A stretch of 64,000 bases of DNA from Bacteroides fragilis NCTC 9343 (GTDB lineage: Bacteria; Bacteroidota; Bacteroidia; Bacteroidales; Bacteroidaceae): assembly GCF_000025985.1 (NCBI RefSeq), contig NC_003228.3, forward strand, positions 4,526,001 to 4,590,000, read 5' to 3'. Numbering within the stretch: the first letter of the stretch is position 1; every line of letters begins with the position of its first letter. Shown here piece by piece: positions 1 to 64,000 of this stretch. Under the pieces are notes generated by a model. That model was not told the DNA's origin, searched no databases, and was given only the letters and a program-made list of their open reading frames with translations. Made by a program: the position numbers and the translations under genes.

Positions 1-226
1 GGATACCGACCAATGAGCTGTCACCTGTTTCCAACACGACATATCTTACATCTGCGATATCCTGAAGAATGATTTCTTTCTCGGGGTATTGCTCCTGCAA
101 ATCAAAAACAGGCAATCCGGTGAACGGCTCGACAGGAGTATTTACACATGCCGGCTTCTCTTTTTGAGAACTACCGGTACAGGCCACCAACGCACTAAGC
201 ACTAAAATCAAATATAGGTTTTTCAT
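1..226 (-). CDS. Six-bladed beta-propeller lipoprotein, N-terminal part (cut by window edge)
   Basis: The minus-strand frame opens at an ATG at 226 and runs off the left edge, giving about 75 codons. The N-terminus MKNLYLILVLSALVAC is a lipoprotein signal peptide with its lipobox Cys at residue 16. The segment QDIADVRYVVLETGDSSLVG matches the start of blade 1 in the paralogs at 991-2199 and 38233-39133 (compare DVEYVPLETTRNSLL). The family is known as Bacteroides 6-bladed beta-propeller lipoproteins (DUF5128-like) of unknown function, probably anchored in the outer membrane or periplasm. The C-terminus cannot be seen. Confidence 0.75.
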   Translation of the reverse strand, partial: MKNLYLILVLSALVACTGSSQKEKPACVNTPVEPFTGLPVFDLQEQYPEKEIILQDIADVRYVVLETGDSSLVGI

Positions 227-743
227 TATAAATCTGTTTAAAAATGTATAAAATATTTCTCAGATAGAATCTGCATGAACAGCTTTTTCCTCCTTCTCCA
301 CCTTCACTCCGACCTGTTACAGATTTGTGCATAAAGCCCAAATATACCAACAAATAGATGACTTACTTTCATTTATATCAAATTATGATTGTATCAACAC
401 CATGAACCCATCCTCAAAAATACAATTATATTTTTAAAAATCAACAATAAGTCGAATAATTCCGGTTGGTGAAATTCAAAAAAGGTATCAAATTCTTTTA
501 TTCAAATTAACACTGTTAACAGTCATTCCAAAATATCTTTTTTGGAGGATGCAAAGAACAAGTCTTTTGCATTTAAAAGAGCTGTTCCTTATCACCAAAA
601 GACTTGCTTTAACAGTGTGTTAAAACAAGTCTTTTACCGGTAAACAGCAAATTGATATAAGCATCTAACTTACAGAATAATAATCAAACAAATCAATTCA
701 TTTTCCAGAAGTTTCACTGATATATTATATAGGAAGATAATTA
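227..743. other. AT-rich intergenic region with a hairpin
   Basis: No convincing gene was found. It contains the palindrome ACTGTTAACAGT at 512-523 and the hairpin described at 597-635. It separates the first lipoprotein gene from a decayed paralog. Confidence 0.5.
597..635 (-). terminator. Hairpin terminator downstream of lipoprotein gene/remnant
   Basis: AAAAGACTTG at 597-606 pairs with CAAGTCTTTT at 626-635, and an inner TTAACA/TGTTAA pair extends the stem. The stem sits downstream of the minus-strand remnant and the gene at 991-2199, so it probably ends their transcript. The arm sequence CAAGTCTTTT occurs a third time near 569-578. Confidence 0.5.
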
Positions 744-967
744 CTATTTTGACAAGTAGAACACATAGTATCCCCAAATGTCATTTATTAACAAAGAAGA
801 GCTAACTGCTTCCAGCGGTATATACTCTACATCAGCTACTTCACGTATTTCAATACATTTCACTGGATAATCACGGGCTTTATCAATGCCAATCACCGAT
901 AGAGAGAAATCTTTATTTCTCAAAAGCCTATTTTAGCCTTTCTTTATCATAACGCCCAAACCATATT
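744..967 (-). pseudogene. Mosaic remnant of beta-propeller lipoprotein paralogs
   Basis: Two homologous pieces lie next to each other on the minus strand. At 929-967 the frame reads IWFGRYDKERLK then a stop, resembling the C-terminal blade motif MWFSRYDKKTEK of the gene at 2302-3542. At about 744-915 the frame reads IEIREVADVEYIPLEAVSSS and then a stop, resembling the N-terminal blade (VNIHDVADVEYVPLETTRNS) of the gene at 991-2199. A C-terminal motif sitting directly before an N-terminal motif points to recombination or deletion between paralogs. No start codon or intact frame remains. Confidence 0.6.
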
Positions 968-990
968 CTCTAGCTTTGCATTGATTCTAC

Positions 991-2199
991 TTATTTATAT
1001 TTACATATCATTAATATATCATTATCATCTATACTCAATCGGGATGCAATATCCTTCAGCTCCTCCTTCAACCCGCCTGCTTGATATTGTTCAATAAGCC
1101 TTTCCGCTGTAAACATGCTTATACCATAATTTTCTCTATCAGCAGACTGAAGTATCATAGTCGGCACAGGCCTTTCTATATCGGAGGAATAATTATAATC
1201 ATACATTTTCCATTCCGCAATCTTGCCTGTATGCCTGTTTAACACAAGCTCAGGAGCATCCGCCATAGGAGACATAGGAGCAGAAGGATTATAGTACATC
1301 GGAATTATTCTAAAATGCAAATATGAATCGGTGTATAATTCACAAGCGACAATGACCGGTGGATCTGATGCATATACCGAAGGAGTCTGCACGGCGATAG
1401 GAACCAGTTTGTGATGACGATAGCTGTAAATAGTATCCAAAGCATAGTCGGCAATCAAGAAAGCATCGCCATTTTTTATCAGCGCGGTTATGAGAAAGAG
1501 GACCTGATCTTTATAAGCCCCTCCGGGAAATTTGACGATCTCTGTATGTACCTTCTCACTGATAGGTTTATCCACAACAATCCCGATGGAAGACATCTCT
1601 CCGCTCTGTTTATCGATCAGATAGTAAGGATGCGTATCCACCTTTTTCTTTTTACGAAAGTCATAAAACCGATTATAACCTATCAGATAATCCTTATCAT
1701 AATTATACAGATCGATAAATGTGCAATCCTTCATAGGCAAAGCATGACTACGCTTATACCGCCCATCAAAAGAATAAATATATATCTTTTTCCGGAACGA
1801 ATCATAGATGTATATTTCTTGCATGCCAAAATCGGCATCCCATGCGGTTATAGAACTGTACTCTTCAGCAGATCCTCCTCTCCGGTTAAAAGTCCACAAG
1901 TACCTCCCTTTTCTATTAAAGAAAAAGATATTGCCATTATCAACACCACTTGCGACAGTTATATAATCATCTGAAATCCGAAAAGCGGAACAATCCGACG
2001 CAAGTAGTGAATTACGTGTCGTTTCTAAAGGAACATACTCTACATCGGCAACATCATGTATATTCACTTTCTCAACAGGATATTCACAAGTAACATCTAT
2101 GATACACAAAGAGGAATCCATGTCATTAGAAACCTTTTCTTTAGTATGAGAGCAACTACATGAAATGAGAAGCAGAAACCATAAATAGATTTTATCCAT
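991..2199 (-). CDS. Six-bladed beta-propeller lipoprotein
   Basis: 402 aa. The N-terminus MDKIYLWFLLLISCSC is a lipoprotein signal with a Cys in a lipobox-like context. The mature protein has the family's repeating beta-propeller pattern: DVEYVPLETTRNSLL opens the fold, followed by GNIFFFNRKGRYLWTF and IYIYDSFRKKIYIYSFDG as blade strands. The C-terminal tail DDNDILMICKYK resembles the ENDNDILMIGKLK tail of the paralogs at 39158-41878. Function is unknown; the family is a periplasm-facing surface or outer-membrane lipoprotein class. It is tandem with the gene at 2302-3542 about 100 bp upstream. Confidence 0.85.
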   Translation of the reverse strand: MDKIYLWFLLLISCSCSHTKEKVSNDMDSSLCIIDVTCEYPVEKVNIHDVADVEYVPLETTRNSLLASDCSAFRISDDYITVASGVDNGNIFFFNRKGRYLWTFNRRGGSAEEYSSITAWDADFGMQEIYIYDSFRKKIYIYSFDGRYKRSHALPMKDCTFIDLYNYDKDYLIGYNRFYDFRKKKKVDTHPYYLIDKQSGEMSSIGIVVDKPISEKVHTEIVKFPGGAYKDQVLFLITALIKNGDAFLIADYALDTIYSYRHHKLVPIAVQTPSVYASDPPVIVACELYTDSYLHFRIIPMYYNPSAPMSPMADAPELVLNRHTGKIAEWKMYDYNYSSDIERPVPTMILQSADRENYGISMFTAERLIEQYQAGGLKEELKDIASRLSIDDNDILMICKYK

Positions 2200-2301
2200 A
2201 AACCTAAATTTTACAAGTATTATTATACTTACTGATTACGTCCAAAGAATCTCAGGTTACATACCGTTATACCAGGTCTTTCGTCTAAAATATATTCCGT
2301 T

Positions 2302-3542
2302 TCAATCTTTCAATTTATAGAAAGCAATAATCGGATTATCATCCTCGCCCATTTCATCAAGAAGCTTCAGCAGTTCGGCCTGCTTCTCAGGGAACTTGAC
2401 CTTAGCTTCAGCGACGTTGCGCCTTACCTGATCCAAATTATCCGGTGTGATTGCAAAATAAAAACTATTTTCACCTGTATACCTAATTCCATCGAACGAT
2501 TGAGAACCGTCAATATCATTCGTTATACCCGGACTTTCGATCGCCATCCAACCGATACCTTTTAAAGGAGTCTGTTCCCAGGAATCTATCTTTTCTGTCT
2601 TTTTATCGTACCGGCTGAACCACATCTTTTTATTATAGGAAAATTTAAAGAGCAGACACTCTTTATTTTCACAAACACTCTGCATCATTATAAAATCTTT
2701 CAGACCAAGATCCTTAACGTCATATCTTCCCAAAGGCAAACCATATTTACCAAGAGATAAATGATAACGAGGATAAATGGAGTCACAGGTAATGCCGTAG
2801 ATCGTATCGTTGATTTGAGAATAGACATTACTCCTCCCTTGATAGATCCACGAAGCATCAGAGGAAAGATTCATCTCCGACTTATCACCTCCAGCAGGCA
2901 AGTAAGGAATTTGCTCCATCAATGTCTCCCCTTTTCCATTCACAACACAAGCACTTATAAAGACGCGTTCATTTCCATTAGAAACAGTGCCGGGATAATA
3001 AATCAAGCAATCCTCCATCACATCAATGGCCTCACTATAAAAATTCGGCCATTTTAAAGGAATCTCTTTAACAAAGATATTATCCCGCATATCATAGACT
3101 GTCAGACTGCCATTACGGCTGAACGGATAAATAAATACCAAACTGTCACTGACTGTGAAAAAGTTAATATTAGTTACCTCTCCGGGGCCCTGACCTACAC
3201 GACCGATTTTACGGATAAACCTTCCCGAAGTATCAAACATCATGACATGGTTCTGATTTCTTGAATAAATAAAGACAAACTTCTCCGTCCGCTTTAGCTG
3301 CTTTATATCACCGACTAATATACTATCCTGCGTTTCCAGCTTCACATACTCCACACCTTTCACGATGTCACTCAGCAGTAAAGGCTTGCCGCAATCTTTC
3401 AGGTTGTTAGCAAGATCAATGTCTTTAAAGGTTTCTTCAACCGGTAAGGTATCATCTTCTATAGTAACAGAAGAAGAAGGCTTACTTGTGCACGCGCTTA
3501 AAAAAACAGTGCACAGAATAATAAAACGATATTTGTATTCAT
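2302..3542 (-). pseudogene. Beta-propeller lipoprotein gene with a signal-peptide frameshift at an A7/T7 tract
   Basis: The body of the gene is open from the stop at 2302 up to about 3500 and matches the split paralog (38233-39133 plus 3723-4066) almost throughout. The only ATGs (3542 or 3548) lie in another frame, reading MNTNIVLLFCALFF and then a stop. Adding one T to the seven-T run (plus-strand A7, 3500-3506) gives FFLSACTSKPSSS, a perfect lipobox followed by the body. With that base the protein would be 413 aa, the length of the reconstructed split paralog. It is either a slippage-switched gene, a recent pseudogene or a sequencing error. A GTG at 3363 could start a product only without a signal peptide. 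Confidence 0.75.
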
Positions 3543-3722
3543 ACGCATTATTTTAAATAAAGATTTAAGAAGAAGACATTGCCAAAGTTTCCTTCAATAT
3601 AGATCATATAAGATACACTGAAATAGATTCTAATGAATTAATATTTTTAGTTTAACAGTTGATTGGGTGAGTCACTTACTCAACTGATATTTGTTTTAAA
3701 TTATAGATTCCATAAAGAGAAT

Positions 3723-4066
3723 TCAATCTTTCAATTTATAGAAAGCAATAATCGGATTATCATCCTCTCCCATTTCATCAAGAAGCTTCAGCAGTTCGGC
3801 CTGCTTCTCAGGGAACTTAATCTTAGCTTCAGCGACGTTGCGCCTTACCTGATCCAAATTATCCGGAGTGATTGCGAAGTGAAAACAGTTTTCGCCTACA
3901 TTATCGAAGTCTTTGAACGATTGAGAGCCGTCAATATCATTCGTTATACCCGGTGCATCGAGTATCATCCAATAATGAGCTTTAAAAGGAGTTTGCTCCC
4001 AAGAGTCGATCTTCTCCGTTTTTTTATCGTATCGGCTGAACCATAACTTTTTATCAAACCAAAATT
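3723..4066 (-). pseudogene. 3' part (about 114 codons) of a beta-propeller lipoprotein gene split by the island
   Basis: The frame contains KFWFDKKLWFSRYDKKTEK and continues to the tail MGEDDNPIIAFYKLKD, near identical to the C-terminus of the gene at 2302-3542. Homology stops near 4066, where unrelated island sequence begins. The missing 5' part is at 38233-39133 on the same strand, and the two parts together give about 414 codons, matching the 413-aa paralog. It has no promoter or signal of its own, so it is unlikely to be expressed as a functional protein. Confidence 0.85.
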
Positions 4067-4085
4067 TTATGCTTTGAAACCAAGT
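4058..4085. other. Left attachment junction (attL)
   Basis: Paralog homology ends at about 4066. ACCAAAATTT at 4058-4067 and ACCAAGT at 4079-4085 resemble ACCAAGTTCC at 38225-38234 at the other junction. A short imperfect core like this would be compatible with the mismatch-tolerant exchange known for CTnDOT-type integrases. Which bases form the crossover core cannot be settled from this sequence. Confidence 0.55.
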
Positions 4086-4181
4086 GTTTTTAAAAGATGT
4101 GCAAGGATAATGCAACTACGCTAAAAATCAAATGGTTATAAAACATATTTTTAGCAGCGAGGCAAAAGGAAAGCAAAAAAA

Positions 4182-4234
4182 AGCAGATTTGGAAAGGAGT
4201 TAGGTTACCAAATCGTAACTCCGCCAAATCTGCT
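4182..4234. repeat. Nested inverted repeat at the island's left end
   Basis: AGCAGATTTGG at 4182-4192 pairs exactly with CCAAATCTGCT at 4224-4234. Inside it GGAGTTA at 4196-4202 pairs exactly with TAACTCC at 4216-4222. It lies between the attachment junction and the integrase, so it could be a terminator shielding int from outside transcription, or an integrase or excisionase binding structure. Confidence 0.6.
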
Positions 4235-4293
4235 ATAAAAAGAAGCGTAATATATTGTATTTCAGTCTATTGCTTGTTTTTGCATAATATCAG

Positions 4294-4339
4294 ATAACTC
4301 AACAGAAAGTAAATTTGTAACTAAAAAAAGTTGAGTTAT
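4294..4339 (+). promoter_or_regulatory. Promoter -7 element and inverted repeat overlapping the int start codon
   Basis: TAAATTTG at 4310-4317 fits the Bacteroidetes -7 consensus TAnnTTTG, 20 bp before the integrase ATG; no TTTG is seen at the usual -33 spacing. ATAACTCAAC at 4294-4303 is the exact reverse complement of GTTGAGTTAT at 4330-4339, which includes part of the ATG. The arms could be an operator around the promoter. They cannot both be in an mRNA that starts just after the -7 box, so DNA binding is the likelier role. Confidence 0.5.
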
Positions 4340-5567
4340 GCGAAGTACATTCAAAGTATTGTTCTACACAAAGAACCAGTCTGTAAAAAATGGTAAGGCC
4401 CCGATTATGGGCCGTATTACAGTCAATGGAACCCAAGCGGGTTTCAGCAGTAAAAGAACAGTGTCCCTTTCCTTATGGGATGTAAAAGCCAACCGTGCGA
4501 AAGGCAAGTCCGAGGAAGCACGCACGCTGAATCAAGAACTTGACAACATCAAGGCGCAGATAACAAAGCACTATCAGTACATTTGCGACCATGACAGTTT
4601 TGTTACGGCCAAGAAAGTATATAACCGCTATGCAGGTTTCTCAGAGGAATGCCATACTCTTATGGTGCTCTTCAGAGAACAGATTGAATCGTATAAAGAA
4701 AAGATAGGCAAAGGAAAGGCGGAAAGCACCTACCGTGGATTGGTTGCCGACTACAAAAGTCTTTTGCTTTTCATGAAAACCCAAAAGAACATTGAGGATA
4801 TAGCTATTGACGAGCTTGAAAAGTCGTTCATTGAGGATTATTACACATGGATGCTCGGCACGGCAGGCAATGCGAATGCCACCGCTTTCAACCGTGTCAA
4901 TACCATGAAATGGCTGATGTACATCGCACAGGAAAAGGGTTGGTTGAGAGTTCATCCTTTCACATCCTTCGAATGCAAGCCGGAATACAAGAAAAGATCT
5001 TTTCTTACTGAAGAGGAATTACAGAGAATCATCCACGTGGATCTGAAATACAAACGCCAGCGTGCCATGCGGGACATGTTTCTCTTCATGTGCTTCACCG
5101 GTCTTGCATATGCCGACCTCAGAGCCATTACTTACGATAACATCCATACCGATTCCGACGGAGGCACATGGTTGATGGGCAACCGTATAAAAACCGGAGT
5201 GGCCTATGTCGTGAAGTTATTACCCATAGCTATTGAACTTATTGAGAAATACAGAGGTGTGGACGAGAAGAAGGATTCCCCCGATTGTGTTTTCCCCGTA
5301 GGTGAATACAACACGATGTTCCTCAGCCTCAGAATCATCGGCAAGAAGTGCGATTGCCATACCGAAGTCACCCCGCATATCGGACGTCATACATTCGCAG
5401 TTCTGGCCATTCTCAAAGGGATGCCGTTGGAAACCCTGCAAAAGGTATTAGGGCATAACTCCATCCTTTCCACGCAGGTGTATGCCGAGCTTATCAATCC
5501 AAAAGTGGGCGAAGATACCGACAAACTTTGCGAGAAGATAGGCCATGTTTATAAACTGGCCGTCTAA
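4338..5567 (+). CDS. int: Tyrosine recombinase / integrase of the island
   Basis: 409 aa, normal length for Bacteroides conjugative-transposon integrases. The N-terminal arm-binding part (about residues 1-100) is followed by a SAM-like core-binding domain (about 105-215) and the catalytic domain. Catalytic residues are visible: Arg in CFTGLAYADLRAI, His and Arg in HIGRHTF, then GHNSILSTQVY with the second active-site His and the Tyr nucleophile. It should catalyse integration and excision at the flanking att sites. It points into the island from 270 bp inside the left junction. The gene is intact, unlike several other mobility genes here. Confidence 0.93.
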   Translation: MRSTFKVLFYTKNQSVKNGKAPIMGRITVNGTQAGFSSKRTVSLSLWDVKANRAKGKSEEARTLNQELDNIKAQITKHYQYICDHDSFVTAKKVYNRYAGFSEECHTLMVLFREQIESYKEKIGKGKAESTYRGLVADYKSLLLFMKTQKNIEDIAIDELEKSFIEDYYTWMLGTAGNANATAFNRVNTMKWLMYIAQEKGWLRVHPFTSFECKPEYKKRSFLTEEELQRIIHVDLKYKRQRAMRDMFLFMCFTGLAYADLRAITYDNIHTDSDGGTWLMGNRIKTGVAYVVKLLPIAIELIEKYRGVDEKKDSPDCVFPVGEYNTMFLSLRIIGKKCDCHTEVTPHIGRHTFAVLAILKGMPLETLQKVLGHNSILSTQVYAELINPKVGEDTDKLCEKIGHVYKLAV

Positions 5568-5575
5568 GACCGACC

Positions 5576-5621
5576 AAAAGGAATGCCCCTTCAGCCGGCA
5601 GGCCGGAGGGACATTCCTTTT
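5576..5621. terminator. Bidirectional terminator between int and the HTH gene
   Basis: AAAAGGAATG from 5576 pairs with CATTCCTTTT ending at 5621, extended by a GC-rich stem (CCGGAGGG side) and followed by TCTTTTTC. It lies between the convergent int (+) and HTH gene (-), ending 11 bp before the latter's stop. Confidence 0.75.
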
Positions 5622-5631
5622 GTCTTTTTCT

Positions 5632-5934
5632 TTATTTCCTGAACCTTCGGAAATCCCGGTAGTTCTTTTTTAACACCTCATACAGTCCGCTTTCGGGATA
5701 AAGAATCTTTCCACCGATGGTAGTATAGGACACCATGTTCTCATCACGCAAGGTTTGCAGTGTCCGCCGTGAGATGTGCAGTCTCTCGCATACGTCATCT
5801 CCAGTCAGGTAATGCTCATCCGCAATCGTGGGACGTATCCTTGCCATGGCTTCCTCAGCCGCCTTACCCGCTCTCCTTATCCATCCAGTCAATTCCTTGA
5901 ACTCTTCCGAATCCTTTGTGATAATGTCTGCCAT
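5632..5934 (-). CDS. Helix-turn-helix excisionase-like protein
   Basis: 100 aa. Residues 41-95 (YLTGDDVCERLHISRRTLQTLRDE, read as two adjacent pieces, then TIGGKILYP) form a MerR/Xis-type winged HTH typical of small DNA-binding proteins beside Bacteroides integrases. Such proteins bend DNA at att sites and set the direction of recombination or act as regulators. The start at 5934 lies 3 bp after the stop of the second HTH reading frame, so the two were co-transcribed. Confidence 0.8.
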   Translation of the reverse strand: MADIITKDSEEFKELTGWIRRAGKAAEEAMARIRPTIADEHYLTGDDVCERLHISRRTLQTLRDENMVSYTTIGGKILYPESGLYEVLKKNYRDFRRFRK

Positions 5935-5937
5935 AGC

Positions 5938-6222
5938 CTATTTCCTTTTTACAAGTCCTTCACTTAATATCTTCTGAATATCCGTTTCCCGATAGAAGAA
6001 TTTCCCGCCTATGTTTGAATAAGGAATAAGGCCGTTGTCCCTGTAATTTTGCAGGCATCTCTTCGATATTTTCAGAGCCAGACATACCTCTTGTGCGTCC
6101 AATCATTTATCCGGTGTGGGTGGGGCAACCTTTTTACGGAAATCTTCCAATTGTACCGCCAGCAGGCTGAACTGTTTCCTCATTTCCAGATACGCGTTCG
6201 TTTCGATAATAGTCAGTTCCAT
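5938..6222 (-). pseudogene. Second HTH excisionase-like gene, interrupted by an in-frame TGA
   Basis: The frame starts MELTIIETNAYLEMRKQ at 6222, reaches a TGA at 6103-6105, and then continues without shift as LDAQEVCLALKISKRCLQ and SNIGGKFFYRETDIQKIL to a TAG at 5938. Relatives have a Trp before this Leu-Asp, so TGG to TGA is the simplest explanation. There is no ATG after the stop, so the HTH domain is not made without readthrough. It lies upstream of the intact HTH gene. Confidence 0.75.
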
Positions 6223-6417
6223 ACATGATGTTTTTAGTTTATACATTTTAATGTTTTCTCCAGCAAAATAAGGCATACTCTCCGCTAAAAACAAATGTGC
6301 GGAATCAAAGTCGGATTTTGTCGTGCATTGTCACAACGGTAAAGTAAACGGTATGAAGAAAGGCTTGTATCCCTATGTTTCCACTATGGACAAGCCTTTC
6401 CTCTACCATCTGCTACC
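6223..6417. other. Intergenic region upstream of HTH genes
   Basis: 195 bp between the tandem paralog family and the two HTH genes. It is the only place for an HTH promoter, but no clear TTTG/TAnnTTTG pair was recognised. Nothing else stands out. Confidence 0.4.
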
Positions 6418-7533
6418 TTATATTCTCAGCCCTTTATTCTTCCGCTCTACTATAACATTTTCTATTTTTCCCTCTTTCATTTCCGTATTCTGACGCATAT
6501 TTGGAAAATGCTCATTCAGCAAATCGCCTGCCAATCTTTTGGCTTTCTCCTGCATTTCGTCATGTACATTCAATCTGTCCGGTCCTAACAGTTTTTTTTC
6601 AATCTCTTCAAATTTGTCGTAAAAGCTGAACTCATCCGGATATTCATCGACCAGCCCGTCCTCCGGGTATCCTTGTTCCCGGATGAAAAGCAAGGTCATC
6701 CGGTCATAATTATCCGGACTTCGTGGCAATCCCAATCCTTCCCCTATTTCAGTCAGATTGAAGTAATTTTCCCATGTAGGCGCAAGGTCAAAAATCTTAC
6801 TTTCCACTACATTCTTCAGAACAGATCTGTCCTGATACGCGCACCGTTTCATTGTTTCCTCATCTACCCAGTCTCCCCGCTCATTTTTACAGAGGTTTAC
6901 CTTTCCTTCCATTAAGGAAGGCCATCCGCTCAGATCATGAACAGCCAGAGATTTTAAAGGAAAATCAAGTTCAAAGAAACTGTTCTCCACATATTTATAC
7001 ATATAACTGTTGAATTGCCATTCTCCATTTGTATTGTCGTCAAAGAGAAGTACACCCTTATCCGTTTCAACGGCAGAGTAATAATGGTTCCCGCGTTTCA
7101 GGTTATCCAGCATTTTCTCCACCATTTTAGGTGAGGATTGTATTTCCTCCCACATACCGGGTGTCAGTATCCGTTTAAAATGCTCATCTTTTGACAACGG
7201 GTCTATATCTTTTCACAGGCAATACACCACTTCCGATACACGCAGGTAACTTTGCAATCCGATTCCCTGCCCATCCATTGCTTTTTCCAATGTTTTCAAA
7301 TAGTTACTGTTATTTCTCTTCCGCAAAGGAGGGACCATTGCCAGGTCAGGCACATCATAGTATAAAACGCCTGTTGTCGGTATCTCTTTTCCTCTCAGAG
7401 CCTTTTCCACATCTTCCTGCATGAAATCCAAAAAGCCTTCTTTGCCCTTGCCTTTCATACTGATGTGTATCGGATTGAAATGTCCGTCCACTGTGACATA
7501 CACACTGCCACTCTTGTTCTCTTCTTTTTCCAT
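6418..7533 (-). pseudogene. Unrecognised paralog-family gene A, interrupted by in-frame TGA
   Basis: The first part (7533-7213, 106 aa) begins MEKEENKSGSVYVTVDG and contains GKEIPTTGVLYYDVPD. A TGA at 7213-7215 follows VVYCL, and the same frame stays open to 6418 (about 260 aa) with ETDKGVLLFDDN and YDRMTLLFIREQGYPEDG. The second part has no ATG for 13 codons after its TTG, so two separate genes are unlikely. The one-piece copy B at 7654-8445 aligns across the junction. No domain or function is recognised; these genes sit in the integrase/excision end of the element. Confidence 0.6.
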
Positions 7534-7653
7534 ATATCAAAACTAAATTTTCATTCCACGCCTTTCCCTTTTCATGGGAACTTTCACCGACATGTTCGGA
7601 CCGGAGAAACGGGTATTGTCAGGTCGCGCCACCAGTTGTGACATGATCCGTTC

Positions 7654-8445
7654 CTATTCCTTCGCCAGTGGGACCTTCACCAAAGGCAGATTTCTCAACC
7701 GGTTGAAGTTTCTTAATGTGGGTGCCATATCCAACCGTTTTATACAAATCCCGTAATTTAATATCTCCGGCGAGGCTACCTGCCAGTCACCCATTGTACC
7801 CCGGTATCTCGCATCCAACGGTGCTACTTCATAAAATCCCAGTTCCTTCGGTTTCCCTTTTCCCTCAAAGAACTTTTCAGTTATTCCGTCCAATAATTTG
7901 GCCAGTTCCTTATCACCTGTTTCTGTCTTATCAAACAGCAATACCTTTTGTCCGTATTCCACTGCCGTACAAGTAGGGAATACAGCCAATCCGTTTCTTA
8001 TCACATGGCCGTCCGTTCCGAAACGGTGTGCCAGCCGTTGGTAGTCCTCATTCTCTACCAGTGCCGTATGTGCTGCCGAGACGGACAGTTGCCTGACCCC
8101 CCTTTCCTCGCAGAATGCCGCATCCCGTAGTCTCACCACCCCCGAAGGATGAATCTTCTCCTGTTCCAATACCGGAGTGAGCCGTTCCAGATAGTCCCTG
8201 TTGTCCGTTCCGAGGATAGTGGGAATCATGGACTTGTCCCTGAAATCGAAACGGAACATTCAATGGTCGGGGATAAACTCCCTGCCAGTGGCATGAAAGG
8301 TTACATTATTGCTGATATAGCGTGCGAACCCTTCTTCACCTTGTCCCCGCATACTTAGATATACGGGACGATAGAAAGCATCCAGCGTCATGTACAGGCT
8401 GCCGTTTTCCACACAGTCTGTATTCATTCTCTTTTCCATAAGCAT
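7654..8445 (-). pseudogene. Unrecognised paralog-family gene B, interrupted by in-frame TGA
   Basis: The frame starts at 8445 (MLMEKRMNTDC), contains NGSLYMTLDAFYRPVYLSMR parallel to gene A's SGSVYVTVDGHFNPIHISMK, and meets a TGA at 8260-8262 after REFIPDH. An ATG follows directly in the same frame and the ORF runs 201 aa to 7654. Aligning IPDH-stop-MFRFD with IPTTGVLYYD of gene A places the stop where A has Gly. It could be a nonsense mutation, a translationally coupled pair (TGAATG) or readthrough. KVLLFDKTETG matches the GVLLFDD motif of A and C. Confidence 0.6.
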
Positions 8446-8446
8446 A

Positions 8447-9352
8447 TTATATAATCAGTTGTTTTTTTTCTTTCTTCTGCGGAACAACGGAAGAGGCATG
8501 CTTCGCAGCCTGACGCCCCGTTTTTTCCGGTTCCGGCTCTTTGGACTGTTGAGACGAACACTTTTCCGGAGTTTTTGCCCTTTGTGATGTCCGGTTCGCT
8601 TTTCCGCCCAGCCTGAACTCCCCGTCTGTAATGTGGAACTCCGATTGTAGGATGTCCCTCGCCATTGTTTTGGCTTCCATCTGCAAGGCCGCATAGCCGA
8701 AGTCGTGCGCAGAGAGCGGGGCTTCTCGTCTCGCCTTCATACTGTCCCCCAGCTTCTCCGCCAGTTCCTTGAACTCATACTGATAGCTGAACGGATGGAA
8801 ATGGTCCGCTTCCATAAGGCCGGCATATCCGTTCTCCGAGATATACAGCAGTGCCGCAACATCATAATTACGGGGTGAGATACCCAGGCCGAAGTCCTTT
8901 GTCAAACGGTCAAAGTTATTGAAGTCGGGACGTAAGTCATATTTGCCGGTGCAGACGGCACCTACCAGCATCTCCTTTCCTGCCATCTTTTCGGGCGTGA
9001 AGCTGCATACCGATTTTCTTAATTGTATATCATCCCTGCGCAAGTCTGCTTTTGAGAGTTTGTCGATACAATTATCGGCCAGTTCAACCATCTGCCGCAT
9101 GGGAATCTCTATTTCATACAGTTTAAGTGTTTCCACTTTTTTACTGAAGTTGAAAAAACTGTCTGCCAGATGTTGTAAGTAAGTGGTACGTGCTTTCATT
9201 CCCTTTACACTGTCCGAGAAGAGAAGTACACCCTCATCCGTTGCCACAGCAGACATGCGCTGATTCTCACTGTCTGCCGAAACGGGCAAGTTACCCGTTT
9301 CGGCTGTCCGGTGATGTAACCAACGGTCTGCCCAATCTTTCAATAGTCCCAT
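8447..9352 (-). CDS. Unrecognised paralog-family gene C
   Basis: 301 aa, intact, first of three tandem paralogs; its stop is one base upstream of gene B. It contains ATDEGVLLFSDSVKG and YDVAALLYISENGYAGLMEA, which align with genes A (ETDKGVLLFDDN, YDRMTLLFIREQGYPEDG) and B. It lacks the N-terminal SVYVTVDG part of A and B. The last 60 residues are basic and polar (KTPEKCSSQQ, VVPQKKEKKQLII), suggesting a disordered, possibly nucleic-acid-binding tail. No signal peptide or membrane segment. Function unknown. Confidence 0.7.
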   Translation of the reverse strand: MGLLKDWADRWLHHRTAETGNLPVSADSENQRMSAVATDEGVLLFSDSVKGMKARTTYLQHLADSFFNFSKKVETLKLYEIEIPMRQMVELADNCIDKLSKADLRRDDIQLRKSVCSFTPEKMAGKEMLVGAVCTGKYDLRPDFNNFDRLTKDFGLGISPRNYDVAALLYISENGYAGLMEADHFHPFSYQYEFKELAEKLGDSMKARREAPLSAHDFGYAALQMEAKTMARDILQSEFHITDGEFRLGGKANRTSQRAKTPEKCSSQQSKEPEPEKTGRQAAKHASSVVPQKKEKKQLII

Positions 9353-9463
9353 AACTTGATTCTTTTTGCATAACTTAATGCTTGCAAAGAAAATACATCA
9401 TCGGACAACCCACAATAAAGAGGGAATCCGAGTCAGGCTTTGGCGTTCGTTGGCGCATGACTT

Positions 9464-10096
9464 TTAAATTAACCGTTTCTCCAGCATCCGGTTATAACTT
9501 ACACGCAAGGAATCAATAAAAGGAGTAGTGTCCGTACAACGGTCAAACACTTTTCCCCGTTTGGTATATAGTGCATTTATTTTTAGATGAAACATATCCT
9601 CAAAAGCTCGAATTACACTTATCACAGTTAGTTTATCTCCATTTCTCGAACTTATTGCATCGGCTGCCATCAACGCAGCCACCAGTTCAATCAAATCACT
9701 GTCTGTTCCATTCCAAGTTAGCATGACAACTGATTTATTTTCCTCATCTTTTATTATTTCAGATTTCAGTTCCGGTACAATATTTCCATATTTAAGCAGC
9801 TCTTTAACCATTTCTATTTCTGCATTGAGAAGAGATAATGCCTTACCAATAAATACATCATACAAAACATGCCTTTTTCCCAACATTTGCTCCGATGCAA
9901 TTTGCATATAATCCAATTCTATTTTGGTATAATTCAAGCGTCGCAATTTTACTATCTGATTCTCATCCTGCGGGAGCCCTGCAAGCAGGGTTACAAAATC
10001 ATCATAAGCGGCAGGCAATTCTTCTGCCACCTGTACCATACCATCCATATAGGAGGTGAATAAAGTAAAAAGAAGCGCATTCGTTAATGTTTTCAT
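9464..10096 (-). CDS. RteC-like regulator of excision/transfer
   Basis: 210 aa. The C-terminal half (DLIELVAALMAADAI, a linker, then FEDMFHLKINALYTKRGK) has the RteC-family pattern; the N-terminal 90 residues are helical. In CTnDOT, RteC activates the excision operon and is itself switched on by the response regulator RteB. Here an RteB-like regulator lies directly upstream on the same strand and a sigma-54-type promoter lies 63 bp before the ATG. The assignment is by pattern and context. Confidence 0.7.
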   Translation of the reverse strand: MKTLTNALLFTLFTSYMDGMVQVAEELPAAYDDFVTLLAGLPQDENQIVKLRRLNYTKIELDYMQIASEQMLGKRHVLYDVFIGKALSLLNAEIEMVKELLKYGNIVPELKSEIIKDEENKSVVMLTWNGTDSDLIELVAALMAADAISSRNGDKLTVISVIRAFEDMFHLKINALYTKRGKVFDRCTDTTPFIDSLRVSYNRMLEKRLI

Positions 10097-10155
10097 CGCA
10101 TCACATTTTAAGTTCTACAAATCACACCCCCAGCCAAATCATCATAAAAATATTA

Positions 10156-10173
10156 TAAGCAAGTACTATACCA
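10156..10173 (-). promoter_or_regulatory. Sigma-54-type promoter upstream of the RteC-like gene
   Basis: Read on the minus strand it is TGGTATAGTACTTGCTTA, with the invariant GG and GC separated by exactly 10 bp (consensus TGGCAC-N5-TTGCA). The GC lies about 63 bp before the RteC-like ATG. The upstream neighbour is a sigma-54 activator, which fits RteB-to-RteC control. Confidence 0.6.
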
Positions 10174-10260
10174 TTAATCATGATAAACATAAAACATTGA
10201 TAATTAAAAGTATATATAAAAAGAAAACACATCTGTGCAGAATATGAATGTAGATTGTAT

Positions 10261-10289
10261 AAAATTCGTCCGAAAATCGGACGAATTTT
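10261..10289 (-). terminator. Terminator at the end of the response regulator gene
   Basis: AAAATTCGTCCGA at 10261-10273 is the exact reverse complement of TCGGACGAATTTT at 10277-10289, leaving a 3-base loop. The stem begins within the response regulator's stop codon and separates it from the RteC-like transcription unit. Confidence 0.8.
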
Positions 10290-11574
10290 ATATTAGGCGA
10301 TATTTTTTTAATTTAAGATAAAGTGTACTTCGACTTATTCCCAATAATTGTGCTGTCGCTGTACGATCATTATCTGTAGCATTCAATGCTTTTATAATAT
10401 TATTCCGCTCTACTCGTTCATCTTTCAATGTATATTCTTTGGGGTGCTTATTGGGAAGAAGTTCTATATCCTCCATCGTTATCCAGTCGTCTTGTGCCAA
10501 TAAAGTTGCTCGTTTCACGACCATCCGTATTTCACGTATATTCCCCGGCCATGAATATGATTTGAATTTTTTCTGTGTTTCTCGGTCAAAACCTTTTACC
10601 TCTTTATTTAATTCACGATTAGCTATATTCAACATAAATTCAGCTAATGGGATAATGTCTTCCGGACATTCAGCTAAAAGAGGTACTTGCAGTGGAAATT
10701 CATTTATGCGATGAAATAAATCTTCTCTGAATCGCCCTTCCATTATGGCTTTCTCCAAATCTTCATTCGTAGCAGCTATCAGTCGTATATCTACTTCTAT
10801 CTCTTTCCAACTACCTATAGGACGAAAATGCTTTTCTTGTAATGCACGTAATAATAACATTTGTACGTGCATATTCAGATTTCCTATTTCATCCAAAAAC
10901 AATGTTCCATGATTAGCCCGAGCAAACATGCCTTCTCTGTCTTCCACCGCTCCCGTAAATGCACCTTTTACATAACCAAATAATTCAGAAGCTGCAAGTT
11001 CCTTTGGTAAAGTACCACAATCCACAACAACGAATGGAGCATTCGCACGTCCGCTTAATGCATGAATTTGCGATGCAACCCACTCCTTTCCTGTACCAGA
11101 TGCACCTCTTATGAGCACAGTCATATCCGAAGGAGCTACAAGGCGAACATAGTGTTGTAGTTTTAAAGACAATGGACTTTGTCCAATATAGAATGCCTGT
11201 TTTGTTTTAGAGTCTTTTCTGTTCCGCTCTAATACTTCTTGGATAATACTAAGTGCTTTTTCTGTTTGAATCGGCTTTGGCAAATAATCTTCAGCTCCCT
11301 TTTTGATAGCACTTACGGCTCCCGGTATATCTGCATATCCGGTCATAATAAGAAATGGAATTTGATAACCTTCTGCCTTTATCCATTCTAGTAATTCTAT
11401 ACCATTACTTTCTTTAAGTCTAAAATCCGATAGTATCAAATCCACTTCATTATGATACAAAAACAACTTTGCTTTATCTACAGACAATACATAACGGGCA
11501 TCTATACTATGTTTTTTCAACCAATTCGCAGTTGTATATGCATATGTCCGATCATCTTCTACAATTAATACCAT
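10288..11574 (-). CDS. Sigma-54-dependent response regulator (NtrC/RteB-like)
   Basis: 428 aa. The receiver domain (1-120) has its phospho-Asp in VDLILSDFRLKESNG. The AAA+ domain (about 140-370) has Walker A RGASGTGKEWVA, the sigma-54 contact loop GYVKGAFTGA and the PGNIREI motif. A Fis-type HTH ends the protein (TATAQLLGISRSTLYLKLKK). It should activate sigma-54 promoters when phosphorylated. It starts 38 bp after the membrane fusion protein gene, so it may be part of the efflux operon; the RteC-like gene next to it points to RteB. No sensor kinase lies within the island. Confidence 0.9.
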   Translation of the reverse strand: MVLIVEDDRTYAYTTANWLKKHSIDARYVLSVDKAKLFLYHNEVDLILSDFRLKESNGIELLEWIKAEGYQIPFLIMTGYADIPGAVSAIKKGAEDYLPKPIQTEKALSIIQEVLERNRKDSKTKQAFYIGQSPLSLKLQHYVRLVAPSDMTVLIRGASGTGKEWVASQIHALSGRANAPFVVVDCGTLPKELAASELFGYVKGAFTGAVEDREGMFARANHGTLFLDEIGNLNMHVQMLLLRALQEKHFRPIGSWKEIEVDIRLIAATNEDLEKAIMEGRFREDLFHRINEFPLQVPLLAECPEDIIPLAEFMLNIANRELNKEVKGFDRETQKKFKSYSWPGNIREIRMVVKRATLLAQDDWITMEDIELLPNKHPKEYTLKDERVERNNIIKALNATDNDRTATAQLLGISRSTLYLKLKKYRLI

Positions 11575-11611
11575 TTTAGCAATCTCTACAATATAGGCTA
11601 TTAATAAAATA

Positions 11612-12703
11612 CTAAAAGGTAATCCCTTCTTTTGTTTCTTCAGTGATATGTTGAAGAATGTTTATTCCTTCACTCAGATTACCATATATTTCCACTAATG
11701 TTTTGTTTTTCCTTCCTTTATTAACAGATATTCTTTTTGTTTTACCATCTATTATTCCCATAACGTATGTCCCTGTATTTCCATCTACAACAGCTGATTC
11801 AGGGACAAAGAACGAAGCAGATTCCGCTTTCAAAGAAAGCGTTGCATCCACAACCATTCCCGGCAATAAGGCTTCGTGAACATTGGTGAAATCGGCCTCT
11901 ATCTCTTCCGAACGTAATCGGCTGTCTATTGCATTAGAACGGCGAACTATTTTCGCTATGAACGTATTACCCGGTTTGGATTGCGAAGTAAAACGAATCG
12001 TGTCTCCTACATGAATATAAGATGTGTATTTTTCCGCTACCGCCAATCTGATTCGTAGGTTACTTTTATCTTGCAGTACAAGAAGCGGCTTTCCTGAAGG
12101 AACAGCAAGCGAACCTATATCTGTATTTCGTTCGGTTATGACTCCTGAGAATGGGGCACGTATAACCAAATAATCGAGTAAACTCTGCACCTCTTTATAA
12201 CCGGCCTGCAAAGCCGTTAATCGAGATTCATCGCTCTCTTTTTGCGTTCGTGCCTTGTCTATCGCATCCTCCGATATTGCTCCTTGCGTTTCCGATGCGG
12301 CTAACAGCCTATTGAATGTGGAACGGGAAAATGACACTACCGATTCTTGCGATGCGATTTGCGCTTTTAGGACGGATGCTTTGGCAACGAGTTCTGGTGC
12401 TTCTAATTCGATCAGAACATCCCCTTTGTTTACTTTAGAACCTATATCAACTTTCAAGAATTGAACAAAACCACTCACTTTGGCATAAATGTCGGATTGT
12501 CTGTCTGCGACAATTTCTCCTGGTAATTTGATTGGGATTGCAGGACTACTTTTTTTCAATGTATAGCTCTGTATTTCGGGCTTCTGCACCTTAACGACTG
12601 TGTTGGAAAAAGCTGTATTCCGATTTTCCATACCAATCCAAATTATTAAGCCTGCAATCAACAGGCAGACTACACAGATAATGTAAAACTTACTCTTTTT
12701 CAT
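11612..12703 (-). CDS. RND efflux periplasmic adaptor (membrane fusion protein)
   Basis: 363 aa from the ATG at 12703 (MKKSKFYIICVVCLLIAG), chosen because longer starts run into the pump gene that ends at 12711. One N-terminal membrane anchor is followed by the HlyD/AcrA layout: a lipoyl half VSGFVQFLKVDIGSKVNKGD, a helical hairpin (about 100-175), and a beta-barrel domain with LLVLQDKSNLRIRLAV. It should connect the inner-membrane pump with the TolC-like channel. Spacing of 8 bp to the pump gene supports one operon. Confidence 0.9.
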   Translation of the reverse strand: MKKSKFYIICVVCLLIAGLIIWIGMENRNTAFSNTVVKVQKPEIQSYTLKKSSPAIPIKLPGEIVADRQSDIYAKVSGFVQFLKVDIGSKVNKGDVLIELEAPELVAKASVLKAQIASQESVVSFSRSTFNRLLAASETQGAISEDAIDKARTQKESDESRLTALQAGYKEVQSLLDYLVIRAPFSGVITERNTDIGSLAVPSGKPLLVLQDKSNLRIRLAVAEKYTSYIHVGDTIRFTSQSKPGNTFIAKIVRRSNAIDSRLRSEEIEADFTNVHEALLPGMVVDATLSLKAESASFFVPESAVVDGNTGTYVMGIIDGKTKRISVNKGRKNKTLVEIYGNLSEGINILQHITEETKEGITF

Positions 12704-12710
12704 ATTTAAT

Positions 12711-15700
12711 TTACTTTTTTTCTTGATAGTATTTACTATTATGATCTTCCGGGTCAAGAGAAACGGAGAGCGTCGATGATTTTTCCTGTACCCATGCAAA
12801 AGCCAGAGGCAGAACAAATAATCCGATTAAAGTGGAAGCAAGAATACCTCCTATCACAGCTCTTCCTAAAGGAGCTGTTTGTGCTCCACCTTCCCCAAAA
12901 CCGATAGCCATCGGAAGCATACCGACAAGAGTGGCGATACTTGTCATCAAGATAGGGCGCAAACGCAAAGAAGTTGCTTGTAAAGCTGCTTGGAGGCTAT
13001 TTCCACTTGTTTTGCGTATTGTTTCAGCCGCCGTTACCAGCAACAAAGCATTGGAAATGGAGACTCCGACAGACATGATAATACCCATATAGGACTGTAA
13101 GTTGAGAGTAGAGCCAGTTATCCATAACAAGGTAAGTGCTCCCATAATAACGGCAGGGACACTGGTAATTACGACCAATGCCACTTTAAAAGATTGGAAG
13201 TTTGCAGTCAATAGAAGCAATATGACAATGACTGCAATAAGCAATCCTTCCTGCAATCCGCGTTGCGTTTCTTCCAGAACAGATGCCAATCCGGTCACTT
13301 CGACATTCAAACCTTTCGGAAGTTCCCCTAAAGAAGCAATGGCATTGCGAACATCTTTCAATGCTGTACCCAGATCCACATCGTGAATATTGGCAACAAC
13401 AGTCGTATATGACATAGAACCTTCATTGTAGGTTTCTCCATAAGTCGTTCCTTCTGTTATATTCGCAACATCACCGAGTACCTTTCCCGGAGCTTTTCTC
13501 GACAAGGGTAATGCCTCCAGTTCTTCTTTTGAAGACATCTTATTAAGCGGTATCTGTACCTGCACGTTATATGCCATATTCATCATGCCACCTATCCAAA
13601 AATTCTTATTAGTAAAACGCGACGATGAAGTGGAGGGAACAAGTGAACCTGAAATATCAGCCATATCCATACCGATTTGAGAGGCACGTATGCGATCCAC
13701 TTCAATATTATAAGTAGGATAGTTCATCGACTGTGGCATTTTCTGGTCTCTCAGGTAATCAATCTCCTTCAATTTGCCCAAGAGTTTTCGTGCATACGCT
13801 TCATTCTGTTTTTTCATCATGCCTGAAAATCGCACTTCAATAGGCGTGTTGGCTCCTTGACTCAATACTTTTTCGGATAATTCCATCGGCTCGAATGTAA
13901 TGCTCATTTCCGGCATAGACTCATTTATTCGGCAGCGAAGTTGTTCTTTCAAATGCTCCATATCACCATGCCAATCTTGCAAGGCAACTTGCAAGGTAGC
14001 TTCATGAGGTCCGGAATTATATATATAGACCGGACTCACGGCAAATGTGGAAGAATGTTGTCCCACAAAGGCTGAAGATATGCGTATGTGTTTCTCTCCG
14101 ATTAATGTTTCGAGTTCACCCATGAACTCCCGGACTTTGTCCTCTGTTATCTCAATTCGGGTTCCCTGTGGAGCAACGAGCCTTACTTGGAACTGACTGG
14201 GATTACCTTTGGGTAATACATCTGTCCCGATTATTCCGAACAATAATATTACTATTGCGACAACTCCGACAATATAGGTGGATACAATCTGTTTTCTTCG
14301 TTTCAGCAATCTTTCCAGTTGTCGTTCCAACAGTTTATTACTCCCGCTTTCATTATGTCCGTTGGTTGATATAGCATGATTTGGTCTGATAATCCACGAT
14401 GCCATGACAGGCACGAATGTCTGGGAGAGGATGAATGAAGTTATCATTGAAAATCCTATTGCCATTGCCAAAGGACGAAACATAGCACCGGGAATACCGT
14501 TCATTAAAAATGCCGGAACGAAAACTGCCAAAACACACAGCAAAATAAGGAATTTCGGGAAAGCGATTTCTCGGCAGGCTTCCCATACGGCAACAGCTTT
14601 GGGTTTTCCTAATTCCAGATGGCGATGGATATTTTCGATGGTAACGGTACTTTCATCCACCAGAATACCTACAGCCAAAGCCAAACCGGACAATGACATG
14701 ATATTGATTGACTGCCCGAACAGATGAAGAAAAAGGACACCGGAAATCAGTGATATAGGGATAGTCAGAATGACTATAAAAGCGGAGCGCCTGTCCCGTA
14801 GAAACAACAATACCATGAGTCCTGTCAGAATCACACCGATAAATCCCTCGGTAAGCAGGTTTTTAACGGCATTGATTACATAAACGGATTGGTCAAACTC
14901 AAAAGAAACCGTAACATCGTCAGGCAGGTTGTTTTGAATGACAGGTAGGCGTTTTTTCAAATTTTTCACCACATCCCAAGTTGAAGCATTCCCTGATTTG
15001 GCAACATTGATGTATACCGAACGTTTACCATTGACCAACGCATATCCGGTTGCAATATCGGCTCCGTCGGATATGGTTGCCACATCCCTCAGAAAAACTG
15101 TTCCCACGCTACCTTTGACAAGTGGAATATCCTCAAACTCCCGGACGGTTTTCAGATTATTATTGGTCGGAGTGATATAGTTTTTATCTTCCGTGAATAT
15201 ATTACCGGAAGGAGCCGTTATATTGTTACGGCTTATAGCTTCCACAATTTGCTCCGGAGCCAATTTATGAGCACGAAGTGCCTGCGGATCAACATTAATC
15301 TCAATAGTACGGGGACTTCCCCCGAACGGTGGAGCAGTCGTTATTCCCGGTACGGAAATCAAAAAAGGACGTGCCGTAAAGTTCGCAATATCCTGCAATT
15401 GATTGTTGTTTTTCGTAGGACTGCGGAAAACGACCTGACCGACGGGCTGGGACGATGCGTCGAATCGGATAATAAAAGGATCGGGAGTACCCGGCGGCAG
15501 GAATATCTGCGAACGATTGGATAAGGCACTCAGTTCCGCAATCGCCTGTCCCATATCCGTATCCGGATAGAATGTAACCTTCATCAAGGTAAGACCTTGC
15601 GAATTTTTAGTCTCTATATTTTTGATGCCGTTGGTAAACAGCATCATGTTGGTATACATTTTTGTAAAATAGCCTTCCATTTGTTCCGGAGTATATCCGT

Positions 15701-15854
15701 TGAAGGCGTGTGCTATATAAACTACCGGAAGATTCATATCCGGCAAAATATCTACACGAATGTCCCGGACGGCTTTTATTCCGAAGAATAACAATCCGAA
15801 TACCAGTACCAGTGTCGATATGGGTCTGCGTAATGCTCCGCGAATTATATTCAT
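12711..15854 (-). CDS. RND efflux pump inner-membrane transporter (AcrB/MdtB type)
   Basis: 1047 aa, full length for HAE1-type pumps. It starts MNIIRGALRRPISTLVLVFG (first membrane helix) and has the two repeated halves with 12 helices. The proton-relay region is visible as LSGLALAVGILVDESTVTIEN, where one Asp is seen, followed by IVPAF-like LAVFVPAFLMNG. It pumps compounds from the periplasm or inner leaflet out through TolC using the proton gradient; substrate cannot be inferred. Cargo neighbours handle metals, but the sequence lacks obvious CusA-type Met-rich features, so drug or bile-type substrates are as likely. Confidence 0.9.
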   Translation of the reverse strand: MNIIRGALRRPISTLVLVFGLLFFGIKAVRDIRVDILPDMNLPVVYIAHAFNGYTPEQMEGYFTKMYTNMMLFTNGIKNIETKNSQGLTLMKVTFYPDTDMGQAIAELSALSNRSQIFLPPGTPDPFIIRFDASSQPVGQVVFRSPTKNNNQLQDIANFTARPFLISVPGITTAPPFGGSPRTIEINVDPQALRAHKLAPEQIVEAISRNNITAPSGNIFTEDKNYITPTNNNLKTVREFEDIPLVKGSVGTVFLRDVATISDGADIATGYALVNGKRSVYINVAKSGNASTWDVVKNLKKRLPVIQNNLPDDVTVSFEFDQSVYVINAVKNLLTEGFIGVILTGLMVLLFLRDRRSAFIVILTIPISLISGVLFLHLFGQSINIMSLSGLALAVGILVDESTVTIENIHRHLELGKPKAVAVWEACREIAFPKFLILLCVLAVFVPAFLMNGIPGAMFRPLAMAIGFSMITSFILSQTFVPVMASWIIRPNHAISTNGHNESGSNKLLERQLERLLKRRKQIVSTYIVGVVAIVILLFGIIGTDVLPKGNPSQFQVRLVAPQGTRIEITEDKVREFMGELETLIGEKHIRISSAFVGQHSSTFAVSPVYIYNSGPHEATLQVALQDWHGDMEHLKEQLRCRINESMPEMSITFEPMELSEKVLSQGANTPIEVRFSGMMKKQNEAYARKLLGKLKEIDYLRDQKMPQSMNYPTYNIEVDRIRASQIGMDMADISGSLVPSTSSSRFTNKNFWIGGMMNMAYNVQVQIPLNKMSSKEELEALPLSRKAPGKVLGDVANITEGTTYGETYNEGSMSYTTVVANIHDVDLGTALKDVRNAIASLGELPKGLNVEVTGLASVLEETQRGLQEGLLIAVIVILLLLTANFQSFKVALVVITSVPAVIMGALTLLWITGSTLNLQSYMGIIMSVGVSISNALLLVTAAETIRKTSGNSLQAALQATSLRLRPILMTSIATLVGMLPMAIGFGEGGAQTAPLGRAVIGGILASTLIGLFVLPLAFAWVQEKSSTLSVSLDPEDHNSKYYQEKK

Positions 15855-15864
15855 AAATACATTA

Positions 15865-17268
15865 TTATATGTTATTGATTTGAGCGATAAAGGCTTCTAT
15901 ATCTCCGTTATTTGCAATCTTCAATAGATAAGCCTGCCATATATTGATAGCCATGATTTCCTGCTCGGACTCCGCCGCAGTCAAGGCATACATGGCTTGG
16001 GCAAGATCGGAAATGGAAGTCAGACCATTTCTATACATGGCTAAATATTGATCGTAAGAAATTTGTGCTGCCTTTTTTCGGGTAACTGCTTCATTGTATT
16101 GACTGTATGCAAGTTGCAACTTTTTGTCAGCATAATGAGTTTGTTCTTTCAATTCTCTGGAAAGCAGATTCCGTTCTATTTCTAATGAATATGAAAGCTG
16201 TTTTTGAGACGCAACTTTGGAGCGGTTCCTGAACAATGATGTAAAGTTCCAGTTCAGTCCTATCCCAATAAGAAAATTGCTTCGGTTTATACCTACTCCT
16301 TGAGTGTATGAGTGAGAGACAGCCTCCGGTACTTGGGTGTAATTATATCCGAACCCAGATCCCCTTCCTGAAATAGTTCCGACAAGGCTAATACGGGGTA
16401 GGGCTTCCGACTGGAAGATTTTCATCTTGTAGGTACTTGCTTCAACTGCATCTTGTGCATGGCGTAACGAGGGGTGGTTATCGGATACTTCTTCAGCAGA
16501 TGTTCGGTCGATTGGAAATATACACATATAGGAAGAGTCGAGCAAGAATTCCTCATCTTCGATTCCTGTTATCAATGCAAAGTCTTTTGACAGTTCATAA
16601 ACTTTGTCCTGCGCCTTCAGTAGAGTAATACGCGAAGTTGCAACTTCTGCTTCTGCCATTGCAGCTTCTGCTTTGGGTCTGATATTGTTAGATGTCAGGG
16701 CCTGAGTAACGGAGAAAAGCGTTTTTGCCCTATCTATGTTCCGCTCTTGTATTTTTACAAGTTGCTGCATAGCAAGAAGATTGAAATATGTAGCTGACAC
16801 CTGTATCTGATGTTTGAATTTTTCCTATTCCAATTCCGATTGCCGTAATTCATATTCGGACTCAGCGAACCGTATATTGTTTTTCGTTTGACCGAAAGAA
16901 TAAAGTGTCCAATTAAAACCTGCCATATAAAGTGAACCGAAAGCAGCCTCCCAATTTTGTTTGTCTTGTGGCATACTTGTGGTTGTCATCCCCTCACCAA
17001 AGCTATATTGTGGTCCATGCCATGCGTTGGCTGTACCATATACTTGCTGGGCCGAAAATTTTATATCAGGTAAAAGCATTGTTTTGGCATGATTAACCAG
17101 TTTCTTTTGTGCTTCTACTTGTAAGGTTTTCGATCGGATTGTTTCATAATTCTCCATACCCTGTTTTAAAGCCTGTTGAAGGCTTATCTCTTGTGCATAT
17201 ATTCTATTTACATTCACAAAGCCTACAAGTAAGACCATTAGTTTTATTGTCCTTCTTTTTATTATCAT
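15865..17268 (-). pseudogene. TolC-like outer membrane efflux channel gene with an internal amber codon
   Basis: The gene starts MIIKRRTIKLMVLLVGFVNVN with a signal peptide (cleavage near IYAQ) and the repeat-type ISLQQALKQGMENYETIRSK. A TAG at 16825-16827 follows RQSELE, and the same frame continues EKFKHQIQVSATYFNLLAMQ to 15865. Removing the stop gives a 467-aa protein, normal for TolC family members. CAG to TAG is the simplest change. Without readthrough the channel would be truncated at 147 aa, though the host has other TolC homologs that could serve. It is first gene of the efflux operon. Confidence 0.8.
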
Positions 17269-17371
17269 ATGAACTATATTAAGTTATCGGTTATTTTAGG
17301 GATGCAGATAAAGAAATAAGCAAGCAATAGATAACAAGAGATAGATATATAATCTTAATAATCAGACAAAA

Positions 17372-17409
17372 AAAGGAATAGCACCTTTTTACAAGATACT
17401 ATTCCTTGT
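17372..17409 (-). terminator. Terminator after the AraC regulator gene
   Basis: AAGGAATAG at 17375-17383 pairs with CTATTCCTT at 17401-17409. On the minus strand the stem is followed by a T-run (seven T). It separates the copA-to-araC operon from the efflux operon. The remaining spacer at 17269-17371 must hold the efflux promoter, which was not identified. Confidence 0.75.
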
Positions 17410-17519
17410 TCCTAATCCAATCTTTTTCCTTATTAAACAGTACCTTTTATATTTCGACTGCAAAGTAACAGGAAAAACACTCTCTGATTGTTACATCATT
17501 TTCAGATTCATTTATATAG

Positions 17520-18083
17520 TTATAGTTTATCCAATGGTTTACGACATTGTGTACTCATTTGTTTAAAATAAGTAGGGGTAAATCCTGTAACTTTCTTGAA
17601 CTGATTGCTTAAATGTGCTACACTTGAATAATTCATAATATAAGCTATTTCGCTAAGTTGCATATCATCATAGACAAGCAACTCTTTGACTCTTTCTATT
17701 TTCTGATAGATGAAATACTTTTCTATCGTCCGACCTTCATTTTCAGAAAACAAGCCAGACAAATAAGAATAATCCAAATGAATGTTTTCACATAAATAAT
17801 CAGATAAATTAGTCTTCAACATACCGTTTTTGCGATGCACCAACTCGCGAATACAAGTCTTTATCTGCTCGACTATCCGGGAACGTTTGTCATCTATAAT
17901 TTCAAAACCAACTTTCTGTAATTGATCTAACAATTCCTGCATTTGTTTCTCTGTTGGCGGACATAAAAGAACTATTTCTCCTAAAGCGATATGGGCAACC
18001 TTCAATTCAAGTTGGGATAAAATATTTGTTACCACCATTATGCAGCGGTCACACACCATGTTCTTTATATAAATCTTATTCAT
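17520..18083 (-). CDS. AraC-family regulator with N-terminal HMA-like CxxC domain
   Basis: 187 aa from the ATG at 18083 (MNKIYIKNMVCDRC); the longer frame overlaps feoAB. Residues 1-70 look like a heavy-metal-associated fold with the CDRC motif, and the C-terminal 100 residues are an AraC HTH (MQLSEIAYIMNYSSVAHLSN, then KKVTGFTPTYFKQ). This small class is common beside metal-transport genes in Bacteroidetes and may sense Cu+ or another metal through the two Cys, but this is inference. It is the last gene of the copA operon, 30 bp after feoAB. Confidence 0.85.
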   Translation of the reverse strand: MNKIYIKNMVCDRCIMVVTNILSQLELKVAHIALGEIVLLCPPTEKQMQELLDQLQKVGFEIIDDKRSRIVEQIKTCIRELVHRKNGMLKTNLSDYLCENIHLDYSYLSGLFSENEGRTIEKYFIYQKIERVKELLVYDDMQLSEIAYIMNYSSVAHLSNQFKKVTGFTPTYFKQMSTQCRKPLDKL

Positions 18084-18112
18084 ATTTTTAACAATTATCC
18101 TATTTCTACATA

Positions 18113-20581
18113 CTAAACAATCAAACTTCCTAACTGATATACTGTAAAAGCCAGCCCCCATGCCAGAACTAAAGTATAACCCATGGAAAACAGTGCCCAT
18201 TTCCAACTTCCTGATTCTTGTTTTATCGCAATCAGTGTTGCTATACATGGGAAATAAATCAGCACAAACAGCATATAAGTCAAAGCGACGAGTGGAGTGA
18301 TAGGAATACGATTTGAAAGATTCACGTTCTCAATATCACTTTCATTCGTATAAAGAACTCCTAAGGTACTAACCACCAACTCTTTTGCACCAATACCCGA
18401 AATCAATCCGACTCCAAGTTTCCAATCGAATCCCAAAGGTTCAATCATCGGTTCAATAGCTTTTCCGATTTGACCAATATAGGAATTTTCCTGCTGTTCT
18501 GCAACTGTTTCGTAATTATCATGTGGATAATAACCCAAAAACCAAATAATAATAGAGGCAACCATAATAATACTGCCCATTTTTCGCAAATAGTGGTTCC
18601 CTTTTTCCCAAGTATGGCGAAAGATGCTTTTTGCTGTGGGCATACGGTAGGGAGGAAGTTCCATTACAAAAGGAGCATCATCGCCTTTCATCAATAATTT
18701 ACTAAAAATACGTGCCATGAAAACAGCTAATAGGATTCCCGTGGAGTAAACGCATAGCAATATAAAACCGGCATGGCTTGGAAAAAAAGCCTGAGTCATG
18801 ACCAAGTAAATGGGTAAACGAGCACTACATGACATCAATGGATTAATTAACATGGTTATAATTCTACACTTGCGATCTTCAATGATACGCGATGACATGA
18901 TTGCCGGTACATTGCATCCAAACCCCATGATAAGAGGAATAAATGATTTACCATGCAATCCCATACGGTGCATAATCTTATCCATAATAAATGCAGCACG
19001 TGCCATATATCCCGAATCTTCCATAATGGATATGAAGAAATACAAAATCAGAATATTCGGTAGAAACACGATAACTCCTCCCACTCCTCCTATGATGCCA
19101 TCGACAAGCAGAGCTTTTAATGGTCCTTCGGTCATATTGTTGCGTATTTGATTTCCTAATTGCTCTACCAACCATTCGATACCTTGCATGGGATAATTTC
19201 CAAAGACAAATGTAACCTCAAACATTATATAGAGGAAAAGGAAGAATATAGGGTACCCCCAAATATGATGGGTTACAATCGTATCTATTATGCGAGTCAC
19301 CTGCTCTTTTTCCTTTTGGTTATTTACAAATGTCTCTTTTAATGCTCCGGCAATGAAACCATACTTGGCATCAGTAATAGCCTGTTCGCTATCTTCATTT
19401 ATTGCCTTATAGAGACGTTGAGTTTCTTTATCCCGCAGAGCTAAAATTTCACTTCCATTAGGCAGCGTCTTGACAAATAATTCTATGTCCTTGTCTTTCT
19501 CCAATAGTTTGATGGCTAAGAAACGAGTGGAATATTTGTGACGAATCTGCTTGTTGTCACTAATCAACTTCTTTACAGCCTCAATGCTACGTTCCAATTC
19601 TGGTCCATGATTGATATGGATATGACGGAAATACGCATGAGATTTAATATGTACTTCCTCGCTATGACTTCCAAATTCATGGTCAGGAACGTATGTTTCA
19701 TGCCATCCTTTTAAATCTTCCAACACTTCTGTACGAACATCCAACTTTTCCTGCGTGAGAAAATCAATACCTTCGTAAAGACTGATAATAATGTGGAACA
19801 ATTTATCAACACCTTCTCCTGTACGGCAAACGGTAGGTACCATAGGTACGCCTAACAATCGGCTTAACTTAAGATAATCTAGTTGATTACCACTCGCTTT
19901 GAGTTCATCAAACATATTTAGGGCGACAACCATTCGCACATTCATATCAATAAGCTGGGTCGTAAGATAAAAATTGCGTTCTAAGTTTGATGCATCTACT
20001 ACATTGATAATCACATCAGGAGTTTCTTCGATAATGTATTTGCGCACATATACTTCTTCCGGTGTATAAGTTGATAAAGAATAAGTACCAGGTAGATCCA
20101 CTATGCGAAAATGGTATCCTTGAAAGTCAAAAGCGTTTTCTTTGGCATCTACGGTAACTCCGCTATAATTTCCTATGCGTTCATGGGCACCGGAAGCGTA
20201 ATTAAATAACGAGGTTTTCCCACAATTAGGGTTTCCTATTAATGCCACATTAATAGTACGCCGTTTCCCTTTTGCCAACGTCGCCATCTTGTTTTCAGGT
20301 ATCATGGTCTCTTCTATTATAGGACCATAATAAGAATCTTGAGTGGTGCGCGTTTCTTGTTCGCTCACCACCTCAATCATCTCGGCCTCCTGCCGTCGAA
20401 GGGAAATTTCATAACCCAACAAACTGTATTTTATCGGATCTTTCAAGGGGGCGTTTAAAATAACAGCTATAGTCTTTCCTTTGATAAATCCCATTTCCAC
20501 GATGCGCTTGCGAAAGCCACCATGTCCCAAAACTTTGACTATTATCCCTTTTTCTCCTGTTTTTAGTTCAGATAAACGCAT
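18113..20581 (-). CDS. feoB: FeoA-FeoB fusion ferrous iron transporter
   Basis: 822 aa. Residues 1-75 are a FeoA SH3-like domain (MRLSELKTGEKGIIVKVLGH, EMGFIKGKTIAV). A G-domain follows with G1 GNPNCGKTS, G2 around GNYSGVTVD, G3 DLPGTYS and G4 ALNMFDE (an NxxD variant). The C-terminal part holds the Gate helices, with GFGCNVPAIMSSR and SCSARLPIYLVM motifs and Cys residues typical of FeoB. It imports Fe2+ across the inner membrane. Fused FeoAB is usual in Bacteroides; an extra copy on a mobile island would raise iron uptake under anaerobic conditions. Confidence 0.95.
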   Translation of the reverse strand: MRLSELKTGEKGIIVKVLGHGGFRKRIVEMGFIKGKTIAVILNAPLKDPIKYSLLGYEISLRRQEAEMIEVVSEQETRTTQDSYYGPIIEETMIPENKMATLAKGKRRTINVALIGNPNCGKTSLFNYASGAHERIGNYSGVTVDAKENAFDFQGYHFRIVDLPGTYSLSTYTPEEVYVRKYIIEETPDVIINVVDASNLERNFYLTTQLIDMNVRMVVALNMFDELKASGNQLDYLKLSRLLGVPMVPTVCRTGEGVDKLFHIIISLYEGIDFLTQEKLDVRTEVLEDLKGWHETYVPDHEFGSHSEEVHIKSHAYFRHIHINHGPELERSIEAVKKLISDNKQIRHKYSTRFLAIKLLEKDKDIELFVKTLPNGSEILALRDKETQRLYKAINEDSEQAITDAKYGFIAGALKETFVNNQKEKEQVTRIIDTIVTHHIWGYPIFFLFLYIMFEVTFVFGNYPMQGIEWLVEQLGNQIRNNMTEGPLKALLVDGIIGGVGGVIVFLPNILILYFFISIMEDSGYMARAAFIMDKIMHRMGLHGKSFIPLIMGFGCNVPAIMSSRIIEDRKCRIITMLINPLMSCSARLPIYLVMTQAFFPSHAGFILLCVYSTGILLAVFMARIFSKLLMKGDDAPFVMELPPYRMPTAKSIFRHTWEKGNHYLRKMGSIIMVASIIIWFLGYYPHDNYETVAEQQENSYIGQIGKAIEPMIEPLGFDWKLGVGLISGIGAKELVVSTLGVLYTNESDIENVNLSNRIPITPLVALTYMLFVLIYFPCIATLIAIKQESGSWKWALFSMGYTLVLAWGLAFTVYQLGSLIV

Positions 20582-20626
20582 ATCCTTAAAAAGTGCAAGA
20601 TAGTTTTATTAAAGGACGTGTTAAAT

Positions 20627-21499
20627 CTATTTACAAAAATGAGTAGATACAAACTGGAGAACTTCAGGCAGTACTGAACGCCAGTATCTCCAATCATGTT
20701 TTCCATTCTGCATTCTGAACTCATGAGGAATTTCCATTTTCTTCAAATCTGCATGTAGTAACACATTATTGGGTGATAAAGCATCGTCATCCCCACAAGA
20801 AATATACCATGATACAGTTTGCTTTTTTTCTTCTGGCAATTGTTTGAATAACTCGTAAACATTATACGGTTTGTACCACTCCATCAGTTCTTTTTCTGTA
20901 ATATTAGGGTATCTGGATTTTATATAATCTTTTTCATACCCTCTAATGGCAGCACTTAGCGGACAAGAGGCAACAAACATCTCTGGTTGATGCAAAGCAT
21001 AGAAAAAAGCGGCTCCACCTCCCATAGATGCACCGGCAATGGCACGGCTACCTTTTTCTGTACGACAACGATATGTCTTTTCTATATATGGAATGAATTC
21101 TTGAAAAAAGAAATCCTCAAAATTGAAATTGTTATCAGGGTCGTTAAAGTAACTAATATGCCTATTCCCGAAATTTGCATCCGGTGTTACCACAATCATA
21201 GGAACAATTTTTCCTTCCTTAATGGCATTGTCCATATAATGTTTCAAATTGCCATAGTTAATCCATCCCTGTTGATTGGGAACAGTTCCTTTCGGACCAG
21301 CTGGATGGAGTAAATAAAGAACCGGATAATTTCTTTCTGACGAATTGTAATCAGGTGGTAAATAAATACCATATTTCCGTTCTCCACGCAAAACTTCACT
21401 GTTTAATGTTCTTTCATCATATACGACCCCTTCATTTTGGGCAAACAATAGCCTGCTACTTGCAAGCAAAACAGAAAGAAATAAAAAAATCTTTTTCAT
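20627..21499 (-). CDS. Secreted esterase (alpha/beta hydrolase, esterase D-like)
   Basis: 290 aa. Signal peptide MKKIFLFLSVLLASSRLLFA. The nucleophile elbow is GASMGG (about residue 157), an acidic residue lies in SCGDDDAL, and the catalytic His is in GKHDWRYW near the C-terminus. This is the PF00756-type fold used by feruloyl/acetyl xylan esterases and by siderophore esterases such as Fes/IroE. Its position directly before feoAB makes a role in releasing iron from a ferric chelate possible, but substrate is not shown by sequence. Confidence 0.85.
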   Translation of the reverse strand: MKKIFLFLSVLLASSRLLFAQNEGVVYDERTLNSEVLRGERKYGIYLPPDYNSSERNYPVLYLLHPAGPKGTVPNQQGWINYGNLKHYMDNAIKEGKIVPMIVVTPDANFGNRHISYFNDPDNNFNFEDFFFQEFIPYIEKTYRCRTEKGSRAIAGASMGGGAAFFYALHQPEMFVASCPLSAAIRGYEKDYIKSRYPNITEKELMEWYKPYNVYELFKQLPEEKKQTVSWYISCGDDDALSPNNVLLHADLKKMEIPHEFRMQNGKHDWRYWRSVLPEVLQFVSTHFCK

Positions 21500-21511
21500 T
21501 TGTTCTATCTT

Positions 21512-22645
21512 TTAAATGGTTATATGTAATATTGCAGACAATCGTGATAAAAACTCCTGAGCTTCGTCCATTGTTAGGCAAAGAGGCGGTAAGATACGGA
21601 TTACATTGTTTCCTGCAACTCCGGTAAAAACTTTCTGCTCAAATAATAGTCTTTGACGAATTTCTCTGACTGCCACATCAAATTCCAATCCTATCATCAA
21701 TCCTCGTCCACGTACTTCTTTTATATATGGCATTTTGCGGAGTTCATCAATCAGAAAATCACCTACCTGTTTGGCATTCACGACAAGTTCTTCTTTCTCC
21801 ATAATGTCCAATACGGAAATAGCGGCAGCACAAGCCAAATGGTTCCCTCCGAAGGTTGTTCCTAATTGACCATATATGGATGTGAATTGGGGAGAAATCA
21901 ATACGGCTCCCATAGGGAAGCCATTGGCGATTCCCTTTGCGACAGTGATTAAATCCGGACGAATACCATCATACTGATGTGCAAAAAATTTTCCACTACG
22001 CCCGTATCCTGATTGTATTTCATCGAGAATTAAGATTGTATCGGTCTTATTGCACTCTTGTTGTAGTATCTGCATAAATTGCGATGTAGGTAATTGGATT
22101 CCTCCGATTCCTTGTATTCCTTCTATAATGACGGCACACACATCGCCCTTAGAAAGTTCCCGCACCAATGATTCGGTATCATTCAATGGCAGATAGGTTA
22201 CATGCCCATTCTGATTAATAGGGGCTATAATCTTGGGATTATCGGTAGCCTCAACCGTCAATGAAGTCCGACCATGAAAAGCGTTTTTAAAAGCTATAAC
22301 TCTGGTTCTTCTATTATAAAAGGAAGCTAATTTCAATGCGTTCTCATTGGCTTCTGCCCCCGAATTTACCAGAAAAAGTTTATAATCCTCGTATTGGGAC
22401 ATTCTCCCCAAGCGTTCTGCCAACTCTTGTTGTAGTTCGTTTTTTACAGAGTTTGAATAAAAAGCCAATTTACCGGCTTGTTTGGTAAGGGCATCTATAA
22501 AGGAAGGATGCGAATGGCCTACCGAAATAACGGCATGACCTCCATAAAGATCCATATACTTGGTTCCTTTGTCATCCCAAACAGAGCATCTTTCTCCTTT
22601 GACAATGTTTATGTCAAAAACAGGATATACATCAAATGGTTTCAT
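21512..22645 (-). CDS. Acetylornithine aminotransferase-like class III PLP enzyme
   Basis: 377 aa from the ATG at 22645 (MKPFDVYPVFDINIVKG), which fits the family better than the ATG four codons upstream. It has NSGAEANENALKLA, the PLP-ring Asp in DEIQSGYGRSGKFFA and the Schiff-base Lys in TVAKGIANGFPMGAV. It strongly resembles Bacteroides ArgD, which converts N-acylated glutamate semialdehyde to ornithine precursor. As a cargo copy its substrate may differ, and neighbours (DapA, a class I aminotransferase, PdxK) would also fit a lysine/ornithine-type or diamino acid product. Confidence 0.85.
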   Translation of the reverse strand: MKPFDVYPVFDINIVKGERCSVWDDKGTKYMDLYGGHAVISVGHSHPSFIDALTKQAGKLAFYSNSVKNELQQELAERLGRMSQYEDYKLFLVNSGAEANENALKLASFYNRRTRVIAFKNAFHGRTSLTVEATDNPKIIAPINQNGHVTYLPLNDTESLVRELSKGDVCAVIIEGIQGIGGIQLPTSQFMQILQQECNKTDTILILDEIQSGYGRSGKFFAHQYDGIRPDLITVAKGIANGFPMGAVLISPQFTSIYGQLGTTFGGNHLACAAAISVLDIMEKEELVVNAKQVGDFLIDELRKMPYIKEVRGRGLMIGLEFDVAVREIRQRLLFEQKVFTGVAGNNVIRILPPLCLTMDEAQEFLSRLSAILHITI

Positions 22646-22668
22646 TGTTTGTCCCATTAAATCAGATT

Positions 22669-23862
22669 CTATACCAGAAGTTCCAAAGCACTCTTGATTC
22701 TTTTCATTGCTTCTACAATGTTCTCATCACTTGTCGCATAGCTGATACGAAAATATCCGGGTGCGCCGAAAGCGTCTCCACTGACAGCTGCCACGTGTCC
22801 GACTTCCAGCAAGTACATCACCAAGTCTGTGGAATTGTTGATTACCCAGTCTTTGTATCTCTTACCAAAAAAACTGCTGCATTTAGGGAATAAATAGAAT
22901 GCCCCTTCAGGTATATTGACTTCCAGACCTGCAATTTCTTTTCCTAGTCTCACTACCAAATCTCTACGTCGCTCAAATGCTAAACGCATTTCTTCCACAC
23001 AGTTCTGCAAACCTCTATATGCGGCTTCTGCGGCTTTCTGAGAGATAGAACAAGGACCACTGGTATATTGTCCTTGTAATTTAGAACATCCTTTTACAAC
23101 CCATTCCGGACCGGCAACGAATCCTATTCTCCATCCGGTCATAGCATATGCTTTGGATACTCCATTGATAATGATAACCCGTTCTTTGATAGTCGGAAAT
23201 TGAGCTATACTTTCATGCTTGTCCACATAATTTACGTGTTCGTATATTTCATCGGATAAAATGAGTACATGCTCATGTTTGGATAACACGTTTGCTAATT
23301 CTTGAAGTTCTTGCCGGGAATAAACAGTTCCGGTGGGATTGTTGGGAGAACTCAGAATGATTGCACGTGTCTTTGAAGTAATGACGGCTTCCAATTGTGA
23401 AGGTGTTATTTTAAAATCTTGTTCTATTTCAGTAGGTACAACTACAGGTACACCTTCAGCCAGTTTTACCATTTCCGGATAGCTTACCCAATAAGGAGCC
23501 GGAATTATCACCTCATCTCCCGGATTCACTACTGCCAATATAGCATTGCAAACAGATTGTTTAGCACCATTTGAACATATAATTTGGGAGGCTGAGTAGT
23601 TCACCCCATTTTCATTATTCAATTTATTCGCAATGGCTTCCCGTAAAGACAAAAAGCCCATTACGGGCGAATAATAAGAATAGTTCTGTTCTATGGCTTC
23701 GATTGCTGCCTTTTTAATATGTCCGGGAGTATTAAAGTCGGGTTCTCCCACACTCATATTAATGACATCTACTCCTTTAGCCTTCAACTCTGCACTCTTT
23801 TGGGACATCAAGAGTGTAGCTGAAGGGGATAAACGGGTTACATGACTGGAAACTTGATTCAT
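22669..23862 (-). CDS. Class I PLP aminotransferase (aspartate aminotransferase type)
   Basis: 397 aa, full length. Fold-type I features: NMSVGEPDFNTPGHIKKAA, SPNNPTGTVYS, ILSDEIYEHV and the PLP Lys in NGVSKAYAMTGWRIG. The final part contains GYFRISYATSDENI with the carboxylate-binding Arg. It should exchange amino groups between aspartate or a related amino acid and 2-oxoglutarate. It lies in the operon 31 bp after the HAD gene and 24 bp before the ArgD-like gene. Confidence 0.9.
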   Translation of the reverse strand: MNQVSSHVTRLSPSATLLMSQKSAELKAKGVDVINMSVGEPDFNTPGHIKKAAIEAIEQNYSYYSPVMGFLSLREAIANKLNNENGVNYSASQIICSNGAKQSVCNAILAVVNPGDEVIIPAPYWVSYPEMVKLAEGVPVVVPTEIEQDFKITPSQLEAVITSKTRAIILSSPNNPTGTVYSRQELQELANVLSKHEHVLILSDEIYEHVNYVDKHESIAQFPTIKERVIIINGVSKAYAMTGWRIGFVAGPEWVVKGCSKLQGQYTSGPCSISQKAAEAAYRGLQNCVEEMRLAFERRRDLVVRLGKEIAGLEVNIPEGAFYLFPKCSSFFGKRYKDWVINNSTDLVMYLLEVGHVAAVSGDAFGAPGYFRISYATSDENIVEAMKRIKSALELLV

Positions 23863-23892
23863 CTGTTCTATCTTTTAGTTCAACATTACGTT

Positions 23893-24552
23893 TTATCCTT
23901 TAAGCAAATTCAACAACTCGTATGGCTCTTCTATTATATATTGGGCGCCATTTGTCAATAGCTCGTTTCTATCTCCATATCCATACAGGACACCAATAGT
24001 ATCAATACCTATTTTTTTGGCAGCCAACATATCATACTTTCTGTCACCTATCATAACCACATTATCAGTGGCTGATATGTTGTTTGCAGATAGTACATAT
24101 TGTATCACGTCTGCCTTGTTCGAACGGGTGAATTCTTCGTTATCCCCACCTATAAATTTGAAATAAGTATCTAACTTGCAATCAGCCAAGAGTTGTTTTG
24201 CGGCATATTCCGGTTTTGTTGTTGCCACATATAATTCCTTGTTGTCATTTTGTAATTGCGACAAAACTTTCTCAATATTTTGGAACACCTTGTATTCATG
24301 AATACCTTTCTTCATATAATATTCGTCATACAGCTTGCAGGCAATTTCAACCTGTTGAGGTGAGAAATTGTATATTTCCCGAAGAGAATCCTGAAGAGGA
24401 GGACCAATCATTGGTTTGAATTCATCCAAACAAGTAACTTCGATATTGAAATATTTTAAACAATATCTTATTGACTCGGAAACTCCAATCTTAGAATCAA
24501 TTATCGTTCCATCCAAATCCCATAATATGTGCTTATACCTTTTCTGTGCCAT
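23893..24552 (-). CDS. HAD-superfamily phosphatase (phosphoglycolate phosphatase-like)
   Basis: 219 aa. Motif I is LWDLDGTIIDS near the N-terminus, the motif II Thr is in VATTKPEYAAKQL, and motif III/IV is MIGDRKYDMLAAK. The alpha-helical cap (about 20-85) makes it class C1, like Gph/PgmB. Substrate is unknown; in this operon it could hydrolyse a phosphorylated intermediate or recycle PLP, which HAD enzymes of this kind can do. A possible -7 box TATTTTTG lies at 24567-24574, only 15 bp before the ATG. Confidence 0.85.
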   Translation of the reverse strand: MAQKRYKHILWDLDGTIIDSKIGVSESIRYCLKYFNIEVTCLDEFKPMIGPPLQDSLREIYNFSPQQVEIACKLYDEYYMKKGIHEYKVFQNIEKVLSQLQNDNKELYVATTKPEYAAKQLLADCKLDTYFKFIGGDNEEFTRSNKADVIQYVLSANNISATDNVVMIGDRKYDMLAAKKIGIDTIGVLYGYGDRNELLTNGAQYIIEEPYELLNLLKG

Positions 24553-24647
24553 TTTTATTTTTTTTGCAAAAATACAACCTCTTAATTCTTTGCCTGTTAC
24601 ATAATTCGGGTATTTATTTGTATAATTTCAGTTGTTTGTATTCCCCT

Positions 24648-25520
24648 CTAAATAAGTTCATAACTACATACTTGAATAGGCATATCAAGGTTGTGCAATA
24701 CTTTTTCGAGTTGTATTCCTTCCCGATTGTCATATTCATATCCGAAAGTGGCGCGAATACCTTGCAATATGAATTGAGTGGCACGGTCTAAGGCAATGGG
24801 TAGGCTATCGCCTTGCAGCAAGGCTCCGGTGATAACGCTTGTAAAAGTATCGCCCGTTCCGGGATAATGGGCAGGCAGGTAAGGGCAGGTCACTTTCCAG
24901 TAACGATTGCCGCTACGATTGTAGGCATAGACGGAGGTTTTGCTCTTGTCGCCCGCAACGGGAACGCTGGTAATAATCACTACCTCTGGACCGTAATCGG
25001 ACAGTTGGCGAAGGTAAGATTTCAGTTCCTCATCCGTGTTCGTTTCCCGATAAGGGATGCCCAATAGATAAAATAGTTCCGTCAGATTGGGAGTGATGAC
25101 ATCTGCTTTGGTAATGAGATGCTTCATTTCATCAATCATGGACTCGTGAAAGTTGGCATAGAGTCGCCCATTGTCACCCAACACCGGATCTACAACGACC
25201 AGACCGTCCGGCTGACGGAAGTCTTCAATGAAATTGGAGACGATGTGTATCTGGTGCGGAGAACCCAAATAACCGGTGTAGAAGGCATTGAACTGCACTT
25301 CCAACTTCTTCCACTCGGAGATGATTTTAGGCATTTCGTCCGTCAAATCAAGGAAAGAAAATTCCGGATACTGGGTATGATTGGACAACACCGCCGTAGG
25401 CAGTGGACACACCTGGAACCCCATTGAGGAAAGAATAGGGATAACAACCGTTAAGGATACTCGTCCCAATCCGGACAAGTCGTGAACGGCAACAACTTTC
25501 TTTACTTTATTTGCATACAT
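24648..25520 (-). CDS. pdxY: Pyridoxal/pyridoxamine kinase (PfkB-like)
   Basis: 290 aa. The ribokinase-fold PLP kinase signatures are HDLSGLGRVSLTVVIPIL, LSNHTQYPEFSF, VVDPVLGDNGRLY and the anion-hole/catalytic Asp motif YPGTGDTFTSVITGALL. It phosphorylates pyridoxal or pyridoxamine, supplying PLP that the two aminotransferases of this operon need. It starts 6 bp after dapA. Gene name by family; pdxK would be as fair. Confidence 0.85.
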   Translation of the reverse strand: MYANKVKKVVAVHDLSGLGRVSLTVVIPILSSMGFQVCPLPTAVLSNHTQYPEFSFLDLTDEMPKIISEWKKLEVQFNAFYTGYLGSPHQIHIVSNFIEDFRQPDGLVVVDPVLGDNGRLYANFHESMIDEMKHLITKADVITPNLTELFYLLGIPYRETNTDEELKSYLRQLSDYGPEVVIITSVPVAGDKSKTSVYAYNRSGNRYWKVTCPYLPAHYPGTGDTFTSVITGALLQGDSLPIALDRATQFILQGIRATFGYEYDNREGIQLEKVLHNLDMPIQVCSYELI

Positions 25521-25525
25521 AAGGC

Positions 25526-26422
25526 TTATACGGATTTGATGTTTAGCTCTGATAAAATTTTACGCATTGCCTCCATGGTCGTAATGCGTGTAGGTACCAA
25601 GGGAAGACGTAACCGGTTTTCAATCATCCCCATGGCATTGAGCATAGCTTTGACACCTGCCGGATTTCCATCCACGAACAATAGTTTGAATAGTTCGGTA
25701 AATTGGTGGTGAATGGTAAGGGCATTGGCATAATCGCCATGTAGAGCCAAACGTACCATGCGGCTGAACTCACGCGGGAAAGCGTTACCTATTACAGAAA
25801 TGACACCTGTTGCCCCCAAGGTAAGCAATGGAAAAGTAATGCCGTCGTCACCCGAAATCACATCAAATCCGTCAGGCTTGTTCTTGATGATATCGTCCAC
25901 TTGAGTAATGTCACCGGACGACTCCTTAACGGCTATCACATTTTTGAAATCACGTGCAATACGCAGGGTCGTTTCCGCTTTCATATTTGTACCTGTCCGT
26001 CCCGGAACATTGTATAAAACAATAGGCAGTTCGGTAGATTCGGCAATGGCTTTGAAATGTTGGTATATTCCTTCTTGGGAGGGCTTGTTGTAGTAAGGTA
26101 CTACTGAAAGAATAGCATCTACACCGGTGAAGTCCTCATTTTTCAGTGTCTCTACTACGGTAAGCGTGTTATTTCCACCTACGCCTAAAAGAATCGGGAT
26201 GCGTCCGTTCACACGTTCAATAACCGTATGTCTTATTCTTTTTTTCTCCTCTTCGGTCAATGTGAGTGTTTCGGCCGTAGTGCCCAATACACACAGAAAG
26301 TCCGTACCGTTCTGTAGCAAATAATCTACCAAAAGGATAAGCGCATCATAATCTACGCTTCCATCTTCTTTAAATGGGGTAATCAATGCTACTCCCATTC
26401 CTGTCAACCGAGTTCGTGTCAT
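25526..26422 (-). CDS. dapA: 4-hydroxy-tetrahydrodipicolinate synthase (DapA)
   Basis: 298 aa. It has GTTAETLTLTEEEK, the proton-relay Tyr in VLYNVPGRTGTN and the Schiff-base Lys in VIAVKESSGD, all of which are features of true DapA. The enzyme condenses pyruvate with aspartate semialdehyde, the first committed step to diaminopimelate and lysine. It lies between copA (18 bp) and pdxK (6 bp). Other members of the fold (NAL, HOGA) are possible but the motif set favours DapA. Confidence 0.88.
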   Translation of the reverse strand: MTRTRLTGMGVALITPFKEDGSVDYDALILLVDYLLQNGTDFLCVLGTTAETLTLTEEEKKRIRHTVIERVNGRIPILLGVGGNNTLTVVETLKNEDFTGVDAILSVVPYYNKPSQEGIYQHFKAIAESTELPIVLYNVPGRTGTNMKAETTLRIARDFKNVIAVKESSGDITQVDDIIKNKPDGFDVISGDDGITFPLLTLGATGVISVIGNAFPREFSRMVRLALHGDYANALTIHHQFTELFKLLFVDGNPAGVKAMLNAMGMIENRLRLPLVPTRITTMEAMRKILSELNIKSV

Positions 26423-26439
26423 ATCTTCTAAAATTCTTA

Positions 26440-28950
26440 TTATTCTCTCAACACGTAATCACCGGCTTCTTGGGTAACCATGTTCTGTAGCTCTTCCAAA
26501 GTTTTCTCGCCATTGGTAAATTCAACGATGGCTACCGATGGATTAAGAGTTACCGTAGCACGTATTCCTTCCATTTTGTTCAATGCTTTTTCCACACGCA
26601 TACGACAATGATTGCAACTCATTCCTTCTACTTTAAATTCTTTTTTCATAAATTTTTCTGATAATGTTTCTACTTTCTCTTCAAGTTCTCTATCTTGCTC
26701 TGTGACGGATAAATTAACCGAAACATCTGCATTTTGTATCTTCTTTTTTCTCAGCCGTAGGCTGTTGCTTACCACGCTGACACTACTGAACGCCATAGCT
26801 GCTCCGGCTATCATTGGGTTTAATAAAAAGCCGTTGATGGGATAAAGGATACCTGCCGCTACAGGTACACCAAGCAGATTGTAGATAAATGCCCAAAACA
26901 AGTTTTGGCGGATGGTTCGTACCGTTTGCCTGGACAATTCAAGAGCTTCTGGTATCTTTGTCAAGTCGGAAGAAATAACAGTCATTTGGGCTACATCTAT
27001 GGCTATGTCACTTCCGCTTCCCATGGCGATACCCAAATCTGCTTGTGCAAGAGCTGCGCTATCATTTATGCCATCGCCCACCATCGCAACCTTTTTACCT
27101 TTTTTCTGCAACTGGCGGACAAAAGCTGCTTTGTCTTGCGGCAATACTCCTGCTTTATAATGCTGTATTCCTGCTTTACGGGCAATCTCCCTGGCGGTAG
27201 TTTCATTATCTCCGGTCAATAAATGCACTTCAATATTGGCAGCTTTCAGTTCCGTTACAGCTTGTATGGAGGTTTTCTTGATTTGGTCTGTAATAGCAAC
27301 GATTGCCAAGGCATTTGTGTCATCCGCAAACCAGATAACGGTTTGTGCTTCTGCCGTCAGATGAGTAAAGTTGTTGAACAGGACAGAAGAGATAGCAATC
27401 TTATGTTCTTCCAGTAATTGGCGATTACCAGCATAATAGGTCTTGCCTTCCGATTCTCCTTTCACACCCTTTCCGGTAATACTCTCGAAATGTTTGATTT
27501 CGATTTGGCGAGTGTCCTTAAAATAGCTGGTAACAGCTTCGGCAAGTGGATGTTCCGAGAGTTTCTCCAAACTATAAAAGATACTTTCTGCGTTTTCCGA
27601 CAAGTTATTCCATACCACCGTGCTGACCTTTGGCTTACCTTCAGTCACAGTTCCGGTCTTATCAAGTACAATGGTGTCTATTTTCTTGGCTGTTTCCAGA
27701 CTTTCGGCATCTTTTATCAGAATACCTCTTTCCGCACCTTTGCCGATACCTACCATAATGGCGGTGGGGGTCGCCAAGCCCAAGGCGCATGGGCAAGCGA
27801 TAATTAATACAGTAACCAAAGCCAGTAAGCCGTGTGTGAATCCGTTTGTTCCCCCCAGCATAACCCATACCACGAAAGACAATACGGCAATGGAGATAAT
27901 AGTAGGAACAAAAATACCTGCTATCTTATCCACTATTTGTTGCACGGGTGCCTTACTTCCTTGCGCATCTTGTACCATATGGATGATTTTAGCCAAAAGC
28001 GTGTCGGTTCCTACTTTTTCAGCCCGAAAACGGAAACTTCCTTTTTGATTGATGGTACCGGCAAAGACTTTAGAATCTTTATCCTTGGATATGGCTATCG
28101 GTTCACCGTTAAGCATACTCTCATCCACATAGGATGCACCCTCTGTAACCACACCGTCCACCGCAATACGTTCACCGGGTTTTACTAAAAGAATATTTCC
28201 TGGTCGGATTTGTTCGATGGGAATTTCCTTTTGTTCGCCTGTAGAGGTGATAATGGTTACGTTTTTAGGTTGCAATCCCATTAGCTTTTTGATGGCTGAT
28301 GAAGTGTTGCCTTTGGCCTTTTCTTCCAGAAGTCGTCCCAATAGGATGAAGGCAATAATAGTACTTGCTGCCTCGAAGTAAACGTGCGGATGAACACCCC
28401 TTGACACCCAGAACTCTGGAAAAAACAGGTTGAACAAGCTGAACAGATAGGCTATTCCAGTGCTGTTTGCCACCAACGTATCCATATTGGCACTGCCATG
28501 CTTTAATTGCTTCCATGCATTGGTGAAAAAGCCTCTTCCCAACCAGAAAACAACCGGAGTAGAAAGTATCCACATAATTAGGTTGGCGTATGGCATATCC
28601 ATGAAGAACATACCGATAATGACAATCGGTATAGATAGAATGATGGCCCATATCGTGCGTAATTTGAGTGCATGGTATTTTTGATCGTGCACTACTTCGA
28701 CCTCTTCAAGCATATTGGGAGTCTGTTGAATCAACAGGTCATATCCGGCAGCCTGAACAGCTTGTTGCAATGCATTGGGAGTACATACGGAAGGGGTATA
28801 TACCACAGTAGCAGTACCGGCCGCATAGTTTACAATAGCTTTGCTGACACCCGGTTGGCGATTGAGTACCTTATCTATTCGTGCGGCACAAGAAGCACAA
28901 CTCATACCTATAATAGGAAAGTTTTCTTGAGTCAAATTCTGATTTTCCAT
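26440..28950 (-). CDS. copA: Cu+-exporting P-type ATPase with HMA domains at both ends
   Basis: 836 aa. N-terminal HMA domain with GMSCASCAARID, then eight predicted membrane helices with the metal-site CPC in IIACPCALGLATP. The phosphorylation site is DKTGTVTEGKP, the ATP-binding HP is in EKLSEHPLAEAV, and the hinge is GDGINDSAALAQADLG. After the last helix a second HMA domain follows (GMSCNHCRMRVEKALNK), as if a CopZ chaperone were fused. It exports Cu+ (or Ag+) from the cytoplasm. It is first gene of the nine-gene cargo operon, with a promoter box 34 bp upstream. Confidence 0.95.
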   Translation of the reverse strand: MENQNLTQENFPIIGMSCASCAARIDKVLNRQPGVSKAIVNYAAGTATVVYTPSVCTPNALQQAVQAAGYDLLIQQTPNMLEEVEVVHDQKYHALKLRTIWAIILSIPIVIIGMFFMDMPYANLIMWILSTPVVFWLGRGFFTNAWKQLKHGSANMDTLVANSTGIAYLFSLFNLFFPEFWVSRGVHPHVYFEAASTIIAFILLGRLLEEKAKGNTSSAIKKLMGLQPKNVTIITSTGEQKEIPIEQIRPGNILLVKPGERIAVDGVVTEGASYVDESMLNGEPIAISKDKDSKVFAGTINQKGSFRFRAEKVGTDTLLAKIIHMVQDAQGSKAPVQQIVDKIAGIFVPTIISIAVLSFVVWVMLGGTNGFTHGLLALVTVLIIACPCALGLATPTAIMVGIGKGAERGILIKDAESLETAKKIDTIVLDKTGTVTEGKPKVSTVVWNNLSENAESIFYSLEKLSEHPLAEAVTSYFKDTRQIEIKHFESITGKGVKGESEGKTYYAGNRQLLEEHKIAISSVLFNNFTHLTAEAQTVIWFADDTNALAIVAITDQIKKTSIQAVTELKAANIEVHLLTGDNETTAREIARKAGIQHYKAGVLPQDKAAFVRQLQKKGKKVAMVGDGINDSAALAQADLGIAMGSGSDIAIDVAQMTVISSDLTKIPEALELSRQTVRTIRQNLFWAFIYNLLGVPVAAGILYPINGFLLNPMIAGAAMAFSSVSVVSNSLRLRKKKIQNADVSVNLSVTEQDRELEEKVETLSEKFMKKEFKVEGMSCNHCRMRVEKALNKMEGIRATVTLNPSVAIVEFTNGEKTLEELQNMVTQEAGDYVLRE

Positions 28951-28983
28951 AAAGCGTGATATTTTTGATGTCTTATTTGGCTA

Positions 28984-28991
28984 CAAAGATA
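28984..28991 (-). promoter_or_regulatory. -7 box of the copA operon promoter
   Basis: On the minus strand it reads TATCTTTG, matching TAnnTTTG, 34 bp before the copA ATG. No TTTG is present at the usual -33 distance, so a regulator may be needed. Confidence 0.5.
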
Positions 28992-29565
28992 AGATGGGCT
29001 ATTCTTTTGGCTGTTACAGAATTTAGGAATAAATTTATAAGATTGTATGCTGTAGCTTTTGTATAATTACCGATTTCTTCAAAGTTAAGTTTATATAGAC
29101 ATTATAGTAAGGCGAAATAATTACTTTGAATTTTCTGTGGAGGAAATAATACAATTGTCGGTGACAATTTAATCTACAAAAAAATGTATTTATTCACGAA
29201 AAATAATACATAAACAGTTTATCATAAACTATGATTGTTATTTATAATTGGTTATGAAGCAGTCCTCTCGAATCTTGCTATATTTCCTTATCTCTTATTT
29301 CCTCAAATAACAATTTCCTCATTTTTATTACCCCGTCATGACTTCCCCTTGCATGGTTCAGGGTGCGAAGCTACGGCCGGGGCCCCTAAAAATCTGCAAG
29401 GCCGCTTCGCGCCCTACGGGTTTTGGCGAAAATTTTTCAATCCGTCCAGCCGGGCGATTGAAAATTTTTCACCAAAAGCCTTGCACATTTTCTCCCCGTC
29501 CGTATCTGCCCCCTGAAACGAGCAAGGTGAAGCCACCGACAAGGCATAAAAAAAAAGTCAATGTT
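28992..29565. other. Divergent intergenic region between copA and the ICE right module
   Basis: The first 300 bp are AT-rich with no gene. From about 29330 the sequence is GC-richer, resembling leader sequence in front of Bacteroides conjugative-transposon gene blocks, with the long palindrome described at 29421-29477. Reading frames crossing it lack plausible protein character. Confidence 0.45.
29421..29477. repeat. Long inverted repeat, 22-bp arms
   Basis: The arm at 29421-29442 starts TTTTGGCGAAAATTTTTC and the arm at 29456-29477 ends with the near-exact complement ACCAAAA; 20 of 22 positions pair around a 13-base GC-rich loop (CGTCCAGCCGGGC). It lies 90 bp before the next gene, so it could be a transcription attenuator or a protein-binding site. 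Confidence 0.65.
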
Positions 29566-29847
29566 ATGAAAAAGAGAACAGAAATACAGCAAGATTTGAA
29601 ACGAGGCTTCGGCTCCGCTCCAACCGGCATAAAAATTTTGGTGAAGTGGTCGCTGGTCGGTTTCATGGTGTATGTGGCGGTGCGTTTCGTGTGTGCCTTC
29701 GTCGGTGGTGTGGTGACGGGGTTAGGCGGTATTCTGCCCACGTTGGTAGTTTTGGCGGTGGTGTTTTTCCTCATCCGTTCAGTATGGCGCATCCTTTTCC
29801 TTTCCGTTCTTCTCCTTTTCATCATCCTTTTTTGCGTGATATTCTGA
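29566..29847 (+). CDS. Small membrane protein of the conjugative-element module
   Basis: 93 aa from the ATG at 29566 (MKKRTEIQQDLKRGFGSAPT). The charged N-terminus of about 25 residues is followed by two hydrophobic stretches, LVGFMVYVAVRFVCAFVGGV and LVVLAVVFFLIRSVW, and a hydrophobic end. Similar small proteins are common in Bacteroides ICEs just before the next two genes. No function is known. Confidence 0.6.
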   Translation: MKKRTEIQQDLKRGFGSAPTGIKILVKWSLVGFMVYVAVRFVCAFVGGVVTGLGGILPTLVVLAVVFFLIRSVWRILFLSVLLLFIILFCVIF

Positions 29848-29878
29848 ACCGAAATATTAATCATTAAAACAATTCATT

Positions 29879-30892
29879 ATGAACAAAGTACATTTATTGG
29901 GAGCGAACAGAAGCTATGACAGAGACGAACAGACCGTTTCAGTCAATCAAGTGGTAATGCTGGAAGGTTACAGCTACGACAGCTATGTAGTGTATGAAGT
30001 AAACCGCAGCCAGTGGGGAATAACCTATCATCTTATCAATTTGCGGACACACGAGTTTCATACTTCCGACCTTATCCGACCCTTGTCGGAAAAATTCGGG
30101 ATAGGCATGTATTATGACGATGCGAACCCCAAGTTTTTGGATCCGTTGGAAACAGCCGCCCTGCTTTCCAAAGCGAGGGAGAAGAAAACGGAGGATGACA
30201 GAAAAGCGGAGGAAGAACGGCAGAGGAACAAACACACCGCAAAAATCGGAGCGGAACGCTTGCGCCCCCTTATCCCATCGGATGCGAAAGCCGTCATTAT
30301 CGGTGAACTACGGGTGAGCGAGTGTGACAGCTATACGGACTACTACGACTACCGTATAGAAAGAACCGTGATTTTAGGCTTTTCCACCCATACACGAAAC
30401 CTCTTTTCCGAAATGCGCAAATATGCCGCCAATTTTGAGGGAACGGCTTATCTGGCAGAGAACGACAAGGAATACGAACACCGTGAAAATTACAGCATGG
30501 GGGACGGCATGTATTTGGGGCGTAACAAGTACAGCGGTTGGACGATTTCAAAAGAGCGGATTTACGACCTTGAAAAGTTCATCGAACGATACGCCCACAC
30601 CGCAGGGGACGAAGCCAACATTTGTCTGAAAGCACCGCAAGGGGAAACTGAAGCGCAGCAGCCGACAACATCCGCAGACCTCTCAACGCTCAATCTTGAA
30701 ATTGTGGAATACAGTGAAAAGGCGATAGCCGTATTCGGGGACACCAAGCCGATAAAGGACGTTTTGAAAGGCTTGAACGGTCTGTTCCGTGCGAACCTTA
30801 CCTATAACGGTGAAAGGCGTGCAGGATGGATATACAGCAGGAAGCAGGAACAGAAAGTACGTGAGACACTCGCAACGTATGCCAACGTATAG
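29879..30892 (+). CDS. Conjugative-element protein of unknown function
   Basis: 337 aa, starting MNKVHLLGANRSYDRDEQTV, 31 bp after the small membrane protein gene. N-terminal domain of about 85 residues (VVYEVNRSQWGITYHLINLR), a charged coiled-coil linker (about 100-125, rich in E, K, R), then a C-terminal domain with ERTVILGFSTHTRNLFSEM and DTKPIKDVLKGLNGLFRANL. The end resembles the short segments repeated in ICE-encoded large polypeptides (loops with NGRF-type motif). It lies directly before the ParB-like gene. No enzyme motif is seen. Confidence 0.65.
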   Translation: MNKVHLLGANRSYDRDEQTVSVNQVVMLEGYSYDSYVVYEVNRSQWGITYHLINLRTHEFHTSDLIRPLSEKFGIGMYYDDANPKFLDPLETAALLSKAREKKTEDDRKAEEERQRNKHTAKIGAERLRPLIPSDAKAVIIGELRVSECDSYTDYYDYRIERTVILGFSTHTRNLFSEMRKYAANFEGTAYLAENDKEYEHRENYSMGDGMYLGRNKYSGWTISKERIYDLEKFIERYAHTAGDEANICLKAPQGETEAQQPTTSADLSTLNLEIVEYSEKAIAVFGDTKPIKDVLKGLNGLFRANLTYNGERRAGWIYSRKQEQKVRETLATYANV

Positions 30893-30974
30893 AGACGTAA
30901 AAGGCAGGGCGGAACAAACCGCCCTACCTATCGAAAGTAATTCAATCAATATCAACCCATTAAAATTTATAGTT

Positions 30975-32879
30975 ATGAAAACGAACAAGAATGCACGGAA
31001 GAACAACAAAGTTCAGAAATCAGAGAAAGAAACGGCAGTAAAGGTAACCGCTTTGGCAATCATCCCCAAGCCAATGACGTTAATCTGTGGGCAGGACATA
31101 CCCACAACTGCCGGAGTGACGGAAGCACCCGAAACGGCAACCGTTCCCACCATTGTGGAAGAAACACCGCAGCAAGCCACGCCCAAGACACCGCTTGCAA
31201 CGGCAACGGCTGAGACAGACCTTGACATCACAGCCGTACACCCAAGTGCGGACAACCACCGCAAGACCTTCAATGACACATCCTTGCAGGAACTTGCCGA
31301 CAGCATTCGGGAAGTGGGAGTCTTGCAGGCCATTGCCGTACGTCCACGCACGGCAGGCGGTTACGAAATCATCTACGGCGAACGCCGCTACCGTGCCTCA
31401 CTGCTTGCAGGAGCAAAGACGATAAAGGCAACCATATACGACCATATAACGGACGATGAAGCGGAGGACATGTCACTAAGCGAGAACTTACAGCGTGAGC
31501 AGGTATGCCCCACCGAGGAAGCGAGAGCCTTCAAACGCCTGCTTGAAAAAGGCAGGTACGACATGTACTCACTCGTCAGCCGCTTCGGACGGAGCGAGAA
31601 GTATATCTATACACGTTTGAAACTGAACGAATTGTATGCGCCTATCGGTGAACTGCTGGATAACGGGACAATCACCGTCAGTGTGGCCGAGGAAATAAGC
31701 ACCTATGAAACCAATATCCAAAAGGACGTGTACGAGAGTCACCTGAAGCAGGGCAATAGGGACGATTGGAGCGGTTACACGCTCAATCTGTTCAAGAAAC
31801 ATTTTGAGAAATATTACACAACCGACCTTGAGCAATACAAGTTCGACAAGACGGAATGCAAGGCGTGTGCACACAACGCAGCCAACTACAACCTTTTTGC
31901 CGAACATAACGGGTGCGGACATTGTACCAACCGCAAATGTCTGGAAGCCAAGAACTCTGCGCATGTGGCAAAGGAAACGGAGAAACTGTTGAAATCCGAT
32001 CCGAAGCTGGTGATCGCCCGACCTTATTACGGAAGCCGTAACGACACGGCACTCCAAAAATTGGACAAGAAAGGGCATGAAATCAAAGAACTCGATTACA
32101 ACGTATCGGCAAGGGAATTTCCCAAAGCACCCGAAGCACCGCAAAAGGAGCAGTTCTCCGAACCGACAGAGTATGAACAAGCGGTACAGACCTTTGAACA
32201 GAAAAACGAGGAATACGCCCGAAAGGTGGAAGAACTCAACCGTAAAAAGGAAGAGGGCAAGATAAAGACGTACGTCAAAGTGGGACAGACAGAACCCGAA
32301 CTTTGCTATGTGGAGATAAACAGGAAGGAAATCGCCCCCGTTACCATTGAGACATTGCAGGAGCGGGACAAGCGTTTCAAACAACTCTCCACCGAGAAGA
32401 TTGTTACCGATACGAAAAAGATAGTCCGTGAGAATGACTATCCCGAAAGTCCGTTTACGCAATACGAGGACGGAATGCTTTATTTCATCATGCTGACCAA
32501 ACTGCAAAGGAAGCATTATCCGCTTTGCGGCATCAAAGACCAACCGATGCCGTTGGACGAGAAACAGCGGATGAAGATTGTAGCCAAACTGACGGACGCA
32601 CAAAGGACGGTCATCAAACGCGATTTCATCATCCACTCCCTCTGCGAGGGCGGCTACGGAGACAATAACGCATCCAAGCTCTTGAGGGACTTCGCAAACA
32701 TGCACTTCCCCGACCAGTACGGACTTGCCAAAGCCACCCACGAGGAAGAATATCAGAAAAGGCACGAACGTTTGGGAGAGAGGATAAAGGAGATGAAGAA
32801 AGCGGAAAAAGCGACAGCGAAAAAGGATGAAAAACAAAAAGTTTCCCCTGCATTGCCCCATGATGATAAGGCCGCTTGA
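30975..32879 (+). CDS. ParB/RepB/Spo0J-family protein, long form
   Basis: 634 aa from the ATG at 30975 (MKTNKNARKNNKVQ); a longer frame would overlap the upstream gene. A low-complexity Thr/Ala/Pro-rich stretch (about 35-85) is followed by the ParB N-terminal domain: LQELADSIREVGVLQAIAVR, GERRYRASLLAGAKT and SENLQREQVCPTEEARAF. An HTH follows at SLVSRFGRSEKYIYTRLKLN. The long C-terminal part has a Cys cluster (CKACAHNA, CGHCTNRKC) and ends in a Lys/Glu-rich tail. It may help to maintain or transfer the element. The same class occurs in many Bacteroides ICEs. Confidence 0.85.
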   Translation: MKTNKNARKNNKVQKSEKETAVKVTALAIIPKPMTLICGQDIPTTAGVTEAPETATVPTIVEETPQQATPKTPLATATAETDLDITAVHPSADNHRKTFNDTSLQELADSIREVGVLQAIAVRPRTAGGYEIIYGERRYRASLLAGAKTIKATIYDHITDDEAEDMSLSENLQREQVCPTEEARAFKRLLEKGRYDMYSLVSRFGRSEKYIYTRLKLNELYAPIGELLDNGTITVSVAEEISTYETNIQKDVYESHLKQGNRDDWSGYTLNLFKKHFEKYYTTDLEQYKFDKTECKACAHNAANYNLFAEHNGCGHCTNRKCLEAKNSAHVAKETEKLLKSDPKLVIARPYYGSRNDTALQKLDKKGHEIKELDYNVSAREFPKAPEAPQKEQFSEPTEYEQAVQTFEQKNEEYARKVEELNRKKEEGKIKTYVKVGQTEPELCYVEINRKEIAPVTIETLQERDKRFKQLSTEKIVTDTKKIVRENDYPESPFTQYEDGMLYFIMLTKLQRKHYPLCGIKDQPMPLDEKQRMKIVAKLTDAQRTVIKRDFIIHSLCEGGYGDNNASKLLRDFANMHFPDQYGLAKATHEEEYQKRHERLGERIKEMKKAEKATAKKDEKQKVSPALPHDDKAA

Positions 32880-32950
32880 ATGTATAGTATTGAAAGGTGA
32901 AAAATTTCACCTTTCAATACCCGATCCGATTTTTATAAGATTGTAACATT

Positions 32951-33175
32951 ATGGAGAAAGAAGAAATGATTGATACCATCAAACAATTTGCGTGTTCTTT
33001 GGCAGAAAAGGAACTGATAGACAAGTACGGGAAATTGCCCGAACGACTGATGACTAAAAGAGGGACATATCGTTCAAAGTATCAGGATGAATTTAACAAG
33101 CTATACGATAAATACGAAGACAGGCTTATCCGTTTATCGGGAAAGAATGCGGATGAACTGTTCGTATGCGAGTAA
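32951..33175 (+). CDS. Small hypothetical protein
   Basis: 74 aa, MEKEEMIDTIKQFACSLAEK, predicted fully helical, with KLPERLMTKRGTYRSKYQDE in the middle. No signal or membrane segment. It lies between the ParB-like gene and another small ORF on the same strand. Its even codon pattern and placement suggest a real gene. Function unknown. Confidence 0.55.
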   Translation: MEKEEMIDTIKQFACSLAEKELIDKYGKLPERLMTKRGTYRSKYQDEFNKLYDKYEDRLIRLSGKNADELFVCE

Positions 33176-33289
33176 CTATTTTATGTGCCGGGACTATTAT
33201 CCGGCACATATTTTTTCCGTATTGAAAGAACAAAGGGCGGACGACCCCACCCACACCGCCACCGTAATTATCATCCCAACCGTGAATAT

Positions 33290-33529
33290 ATGAAATATAT
33301 AAGAATCTCCCCGAATGTGGAATACTCCACAGACATGGATTTTTTCCTTGAGAACCAGATACTCTGTATTGTGGACAAGGAAGGCACGAAGTTTTGCAGT
33401 CTGATAGAAAACAGACTGTTCATGCGTTCCAAGAACCGCCGCATCAGCAAACGGATGCAGGAGCACATCATGCGTGAAATCCATAGTGACATCTGCCGTC
33501 TGTGCTATGGCGGAGAACCGGTGGACTGA
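33290..33529 (+). CDS. Small hypothetical protein
   Basis: 79 aa from the ATG at 33290 (MKYIRISPNVEYSTDMDFF); an upstream extension is not supported. The C-terminal half is basic (RLFMRSKNRRISKRMQEHI) and may bind nucleic acid; two Cys lie in ICRLCYGG. It is 114 bp after the previous small gene and before the long non-coding mobilisation region. Function unknown. Confidence 0.5.
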   Translation: MKYIRISPNVEYSTDMDFFLENQILCIVDKEGTKFCSLIENRLFMRSKNRRISKRMQEHIMREIHSDICRLCYGGEPVD

Positions 33530-34059
33530 CCTGCCACACCCCACACCTGACAAGTGACCGTATTAAAAAGTCGGGCCGTCCTTATAGGATTGCCCTACTT
33601 TTAATATTCTTACGTAGTTGAATAGAATATCAAGAAAGTTATAAGATTAGAAATAGTTGAATGATAACATATAAGAGCAGCCTTTAGCTGTTTAATCAGG
33701 CAGACAGGTCTCTGTCCACTTATCTGTTTTGTTTGATAGCTATTTAGCTATAAAGCTATCTGTCTATTCAGCTATATAGCTATTTAGCTATCCGGTTACC
33801 TATGTAAGCATCCGCTTAATAATCCGTTCTCCTATTCATCTATCCGAACATCTGTTTGCCTATACATCATTATATATGTATGGCTGTATAAGCGGATAGG
33901 CAGCCTTATGAACGCTTGCCTAAAAACATACTTAATCGAATAGCTGTTCAAAAAGAAAACTACCCGGACATTTATTCGGATAACTGTTTTTTCATCTATC
34001 CGAATAAGTAGCCGAATGACTATCCGGCTGCAAATAAACCTCAAGAGAGCTATTCATAA
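33530..34059. other. Non-coding region with repeats before the mobilisation genes
   Basis: 530 bp without a credible gene. It contains AGCTAT repeats (33738-33791) and degenerate TATCTG/TATCCG motifs up to about 34030. Position between ICE accessory genes and mob genes suggests a cis-acting maintenance or transfer region. Confidence 0.5.
33738..33791. repeat. Iteron-like AGCTAT repeat array with 8-bp period
   Basis: Six exact copies of AGCTAT start at 33738, 33746, 33754, 33770, 33778 and 33786, giving spacings of 8, 8, 16, 8 and 8 bp. Where AT precedes AGCTAT the unit is the palindrome ATAGCTAT. The register is kept across the one gap, so binding of a multimeric protein is plausible. Confidence 0.7.
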
Positions 34060-34344
34060 TTCCAAAGTCATTTATTGGCGGTTGTTGGCGGGAACCGCTA
34101 TAATGCTCAGACAGAAAAAACTATCTACCTTTGTCGCCGGGAGAACGCAGCCCGTTCTCGGAAGAGAACGTAAGACAAATCCTTTAGACCTATAATCCGG
34201 CCGGGCCGGATTTTTATATGCGTCAGCATATAGCGAGGTGTACTTTGAGGCCCTCACTTGAAGTTCAGGCCCTCAAAGTCTCGCCCGAAAGGTCTTTCGG
34301 GGACGGCGGTTCTCCCAAGTCGAACCTTTTAAAATATTCATGTC
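34060..34344 (+). other. Probable oriT region (hairpin cluster upstream of mobA)
   Basis: Four exact short inverted repeats lie in 165 bp: GAGAACG/CGTTCTC at 34141-34159, TATATGC/GCATATA at 34215-34232, ACTTTGAGG/CCTCAAAGT at 34242-34279, and CCCGAAAG/CTTTCGGG at 34284-34301. They precede mobA, where oriT lies in CTnDOT-type elements. The nic site cannot be located from sequence alone. Confidence 0.5.
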
Positions 34345-34779
34345 ATGAAGAAAAGAATGCTTGTCAGAAACGGAGCGGGGCACAAAGTGCTCGCTGACCC
34401 ACGGGTGCATCGCCACTCTGTGCGGTTGAGCAGTGAGGAAAATGAAAAATTCCTCACGATGTTTGAACAATCGGGTATGAAGAACAAGGCCGAATTTATC
34501 TTCGCCCGCATCTTCGGTTGAGAGTTCAAGGTGGTGAAGATTGACAAGGAAGCGCAGGAGTATTACGCCCAGCTTACCGCTTTCTATCAGCAATTCCGCA
34601 GGATAGGAAATAACTATAACCAATGTGTAAAGGCCATCCACACCATTTACGGAGAGAAGAAATCGCTTGCGTTTCTCTACAAGCTTGCCGAAGAAACCCG
34701 TAAACTGGAAGAAGTATGCAAGCTGGTCATCGAACTTACAAAGCGATACGAAAAGAATTATCTCACGAAAAAAGAGTAA
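34345..34779 (+). pseudogene. mobA: MobA-like relaxosome accessory gene with in-frame TGA
   Basis: The frame begins MKKRMLVRNGAGHKVLADPR at 34345 and has the ribbon-helix-helix-like SVRLSSEENEKFLTMFEQSG and AEFIFARIFG. A TGA at 34519-34521 interrupts it, and the frame then continues EFKVVKIDKEAQEYYAQL, FRRIGNNYNQCVKAI and LAEETRKLEEVCKLV to 34779. Both parts are typical of Bacteroides MobA (about 140 aa), which recruits the relaxase to oriT. The stop is probably a point mutation such as CGA to TGA. The RHH half alone could still be made. Confidence 0.75.
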
Positions 34780-34783
34780 CCTG

Positions 34784-34979
34784 ATGATTCCGAATATCAG
34801 TTCCGGCAGTTCCTTCTATGAGTAGCTTCCTCGATGAAGATAGTAACGATATGACGGAGCAACAGATACAGGTCAACTATCGGCAAATCAAGCAGGATAT
34901 CGTTGAACTGGTGAAAAGGAAGTTGATTCGGATTGAGAATAATACGAAGTTCAAGCATTTGTCTGGAGGAGAAGGGTAG
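34784..34979 (+). pseudogene. Fused remnants: mobB (relaxase) start joined to a mobC-like end
   Basis: Five bases after mobA an ATG at 34784 opens MIPNISSGSSFYE and then a TAG (34823-34825), typical of the first 13 residues of Bacteroides mob relaxases. Overlapping in another frame, 34818-34979 reads SFLDEDSNDMTEQQ, then QVNYRQIKQDIVELVKRKLI to a TAG. This resembles the C-terminal tail of the MobC/TraG-type coupling protein. The order mobA-mobB-mobC fits an internal deletion of several kb. The mobC assignment is by remembered pattern only. Confidence 0.5.
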
Positions 34980-35014
34980 TTCTATATCTAATCTTTAGTT
35001 TAGGAGGTAATATT

Positions 35015-35156
35015 TAATCGTTGGTGACTATATACTGCCTTACAGCAAAGTCCCCTATAAACATTATAATTGTTTATAGGGGACTTATCTTTTAATACGT
35101 TCTACTTACTTAACAAGGATTCACACTGTAAGGCAATATATAGTTACCTAATCGTT
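35015..35156. mobile_element. 126-bp MITE with 23-bp terminal inverted repeats and 8-bp target duplication
   Basis: The element spans 35023-35148. Its left end GGTGACTATATACTGCCTTA and its right end, read on the minus strand as GGTAACTATATATTGCCTTA, differ at two of 23 positions. The octamer TAATCGTT is repeated directly at 35015-35022 and 35149-35156. Inside, AAGTCCCCTATAAAC (35048-35062) pairs exactly with GTTTATAGGGGACTT (35072-35086). Ends beginning GG and an 8-bp duplication resemble ISL3-type ISs, but no parent IS is in the window. Confidence 0.8.
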
Positions 35157-35274
35157 ATCTCCTATTCTTATCTTATTGGCTTTGTTTCTATTGCTTACAA
35201 AGATAGTTTATGTAGTTTGAAAAGAGTTATATCCGAAAACTTACACATAACCGAGTTGATTTTTTATTCAAATC

Positions 35275-35775
35275 TTATATTGTATTATCATAAAGTGCAA
35301 AAATTCTTTTCAATATCATTAACAAAGAAAAGAATATGTGGATAGATAGAAAATAAATCAAGGATGATAAAATATTAGTAATACACCCCAGCTCCTTTGC
35401 ATAAGTAGAGATTAGTAGTAATAATAATTCTATAATACAAATAAGTATTATGTATGAAACATTATAAAAACTCTCCTTCTTTGTTGCAAGAAGCAGTTCT
35501 TTCTTTTCTTTATCTATGTTTGCTGGCGGAACATATGAAATCAATAGCATTAGTAGATTTAGAAACAATCCTATAAATATAGATAAAATAACACCAAGTA
35601 AATTTTCTAATCCAGACGTGATTTCAATTTTTAGACTTAGAAATACTGAAATAGCACAAGGGATAATATAGAAAGTCCATAAATCAGCCATATTCAACTT
35701 CTTTGAATTTCTCAAAGTTGAAATATGACTTTTTATAATTCTAATAATATTTATCTTACTTGATATAAATTTCAT
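35275..35775 (-). CDS. Small multi-pass membrane protein in an unrecognised three-ORF set
   Basis: 166 aa, MKFISSKINIIRIIKSHIST. Four hydrophobic segments are visible, for example LWTFYIIPCAISVFLSL, LGVILSIFIGLFLNLLMLLI, YIILICIIELLLLLIS and LIYFLSIHIFFSLLMIL, with a charged loop (NIDKEKKELLLATKKE) between the second and third. Its ATG directly follows the stop of the upstream ORF (35776), indicating co-translation. It has the look of a membrane effector or anchor paired with soluble partners, but no family is recognised. Confidence 0.7.
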   Translation of the reverse strand: MKFISSKINIIRIIKSHISTLRNSKKLNMADLWTFYIIPCAISVFLSLKIEITSGLENLLGVILSIFIGLFLNLLMLLISYVPPANIDKEKKELLLATKKESFYNVSYIILICIIELLLLLISTYAKELGCITNILSSLIYFLSIHIFFSLLMILKRIFALYDNTI

Positions 35776-36195
35776 TTACTTATAATTTACAATATCTTTA
35801 AACAGTTTAAGTGATTCTTCTCTCATAGAATTAAATTCAGCATATCCATCTTCTGTTTTTGAAACTGTTATCAATTGGGATATATTGGGCGTTTTCAGTT
35901 TTGAAATAGAAATAGGACGCTTATTACCATTTAAAATAGAATCAATTACAATTTCAGAATCCTCATTTAGTCCAAATGGCTCCAATTCTTCTATAGTTTT
36001 AAAAGATGGATGTCCATCTGCAGCTATAGATTTTATTTTATCAACTAGTACTCCTGCTATATTTTTCTTCTTAGCAGTTATTTTTACCTCAATAGTACAT
36101 TCTTCATCTTCATCAATCTTAATATTTGTATATTTGATCCGCAATGTCAGCAGGAACACTTTTTCTCTTAATCTTAATTCGAGAATATTCTCCAT
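35776..36195 (-). CDS. Unrecognised ORF overlapping the upstream ORF (or its frameshifted continuation)
   Basis: 139 aa if started at the ATG at 36195 (MENILELRLREKVFLLT). The region after the overlap is well formed: DEDEECTIEVKITAKKKNIA, HPSFKTIEELEPFGLNEDSE and REESLKLFKDIVNYK. It overlaps the end of the upstream ORF by 77 bp in the +1 frame, an unusual length for coupled bacterial genes. One long gene of about 340 codons with a one-base error, mutation or programmed shift in 36119-36195 is equally possible. No family recognised. Confidence 0.6.
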   Translation of the reverse strand: MENILELRLREKVFLLTLRIKYTNIKIDEDEECTIEVKITAKKKNIAGVLVDKIKSIAADGHPSFKTIEELEPFGLNEDSEIVIDSILNGNKRPISISKLKTPNISQLITVSKTEDGYAEFNSMREESLKLFKDIVNYK

Positions 36196-36754
36196 CTTTT
36201 ATATAATCAATTAATTTGTCATGACCTAAAACAATTTCACTTTTCATTGTAAGTTTGTCGGTCCCCAAATGAGCAATAATACTTGACCTAATTGCATATA
36301 CTATATCAGAAAAAATATTTTCTGATGCATCATTTTCTGTAATCATGAATAATGAATTCAATTTCCATGAAAAAATTAGCAAAAAGAATACTGGGGACAA
36401 TACTGCCTCAGAGGGTTTTATTTCACCTACTAATTTATTCTCATTGCTATCTAAAATGATTTTGCGTTTTCCAGTAATGCCTTTTTCTACAATGCCACAA
36501 ATACATTGATCCAACTCTGAACCTTTGTACAATGATTCTATTTTATTATTGTTTTCTTTTGTTTTAATCATCAATTGAATCTTTTCCTCTTTGTCTACAT
36601 TCGTGTACTTATGTACATCTAACAAATATTGAGGTAGAGTTGTTAGAATGTGAGTGTACAACTCTTTAGTTATATTCATAGGTTCTGATTTCTTTCCCTG
36701 TTTTACTTTCCCTACAAGATTGACTATTTTAACTTTCTTATCTATTTCTGCCAT
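36119..36754 (-). CDS. Unrecognised soluble protein, first gene of three-ORF set
   Basis: 211 aa, MAEIDKKVKIVNLVGKVKQG. It is rich in Lys, Ile and Glu, with a hydrophobic stretch PVFFLLIFSWKLNSLFMI in the middle and ends ADIADQIYKY. No catalytic motif is evident. A good Bacteroidetes promoter lies 28-58 bp upstream. With the two downstream ORFs it forms an AT-rich unit at the right end of the island, a place where mobile elements often carry defence or toxin-like genes, but this is only context. Confidence 0.65.
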   Translation of the reverse strand: MAEIDKKVKIVNLVGKVKQGKKSEPMNITKELYTHILTTLPQYLLDVHKYTNVDKEEKIQLMIKTKENNNKIESLYKGSELDQCICGIVEKGITGKRKIILDSNENKLVGEIKPSEAVLSPVFFLLIFSWKLNSLFMITENDASENIFSDIVYAIRSSIIAHLGTDKLTMKSEIVLGHDKLIDYIKDGEYSRIKIKRKSVPADIADQIYKY

Positions 36755-36782
36755 AAAAATTGATTTAATGATGATACAAAGC

Positions 36783-36812
36783 CAAAATTATAAAAAAAGA
36801 ATAAAGCACAAA
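36783..36812 (-). promoter_or_regulatory. Promoter of the three-ORF unit
   Basis: On the minus strand TTTG (36809-36812) is followed after 18 bp by TAATTTTG (36783-36790), near-consensus for the primary Bacteroidetes promoter. The -7 box ends 29 bp before the ATG at 36754. Confidence 0.65.
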
Positions 36813-36984
36813 AGAAAATAACAAAATATCAATTTAAATTAATGACTTAAACCAACTTGTGCCATTTCCCACCATCTCCCACCAACCATTCCTCACCGCC
36901 ATAAAAACGTAATATCCTGCATTTTTTATGCCATATCTTCTCAGCCACAGTCTAAAGTTTTCCCGTACAAATCAATTATTCTAC

Positions 36985-37405
36985 AATGTATGGCTAAAAA
37001 AGAAGCAAGAACAAGAAGAGGTGAAGGACGAGTACATAATGGCGGTCCTTGACAAGAGAACGAACAAATGGCACTTTTCTTCTCCAATTTCAAAAAACAG
37101 TATGACAATCCCTACAGTTTCAGTTTTTCTTTGTACCGTTGGTATCGTTGGAAAAGACACTTAACGCAGTGGTGCAAATCCCCAAAGTGGAAGATCCCGG
37201 CATGGATGGTAAAAAATTGGTAGAGAACAGCGAACTGAACGATGAAGAGGGCATTGCCAAACTCGCTCAACGTTACAAATTCGACGAATATCAATTATCG
37301 TAGAAGGACCTGAACACCGTTGGCATTGACAAACTGCTGCTATTTGAAAACCATATGATAAGCGAACTGCTGAAAGATACAATCACCTCTACTTTTTTAT
37401 TGTAG
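36985..37405 (+). pseudogene. Decayed DUF3945/DUF4099-like conjugative-element gene
   Basis: Pieces in different frames match large ICE proteins of this class: KKKQEQEEVKDEYIMAVLDK near 36990-37060, FFSNFKKQYDNPYSF near 37077-37110, then LEKTLNAVVQIPKVEDPG and LVENSELNDEEGIAKLAQRY at about 37150-37275, then a stop, then VGIDKLLLFENHMISELL to about 37380. Frameshifts, deletions and a stop separate them. The family is usually hundreds of residues long, so only the first part remains. Confidence 0.7.
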
Positions 37406-38069
37406 CCTCTCTTAATAAATATCTGATAAATACATTCTAATAAATCACCTTGTAAATGTTGACTTTATAAAAAATATCGCTTTAGCAAATTTAAATGTCA
37501 TTTTTTTGATTTGCTGATGTTTGTTGCTATTTTTATACACTGAAACTAACCATTAAAAACATAAAAAAACAGTATAAAATTAACGTTATGACTGCTGAAA
37601 CATAATCTAGGGGAGGGGTGAAAAATCCGTTTTCTATTTGTAAAATCAAAATATAACTGTATCTTGACATCTGAAATCAATGATGGCACATGATTAATGG
37701 TGTAAATCAAACATGTGATAAATCATGATTTTTTAATGCAAAGCATTAGAAGACCAACACTCTAAGTCCTGAAAATCAAAGCATTAGATTTATAAAAGAA
37801 GTTTGGGTTCGAATCCCTGAAGGTGTCGTCCACCCGATGTAGTATAATGACCTTATTTTTATTGTTCATGACGCACATTACGGAGATATTATAAAGCCAT
37901 TGGCTACTCAACCGTTGAACAACCGCCACAAAAAGACAGAAAATGTCAAATTGAGACAAAAATAGCCAGAGATACTCTTCACGACTATTCTATAATAAAC
38001 AAATAAGTTATACCTTATTTTTTTAAGGTGTTAATAATCAGATTTGTATAAAAATGGATGTCTGTATAT
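37406..38069. other. AT-rich non-coding right end of the island
   Basis: No credible gene. It holds a 12-bp direct repeat CAAAGCATTAGA (37739-37750 and 37777-37788) and a short stretch near 37807 resembling a tRNA T-arm (GGGTTCGAATCCC). Confidence 0.5.
37739..37788 (+). repeat. 12-bp direct repeat CAAAGCATTAGA
   Basis: Exact copies start at 37739 and 37777, 38 bp apart, about 450 bp inside the right junction. Integrase arm-type sites of CTnDOT-class elements are short direct repeats in such positions, so this is a candidate. Confidence 0.5.
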
Positions 38070-38100
38070 TTTGTTATATTCCAAATATTGCCTACCTTTG
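38070..38100 (+). promoter_or_regulatory. Consensus Bacteroidetes promoter pointing to the right island end
   Basis: TTTG at 38070-38073, a 19-bp spacer, then TACCTTTG at 38093-38100, an exact match to TTTG-N19-TAnnTTTG. It points to attR. In an excised circle it would point towards int. The only short ORF after it begins ATGAGTTATTTG and has 10 codons. Confidence 0.7.
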
Positions 38101-38169
38101 TATATGAGTTATTTGAAACTATGCAAAGCTGTGTAACCGAAAGCAAAACTTTTGCTACTAAATCGTTAC

Positions 38170-38195
38170 CTACATTTTTTAATAATGTAGTTGTC
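38170..38195 (+). terminator. Short hairpin after the right-end promoter
   Basis: CTACATT at 38170-38176 pairs with AATGTAG at 38184-38190, with TTGTCTTTTG following. It could end a roughly 80-nt transcript from the 38100 promoter, just inside attR. Confidence 0.4.
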
Positions 38196-38224
38196 TTTTG
38201 ATTTACAACAAGTTACAACAAAGT

Positions 38225-38234
38225 ACCAAGTTCC
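38225..38234. other. Right attachment junction (attR)
   Basis: ACCAAGTTCC lies where lipoprotein homology resumes (about 38233). It resembles ACCAAAATTT at 4058-4067 and shares ACCAAGT exactly with 4079-4085. Confidence 0.55.
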
Positions 38235-39133
38235 AAAAAAAGAAACTCTTTAGTTTCATAAACACTTTGCATCAGAACAAAATCTCCCCAACCATAATCA
38301 TGAGTAGGATCATATCTTCCGGAAGGCAATTTATATTTTCCAAGAGAAAGATGGTAACGAGGAAAGATAGAATCACAAGTTATGCCGTAGATCGTATCAT
38401 TAATAAACGAATAAACGTTACTTCTTCCACGATAGAGCCAAGAAGGATCAGAAGATAATTGTACTATTTCCTTATCACCAGAAGATAAGTAAGGGATTTG
38501 CTCCATCAATGTCTCCCCTTTTCCATTCGCAACACAAGCGCTTATGAATGTCTTACTATTATCAGGCAAATAAACAGTACCGGGATAATAAACCAAACAA
38601 TCTCCCATTACATCGATGGTCCAACTAAAAAAGACAGGCCATTTTAAAGAAAACTCTTTGACAAAGCTGTTATCCCGCATATCATAGACTGTCAGGCTAC
38701 CATTACGGCTGAACGGATAAATAAATACCAAACTATCACTGACTGTGAAACAGTGAATATTAGCTATCTCTCCAGGACCCTGACCTACATGACCGATTTT
38801 ACGGATAAACTTTCCCGAAGTATCAAACATCATGACATGCCTCTGATTTCTTGAATAAATAAAGACAAACTTCTCCGTCCGCTTTAGCTGCTTTATATCA
38901 CCGACTAATATATTATCCTGCGTTTCCAGTTTCACATACTCCACATCTTTCACGATGTCACTCAGCAGTAAAGGCTTGCCGCAATCTTTCAGGTTGTTAG
39001 CAAGATCAATGTCTTTAAAGGTTTCCTCAACCGGTAAAGCGTTATCATCCACCATATCCGGAGAAGAAGACTTGCTGCCACAAGCAGCAAGAAAAAACAA
39101 TACCAAAAACAATGCGATATAATCTAACTTCAT
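38233..39133 (-). pseudogene. 5' part (about 300 codons) of the beta-propeller lipoprotein gene split by the island
   Basis: Starts MKLDYIALFLVLFFLAACGS, a clean lipoprotein signal with lipobox LAAC. The body follows the gene at 2302-3542 closely (VEYVKLETQDNILVGDIKQL, MMFDTSGKFIRKIGHVGQGP). Homology ends after SVYETKEFLFLE, and six foreign codons inside the island bring the stop at 38213. The remaining 114 codons are at 3723-4066. A truncated lipoprotein of 306 aa could still be made and exported, but it lacks the last blade or two and probably does not fold. Confidence 0.88.
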
Positions 39134-39157
39134 AGGACGATAATTTATAGGTTATTA

Positions 39158-40381
39158 CTAATAGTTGGATTTAAGTTTCCCAATCATAAGAATGTCATTA
39201 TCATTTTCGTGCAAACTATTTCTCAAACCAGTGGCTCGCTTACGTATTTCAGGCTTTAAATCAGTTTGGGCAAGAACTTTATCTAAAGCATCCATCAGTT
39301 CAAGAGGATCGTAAGAGATACAGACATAACCGTTGCGCATAGTCAAGAAAGGATAAGAAAGTCCCAAAAAGTCATTTGTAAAACGATCAATACGCTTCAC
39401 ACTACCATCTTTTTTAGAAACACGAACATTAAATACAGTCATACGAACGGGAGAACCATCTGATGGCATTTTAGCCGGTCCAATAGTTACTCTACTCCAA
39501 TAATATTCCGGAGTCTCATGCAATGACGTTACAATATATTTATCCTCCTGCATTACATTATCCAAAGTAAAACAAGGTTTCAATACATTATTAGCAATAT
39601 TATAGTGATATAGAGTATCAGGGCGTGTACGCCCGACAACCTGACAAAGGGAAAAAGAATAGGCATCAACATTCCGGGGAGCCAATACTTCATTGCTATA
39701 ATCCGGCACAATTGCATAATTTACAGCAAATATTTTTTGCAAGATATTCCCCTTAAAATCTTGTACCCAACATAGATTCTTACTGATCGGTGCTTTTGGA
39801 TTTCCTATATCAGTAAAGGGAAGAACGACCACTACAGCTTTTTCATTTTCCAAATCTATCCAAATGGAACTCTTCGTTATCGTTTCCGGCAATGAAATAC
39901 TCTCTTTCGATAAAAATCGGCCTTTAAGATCAAAAAATAACATTTTTTGATTCTCAGCAATAACTACACGTCCCTGCTTTTCATCAAGAAATCTATTCAC
40001 AGCATATTTATACTCTCCGGGGCCTTGACCAACTCCACCTATATCAGCCACATATCGTCCTTTACGAGTAAATAATTTCAAAGCAGAAACGCCATCCGGC
40101 TCTATTAAAATATAATTGCTTGAAACATCAATACCAGAAGGATAAGTGGCAACCAATGCCTCTTCTCTACCATCCAACTTAATAATTTCCAATGATTCTA
40201 TCAAATCAGAAAACAACATTTCCTCACCCTTTAATTTCTCTATTTCCAGTAAATCGACAGCGTAAAAGGCGGAACCTTCTTTTATATCCCTCTCTTGGGG
40301 TATAAACAAAGAACATGAGGAAGCAGACATTGCAACCGATAAAAGAAAGAGAAGCGGATATAAAAGGTATCTTGTCTTCAT
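39158..40381 (-). CDS. Six-bladed beta-propeller lipoprotein
   Basis: 407 aa from the ATG at 40381 (MKTRYLLYPLLFLLSVAMSA), whose signal aligns with the neighbouring paralog; a longer frame reaching 40423 is less likely. Lipobox SASSC. Blade features include LFTRKGRYVADIGGVGQGPG and VSKKDGSVKRIDRFTNDFLG; the tail is DNDILMIGKLKSNY. It is very similar to the gene at 40655-41878, and both are 407 aa. Upstream it has the palindrome ACGAATTATTCGT (40441-40453) shared with that gene. Confidence 0.87.
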   Translation of the reverse strand: MKTRYLLYPLLFLLSVAMSASSCSLFIPQERDIKEGSAFYAVDLLEIEKLKGEEMLFSDLIESLEIIKLDGREEALVATYPSGIDVSSNYILIEPDGVSALKLFTRKGRYVADIGGVGQGPGEYKYAVNRFLDEKQGRVVIAENQKMLFFDLKGRFLSKESISLPETITKSSIWIDLENEKAVVVVLPFTDIGNPKAPISKNLCWVQDFKGNILQKIFAVNYAIVPDYSNEVLAPRNVDAYSFSLCQVVGRTRPDTLYHYNIANNVLKPCFTLDNVMQEDKYIVTSLHETPEYYWSRVTIGPAKMPSDGSPVRMTVFNVRVSKKDGSVKRIDRFTNDFLGLSYPFLTMRNGYVCISYDPLELMDALDKVLAQTDLKPEIRKRATGLRNSLHENDNDILMIGKLKSNY

Positions 40382-40440
40382 ATAAAAATAGATTTTGGCT
40401 GAAAGTAAAAAACTACTTTTCATAAAGCATATCGCAAGAT

Positions 40441-40453
40441 ACGAATTATTCGT
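40441..40453 (-). promoter_or_regulatory. Palindrome conserved upstream of paralogous lipoprotein gene
   Basis: ACGAATTATTCGT, 60 bp before the ATG at 40381. The gene at 40655-41878 has ACGAATAATTCGT 59 bp before its ATG, and similarity continues for about 30 bp beyond (AGAATnTnATTnTTTTAGG). It is a candidate operator. Confidence 0.55.
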
Positions 40454-40504
40454 AGAATGTTATTCTTTTAGGGATATGTTAAAAAGCATCTCACTCAAAA
40501 TTCT

Positions 40505-40552
40505 TCAGTCTTTCAATTTGTAAATGGCAATAATTGGATTATCATCCTCGTG
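40505..40552 (-). pseudogene. Tail fragment of a beta-propeller lipoprotein gene
   Basis: On the minus strand it encodes HEDDNPIIAIYKLKD and a stop, the C-terminal tail seen as EDDNPIIAFYKLKD in the genes at 2302 and 3723. Upstream sequence no longer matches. It is a footprint of a lost paralog between two complete genes. Confidence 0.7.
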
Positions 40553-40654
40553 GACATTTTGCACGATCTATCAATATCACATATACTTGAGAACCTTCAG
40601 TGATTCGCCTGATAGCATTTAGAGATCCAACCGAAATTTATAGATTACTTATAG

Positions 40655-41878
40655 TTATTGTTTCAATTTCCCAATGATAAGAATGTCATTATCATTCTCG
40701 TGCAGACTATTTCGTAAATCGGTGGCCCGTTTACGTACGTCAGGCTCCAAATCTGTTTGGGTAAGAACTTTATCTAAAGCATCCATCAGTTCAAGAGGAT
40801 CATAAGAGATACAGACATAACCATTCTTCATAGCTAAAAAAAGATAAGATAAACCTAAAAGAGGATCAGTAAAACGATCAATGCGCCATACATTGCCATC
40901 CTTTTTCGAAACGCAAACATTAAAGGCTGGTAAACGAACAGAAGAAACACTTGAGGAAAGATCATTAGGATATAAAGTGACTTGCGCCCAATAACTCCTT
41001 GAAGTTTCATATAAAACAGTACAAGCACTTTGATTTTCAGAAACAACATGATCTATTGTAAAGCGTGGAGTTATTATATTCTTTACTGCATCATAGTGAT
41101 ACAAAGTATCAGGGCGAGTACGCAACATGGGGTCTTCAAAAATAGAAAAAGAAATCGCATCCACATTCCGACATGCCACTAAGCCATTACTGTAATCTCC
41201 AATTAAACCGTAATGATTTGCAGAAATCCGATGCACGATATCACCCTCCCTATTTTGCACCCAGCACACATTGTTACTAATTTCAAAATTGGAGTTCTCA
41301 TTCTCAGAAAATGGCAACCCCACTACAGTTACATGCTTTTTATCATGGTCCATCCAAATACAAGGCTTATGTACTATTTCCTTGAAATGAATAGCTTCAT
41401 CTGACAGATAATTCCCCTTCAGGTCATAAGTAAGTATTTTATTTGCTCTTCCCGGACCTAAGTAAATACGTTTTTGTTTTTCAGCTATCATACAGAAATG
41501 TATCGTTTTGTACTCTCCAGGGCCCTGTCCTATACCACCAATATCCGCCACGTATTGACCTTTACGCGTAAACAACTTAATAGGAAATATAGCGTCTGGA
41601 TTCAGCAAGATATAATTATCTGTCACAAAGATCCCAAATGGATAAGTTTTAACAAGAGCCTCATCCCTATTCTCCAACTTAATAATTTCGTATGTCTCCA
41701 TTAAATCACCCAAAGACATCACTGTCCCTTTTATCTTCTCTATTATACGCAAATCAACAGAACGAAAGGCGGAATCTTCTATTATATCCCCCTCTTTGGG
41801 TACATATGAAGAGCAGGAAGCAAACATTGCAACCGAAAAAAGAAAGAGAAGCGGGTAGAAAAAGTGTCTTGCCTTCAT
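40655..41878 (-). CDS. Six-bladed beta-propeller lipoprotein
   Basis: 407 aa, MKARHFFYPLLFLFSVAMFA with lipobox FASC. Blade motifs such as LFTRKGQYVADIGGIGQGPG and VSKKDGNVWRIDRFTDPLLG are nearly those of the paralog at 39158-40381; the tail is DNDILIIGKLKQ. The middle third is most divergent, as if different ligands were contacted there. Promoter region includes the shared palindrome at 41937-41949; an IS30-type element starts 130 bp upstream and may have separated it from other sequences. Confidence 0.88.
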   Translation of the reverse strand: MKARHFFYPLLFLFSVAMFASCSSYVPKEGDIIEDSAFRSVDLRIIEKIKGTVMSLGDLMETYEIIKLENRDEALVKTYPFGIFVTDNYILLNPDAIFPIKLFTRKGQYVADIGGIGQGPGEYKTIHFCMIAEKQKRIYLGPGRANKILTYDLKGNYLSDEAIHFKEIVHKPCIWMDHDKKHVTVVGLPFSENENSNFEISNNVCWVQNREGDIVHRISANHYGLIGDYSNGLVACRNVDAISFSIFEDPMLRTRPDTLYHYDAVKNIITPRFTIDHVVSENQSACTVLYETSRSYWAQVTLYPNDLSSSVSSVRLPAFNVCVSKKDGNVWRIDRFTDPLLGLSYLFLAMKNGYVCISYDPLELMDALDKVLTQTDLEPDVRKRATDLRNSLHENDNDILIIGKLKQ

Positions 41879-41936
41879 ATGAAATAGATTTTAGTTTAAA
41901 ACAAAAGCATACAGTCCTAAAAACATGCCGAAATAT

Positions 41937-41949
41937 ACGAATAATTCGT
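41937..41949 (-). promoter_or_regulatory. Palindrome conserved upstream of lipoprotein gene
   Basis: ACGAATAATTCGT, 59 bp before the ATG at 41878, same position and flanks as 40441-40453. TATATTTC, close to TAnnTTTG, lies just downstream on the minus strand. Confidence 0.55.
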
Positions 41950-42008
41950 AGAATATCATTTTTTAGGAATATGTTTATTAACACTATTAACAAAATTACC
42001 AAAAACGT

Positions 42009-43054
42009 GAATTCAACAAGCAAGTGCAAATTTACAACAAGTAAGAGGAAAACATCTCAAATGGTGTTGAGAAATCCAATTTTTTTCTTGGTCTGTTATT
42101 GATTTTATTCATAATAGCGTCAATATCGGTGTCATTTATTTTTTTATAGGTGAAGACTTTGGAATATATTGTCTTATGAGTCCATTGGCATTCTCTATGG
42201 CTCCCTTCTGCCATGAAGAGTATGGATCAGCAAAATACACAGTGGAATCAAGCCCTTTGGCAATAGCTTTGTGGGCATAAAACTCACATCCGTTATCCGT
42301 GGTAACGGTCTTGATGTTTCCTTTGTATGGTGACAAGAGTTGTATTGCTGCTTTCGCAAGTTCTTCAGCATCCTTTCCAAACTTGAGCTTCTTCATGAAC
42401 AGCATGTTCGTACTACGTTCCACTATCGTAAGGATGGCTCCTTGATTATTGCCGCCAACGATGGTATCCATCTCAAAGTCTCCGAATCGCTTGCCGTCAG
42501 CCTCAGGAGGCCGTTGGTGTATACTTGCCCTGTCCGGTATCATGGTACGTTTTCCGACAGGTCTGCGACGGTGCTTCAGTTGATGCCGGCAATACTTATA
42601 CAAGCTACCTCTTTCGATGTACTTGTCTTTACGGATGATGGCGTAGATTGTCTCATGTGAAATTCTGACACCGTTTCTTGCCAAATAGCCTGATATTTGT
42701 TCCGGAGACCACTGTTCATGTTTCAGCAAGTCTATAGCCATAGTACGGACATAGGGCTTGACAGAACGGTTGCCGGGAGCCTTATGTCTGCGTTTGTCTG
42801 CCTGACGCTGCGCCTTGTCCCACTTATACACTCCACGTGAACTGGAATTGCGCTCCAGTTCGCGTGTAATGGTGGAATTACTCACTCCAATAGCTTTCGC
42901 TATCTCGCTTTTCCTACACTTCTTTTGAAGTAACACGGAAATTGTGTATCTTTGTTCTGAGGTTAGTTGTTTGTACATAAGCAATGCAAAGTTAACTAAT
43001 CATGAGGAGATTTCGGTCTCCTCTTTCTGTTTGTTCACATTGCTTGTTGTATTC
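42009..43054 (-). mobile_element. IS30-family insertion sequence (IS4351-like)
   Basis: GAATTCAACAAGCAA at 42009-42023 and, on the other strand at 43054-43040, GAATACAACAAGCAA form the imperfect terminal inverted repeats (one mismatch in 15). They enclose a single IS30-type transposase gene, for a length of about 1046 bp. No clear target duplication was recognised, so ends may be off by some bases. A hairpin GAGGAGA/TCTCCTC (43004-43023) lies in its leader. Confidence 0.75.
42032..42984 (-). pseudogene. IS30-family transposase with a C-terminal A7-tract frameshift
   Basis: The first frame (42136-42984, 282 aa) has the HTH (CRKSEIAKAIGVSNSTITRE) and the DDE residues in GDFEMDTIVGG, TVTTDNGCEF and GAIENANGLIRQYIPK, ending SSPIKK then a stop. 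The tail KKINDTDIDAIMNKINNRPR and KKLDFSTPFEMF is in the next frame to 42032. One more A in the seven-A run (minus strand, about 42141-42147) restores a 316-aa protein. All catalytic residues are in the first frame, so partial activity is possible. Start may be the third codon (42978). Confidence 0.8.
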
Positions 43055-43415
43055 TCTTTAACGGTTCCGCTCTCAGGAGACTTTGCGTCTCCTGCCGCTG
43101 AGGCAAACCAATGCAGTGTTTTTCATGGTTGAGGGCTTACGACACACTGTCGTTTTTGCACTTCTATCTTGAACTTACAAAAGCAAATGGTTCTTCAGAA
43201 GTATTAGTAATCAATTATAATGCTTACATTCAGGAATCTTTCCAATCAGCATTATCAAGAATATTTTATTTCCATATATAAGAGATGCTATCTATCACCT
43301 ATATTTATTGAAGATAGAAACACAATACTAAACTATTTCTCACTTTCATAAGAATCACTCAAAAGTAATAAATATGTCCACGTTATAAATGTACGAGTCA
43401 TCAATACAACGAAAT
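43055..43415. other. Intergenic region right of the IS
   Basis: No gene recognised. A hairpin CAGGAGAC/GTCTCCTG at 43074-43094 resembles the one inside the IS leader (GAGGAGA/TCTCCTC), so the IS may be longer than the proposed ends. The rest is AT-rich. Confidence 0.4.
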
Positions 43416-43745
43416 CTACTTTTCTTGTTTCGTAATGATAATTGCCTCCTCATATGCGGTATCTATTTTTTTCTTTATATCATTAATTTTAGGTTCCACG
43501 GTATAATCTACACGCCCCCCTACTCGTTGGGTAAGAGTAAAATCAAGATAATAGATTCCTATTCCAGAATAGATTGTCCTACCTTCTCCGGGAAATGTAA
43601 AAAGTGAAATATTCCCATCTGCTCCTGAAGTGGAATTACCCACAGTTACCGTTCGTGGATTCATCTGTAGGACCATAGTTGCATATTCAGAAAAACTTCG
43701 CGTCCATTCATTGACTAAAACTATGATTCTACCTTTAAAATGTTT
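43416..43745 (-). pseudogene. C-terminal fragment of an S41-family (tail-specific type) peptidase
   Basis: The frame reads FKGRIIVLVNEWTRSFSEYA, then NPRTVTVGNSTSGADGN, TFPGEGRTIYSGIGIYYLD and VGGRVDYTVEP to the stop at 43416. The NEWTRSFSEYA segment matches the nucleophile region of S41 peptidases (Ser followed by Glu-Tyr/Ala), and VGxxTSGadGn is their oxyanion-side motif. The N-terminal two thirds, including any PDZ domain, are absent. It borders the fragment of another gene at 43761. Confidence 0.65.
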
Positions 43746-43760
43746 TTTTCATCACCAATA

Positions 43761-44042
43761 TTATTTTCTCAATTTAAGTAATACTAATATGGGATTATCT
43801 TCTTCATCAGCATTTGCTACAATTGCTCTCAGCTTATCTTGCTTTTTTTTGTTCTGAATATCAGGGTGGGCAGCAAAATATTCTTCTGTCAGAATCTCTT
43901 TCATATCGGAAGGATTCACATATGCAAGCCAATAAGTTCCGCTACTACTCACAGATTGGGGATAAAAAGGAAGTCCCCCATCAATATCATTCTCAAAACC
44001 TTGGGCTAACGGAGTCCCTCTTTCATTCAAACAGATAGTCAT
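43761..44042 (-). pseudogene. C-terminal fragment of a beta-propeller lipoprotein-type gene
   Basis: The frame (MTICLNERGTPLAQGFENDI) contains GLPFYPQSVSSSGTYWLAYV and ends NADEEDNPILVLLKLRK, the tail pattern (EDDNPIIAFYKLKD) of the lipoprotein family. About 300 N-terminal residues are missing, and no signal is present. It lies between the S41 fragment and ubb. Confidence 0.6.
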
Positions 44043-44192
44043 TGGTATTGAAATATCTCATAATTAATATTTAGCATCACATGTTTTGTCACACTTTTTC
44101 AACAGACCCTTCTTAAGGTAAAATAAACACAATTTTACTAAATAAATCTCAAGGCTACTGTAATATATAATAATAAAGAAAAACAGATAACT

Positions 44193-44200
44193 TATATTTG
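44193..44200 (+). promoter_or_regulatory. ubb: -7 box of the ubb promoter
   Basis: TATATTTG matches TAnnTTTG and ends 29 bp before the ubb ATG. No TTTG at -33 spacing was found. Confidence 0.5.
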
Positions 44201-44229
44201 TCCCATATTATTTTTAAATATAAAAACAA

Positions 44230-44541
44230 ATGAGATTTATTAAACAAGTACTTTTGACTATAACATTATGTAACATAATGTTATTTGCATTGCCATCTAC
44301 TGTAAATGCAATGCAAGTTTTTATAAAAAACAGATATGGCTGGACCATAACATTAGAGGTATCACCTACTGATACTGTAGAAAACGTAAAACAAAAAATT
44401 CAGGATAAAGAAGGTTTTCCACCTGATAAAATAAGGCTTATATATGGAGGAAAACAAATGGAAGATGGACGAACTTTAGCAGATTATAATGTTCAAAAAG
44501 ACTCAACTATATTAATTTGCATAAGAGATGTCGACTGTTAA
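44230..44541 (+). CDS. ubb: Secreted eukaryote-like ubiquitin (BfUbb)
   Basis: 103 aa. Signal peptide of 27 residues ([20 protein letters not shown], then LPSTVNA) followed by a 76-residue ubiquitin fold. [30 protein letters not shown] are near-identical to eukaryotic ubiquitin. Lys 6, 27, 29, 33, 48 and 63 and Ile44 are kept, Lys11 is Trp, His68 is Leu, and the C-terminus is DVDC instead of RGG, so it cannot be conjugated by the normal di-Gly route. In B. fragilis this protein is known to be secreted and to kill other B. fragilis strains. No immunity gene is evident beside it. Base composition is low-GC, consistent with transfer. Confidence 0.95.
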
Positions 44542-44647
44542 CACTAAGAAAGAAAATATAAAAAAGCATGTCATTATTAACAACATTAATTTTTACAGAC
44601 TATAAAAATTAACTTTAAGATATATGACACCGTTCTAAATTACGCAT

Positions 44648-44686
44648 AAATAGAAAACTACAATTTCGTCTTGTGGTTTTCTATTT
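44648..44686 (+). terminator. Terminator of ubb
   Basis: AAATAGAAAACTACAA pairs with TTGTGGTTTTCTATTT with one G-U-type mismatch, 107 bp after the ubb stop. Confidence 0.75.
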
Positions 44687-44689
44687 GCT

Positions 44690-45851
44690 TTACAACCCCC
44701 ATTTATAGTATCATACAGACACGGTATTAACAGGACATTCTGTCGATCATTAATATGAGACACAATTTTTCCAATAGCGTGTTTAACTGAAAACTTCGTT
44801 TTCGGTTTTTACATCACTTTTCTATAGAAACAAACTCACATTTTACAAACCGATAAATAGGCATATTATAGGCTAAATGTTTTTTTCGTAAAACTCTAAG
44901 TTAATCTTATTATCAACATACTTTATTCTGACCTTTACCTAATATAATCAGAGAACTTTAGAAGTATATTTATTTCGGTAAACACATAGGTATTTTCTTA
45001 GATTCTGTTTTTCAATACTCCATTTTACAGAGAAAAAAGTAGATATTTCATATCTAGTATAAAATTCACAGTCCGCATTGTTAGCATTGATAAAATTTAC
45101 CTTTAAAGTTCTTATTTTCCATCTATTTCTGCACAGGCAGACACTCTCTCTCAGAGGTGTTTTTATTGAAAAGTTTGAAATGGGAAACATTCAATAAAAA
45201 AATTGTATTTATTGACCTTAGCACAAAACTTCACTCTTTTACTTTTTTATAGAATGGATATAATACCTGTTCACACTTGCTATACGGTCACTTATCTTAA
45301 AGTCATTAAATAAGAGGTTTCTCTAAAATAGTTGGAGTTATTTTGTTTTCAGTATATTGATACATGAAAGCTTCTGCTTAATTTTTTTGCAATAAACCGG
45401 ATAGACACGCTTCAACATTGTCATATCTGTTTAATATACAGCAGATATAGAGCACCACACTATTCAAAATATAATGACGTAACTACTCCTGATAATTCTT
45501 ACAGCAATTTATTGTCTACAAAGAAACACATACGATCTTATAGCAAATGACGATGGTCGTATATAACTTATTCGATAAATAGGGACACCAATGTATACCC
45601 CAAATATCTTAGAGAGACTATAATATCTATTTTATACGTCACAGAGAAAAACGCAAAGAAAAAATGAGAATGTCCCAATTTCATCATATTGAAAAATCTT
45701 TTATTTTTTCTCATTAAGTCGAACTCAGCAAGGTATAAACTAACTTTATTCCGAAAATATACTATATATCTAATCTCTATCCTTTTAAAGTCTATTTCCA
45801 TCGTTTTGCCATTCCCTTTTATTTAAGCAGAAATAAATTAGGAATACAAAA
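44690..45851. other. AT-rich region without recognised genes between ubb and mutL
   Basis: About 1.15 kb with only weak short frames (for example 44948-45190 and 45568-45801 on the minus strand), which lack good starts, signal peptides or recognisable motifs. It may contain small regulatory RNAs or gene remnants, but nothing can be assigned. Confidence 0.5.
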
Positions 45852-45880
45852 GCCAACTAATCCATAGTAGATTAATTGGC
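45852..45880 (-). terminator. Terminator of the mutL operon
   Basis: GCCAACTAATC (45852-45862) pairs with GATTAATTGGC (45870-45880) with one mismatch; read on the minus strand the stem is followed by TTTTG. It lies 139 bp after the mutL stop. Confidence 0.65.
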
Positions 45881-46018
45881 CTAATTCATTTTATTTTCGG
45901 GAATTATTAATTCATCAAAACAACAAAAAAGACAAAAAATAGAATAAACTCATCTATATAAAAGAAACAGAATGCAGTCGACGTAATACTTATTCTGATA
46001 AGTACAGAAGAATGATAA

Positions 46019-47896
46019 TTACCGGAAAAGCTTATCGATCTCTTCTTCTTTTATGGTAGTCAGCACCACGCGTCCGTCCGGCGTATAGTTGGGTGAAGGA
46101 CAGGCAAACAGATTATCGACCAAACTGACCATCTCTTCGTTGCTCAGCACCTGCCCATAGACAATGGCAGCCGCACGGGCAAGAGTCAACGCAAGGATAT
46201 CCTGAATTTCTTCTTTGACATCATTGCCTTTCTCCATAGCGGTGTGCAGCATGCTACGTACCAAATCGACCGGATTCAGCCCGTCGATGCCTGAAGGTAC
46301 TCCGTTAATGGCATAGCTGCCGCCACCAAGATCACTGAGATCAAAGCCCACTGCGGATAAATCGTCCATGATACTTTGCAACACAGCCGCCTCGGAAGCC
46401 GGAAGTTGCAGGATTTCCGGGAAAAGAACACCTTGTGAGAATCCCTGCTTCTGCTGAATCTGGGCACGATAACGGTCAAAGAGCACACGGATATGTGCGC
46501 GATGCTGATCGATCAACATCAATCCGGACTTCACGGACGTAAGGATGAAGCGCCCTTTGAACTGCAAATGCTGCGTACCTTTTTCAATCACGGCCAGCTC
46601 ACCGGCATAAAGAGTTTCGGGAGCCGCTGTAGCAATGCTCTCTTCTTCGATCACCGCAAACTCTTCCGATTCAGGATCGGAGTCGGAGAAAGGCTGATTC
46701 ATCTTACTGGCTTTCTCAAGACCGCCATACAAATCTTCCCAGTCCACTTTCGGACGGGAGTAGTTGCCTCCACCGGAAGAAGAGGAGGGCTTGAACGGGT
46801 TGAAATCGGAATTGAAATGTACCTTAGGCGGCGCGGGAGGCAGATTCTGTTCAAAAGCAGGAATATCGGGCATGTCCTCCGTATCGAAATCGATAGAAGG
46901 TACAGCATTGAACTTGCCCAATGACTCCTTGATCGAAGCAGAAAGAATCTGCCAGATAGCCTGCTCGTTTTCAAATTTGATCTCTGTTTTGGTAGGATGG
47001 ATATTCACATCGATGTTGGCAGGATCGACTTCAAAGTAAATGAAATAAGAAATCTGTTCGCCTGCGGGAATCAACTGTTCGTAAGCATCCATCACTGCCT
47101 TATGGAAATAAGGATGACGCATATAGCGCCCGTTCACAAAGAAATACTGATGGGCGCCTTTCTTACGGGCTGTTTCGGGTTTGGCTACATAACCCGAAAC
47201 TTTCACCATTGTAGTGTTGACTTCTACACTGAGCAGTTGTTGGTTAAGTTTCTTGCCAAAAACAGAAAGAATACGTTGCCGCAAATGGCAAGCGGGAAGA
47301 TTGAACAGTTCGGAGTCATTGCTATACAGTGAAAAAGCAACCTCAGGATGTACCAGGGCAATACGTTCAAATTCGGCCAGAATATTACTGAGCTCGGTGG
47401 AGTTAGCCTTCAGAAACTTACGCCGGGCAGGAATATTGAAAAAGAGATTCTTAATAGAAAAATTGCTTCCTTTGGGACAAGACACCGCTTCCTGACTCTC
47501 CACTTTGGAACCCGCAATGATAATCTTGGTTCCCAGCTCTTCGGATTCGGGACGTGTCTTCAGCTCGACCTGAGCAACGGCGGCAATGGAAGCCAATGCT
47601 TCACCGCGAAACCCCATCGTGCGAAGGGCAAACAGATCGGATGCTTCACGGATCTTTGAAGTGGCATGCCGCTCGAAAGAGAGGCGTGCATCGGTTTCGG
47701 ACATTCCCTTACCGTCATCAATCACCTGTATACAGGTTTTACCTGCATCGGTGACCAACACATGAATATTCTGCGCCTCAGCATCGATGGCATTTTCGAC
47801 TAACTCTTTGATGACAGATGCCGGACGTTGTATCACCTCTCCGGCAGCTATCTGGTTGGCAACCGAATCGGGTAATAAATGAATGATATCGCTCAT
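46019..47896 (-). CDS. mutL: DNA mismatch repair protein MutL
   Basis: 625 aa. GHKL ATPase N-terminus: [14 protein letters not shown] (Asn/Glu for Mg-ATP), [11 protein letters not shown] and the ATP-lid [16 protein letters not shown] linker rich in Pro/Ser (about 330-410) is followed by the dimerisation domain. The endonuclease motif DQHAx2Ex4E is changed to [14 protein letters not shown], lacking its first Glu. MutL couples MutS mismatch recognition to strand removal. Last gene of the minus-strand operon running from the SurA-type gene at 53780. Confidence 0.95.
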
Positions 47897-47932
47897 AATA
47901 GATTTAGCTTTGACTGTTTTAGTTTATAGGAC

Positions 47933-48229
47933 TTAGAAAGACCAACTGCCGGTCTGCAAATAATGCCACAGAAAAATAAGCAGGGCAATGATAGCCAGAA
48001 TTACTCCCAAATGGGCGGGTTTACGTCCGCTCTCTTTACGACGCTTCAGGTGTGTGGTACCTTCGATAAACTTCCCGCGAATATCTTCGGGAGAAAATTC
48101 TTTCTCGGGCAATATTCCCAGATCACGCTTGGCATCTTCTTCCATTTTTGCCAGTTTTTCTTTCCTCTCGTCCACATAGATATATTGATGATTAAATCCA
48201 CGCGGCTTTCGTACATTGAACATTCCCAT
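47933..48229 (-). CDS. Small conserved membrane protein upstream of mutL
   Basis: 98 aa, MGMFNVRKPRGFNHQYIYVD. A charged N-terminal 70 residues (with DERKEKLAKMEEDAKRDLGI) is followed by one C-terminal membrane helix, LGVILAIIALLIFLWHYL. It lies 2 bp after the OstA-like gene and 36 bp before mutL, an order I recall as common in Bacteroides. Function unknown; a tail-anchored cytoplasmic protein. Confidence 0.75.
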   Translation of the reverse strand: MGMFNVRKPRGFNHQYIYVDERKEKLAKMEEDAKRDLGILPEKEFSPEDIRGKFIEGTTHLKRRKESGRKPAHLGVILAIIALLIFLWHYLQTGSWSF

Positions 48230-48231
48230 AG

Positions 48232-49935
48232 CTATTTCATATTAATTATTTCACGTTTCGGACCACTAATAGCTTTACGTTCGGTTTTACGCAAAGCCTC
48301 ACCGGCCTTTTTCCCTCTCCAGTTGAAAATGTCTTCTTTGCTTAAAGGACGGACATAATCAAACCAACTAAAGGTGGGCAGTTTCATTTTGTCGGGCGGA
48401 ATCTGATTCATCGGATAAAGTGTACCATTCGACTTTGGACTCATTACCATTCTCTCCATTTTCCGATCCTTGAGATACATATTTAGCAAACTGGTTTCGG
48501 ATGTGTTCATGCCAATCATCGTACTATCTTGCTCCTGAGGATAATAAACTACCAGGACATTTCCTATCACATCTACCTTGCGAGCTTCACCTTCGGCAAA
48601 GTAAGCCTTGATCTCTTTTCCCGAAATCTGATTAAAATGAATGGAGTCTTTCTGTTCTACCGTAAGTGCCTGATTGATGATATGGGCCCAATCAATCGTA
48701 CTGTCATTCATATAGACCTTAATCTCTTCACCCAACAGTTGTTGCCCTTCGTTCCAAAGAATAGGATCGCGATACATAGTAAGGCAGGAATCTTTCGTAT
48801 TGAAAACCAAAGAATCGCAAACACCCTGCAAATCGATGCTGTACATACGCACTTTGTGGAAAGCACGCATCTCACGGAAAAGAGAATCTGTGTCAAGATT
48901 ATAGCTATTCATCAGTAATGTATCGGCATGCATGAAAAGACTGTCGCCACGCGAATAATCCACAGCCACGGCACGCTTGGTGGCGAGGGCATTCTGCTTC
49001 AGCTCGTCATAATAACAATAATCGCCGGTAAGCATGTTCTTATTCACCGTATCATTCATCTGCACATTATCGAACGCTTCGCCATAGCCGGCTTTACGGT
49101 CATAGAAAAGGCTGTCTCCGATCAATCGCTTGCCATCATTGGTCAGTACTGAGCGATCCAGCAGCTCGGCTTGTCCGGAAACCGTATTGTAAATGCCACG
49201 TTCGGAGTAGATGTGATTTTGTTCACTGACAATATCAGAGGGTCCCAGGATGGTGGCAATCTTCGTATCCGTGCTATACTTCAGGGTATCGGAAGTCAGT
49301 ACAAAACGGGGATTAACAAGCTTGACGTCGTGATTGAAAACGGATAGTTTGGTGGCGGGACTGTATTCGCCCCAATCAGAAGTCAGCACGTTTTCTTCAT
49401 CCATCAAGGTGCCTCCATCAAAATAATAGCCCAAATTGTACAAACGGTCATAATTCAGACTATCTGTCAACAGGGTAGTATTCCGGTTGATCATTTTTAC
49501 ATTCTCACGAAGCTGCGCTATCTGGGTCATGCCGTCATAAAACAGATAATCACCATAGATGAAAAGGGTATCCCCCTGCTCCATACGTACATTACTGAAT
49601 GCTTCGAAAGAATTGGTTTTCTCGTAAATCAAGGCACTGTCACAATACATGTACATGCTGTCATGACGCAACTTGACCGAACCGATCAGCACCTGAACAT
49701 CGGGGCGGGCTAACTTATCGGCCTGTCCCTGATCGGCATGAAGCAAGTCGACACGTGTTTTCTTTTTACCCTGTGCCTTTTCCGGTTCAACTTTCTGCTC
49801 CGGCTGCGCTTTCTTGTCATGCTGAGGTTTCTTGTCCTGAGCCATCAGAAAACATACAGCAAGCAGGCATAGAGTACCCGCTAAGAGAAATCTATGCCTG
49901 CCTTGGAATTTATTTTCTTTATTGAATCTAAACAT
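48232..49935 (-). CDS. OstA/LptA-like periplasmic protein
   Basis: 567 aa. Signal/anchor at about residues 16-33 (FLLAGTLCLLAVCFLMAQ), a Lys/Gln/Glu-rich linker, then repeated OstA-type beta strands such as SMYMYCDSALIYEKTNSFEA, DTLFIYGDYLFYDGMTQIAQ and AYFAEGEARKVDVIGNVLVV. In LptA/LptD this fold forms the LPS bridge. It is followed upstream by three SurA-type isomerases, which suggests an outer-membrane biogenesis operon. Confidence 0.85.
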   Translation of the reverse strand: MFRFNKENKFQGRHRFLLAGTLCLLAVCFLMAQDKKPQHDKKAQPEQKVEPEKAQGKKKTRVDLLHADQGQADKLARPDVQVLIGSVKLRHDSMYMYCDSALIYEKTNSFEAFSNVRMEQGDTLFIYGDYLFYDGMTQIAQLRENVKMINRNTTLLTDSLNYDRLYNLGYYFDGGTLMDEENVLTSDWGEYSPATKLSVFNHDVKLVNPRFVLTSDTLKYSTDTKIATILGPSDIVSEQNHIYSERGIYNTVSGQAELLDRSVLTNDGKRLIGDSLFYDRKAGYGEAFDNVQMNDTVNKNMLTGDYCYYDELKQNALATKRAVAVDYSRGDSLFMHADTLLMNSYNLDTDSLFREMRAFHKVRMYSIDLQGVCDSLVFNTKDSCLTMYRDPILWNEGQQLLGEEIKVYMNDSTIDWAHIINQALTVEQKDSIHFNQISGKEIKAYFAEGEARKVDVIGNVLVVYYPQEQDSTMIGMNTSETSLLNMYLKDRKMERMVMSPKSNGTLYPMNQIPPDKMKLPTFSWFDYVRPLSKEDIFNWRGKKAGEALRKTERKAISGPKREIINMK

Positions 49936-49947
49936 ATCAAAATAGGA

Positions 49948-51318
49948 TCAGTCTTTTTTAATCCACCCCGGATATTTAAAATCGCAACGCTGCCATGCCG
50001 GATTAATACGTACGTATGTATGCTTCTGTTTTTCAACGATCCATTTCTGCAACGCTTCTTCGCGACGCTTGTCGAGCACGATTTCTTTCAGGTTCTGGTA
50101 GTCATCGGTGATCGTGGCTTTATGCCCGTTGATACGTGACTTCAGTTTAACAATGGCACAAACTTCCTTACCATCTTTAGGATTAACCATTGTGAAAGCT
50201 TTGGAAATCTCACCGATATTCATTTTATCCACCACTTTAGCAATCTCCTGCGGCAAATCCTGCATTTCGAATTTAGCGGTCTGGTTCTGCGGGTTCTGCA
50301 TCAGACCGTGGTTGTTGCGCGTATCTTTGTCCTGAGACAAAGCAGAAGCAGCCTGATCAAAGGTAAACTTATCGCTACGGATATCGTTGGCAATAGAGTC
50401 GAGACGCGCATTGGCTTCATCCAACTCCTTATCCGACACTTTGGGCTTCAACAGGATATGACGGGTGTTGATACGGTCGCCACGTTTTTCGATCAACTGG
50501 ATGATATGGAAACCATACTCAGACTCTACGATTTTAGAGATCTTCTTGGTATCCTGCAAGTTGAAAGCGACATTGGCGTATTCGGGAACCATCTGCCCTT
50601 TACCCATAAAACCGGTTTCACCACCTTTGATAGCAGAGCCGCGATCTTCGGAATACAGCAGGGCAAGCGTAGAGAAATCACTTTCACCCTTATTGATACG
50701 GTCGGTGTATTCACGCAAGCGTCTTTTTACATCTTCAATTTCGGCAACAGGTATTTTAGGCTGCTGCGTAATAATCTGTACTTCTACCTGGGTGGGGACG
50801 TAAGGAATACTGTCCTGGGGAAGCTCCTTAAAGTAACGGCGTACTTCCGCCGGAGTCACTTTGATATCACCTACCAGTTTCTGCTGCATCCTTTGTACAA
50901 TCAATCCGTCACGGGCATTCTCGCGCATGGCTTCACGAATCTGTGTAGAGGTCTTATTAAACTCTGCTTCCATTCTTTCTCTGCTACCCAAAGCCTGAAT
51001 ATAATTACTGATCTGATAGTCGACACGCTGTATGACTTCTGCCTCGGGCACTTCAATACTGTCGAGCACAGCCTGGTGCATATAAAGTTTCTGTACGGCC
51101 AACTCTTCGGGAATCACACAATAAGGATCACCATCAAACTTACGCCCTTCATACAAAGCGGCCAGTCGTGCTTCTTCCACATCGGACTTCAGGATAGCTT
51201 CGTCGCCAATGACCCAAACCACTTCGTCAATCACATTGTCCTGTGCATAGGATGCCACGTTAGCAACCAGTGCCAGGGCAAACATAACAACAAACTTAAA
51301 GTTCACAAACTTCTTCAT
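49948..51318 (-). CDS. surA: SurA-like peptidyl-prolyl isomerase (two PpiC domains)
   Basis: 456 aa with signal peptide MKKFVNFKFVVMFALALVAN ending at SYAQ. The SurA N-terminal helical part (WVIGDEAILKSDVEEARLAA) is followed by two parvulin domains, one around GGETGFMGKGQMVPEYANVA and one around INTRHILLKPKVSDKELDEA. It should chaperone outer-membrane proteins in the periplasm. It is co-directional with two more isomerase-like genes upstream (51328 and 52227). Confidence 0.9.
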   Translation of the reverse strand: MKKFVNFKFVVMFALALVANVASYAQDNVIDEVVWVIGDEAILKSDVEEARLAALYEGRKFDGDPYCVIPEELAVQKLYMHQAVLDSIEVPEAEVIQRVDYQISNYIQALGSRERMEAEFNKTSTQIREAMRENARDGLIVQRMQQKLVGDIKVTPAEVRRYFKELPQDSIPYVPTQVEVQIITQQPKIPVAEIEDVKRRLREYTDRINKGESDFSTLALLYSEDRGSAIKGGETGFMGKGQMVPEYANVAFNLQDTKKISKIVESEYGFHIIQLIEKRGDRINTRHILLKPKVSDKELDEANARLDSIANDIRSDKFTFDQAASALSQDKDTRNNHGLMQNPQNQTAKFEMQDLPQEIAKVVDKMNIGEISKAFTMVNPKDGKEVCAIVKLKSRINGHKATITDDYQNLKEIVLDKRREEALQKWIVEKQKHTYVRINPAWQRCDFKYPGWIKKD

Positions 51319-51327
51319 TCTGTGTAT

Positions 51328-52170
51328 TTAATAATTTATAATCTTCTTTCTTTTTACTGCACGCTCGTACAGATCGTCTTTCACTTGTTTCATAAAGTCA
51401 ACCCGCTTGATGTTGACAAGCATATCCTTGACTTTCGGCTGGGCAAATTCATAAGGTTCCTGTTCGCCCGCCACACGGAAATCACTGATATTCAGAAAAT
51501 AGTAAAATGCCGTATCTTTCAGTTCAATATGGCGGTTTTTATCCATATAGGCTTCAGGGGATTCCGCTTTCAACGGGATCATATCCAGCACATCGGCCAC
51601 CCGCACCCATTTATCATAAAAATACTCATACTTCACTGCGTTTTGCAAACTATACTTTTCCAAATGCTCAACGGCATCCTGAGTCTCCGTCTTGTACCAC
51701 TTACGCACGTTGCCCAGTTGGGGAGCGGTCAGAGGAACTTTGATAAACAGACCTTTCATCAATGGACGGTCCAGCTTAAACAGTTCTTTGTTCTTTTCGT
51801 AATAGTCTGCTATTTCTTGTTCGGGGATCTCGCCCGACAATTTCTGGCTGATTAGTTCTTGCTGATAAGTATGCATGATCAATGCTTTCCGGTAATTCTC
51901 GACCAACTTATCGATTTCTCCGTTATCGGGAATATTGCTTTGCGCCTGATTGAACAACAAAACATCTTCTACCCAGCTACGGACGTAGTGCTCGGCGAAA
52001 AGAAGACTGTCATCTTTTGACAAACCGGCAGGGAGCACGGCCTGAAGGTCTTCTTTGTACAAAAAGTTTCCATCGACCTCTACCAAAGGAGTCTGTCCTT
52101 TGTGGTCATGCTTGTCGGCACACGACGCACAGAAAAGGAGAGAGATTAGCAGAAGGCCCGTTTTTCGCAT
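51328..52170 (-). CDS. Peptidyl-prolyl isomerase-like lipoprotein
   Basis: 280 aa from the ATG at 52170 (MRKTGLLLISLLFCASCADK), which gives a lipobox ASC; the longer frame overlaps the previous gene. SurA-like helical N-domain (LSKDDSLLFAEHYVRSWVED) and no obvious complete parvulin active site. Probably a periplasmic, membrane-anchored chaperone of the same pathway. It lies 10 bp before the surA gene and 56 bp after the next one. Confidence 0.8.
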   Translation of the reverse strand: MRKTGLLLISLLFCASCADKHDHKGQTPLVEVDGNFLYKEDLQAVLPAGLSKDDSLLFAEHYVRSWVEDVLLFNQAQSNIPDNGEIDKLVENYRKALIMHTYQQELISQKLSGEIPEQEIADYYEKNKELFKLDRPLMKGLFIKVPLTAPQLGNVRKWYKTETQDAVEHLEKYSLQNAVKYEYFYDKWVRVADVLDMIPLKAESPEAYMDKNRHIELKDTAFYYFLNISDFRVAGEQEPYEFAQPKVKDMLVNIKRVDFMKQVKDDLYERAVKRKKIINY

Positions 52171-52226
52171 TGTCAACTGAATTATACTTAATTTAAGGTA
52201 CGAAGATAATACAATAATTCGTTGCA

Positions 52227-53780
52227 TCAGTGATTATTAACCGTTTTTAAAACCTCTTGGTTAATTTCAACCTTAGCAGAAGCTCTGAGACGTTCTGTCC
52301 AAAGTGCATCCAGATGATTCTGATAATCCCGGATCAATTGGGGAATGATCTCATGGTAGGACTCCGGCCCTTTCTTTTTCTCACCTAGAACAACAGTAAA
52401 AGGATAGGACTTTAAGGGTTCGAAATCTCCTTTTTTAAACACTAACTTATCAACAAAAACATTGTCACCTTCGGCAAAAGTTCCTTGTTCTATCCGGATA
52501 GTGGCTGGCGAAGCAGGAGTATTAAACGTCAGGCGGATGGCGTCTTTCCACTCTTCCTCGGGAAGTTTCTTCAAGAATTTACGTGCACTTTTCAGAGTCT
52601 TTTTATGGGTTCCATGCAATACGGCACCCCTGTAACGGGGCGAATCCCAATTGTAATCGGTCCGGTGTTCCTTAAAAAAGGCTTTCAGCGCAACAGAATC
52701 GGACAGACTGACCTGACGCGATTCGCGACGGGTTATAGCGGCTAAAAGCAGATCGTCACGGCGCTGTTGCAAGGCCAGTCGGAAATCAGGATATTTCTGT
52801 TCAAGGCGATTGTTTTCGTAATCAAGAATTGATTTCACTACAAAGGCATTCAATTGTCGTTTTATCCCCATGGGATGGGCATCGGCAAACCGTTCAAAGT
52901 CTTTCCCGGTAAAGCTTTTTCCGTCCAGCGTAAAAAGAGTGCGGGAAGTCCTGCCCGAGGCAAGCAACTCTTCCATCCCGGCCTTGTCCGGAGTATATTG
53001 ACAGATACTCTTCAGCTTGTTCACCCATAACTCAATTTCTTTATCCGTACCCGGACGACGGGAGAGTTTATGAATCAATTCTCCGCGTATCTGTTCGAAT
53101 GGAGGAATTTCCCGCCTGCCTGTCACCTTGATAATCTGTATACCCTTGGGTGTAAAAAACGGCTTTGAATACTCTCCATCTTTTAAAGAGAAGGCTACTT
53201 CTTCAAACTCCTGCGAAGTCTGCAACCAACCCATCCAAAACTCTTTCTTATCATCCGAGTACTTGTTTACCAGAGTCTTAAAGTCAATATCGGGATGAGT
53301 CTCCAAGACATGATAGAGTGAATCCATCAAGATCTGTGCCTCCCGCAAATGATGGGGTAAGGCAGTCTGCGGAAGATAACGGAAAATACGCATAACCTTA
53401 ACTTCGCCGGCAGCAGAGCGGGTTTTCATCTGATCGTAGAGTTTCTTTGCGTAGGCCTCATCGGTAGCAGAATCGGTAAGATAGGACCTGGATAAGGCTC
53501 GATGATAATTCTCCATCTCTGTACGAAAATCAGAAACAGTATCCAATCCGGCTTTTTGCGCTGCAGACAACTTCAACTTCATATCGACAAAAAGATCGGC
53601 ACAGCGTTTCAGAGTCTCCTTCCCGGCTATTCCCGAAGGTTTATTCCGGTGGCAGAAACGCTCAAACTCCGAACGGGTAATATCCTGCCCATTAATCCGC
53701 ATCAATACCGGATCTTGCTGGGCATGGCCGGCAATCGCCCCAAACAAACAGGTCAGTGTTCCAACCAGAATCTTCTTCAT
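52227..53780 (-). CDS. PpiC/SurA-type peptidyl-prolyl isomerase
   Basis: 517 aa. Signal peptide MKKILVGTLTCLFGAIAGHA. N-terminal SurA-like helices (RINGQDITRSEFERFCHRNK) and one parvulin domain (FWMGWLQTSQEFEEVAFSLK, with FFTPKGIQIIKVTGRREIPP). The C-terminal 250 residues repeat a weaker helical/parvulin-like arrangement. First gene of the operon, with no promoter recognised; the guaB terminator lies just upstream. Confidence 0.85.
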   Translation of the reverse strand: MKKILVGTLTCLFGAIAGHAQQDPVLMRINGQDITRSEFERFCHRNKPSGIAGKETLKRCADLFVDMKLKLSAAQKAGLDTVSDFRTEMENYHRALSRSYLTDSATDEAYAKKLYDQMKTRSAAGEVKVMRIFRYLPQTALPHHLREAQILMDSLYHVLETHPDIDFKTLVNKYSDDKKEFWMGWLQTSQEFEEVAFSLKDGEYSKPFFTPKGIQIIKVTGRREIPPFEQIRGELIHKLSRRPGTDKEIELWVNKLKSICQYTPDKAGMEELLASGRTSRTLFTLDGKSFTGKDFERFADAHPMGIKRQLNAFVVKSILDYENNRLEQKYPDFRLALQQRRDDLLLAAITRRESRQVSLSDSVALKAFFKEHRTDYNWDSPRYRGAVLHGTHKKTLKSARKFLKKLPEEEWKDAIRLTFNTPASPATIRIEQGTFAEGDNVFVDKLVFKKGDFEPLKSYPFTVVLGEKKKGPESYHEIIPQLIRDYQNHLDALWTERLRASAKVEINQEVLKTVNNH

Positions 53781-53821
53781 ATCATTCTACATTCAGATGT
53801 TCATATCAAAACAAAAAAAAT

Positions 53822-53869
53822 GAGCGGATGTTACGGAGCACCTCCAAAGGTGATCCGTTCAACCCGCTC
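53822..53869 (-). terminator. Terminator of guaB
   Basis: GAGCGG (53822) pairs with CCGCTC (to 53869), ACGGA with TCCGT and CACCT with AGGTG, forming one long interrupted stem. On the minus strand it is followed by eight T. Confidence 0.8.
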
Positions 53870-53924
53870 AATCGATATTTTCAAAGAATATCTGCCAATA
53901 TTCCTTTTGTCTTTTTACTATCTA

Positions 53925-55412
<1,488 letters not shown>

Positions 55413-55429
55413 TTAAAAATTATTGCGTG

Positions 55430-55437
55430 CAAATATA
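55430..55437 (-). promoter_or_regulatory. -7 box of guaB promoter
   Basis: Minus-strand TATATTTG, 29 bp before the ATG at 55400; no TTTG at -33. Confidence 0.5.
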
Positions 55438-55486
55438 CAGTTTTTATTCAAGACTGCATAAGTGCACGCAATTTTTTTCGCTTTTT

Positions 55487-57667
55487 TTAATTAGCCATTT
55501 CGGAGATAAACTTGATACGAACCAGACGAACTTCTTCTTCGGTAAATTCGTCACCGAGTTCGTCGAGCGCATCGTCAATCTTATCTGTTGTCGACTCCTT
55601 GAAATAATCATAGATGTCGAGCATGTGGTCTTCGTCCATAATCTCATCCAGGAAGTAATCAATATTCAACTTAGTACCCGAATAAACGATTGCCTCCACT
55701 TCATCGAGCAATTCGCTGAACTCAATACCCTTGGAAAGCGCAATATCATCCAGGGCTACTTTACGGTCGATGGCTTGAATGATGGCCACTTTCATCTTCG
55801 ATTTATTGGCCACCGTGCGTACCCGCAAATCTTCCGGACGTTCAATCTCGTTTTCTTCACAATGCCTCTTTATCAGCTTGCAGAACTCTTCGCCGTAACG
55901 TTTGGCTTTTCCGGCGCCTACACCGGGAATGTTCTGAAGCTCCTCCAGCGTCACCGGATAGATGGTAGCCATCGCTTCGAGAGACGGATCCTGGAAAATC
56001 ACATAAGGAGGCACTTCCAGTTTTTTCGATAGTTTCTTCCGGAGATCCTTCAGCATGGAATAGAGAACCGGATCGACCGCACAGGAACCTCCGCCTCTTG
56101 CCGGTGTTTCTTCTTCTACTTCCTCAAAGTCATTGTCTTCGGTTATCTTGAACGACTTAGGATGTTTAAGGAATTTCTTTCCGGCATCGGTCACTTTCAG
56201 TAATCCGTAATTTTCGACATCCTTGCTCAGATAACCGGCTATCAGTGCCTGACGGATCACGGCATTCCAGGTTTTGTCTTCTTCTCCCATTCCTGACCCG
56301 AACACTTCCAGATCTTCATGTAAGTGCGCCTGAACTTCGGACGTTTCGCGTCCCTGCAGGACATCAATAATATAATCTGCCTTAAAGTTTTCTTTTACCG
56401 CTATGATTGTTTCGATCACAGCACACAATAATTCTTGAGCCTCCACTTGTTTTTTAGGGTTTAAACAGTTGTCACAATTTCCACAATTTTCTTCCGTGTA
56501 CTCTTCGCCGAAGTAATGTAGTAATGTCTTACGGCGACAAACGGAAGATTCAGCATACGCAGCAGTTTCCAACAGAAGCTGCTTGCCAATTTCTTGTTCT
56601 GCCACAGGTTTGCCTTGCATAAACTTCTCGAGTTTCTGCAAGTCTTTGTTTGTATAAAAGGTAATGCACTGGCCTTCTCCGCCGTCTCTGCCGGCGCGGC
56701 CCGTTTCCTGGTAATACCCTTCCAGGCTCTTTGGTATATCATAGTGGATGACGTATCGCACATCGGGTTTATCAATCCCCATTCCAAATGCGATAGTAGC
56801 TACAATTACGTCGATCTTTTCCATCAGGAAATCATCCTGATTCTGCGTTCGCGTTGCCGAATCCATACCTGCATGGTAAGCACGGGCGTTAATCCCGTTG
56901 GCTTGAAGTATCTCAGCAAGCTCTTCTACCTTCTTCCGGCTCAGGCAATAAATGATGCCCGACTTTTCCGGATTGTTCTTGATGAACTTTATGATGTCCT
57001 TATCTACATTCTGAGTTTTAGGACGTACCTCGTAATACAGATTCGGACGGTTGAACGAAGACTTGAAGACGTGTGCATCCACCATTCCCAAGTTCTTCTG
57101 AATATCGTGCTGCACCTTCGGCGTGGCCGTTGCGGTCAACGCAATAAGAGGCGCTTTTCCTATTTCATTAATAATCGGACGTATCCTGCGATATTCCGGG
57201 CGGAAGTCGTGTCCCCATTCGGAAATACAATGCGCTTCGTCGACAGCATAGAACGAGATCTTTACTGACCGCAGAAATTCTACGTTTTCTTCCTTCGTCA
57301 ACGATTCGGGAGCAACGTATAGCAATTTTGTTTTTCCGGCAAGAATGTCAGACCGCACCTGATCAATCGCACCCTTATTCAAAGAAGAGTTAATGAAATG
57401 AGCCACACCATCTTCTTCACTGAAGTTGCGCATCGCATCGACCTGATTCTTCATCAGGGCAATCAACGGAGAAATAACAATGGCCGTACCTTCCATTAAT
57501 AAAGAAGGCAACTGATAGCACAGAGATTTTCCACCGCCGGTAGGCATCAGCACAAAGGTATCATTACCATCAAGCAAATTCTGGATGATCGGCTCCTGGT
57601 TCCCCTTGAAATTATCAAATCCGAAATACTTTTTCAGTTGGTCTGTCAAATTAATCTTCCCTGCCAT
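55487..57667 (-). CDS. recQ: ATP-dependent DNA helicase RecQ
   Basis: 726 aa. SF2 helicase with Walker A MPTGGGKSLCYQ, DEAH-type box YAVDEAHCISEWGHDFRPEY and motif VI YYQETGRAGRDGGEGQ. A zinc-binding RQC region follows (CRRKTLLHYFGEEY, CGNCDNCLNP) and an HRDC domain (about 530-610). The C-terminal acidic extension (about 640-726) is longer than in E. coli RecQ (609 aa) and usual in Bacteroides. It acts in recombination and fork repair. Confidence 0.95.
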   Translation of the reverse strand: MAGKINLTDQLKKYFGFDNFKGNQEPIIQNLLDGNDTFVLMPTGGGKSLCYQLPSLLMEGTAIVISPLIALMKNQVDAMRNFSEEDGVAHFINSSLNKGAIDQVRSDILAGKTKLLYVAPESLTKEENVEFLRSVKISFYAVDEAHCISEWGHDFRPEYRRIRPIINEIGKAPLIALTATATPKVQHDIQKNLGMVDAHVFKSSFNRPNLYYEVRPKTQNVDKDIIKFIKNNPEKSGIIYCLSRKKVEELAEILQANGINARAYHAGMDSATRTQNQDDFLMEKIDVIVATIAFGMGIDKPDVRYVIHYDIPKSLEGYYQETGRAGRDGGEGQCITFYTNKDLQKLEKFMQGKPVAEQEIGKQLLLETAAYAESSVCRRKTLLHYFGEEYTEENCGNCDNCLNPKKQVEAQELLCAVIETIIAVKENFKADYIIDVLQGRETSEVQAHLHEDLEVFGSGMGEEDKTWNAVIRQALIAGYLSKDVENYGLLKVTDAGKKFLKHPKSFKITEDNDFEEVEEETPARGGGSCAVDPVLYSMLKDLRKKLSKKLEVPPYVIFQDPSLEAMATIYPVTLEELQNIPGVGAGKAKRYGEEFCKLIKRHCEENEIERPEDLRVRTVANKSKMKVAIIQAIDRKVALDDIALSKGIEFSELLDEVEAIVYSGTKLNIDYFLDEIMDEDHMLDIYDYFKESTTDKIDDALDELGDEFTEEEVRLVRIKFISEMAN

Positions 57668-57837
57668 CTTAATCTAGGTTGTTTTATTCAGTTCATGGTT
57701 TAACTTAAAACACTCGCTTTGCTTGGAAAGCGCTCTAACAAAGTTATAAACAACTTCTTAAATATCAAGCATAATCAGACTAATATTTTTCAAGAAAAAA
57801 CGGTAACCGCCTCCATCATCGCCCTTACCTTTTGATT

Positions 57838-59085
57838 TTAAGCAGTTTGCAGTCTCGCAAGATTTGCTTTTTCGAGTTGATGCTTCGCATAATCCAATGT
57901 CACTTCATATTCTTTCTGGTCTTCAGAAGGAATCTCGAACATGACATCCATCATTATGGTCTCTACAATAGAGCGCAATCCACGGGCACCCAGCTTATAT
58001 TCCACAGCCTTGTCGACGATATACTCGTAAACTTCGGGCTGGAAGGTCAGCTTGACGCCGTCCATCTCGAACAACTTGATATATTGCTTGATAATGGAAT
58101 TCTTAGGTTCGGTCAGAATGGCACGAAGCGCGTTCCGGTCGAGCGGATTCAGATAAGTCAGCACCGGCAGACGGCCGATAATCTCCGGAATCAGTCCGAA
58201 CGACTTCAAATCTTGCGGTGCGATATATTGCATCATGTTGTTTTTGTCGATAGTAGCCGTCTTGCGGGAAGCATTGTATCCTACGACATGGGTGTTGAGA
58301 CGCTGGGCGATCTTCTTCTCGATGCCATCGAATGCACCACCACAAATGAAAAGGATGTTTTTCGTGTTTACGGGAATCATCTTCTGGTCGGGGTGCTTGC
58401 GTCCTCCCTGAGGCGGAACGTTGACCACAGAACCTTCAAGCAGTTTGAGCAATCCCTGCTGCACCCCTTCACCGCTGACATCGCGGGTAATGGAAGGGTT
58501 GTCTCCTTTACGGGCAATCTTGTCTATCTCGTCGATAAAGACAATGCCCTGCTCTGCTTCGGGGACATTGTAATCGGCCACTTGAAGCAGACGGGTCAGA
58601 ATGCTTTCGATATCTTCGCCTACATATCCTGCCTCTGTCAGCACGGTTGCATCCACTATTGTAAATGGAACATGCAGCAGCTTGGCGATGGTACGTGCCA
58701 AAAGTGTTTTACCGGTTCCGGTGCTGCCCACCATGATAATGTTCGACTTCTCGATTTCCACATCATCGCCACTGTCTTTCTGCAACAGGCGTTTATAGTG
58801 GTTATACACCGATACGGCAAGAAAGCGTTTGGCATCGTCCTGGCCAATCACATATTGGTCGAGGAAATTCTTTATTTCTACCGGTTTGGGTAGTTCCTTT
58901 AAGTTGAGTCGGGTAGCCCCCGCGCTCTGTTTGCCGGCTCCCATGGCTTCCTGAGTGATCTCATAAGCCTGGGTTGCACAGCTGTCGCAGATGTAGCCGT
59001 TCATTCCCGTAATCAGGAATCCGACTTCATTCTCCGAACGACCGCAAAAGCTACACCTTTTTTTATTATTCTTTGATTCAGCCAT
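57838..59085 (-). CDS. clpX: ATP-dependent Clp protease ATP-binding subunit ClpX
   Basis: 415 aa. N-terminal C4 zinc finger ([18 protein letters not shown]), AAA+ domain with Walker [15 protein letters not shown], Walker [16 protein letters not shown] and the sensor-2 region [13 protein letters not shown]. It unfolds tagged proteins and feeds them to ClpP, whose gene ends 2 bp upstream. Confidence 0.97.
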
Positions 59086-59087
59086 GT

Positions 59088-59750
59088 TTATTTCTTAATC
59101 AACACTTCGTCAATCATACCATATTCTTTTGCTTCCTGGGCAGTCATCCAGTAGTCACGGTCCGAATCGGCCCAAACCTTATCAAAAGAGGTACCCGAAT
59201 GATCGGCAATAATGGTATAAAGTTCTTTCTTTAATTTCTGTATCTCGCGAGCCGTGATCTCAATATCCGAAGCCTGACCCTGTGCACCGCCCATCGGCTG
59301 ATGAATCATCACACGTGAGTGAGGCAGCGCCGAGCGTTTGCCTTTGGCACCGGCCACCAACAGCACAGAAGCCATAGAAGCCGCCATACCGGTACAAATT
59401 GTTGCCACATCGCTCGAAATAAACTGCATCGTATCATAAATACCCAGTCCGGCATATACCGATCCGCCCGGCGAATTGATATAGATAGAGATATCTTTAC
59501 CCGGATCTACCGAGTCAAGATATAGCAACTGTGCCTGCAGCGTATTGGCTGTATAATCGTCAATCTGTGTACCGAGGAAGATAATGCGGTCCATCATCAG
59601 GCGTGAGAACACGTCGAGCTGAGTGACATTCAGTTGTCTTTCTTCCAAAATATAGGGATTCAAATACCCGGCTTGCGATTTAATCACATCGTCCAGCACC
59701 ATTGCATTCATACCTAAATGCTTGGTTGCGTATTTTCTAAAATCATCCAT
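59088..59750 (-). CDS. clpP: ATP-dependent Clp protease proteolytic subunit ClpP
   Basis: 220 aa from the ATG at 59750 ([20 protein letters not shown]); the longer frame has a non-native hydrophobic lead. Catalytic Ser in [11 protein letters not shown], His in [11 protein letters not shown] and Asp in a later loop. Forms the tetradecameric peptidase with ClpX. In operon clpP-clpX on the minus strand. Confidence 0.97.
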
Positions 59751-59820
59751 TGTTACGTTCCTTTCTATTATTAATAATGTAACTGCAAAGAAACAAAAAA
59801 GAACACAGAGACACAAAAAA

Positions 59821-59853
59821 ACACAGAGTTATAATTTTATAAAAACTCTGTGT
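59821..59853. terminator. Terminator between tig and clpP
   Basis: ACACAGAGTT pairs exactly with AACTCTGTGT around a 13-base AT loop, in the 137-bp spacer between the tig stop and clpP start. Confidence 0.7.
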
Positions 59854-59887
59854 TTCTGTGACTTTATGTCCTGTTCAAAAGAAGAGT

Positions 59888-61243
59888 TTATTCAAACATC
59901 TTATTGAATTCTTCCATTGAAACGGTTTTGTTCTCCAATGTAACCTTGCCTTTCAGTGCAGCGGCCAATTTGGTTTCTACTACGCGGTTTACCAGACCGT
60001 CGATGCTTTCTTTCTTTTTCAGCATCTCTTTTGCATAGTTCTCGAGGATATCATCGGGTATAGTCAGCATACCGTATTGGGCAAACTGAGCTTTTGTAGC
60101 TTCTTTCGCCATGTTGATCACGTCGTCTTGCTCTACCTTGATATCGTTTTCTTTCACCAACTGTTCCTTGATCAGGTGCCATGTCAGCTCTTCGATGCTC
60201 TTATCGTAGTTTTCGTTTACGAATTCTTCGCCTTTATCTTTGTTGTTCACCAACATGACACGCTTCAGCAGTGCATCGGGGAATTCCAGTTTGCCTACTT
60301 TATCGGTCAATACCTTGCGAACGTCGATCAGGAATTTATAGTCGCTGTCGGCAACAAACTGAGCTGCGATGCTTTCTTTTACTTTAGCACGGAATTCTTC
60401 TTCAGTCTTCACAACATCTTTGCCGAATACCTGGTCGAAAATCTCCTGGTTCAGTTCGCCGTTTACGAAACGGGTAACCTCTTCCACCTGGAAGCTGAAG
60501 TTGCCTTTTACTTCGGCAGCAGCTTCTTTATCGATTTTCAGCAGTGATGCCATTTCAACGGCATTGCCTTCGTATGCAGTGTTCGGGTTGAACACCAATA
60601 CGTCATTTACCTTTGCATTTGCAAAGATAGCCTTCTGCTCGTCGTTCTTCATGTATGAAGGCATCATTACAGCACCTTCTACCTGAATACCGCCTTCCTT
60701 GGTGTTACCTTCTTCATCGAGTTCGGCCAACAGACCTTTCAGCATATCGTTCTCTTCGTAAGCATCTACCTTTTCGTATTTACCGTTACGTTGAGTATAA
60801 GCCTTAATCTGGTTTTCCACCATCTCGTCAGTTACCTCGATTGTATAGTAGTCTACCTTGTCCTGGTCGCTAACCTCAGCTTTGAATTCCGGAGCCAAAG
60901 CGATATCGAACACGAATTCGAATTCTTCCATTGTATCGAAATCGATATCCGGCTGCTTTTCTTCGTTAGGCATCGGTTCGCCAAGGATGTTGATGTTGTT
61001 ATCCTTGATGTATGCGTATACTTTCTCAGAAAGCAATTTATTCACCTCGTCGGCAATAACTGACTTACCATACATCTTCTTCACCAAGCTCATGGGAACC
61101 ATACCCGGACGGAATCCCGGAACCTGAGCTTTCTGACGGATGTTCTTCAACGATTTGTCTACCTGAGGCTGGTAGTCAGCTTTTTCAAGCTTCACGGTAA
61201 GCAATGCGCTTACTTTGTCAATGTTTTGTAATGAAACGTTCAT
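59888..61243 (-). CDS. tig: Trigger factor
   Basis: 451 aa. Ribosome-binding signature GFRPGMVP at residues 44-51, then a diverged PPIase region (about 150-240) and the C-terminal helical cradle. Binds nascent chains at the ribosome exit. The gene order tig-clpP-clpX is widespread. The PPIase region is weak, as in other Bacteroidetes. Confidence 0.93.
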   Translation of the reverse strand: MNVSLQNIDKVSALLTVKLEKADYQPQVDKSLKNIRQKAQVPGFRPGMVPMSLVKKMYGKSVIADEVNKLLSEKVYAYIKDNNINILGEPMPNEEKQPDIDFDTMEEFEFVFDIALAPEFKAEVSDQDKVDYYTIEVTDEMVENQIKAYTQRNGKYEKVDAYEENDMLKGLLAELDEEGNTKEGGIQVEGAVMMPSYMKNDEQKAIFANAKVNDVLVFNPNTAYEGNAVEMASLLKIDKEAAAEVKGNFSFQVEEVTRFVNGELNQEIFDQVFGKDVVKTEEEFRAKVKESIAAQFVADSDYKFLIDVRKVLTDKVGKLEFPDALLKRVMLVNNKDKGEEFVNENYDKSIEELTWHLIKEQLVKENDIKVEQDDVINMAKEATKAQFAQYGMLTIPDDILENYAKEMLKKKESIDGLVNRVVETKLAAALKGKVTLENKTVSMEEFNKMFE

Positions 61244-62482
61244 TCTGACAATTATTTATTTGATTTATACTTTATTCTATACTCAAACGAGGGTGCAAAA
61301 TTAGTGCTAATCTTTCAAATTTCAAAAAACATTGCAGAATTATTTCATTTGCAGAGAAGCGCCATTTTCGGCCGGAAGTAGCCAGACACACGCCTGAAAA
61401 GCCATTGGTCTGTTTCCGAAGGAGCCGGTTTTACTTTTTATTAACCAAAAAAGGAGAATGCGAATATTGAAAATTCCACAGAAGCCTCCCGAGCAAAGAT
61501 CGGCAAACGGATGAAACTCAATCCATCTGTACATTAGAGAGATGCCGGGATATGAATGGATCGCCCCGTAGAGATTCGCAAATAAGCAATGATAACGATA
61601 ATCGGGGTTTATGCTGACAAAAAGATGACAAATCGCCGTTTTCACCGACTCTCCTTTCCTTGATTTGGAACCAACGGGAAGAAAAGGATCAGGAAAAAGC
61701 TGTCTTTGACTCCCCAAAGAGAGGTTTCTGATGGAACAAAGCCCGCGTTCCGGGTAAAGACAAGCTCCTTCCCAGGAAAAAGACGGGTACATTCTGCCCG
61801 AAAGACGTAAGCATTTTCGGAAAACGCTTACGTCTTTTTCTAATTTCTCCGAATGTTTTGTCCGGTCGCACTTATTGTTGTGGAAAACGAAGCCTTCGGA
61901 AAACTTTTCCACTCTGGTTGCCTTCCGGAGAACCTTACCATCGGAATATCCTAAGAACAGACATCTACCGTAAAAAAGCACAAAATGAATCAATGGAGCG
62001 GATTCATCTTATCAGAATGCTTCGAAATCAATCTGTCTGAAAGAAAAGAGATAATACCGGAATCGCCTGGAATGTGTTTTTTCCGGCCCCGGCAAATACT
62101 CCTCCGAAATAAACAAATATGAGAAGAAACAATTATCATTTTGACAAAATGCCATCCAAACACCGATACCTTATCTATAAAGCCGGGAAGTTCGTATCTT
62201 CTTTACAATCCATATTTTCTATTTTCACCCCGAAAACGTTCCAAATCGCTAAAATTCATAGGTTTCGTATACAAAAAAAGAGAAAAAGTTATTGCAATTC
62301 CGGTTTTTATGCGTTTCTTTGCTGCGGAAAGATGATCGATTAGTTTCTCGATTTCAATTACAAGGTTTTTACTTCCGGCGCAAAGACGCTTTTGTAAACT
62401 CTCTGTTTCTTTAATCCTTTTATTATTAAATCATCTTCCGGAGAGTTTTATTTCATTTATTTCATTTTTTATCATTTTCACT
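61244..62482. other. 1.2-kb intergenic region between tig and the RNA-binding protein gene
   Basis: The only long frame (61340-61993, minus) has no plausible protein character. A strong hairpin (61801-61837) lies in the middle. The region could hold a small RNA, but no known RNA family was recognised. Confidence 0.5.
61801..61837 (+). terminator. Strong orphan terminator-like hairpin
   Basis: AAAGACGTAAGC (61801-61812) is the exact reverse complement of GCTTACGTCTTT (61826-61837), and TTC follows, giving a T5 run. No gene on the plus strand precedes it within 500 bp. Confidence 0.7.
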
Positions 62483-62728
62483 ATGAACATTTATGTTGGA
62501 AACCTTAGCTACCGTGTTAAGGAAGCAGATCTGCAACAAGTTATGGAAGACTACGGAACAGTAACTTCTTGCAAAGTAATCATGGATCGCGAAACAGGCA
62601 AATCAAAAGGTTTCGGTTTCGTAGAAATCGCTGACGATGCAGCCGGTGCAAAGGCTATCGCCGAATTGAACGGAGCTGAATACGAAGGTCGTACCATGGT
62701 GGTTAAAGAAGCCAGACCAAGAGAGTAA
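62483..62728 (+). CDS. RRM-domain RNA-binding protein
   Basis: 81 aa, a single RRM: RNP2 IYVGNLSYRV near the N-terminus and RNP1 KSKGFGFVEI. Ends with VVKEARPRE. Small RRM proteins of this type are abundant in Bacteroidetes and are thought to bind AU- or G-rich RNAs as chaperones. Has a long 5' region and its own terminator. Confidence 0.92.
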   Translation: MNIYVGNLSYRVKEADLQQVMEDYGTVTSCKVIMDRETGKSKGFGFVEIADDAAGAKAIAELNGAEYEGRTMVVKEARPRE

Positions 62729-62753
62729 CGACAGAAAAACGAAATTAAAAAGA

Positions 62754-62790
62754 AACCTTTTACCCAAAGAGCCGGTAAAAGGTTTTTTTT
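62754..62790 (+). terminator. Terminator of the RRM gene
   Basis: ACCTTTTACC at 62755-62764 pairs with GGTAAAAGGT at 62774-62783, followed by T8. Confidence 0.85.
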
Positions 62791-62846
62791 ATGTATTCTA
62801 TGTCCGGTGACTATTCTCCGGCAGAACGGAAAGCGGAAACGCTTGG

Positions 62847-63608
62847 CTAATCTTTCAGCTGGAAGTCCTTGCGACGCAACACAAAACTGTTACTCAGGTA
62901 TTTCTCACGCACAATTTTATTTTCTGCCAACTCCTCGGGAGTGCCTTGGAACAGAATCTTTCCTTCGAACAGCAGATAGGCGCGATCGGTAATACTCAAC
63001 GTTTCCTGCACATTATGGTCCGTTATCAGGATACCTATATTCTTATCCTTCAATTTCCAGACAATCTGCTGAATATCTTCTACGGCAATCGGGTCTACAC
63101 CGGCAAACGGTTCATCGAGCATGATAAATTTAGGGTCGATGGCCAGGCAACGTGCTATCTCCGTACGGCGACGTTCACCACCGGACAACTGGGTACCCTT
63201 GTTCTTACGCACTTTCTGTAAACGGAACTCGGCTATCAGACTCTCAAGCTTATCTTTCTGATAATCGAGAGGCTTATTAGTCATTTCAAGCACGGAGGCA
63301 ATGTTGTCCTCCACCGTCATCTGCCGGAAAACCGAAGCTTCCTGGGCCAAATATCCGATACCGGTTTGGGCACGTTTGTAAACAGGATATTTTGTTATTT
63401 CAAGATCATCCAGGAAAATACGGCCTTCATTCGGAGTAATCAATCCTACGGTCATATAGAACGAAGTAGTTTTCCCGGCACCGTTCGGCCCGAGCAAACC
63501 AACAATCTCGCCCTGCTTCACATTGATGGAAACATGGCTCACCACCGTACGCTTACCGTACTTTTTCACCAAGTCTTCAGTACGAAGCACCATCTTGCTT
63601 TCTTCCAT
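62847..63608 (-). CDS. lptB: LPS export ABC transporter ATP-binding protein LptB
   Basis: 253 aa from the ATG at 63608 ([20 protein letters not shown]), which is preceded by AAAGGA and lies downstream of the -7 box; a longer frame reaches beyond the promoter. Walker [15 protein letters not shown], signature [13 protein letters not shown], Walker [14 protein letters not shown]. It powers LPS transport with LptFG. It is divergent from the mlaE-like gene. Confidence 0.95.
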
Positions 63609-63627
63609 ATCCTTTGTTATTTTGCGG

Positions 63628-63635
63628 CAAATGTA
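63628..63635 (-). promoter_or_regulatory. -7 box of lptB promoter
   Basis: Minus-strand TACATTTG, 20 bp before the ATG at 63608. Confidence 0.5.
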
Positions 63636-63657
63636 GCAAAAATAAGCCGAAAAAACG

Positions 63658-63665
63658 TACATTTG
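63658..63665 (+). promoter_or_regulatory. -7 box of mlaE-like promoter
   Basis: TACATTTG, 18 bp before the ATG at 63684. Together with 63628-63635 it makes a divergent promoter pair only 22 bp apart. Confidence 0.5.
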
Positions 63666-63683
63666 CAAACAAATATACGAGTT

Positions 63684-64000
63684 ATGATTAAAGCATTAAG
63701 AACCGTCGGCAGATACATCATGCTTATGGGGCGGACTTTTTCACGTCCCGAGCGTATGCGTATGTTCTTCCGGCAATATATCAAAGAGATAGAGCAACTG
63801 GGAGTAAACTCTATCGGCATCGTGCTGTTGATTTCATTCTTCATCGGAGCGGTGATCACCATCCAGATAAAATTAAACATCGAAAGCCCATGGATGCCCC
63901 GCTGGACGGTGGGATACGTCACCCGAGAGATTCTTCTGCTTGAATTCTCCTCCTCCATCATGTGTCTGATCCTGGCCGGTAAAGTAGGGTCGAACATAGC
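63684..64000 (+). CDS. MlaE-like ABC transporter permease, N-terminal part
   Basis: About 105 codons before the window ends, starting [20 protein letters not shown]. The amphipathic N-terminus and first membrane helix ([20 protein letters not shown]) and [20 protein letters not shown] are typical of MlaE/YrbE permeases, which move phospholipids between the inner and outer membranes with an ATPase and an MCE protein. Neither partner is in the window; the ATPase gene usually follows. Confidence 0.88.

What the first reader, a model, noticed from the sequence alone, without database searches (positions are those of the whole stretch)
4067..38232. A 34-kb island inserted inside a lipoprotein gene, both halves recoverable
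The 5' 300 codons (38233-39133) and 3' 114 codons (3723-4066) of one beta-propeller lipoprotein lie on either side of the island in correct order and strand. Together they give about 414 codons, against 413 in the paralog at 2302-3542. This defines the element's ends and indicates an insertion site within a member of a multicopy family, so other copies could be targets too.
Basis: partly seen in the sequence, partly recalled or inferred. Interest (0 to 1): 0.85.

Follow-up and report, generated by a model that had tools for sequence, protein, structure and literature searches.

The report
Crippled island from UGA-locked conjugative family
A 34-kb mobile-DNA island that has lost its transfer genes splits a lipoprotein gene in a gut Bacteroides chromosome, likely inserted by its own recombinase; its full-length relatives carry the stop codon UGA inside ten genes of the transfer region, predicted to be read as tryptophan, which would make their spread depend on how the cell reads that codon.

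Summary
In detail: three related genomes carry the uninterrupted 414-codon lipoprotein gene, placing the island at 4069/4070 to 38234/38235 (34,166 bp). It is a transfer-defective relative of CTnDOT-type integrative conjugative elements. Full-length relatives (63-73 kb) in three genomes share its integrase, regulators, ParB block and right end. Their conjugation genes survive here only as mobA and fragments. The inferred recombination core is GTTTC-N7-GAAAC; relatives mostly sit at such palindromes, often at array edges. This genome has no arrays and the lipoprotein site is a degenerate 8-of-10 match, so the hit looks incidental. Cargo: a Cu(I)-type ATPase, a CxxC AraC regulator (22 of 29 relatives examined lie beside such an ATPase), an RND pump, and second copies of five core genes; copper tolerance is predicted. 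Unexpected: 10 of 15 transfer-region genes examined in relatives hold in-frame UGA codons. Ten sites are conserved in every element holding the gene, with coding-type changes beyond them where testable; at all six variable sites a sister element has tryptophan. The window's mobA keeps one (34519-34521). No tRNA gene was found on the elements, and no such conjugation module in the papers searched.

The parts
38235..39133 (-). 5' part (about 300 codons) of the interrupted DUF5128 beta-propeller lipoprotein gene
3723..4069 (-). 3' part of the same gene
   Evidence: uninterrupted 414-aa ORF in L006, L007, L008
4064..4080 (.). attL: ATTTTA-TGCTT-TGAAAC (target half, 5-bp coupling sequence, element half)
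38230..38246 (.). attR: GTTCCA-AAAAA-AGAAAC (element half, target spacer, target half)
4070..38235 (.). the whole island, 34,166 bp (or 4069-38234)
4338..5567 (+). tyrosine recombinase (Arm-DNA-bind_5, SAM-like, Phage_integrase), IntCTnDOT-like
5632..5934 (-). HTH_17 protein, excisionase-like (inferred)
   Evidence: 78-86% identical copies in four relatives
6418..9352 (-). three DUF6047 proteins plus one small ORF, element backbone
9464..10096 (-). RteC-family regulator
   Evidence: 58-61% to relatives
10288..11574 (-). sigma-54 response regulator, RteB-like; the sensor kinase beside it in relative G119 is absent here
11612..15854 (-). membrane-fusion protein and RND pump genes of a tripartite efflux system
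15865..17268 (-). outer-membrane efflux factor, two ORFs in one frame with a TAG between them (gene looks broken)
17520..18083 (-). AraC-type regulator with N-terminal CxxC (IKNMVCDRC), predicted copper sensor
   Evidence: 22 of 29 relative loci examined have CopA within 1.5 kb
18113..20581 (-). FeoAB fusion, ferrous iron transporter, second copy (72% to the core copy)
20627..21499 (-). PF00756 esterase (best own relative 30%)
21512..22657 (-). ArgD-like class III aminotransferase, second copy (70%)
22669..23862 (-). aspartate-type aminotransferase, second copy (71%)
23893..24552 (-). HAD phosphatase (best own relative 23%)
24648..25520 (-). pyridoxamine kinase PdxK, second copy (83%)
25526..26422 (-). 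DapA, 4-hydroxy-tetrahydrodipicolinate synthase, second copy (85%)
26440..28950 (-). Cu(I)-type P-type ATPase, CopA, heavy-metal-binding domains at both ends
29338..32879 (+). conserved element backbone: two ORFs and ParB-like protein (78-87% to three relatives)
33694..33736 (.). deletion joint: three relatives have about 15-17 kb here; TraN, TraM, TraJ and TraG identified by profile in G119
34345..34779 (+). mobA-like gene, 85% to G057, with an in-frame TGA at 34519-34521 that is at the same place in all five relatives where the gene was read
34784..34970 (+). first ~12 codons of the mobB (relaxase) frame joined to ~54 codons from the end of mobC (coupling protein)
35275..36754 (-). three small ORFs of unknown function, without match in the three full relatives compared
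36997..37390 (+). remnant of the DUF4099/DUF3945 gene of relatives
37844..38234 (.). conserved right end (79-84% to five relatives up to about 38182)

Best explanation
The island is a 34-kb relative of the CTnDOT-type integrative conjugative elements that has lost its transfer genes, that was likely inserted by its own tyrosine recombinase at a degenerate GTTTC-N7-GAAAC palindrome inside a lipoprotein gene, and whose cargo is predicted to give copper tolerance. Shown: the empty site, the ends, full-length relatives with the same two ends, the lost conjugation genes, the cargo genes, and in-frame UGA codons in the relatives' transfer genes and in the mobA kept here. Inferred: that the palindrome is the recognition core; that hosts with palindrome arrays take insertions there while hosts without them take hits at degenerate sites such as this one; that the element could at most excise and would need another element to move; that CopA, the CxxC AraC regulator and perhaps the RND pump serve copper efflux; and that in the full-length family UGA is decoded, most likely as tryptophan, so that making the transfer apparatus would depend on UGA readthrough in the host.
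For: Empty site in 3 related genomes with uninterrupted 414-aa ORF. Int relatives in 16 of 158 genus genomes at E<=1e-120, own included. Syntenic full-length relatives in G057, G085, G119 with Int 87-92%; element lengths about 67, 73 and 63 kb. G119 has TraN, TraM, TraJ, TraG, relaxase, coupling protein and a hybrid kinase beside the RteB-like gene by profile; Tra and Mob genes of the other relatives by similarity. Window keeps mobA, a mobB start joined to a mobC end, and one more truncated gene. Core palindrome at both ends and at most relatives' ends. Left target half is GTTTC in five genomes with arrays and ATTTT, GTTTT, GTTTT, CTTTC in four without arrays or without enrichment. CopA best solved match is copper ATPase 3rfu; 22 of 29 AraC loci lie beside a CopA relative. 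UGA.
Against: No excision, circle, transfer or translation was observed. The core is inferred from alignment. The array association rests on few, partly related elements. Of eight right-end loci four do not reach 9 of 10 (L010, L013, L014, L020), and L013 lies in G110, a genome enriched in the palindrome (80 against 19), which goes against the rule; G119 is also above control for single palindromes (20 against 5). L043 also scores below 9. G092 has one array, by inference the one at the element. The RND pump scores higher with multidrug than metal-efflux models, all below cut-off. The outer-membrane factor gene looks broken. A cysteine test of the second copies gave no clear support for copper-hardened enzymes. 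No tRNA was found on the elements, and host tRNAs were not examined. Six conserved UGA sites face residues other than tryptophan in distant homologs, and a second partial MobC match in G091 has UGA where G057 has arginine.
Confidence: 0.82

Rival explanations
1. The element is an integrative mobilizable element that never had a mating pore and relies on a helper by design.
For: It lacks the mating-pore genes and keeps an integrase and a mobA-like gene.
Against: A mobB start fused to a mobC end, a truncated DUF4099/DUF3945 gene and a joint where three relatives carry 15-17 kb show loss, not original absence. Mobilizable elements normally keep a relaxase (established knowledge).
Confidence: 0.08
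2. The integrase targets the multicopy beta-propeller lipoprotein family.
For: It sits in one such gene, and four further members lie close by.
Against: Flanks of relatives are unrelated genes; the shared feature is the palindrome; the paralog has a poorer site and the G123 allele scores 4 of 10.
Confidence: 0.04
3. The cargo is mainly a drug or antimetabolite efflux and bypass cluster, with copper a side theme.
For: RND permease fits multidrug models best, though below cut-off; several second copies are PLP enzymes or PdxK.
Against: CopA and the CxxC AraC regulator are a common pair in the genus; dapA and feoAB are not PLP enzymes; the outer-membrane factor gene looks broken.
Confidence: 0.2
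4. The in-frame UGA codons of the relatives' transfer genes are ordinary stops: the genes are decaying, or each is made as two separate peptides with restart.
For: No tRNA found on the elements; conserved sites in MobA, MobB, MobC 45, the ParA-like gene (two) and TraM are not tryptophan in distant homologs.
Against: Ten sites are identical in position in every element where the gene was read; changes after the UGA fall mostly at third codon positions in the rows that stay in register; the aligned frames run on without UAA or UAG apart from the intron-split TraG of G119 and a split in G086 MobB; all six variable sites have tryptophan in a sister element.
Confidence: 0.25

Closest known systems
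CTnDOT / CTnERL family of Bacteroides integrative conjugative elements
   Same: Tyrosine recombinase of IntCTnDOT type lacking the usual first catalytic arginine (subgroup trait from passages of PMC8138268; sequence); RteB- and RteC-like regulators; TraG/J/K/M/N-type block with mobABC in the full relatives; mismatched coupling sequence at the joint.
   Different: Window element lacks RteA, the Tra genes, relaxase and coupling protein. Core is GTTTC-N7-GAAAC rather than GTANNTTTGC (the latter recalled, from no call). No tet or erm gene among the 29 island ORFs scanned. Relatives' transfer genes hold in-frame UGA codons; the annotated B. ovatus and P. distasonis homologs do not.
CTnDOT-related heavy-metal islands of Mucilaginibacter (PMC6316836, passages read)
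   Same: CTnDOT-like elements with an RteC-like gene carrying metal-resistance cargo.
   Different: Those come from mine soil, are larger and are described with conjugation modules. Here the element is reduced and the cargo mixes a copper pump with second copies of core metabolic genes.
CTn1-bt to CTn4-bt of B. thetaiotaomicron, helped by CTnERL (PMC1976400, passages incl. part of the abstract)
   Same: Movement of a resident element with another element's regulators or transfer proteins is the only route open to the window element.
   Different: Those integrated by homologous recombination and CTn4-bt apparently lacked a working integrase; here the integrase gene is open and the transfer genes are missing.
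Stop-codon recoding in gut phages (PMC9523058, search listing and start of abstract only) and UGA-to-tryptophan decoding in bacteria (PMC13092985, passages)
   Same: Stop codons used as sense codons; UGA read as tryptophan.
   Different: Here the codons lie in the transfer genes of a conjugative element in a Bacteroides host, mostly once or twice per gene and near the start, with no tRNA gene found on the element.
Tn1549-type integration (PMC5871717, passages)
   Same: Imperfect inverted repeats around a 5-7 nt crossover region.
   Different: Targets there are AT-rich and nearly random; this family shows a palindromic core preference.

Membership tests
CTnDOT-type integrative conjugative element | IntCTnDOT-type tyrosine recombinase | tested here: met
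   Domains; motif context without the first arginine; no direct comparison with IntDOT itself
CTnDOT-type integrative conjugative element | RteA-RteB-RteC regulators | tested here: not met
   RteB-like and RteC present; the kinase found beside RteB in G119 is absent in the window, where the fusion-protein gene follows
CTnDOT-type integrative conjugative element | Tra block, relaxase and coupling protein | tested here: not met
   Present in relatives; in the window only mobA and fragments. Filed as a defective derivative, not a working member
CTnDOT-type integrative conjugative element | Integration with unmatched coupling sequence and no true direct repeat | tested here: met
   Empty site against both joints
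CTnDOT-type integrative conjugative element | GTANNTTTGC core at the ends (recalled) | tested here: not met
   Ends show GTTTC-N7-GAAAC instead
CTnDOT-type integrative conjugative element | Excision and self-transfer | not testable with these tools
   needs a culture
Integrative mobilizable element | Own relaxase and origin of transfer | tested here: not met
   mobB reduced to its start; origin of transfer not located
Copper homeostasis locus (CopA with CxxC AraC regulator) | Cu(I) P-type ATPase clustered with a CxxC AraC regulator | tested here: met
   here the two genes flank seven others instead of being adjacent
Copper homeostasis locus (CopA with CxxC AraC regulator) | Copper induction and tolerance | not testable with these tools
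   needs a culture
UGA-recoded genes | In-frame UGA at conserved places with coding sequence on both sides | tested here: met
UGA-recoded genes | A tRNA that reads UGA | tested here: inconclusive
   None on 15 element loci by ARAGORN nor in G057 and G119 by Rfam at gathering scores; host chromosomes not examined
UGA-recoded genes | Peptides spanning the UGA | not testable with these tools
   needs proteomics

The most novel reading that the evidence does not exclude
This conjugative-element family runs its transfer genes on a second code: UGA, a stop for the host, is read as tryptophan in mobA, mobB, mobC, a parA-like gene, traF, traG, traI, traK, traM and one further gene, mostly within the first 60 codons. 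Conjugation is thereby locked until the cell decodes UGA, a translational brake on gene spread in the gut; the window's island is a fossil of that system that still carries one locked gene.
Probability: 0.5. Interest if true: 0.87.

Novelty: new variant of a known kind. Interest (0 to 1): 0.68.

Why it matters
If the UGA reading is right, a conjugative element controls its own spread at the level of the genetic code, a kind of control discussed for phages, and annotation that treats UGA as stop would call such elements broken. It would make a direct question testable: what sets UGA decoding in Bacteroides, and when. The landing rule (palindrome core, arrays where present) predicts insertion sites and explains why coding genes are hit. 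The copper pump bundled with second copies of housekeeping genes is a further oddity that can be tested by gene removal.

Tried and rejected
Corrected during checking: I first took the in-frame stop in the window's mobA as decay. Searches show the same TGA at the same place in the five relatives where mobA was read, so that argument was dropped; this led to the UGA finding. Rejected: lipoprotein-family targeting (see rivals). Rejected: a tRNA-based site (0 tRNA genes in the window). Known RNA control: 0 Rfam hits at gathering scores in the window; low-threshold scans of two right-end stretches gave only hits below gathering scores. Defence cargo in small unknown ORFs: no convincing PADLOC hit among nine window proteins, only a marginal MTase_II match to ParB at E 0.005. 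Cysteine-poor second copies: AspAT has 6 cysteines against 8-10 in 29 homologs, ArgD-like 5 against 8-14 in 11, DapA 1 against a median of 2 in 117, PdxK and FeoAB no drop against the host copy. By column the losses are 2 of 8 conserved cysteines in AspAT, 3 of 7 in ArgD-like that the host's core copy shares, 0 of 1 in DapA and 0 of 4 in FeoAB: not supportive. For AspAT, ArgD-like and FeoAB, homologs covering under 90% of the query were to be dropped. A frame-blind scan for conserved TGA, TAG and TAA sites over whole elements was useless because it also counted non-coding frames. In one search the TraM and MobC rows were out of register and are not used. Plasmid records: only a 79% feoAB stretch and one small match for the cargo, and partial matches at 60-80% identity in 27 records for the left block. 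Paper searches in which I saw no description of this island, this core or UGA in transfer genes, judged from listings: (open-licence full texts only). PMC5111406 and PMC5729914 were looked at by passages and gave nothing on this island.


Full report
OBSERVATION. The ORF map and sequence show the lipoprotein gene in two parts around the island. Window 38000-39200 was searched in 149 genus genomes; 14 matched. In three (G143, G123, G014) the match begins at about window 38235 and the neighbouring DNA continues with the gene's other half; all three hold one 414-aa ORF. In L006 left homology stops at 4069 and right homology starts at 38235 on the same base. The island is 34,166 bp with a one-base ambiguity and no true direct repeat.

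WHAT IT IS. At the left end lie a tyrosine recombinase, a small HTH_17 protein, three DUF6047 proteins, an RteC-family protein and a sigma-54 response regulator. Recombinase relatives occur in 16 of 158 genus genomes at E<=1e-120, own included, and at E<=1e-185 in 3 of 399 family genomes, all in this genus. In G057, G085 and G119 the left block, the ParB block and the right end are syntenic: 78-92% protein identity for integrase, HTH_17 and ParB block, 53-74% for DUF6047 proteins, RteC and RteB-like regulator. The relatives measure about 67, 73 and 63 kb. Between the shared blocks they carry different cargo and the conjugation genes. In G119 profiles identify TraN, TraM, TraJ, TraG (interrupted by a group II intron), a hybrid kinase beside the RteB-like gene, a MobA/VirD2-type relaxase and a coupling protein; in the other relatives Tra and Mob genes are identified by similarity. 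In the window the conjugation block is gone at 33694/33736, mobA remains, the start of mobB (from 34784) is fused to the end of mobC, a DUF4099/DUF3945 gene survives as a fragment, and the kinase is missing. So this is a defective derivative of a CTnDOT-type element; IntDOT itself was not compared.

HOW IT GOT THERE. Lining up ends shows a shared core, GTTTC-N7-GAAAC, whose 5-bp centre differs between the two ends of the window element. Window joints are ATTTTA-TGCTT-TGAAAC and GTTCCA-AAAAA-AGAAAC; the empty site is ATTTTA-AAAAA-AGAAAC. One joint keeps the target's spacer and the other a foreign one, as expected for a recombinase tolerating mismatched coupling sequences. Of fifteen integrase loci, nine relatives have an alignable left end (L029-L032, L034-L037, L043); L028 and L033 lack the end, and L038, L044 and L050 are more distant. 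Of the nine, eight score at least 9 of 10 (half of each joint is element-derived), and four (L029, L030, L034, L036) have another such palindrome exactly 22 bp outward. Of eight right-end loci, four score at least 9 of 10 and three (L011, L012, L021) continue into an array; the other four do not. L022 was not examined.

ARRAYS. Two palindromes with 5 bp between were counted in nine genomes: G085 52, G001 26, G149 21, G057 4, G092 1, and 0 in G000 (own), G119, G123, G014; the reversed-pattern control gave 0 in all nine. Single palindromes against control in sixteen genomes: own 8/11, G085 112/17, G001 78/16, G149 69/20, G110 80/19, G030 72/15, G086 65/27, G127 50/22, G057 27/24, G143 24/12, G119 20/5, G043 15/17, G123 13/14, G091 11/19, G092 9/23, G014 6/16. 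The five genomes with arrays have the perfect left target half GTTTC; G000, G119, G091 and G043 have ATTTT, GTTTT, GTTTT, CTTTC (arrays not counted in G091 and G043). Against the rule, the right end in palindrome-rich G110 is degenerate. The sample is small and some elements are related.

UGA IN TRANSFER GENES. Checking the window's mobA against relatives showed an in-frame TGA at the same codon in each. Transfer genes of six relatives and the window were then compared with X at each TGA, and with annotated homologs of P. distasonis and B. ovatus that have none. Seventeen queries were used: sixteen P. distasonis proteins plus MobC of G057. Three (a hypothetical protein, DUF3876, TraL) found no match in the family; a further gene of G057 (301 codons) was compared within the family. 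Of the 15 genes so examined, 10 hold in-frame TGAs: MobA, MobB, MobC, a ParA-like gene, TraF, TraG, TraI, TraK, TraM and the 301-codon gene. Five do not: TraE, TraJ, TraN, TraO and a DUF3408-like gene. Ten sites are TGA in every element where the gene was read: MobA 59 (6 of 6, window included), MobB 31 (6 of 6), MobC 45 and 95 (6 of 6 each), ParA-like 31 and 99 (5 of 5 each), 301-codon gene 152 (5 of 5), TraG 57, TraK 36 and TraM 287 (4 of 4 each). Six sites vary: in MobC, the 301-codon gene, TraF, TraI and twice in TraG. At all six a sister element has tryptophan; at one (TraI) another sister has isoleucine. TraG 57, TraK 36, MobC 95 and the TraF site are tryptophan in most outside homologs compared, while the MobA, MobB, ParA-like, MobC 45 and TraM sites are not. 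Changes between relatives after the TGA fall mostly at third codon positions: TraG 178 of 226, MobB 80 of 121, ParA-like 59 of 91 after its second site; in MobB 10 of 10 before it (TraM and MobC rows out of register and not used). In nine of ten genes the first TGA lies within 60 codons of the start in at least some elements; TraM is the exception. ARAGORN found no tRNA in 15 element loci, and Rfam at gathering scores found none in G057 and G119. The window's outer-membrane factor gene is split by TAG, not TGA, so it is a separate matter. Best reading: UGA is decoded as tryptophan in the transfer module, by a host tRNA or regulated readthrough; restart after the UGA is not excluded.

CARGO. 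From 28950 down to 17520 run a Cu(I)-type P-type ATPase (best solved relative 3rfu), DapA, a pyridoxamine kinase, a HAD phosphatase, an aspartate-type and an ArgD-like aminotransferase, a PF00756 esterase, FeoAB and an AraC-type regulator with N-terminal CxxC; then an outer-membrane factor in two ORFs, an RND permease and a fusion protein. AraC relatives occur in 49 of 157 genus genomes, own included; of 29 loci examined, 22 have a CopA relative within 1.5 kb, the basis for predicting copper as the signal. Five of the seven genes between CopA and AraC are second copies of scattered host genes: FeoAB 72%, ArgD-like 70%, AspAT 71%, PdxK 83%, DapA 85%. HAD and esterase have only 23% and 30% own relatives. 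FeoAB is found in 144 of 158 genus genomes and AspAT in 367 of 399 family genomes, with no listed identity above 75% besides the island's own. DapA at 95-99% occurs in three clusters of the 120 listed. DapA P0002 (97%) and esterase P0121 (93%) each have a longest contig of 77,737 bases, which suggests the same cluster on one further contig.

MECHANISM. An ancestral conjugative element likely brought the cargo, integrated through its recombinase and lost its conjugation block by internal deletions. The integrase frame is open, so excision is possible in principle; transfer would need another element, as for cryptic elements helped by CTnERL (passages of PMC1976400).

LIMITS. One genome per species; no expression, excision, transfer or protein data.

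Noticed in passing
34519-34521; relatives G057, G085, G119, G110, G091, G086: In-frame TGA in mobA and, in relatives, in nine further genes of the transfer region, with tryptophan at the variable sites in sister elements. Treated in the report although it lies outside the finding as given.
   Followed up: yes
G085, G001, G149, G057 genomes; e.g. loci L137-L147: Dispersed short arrays of GTTTC-N7-GAAAC palindromes with 22-bp period; single palindromes are also high in G030, G110 and G127. Their origin is unknown, and whether this integrase family made them or only uses them is open.
   Followed up: partly
18113-28950: Second copies of five core genes bundled with a copper ATPase: possibly spare parts for copper-damaged functions, possibly passengers; the cysteine test was not supportive.
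   Followed up: partly
15865-17268: The outer-membrane efflux factor next to the RND pump is two ORFs in one frame separated by TAG and looks broken.
   Followed up: partly
L073:746-4299: In relative G119 the TraG gene is interrupted by a group II intron.
   Followed up: partly
37800-37840: A string resembling the T-arm and 3' end of a tRNA or tmRNA (by eye); no Rfam tRNA match in a low-threshold scan of that stretch, and ARAGORN finds none in the window. Perhaps a scrap of another element's attachment site.
   Followed up: partly
35275-36754: Three small minus-strand ORFs without Pfam or PADLOC matches (first and third also without NCBIfam matches).
   Followed up: partly
10288-11574: The RteB-like regulator is kept although its usual kinase is gone; it may respond to another kinase.
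   Followed up: no
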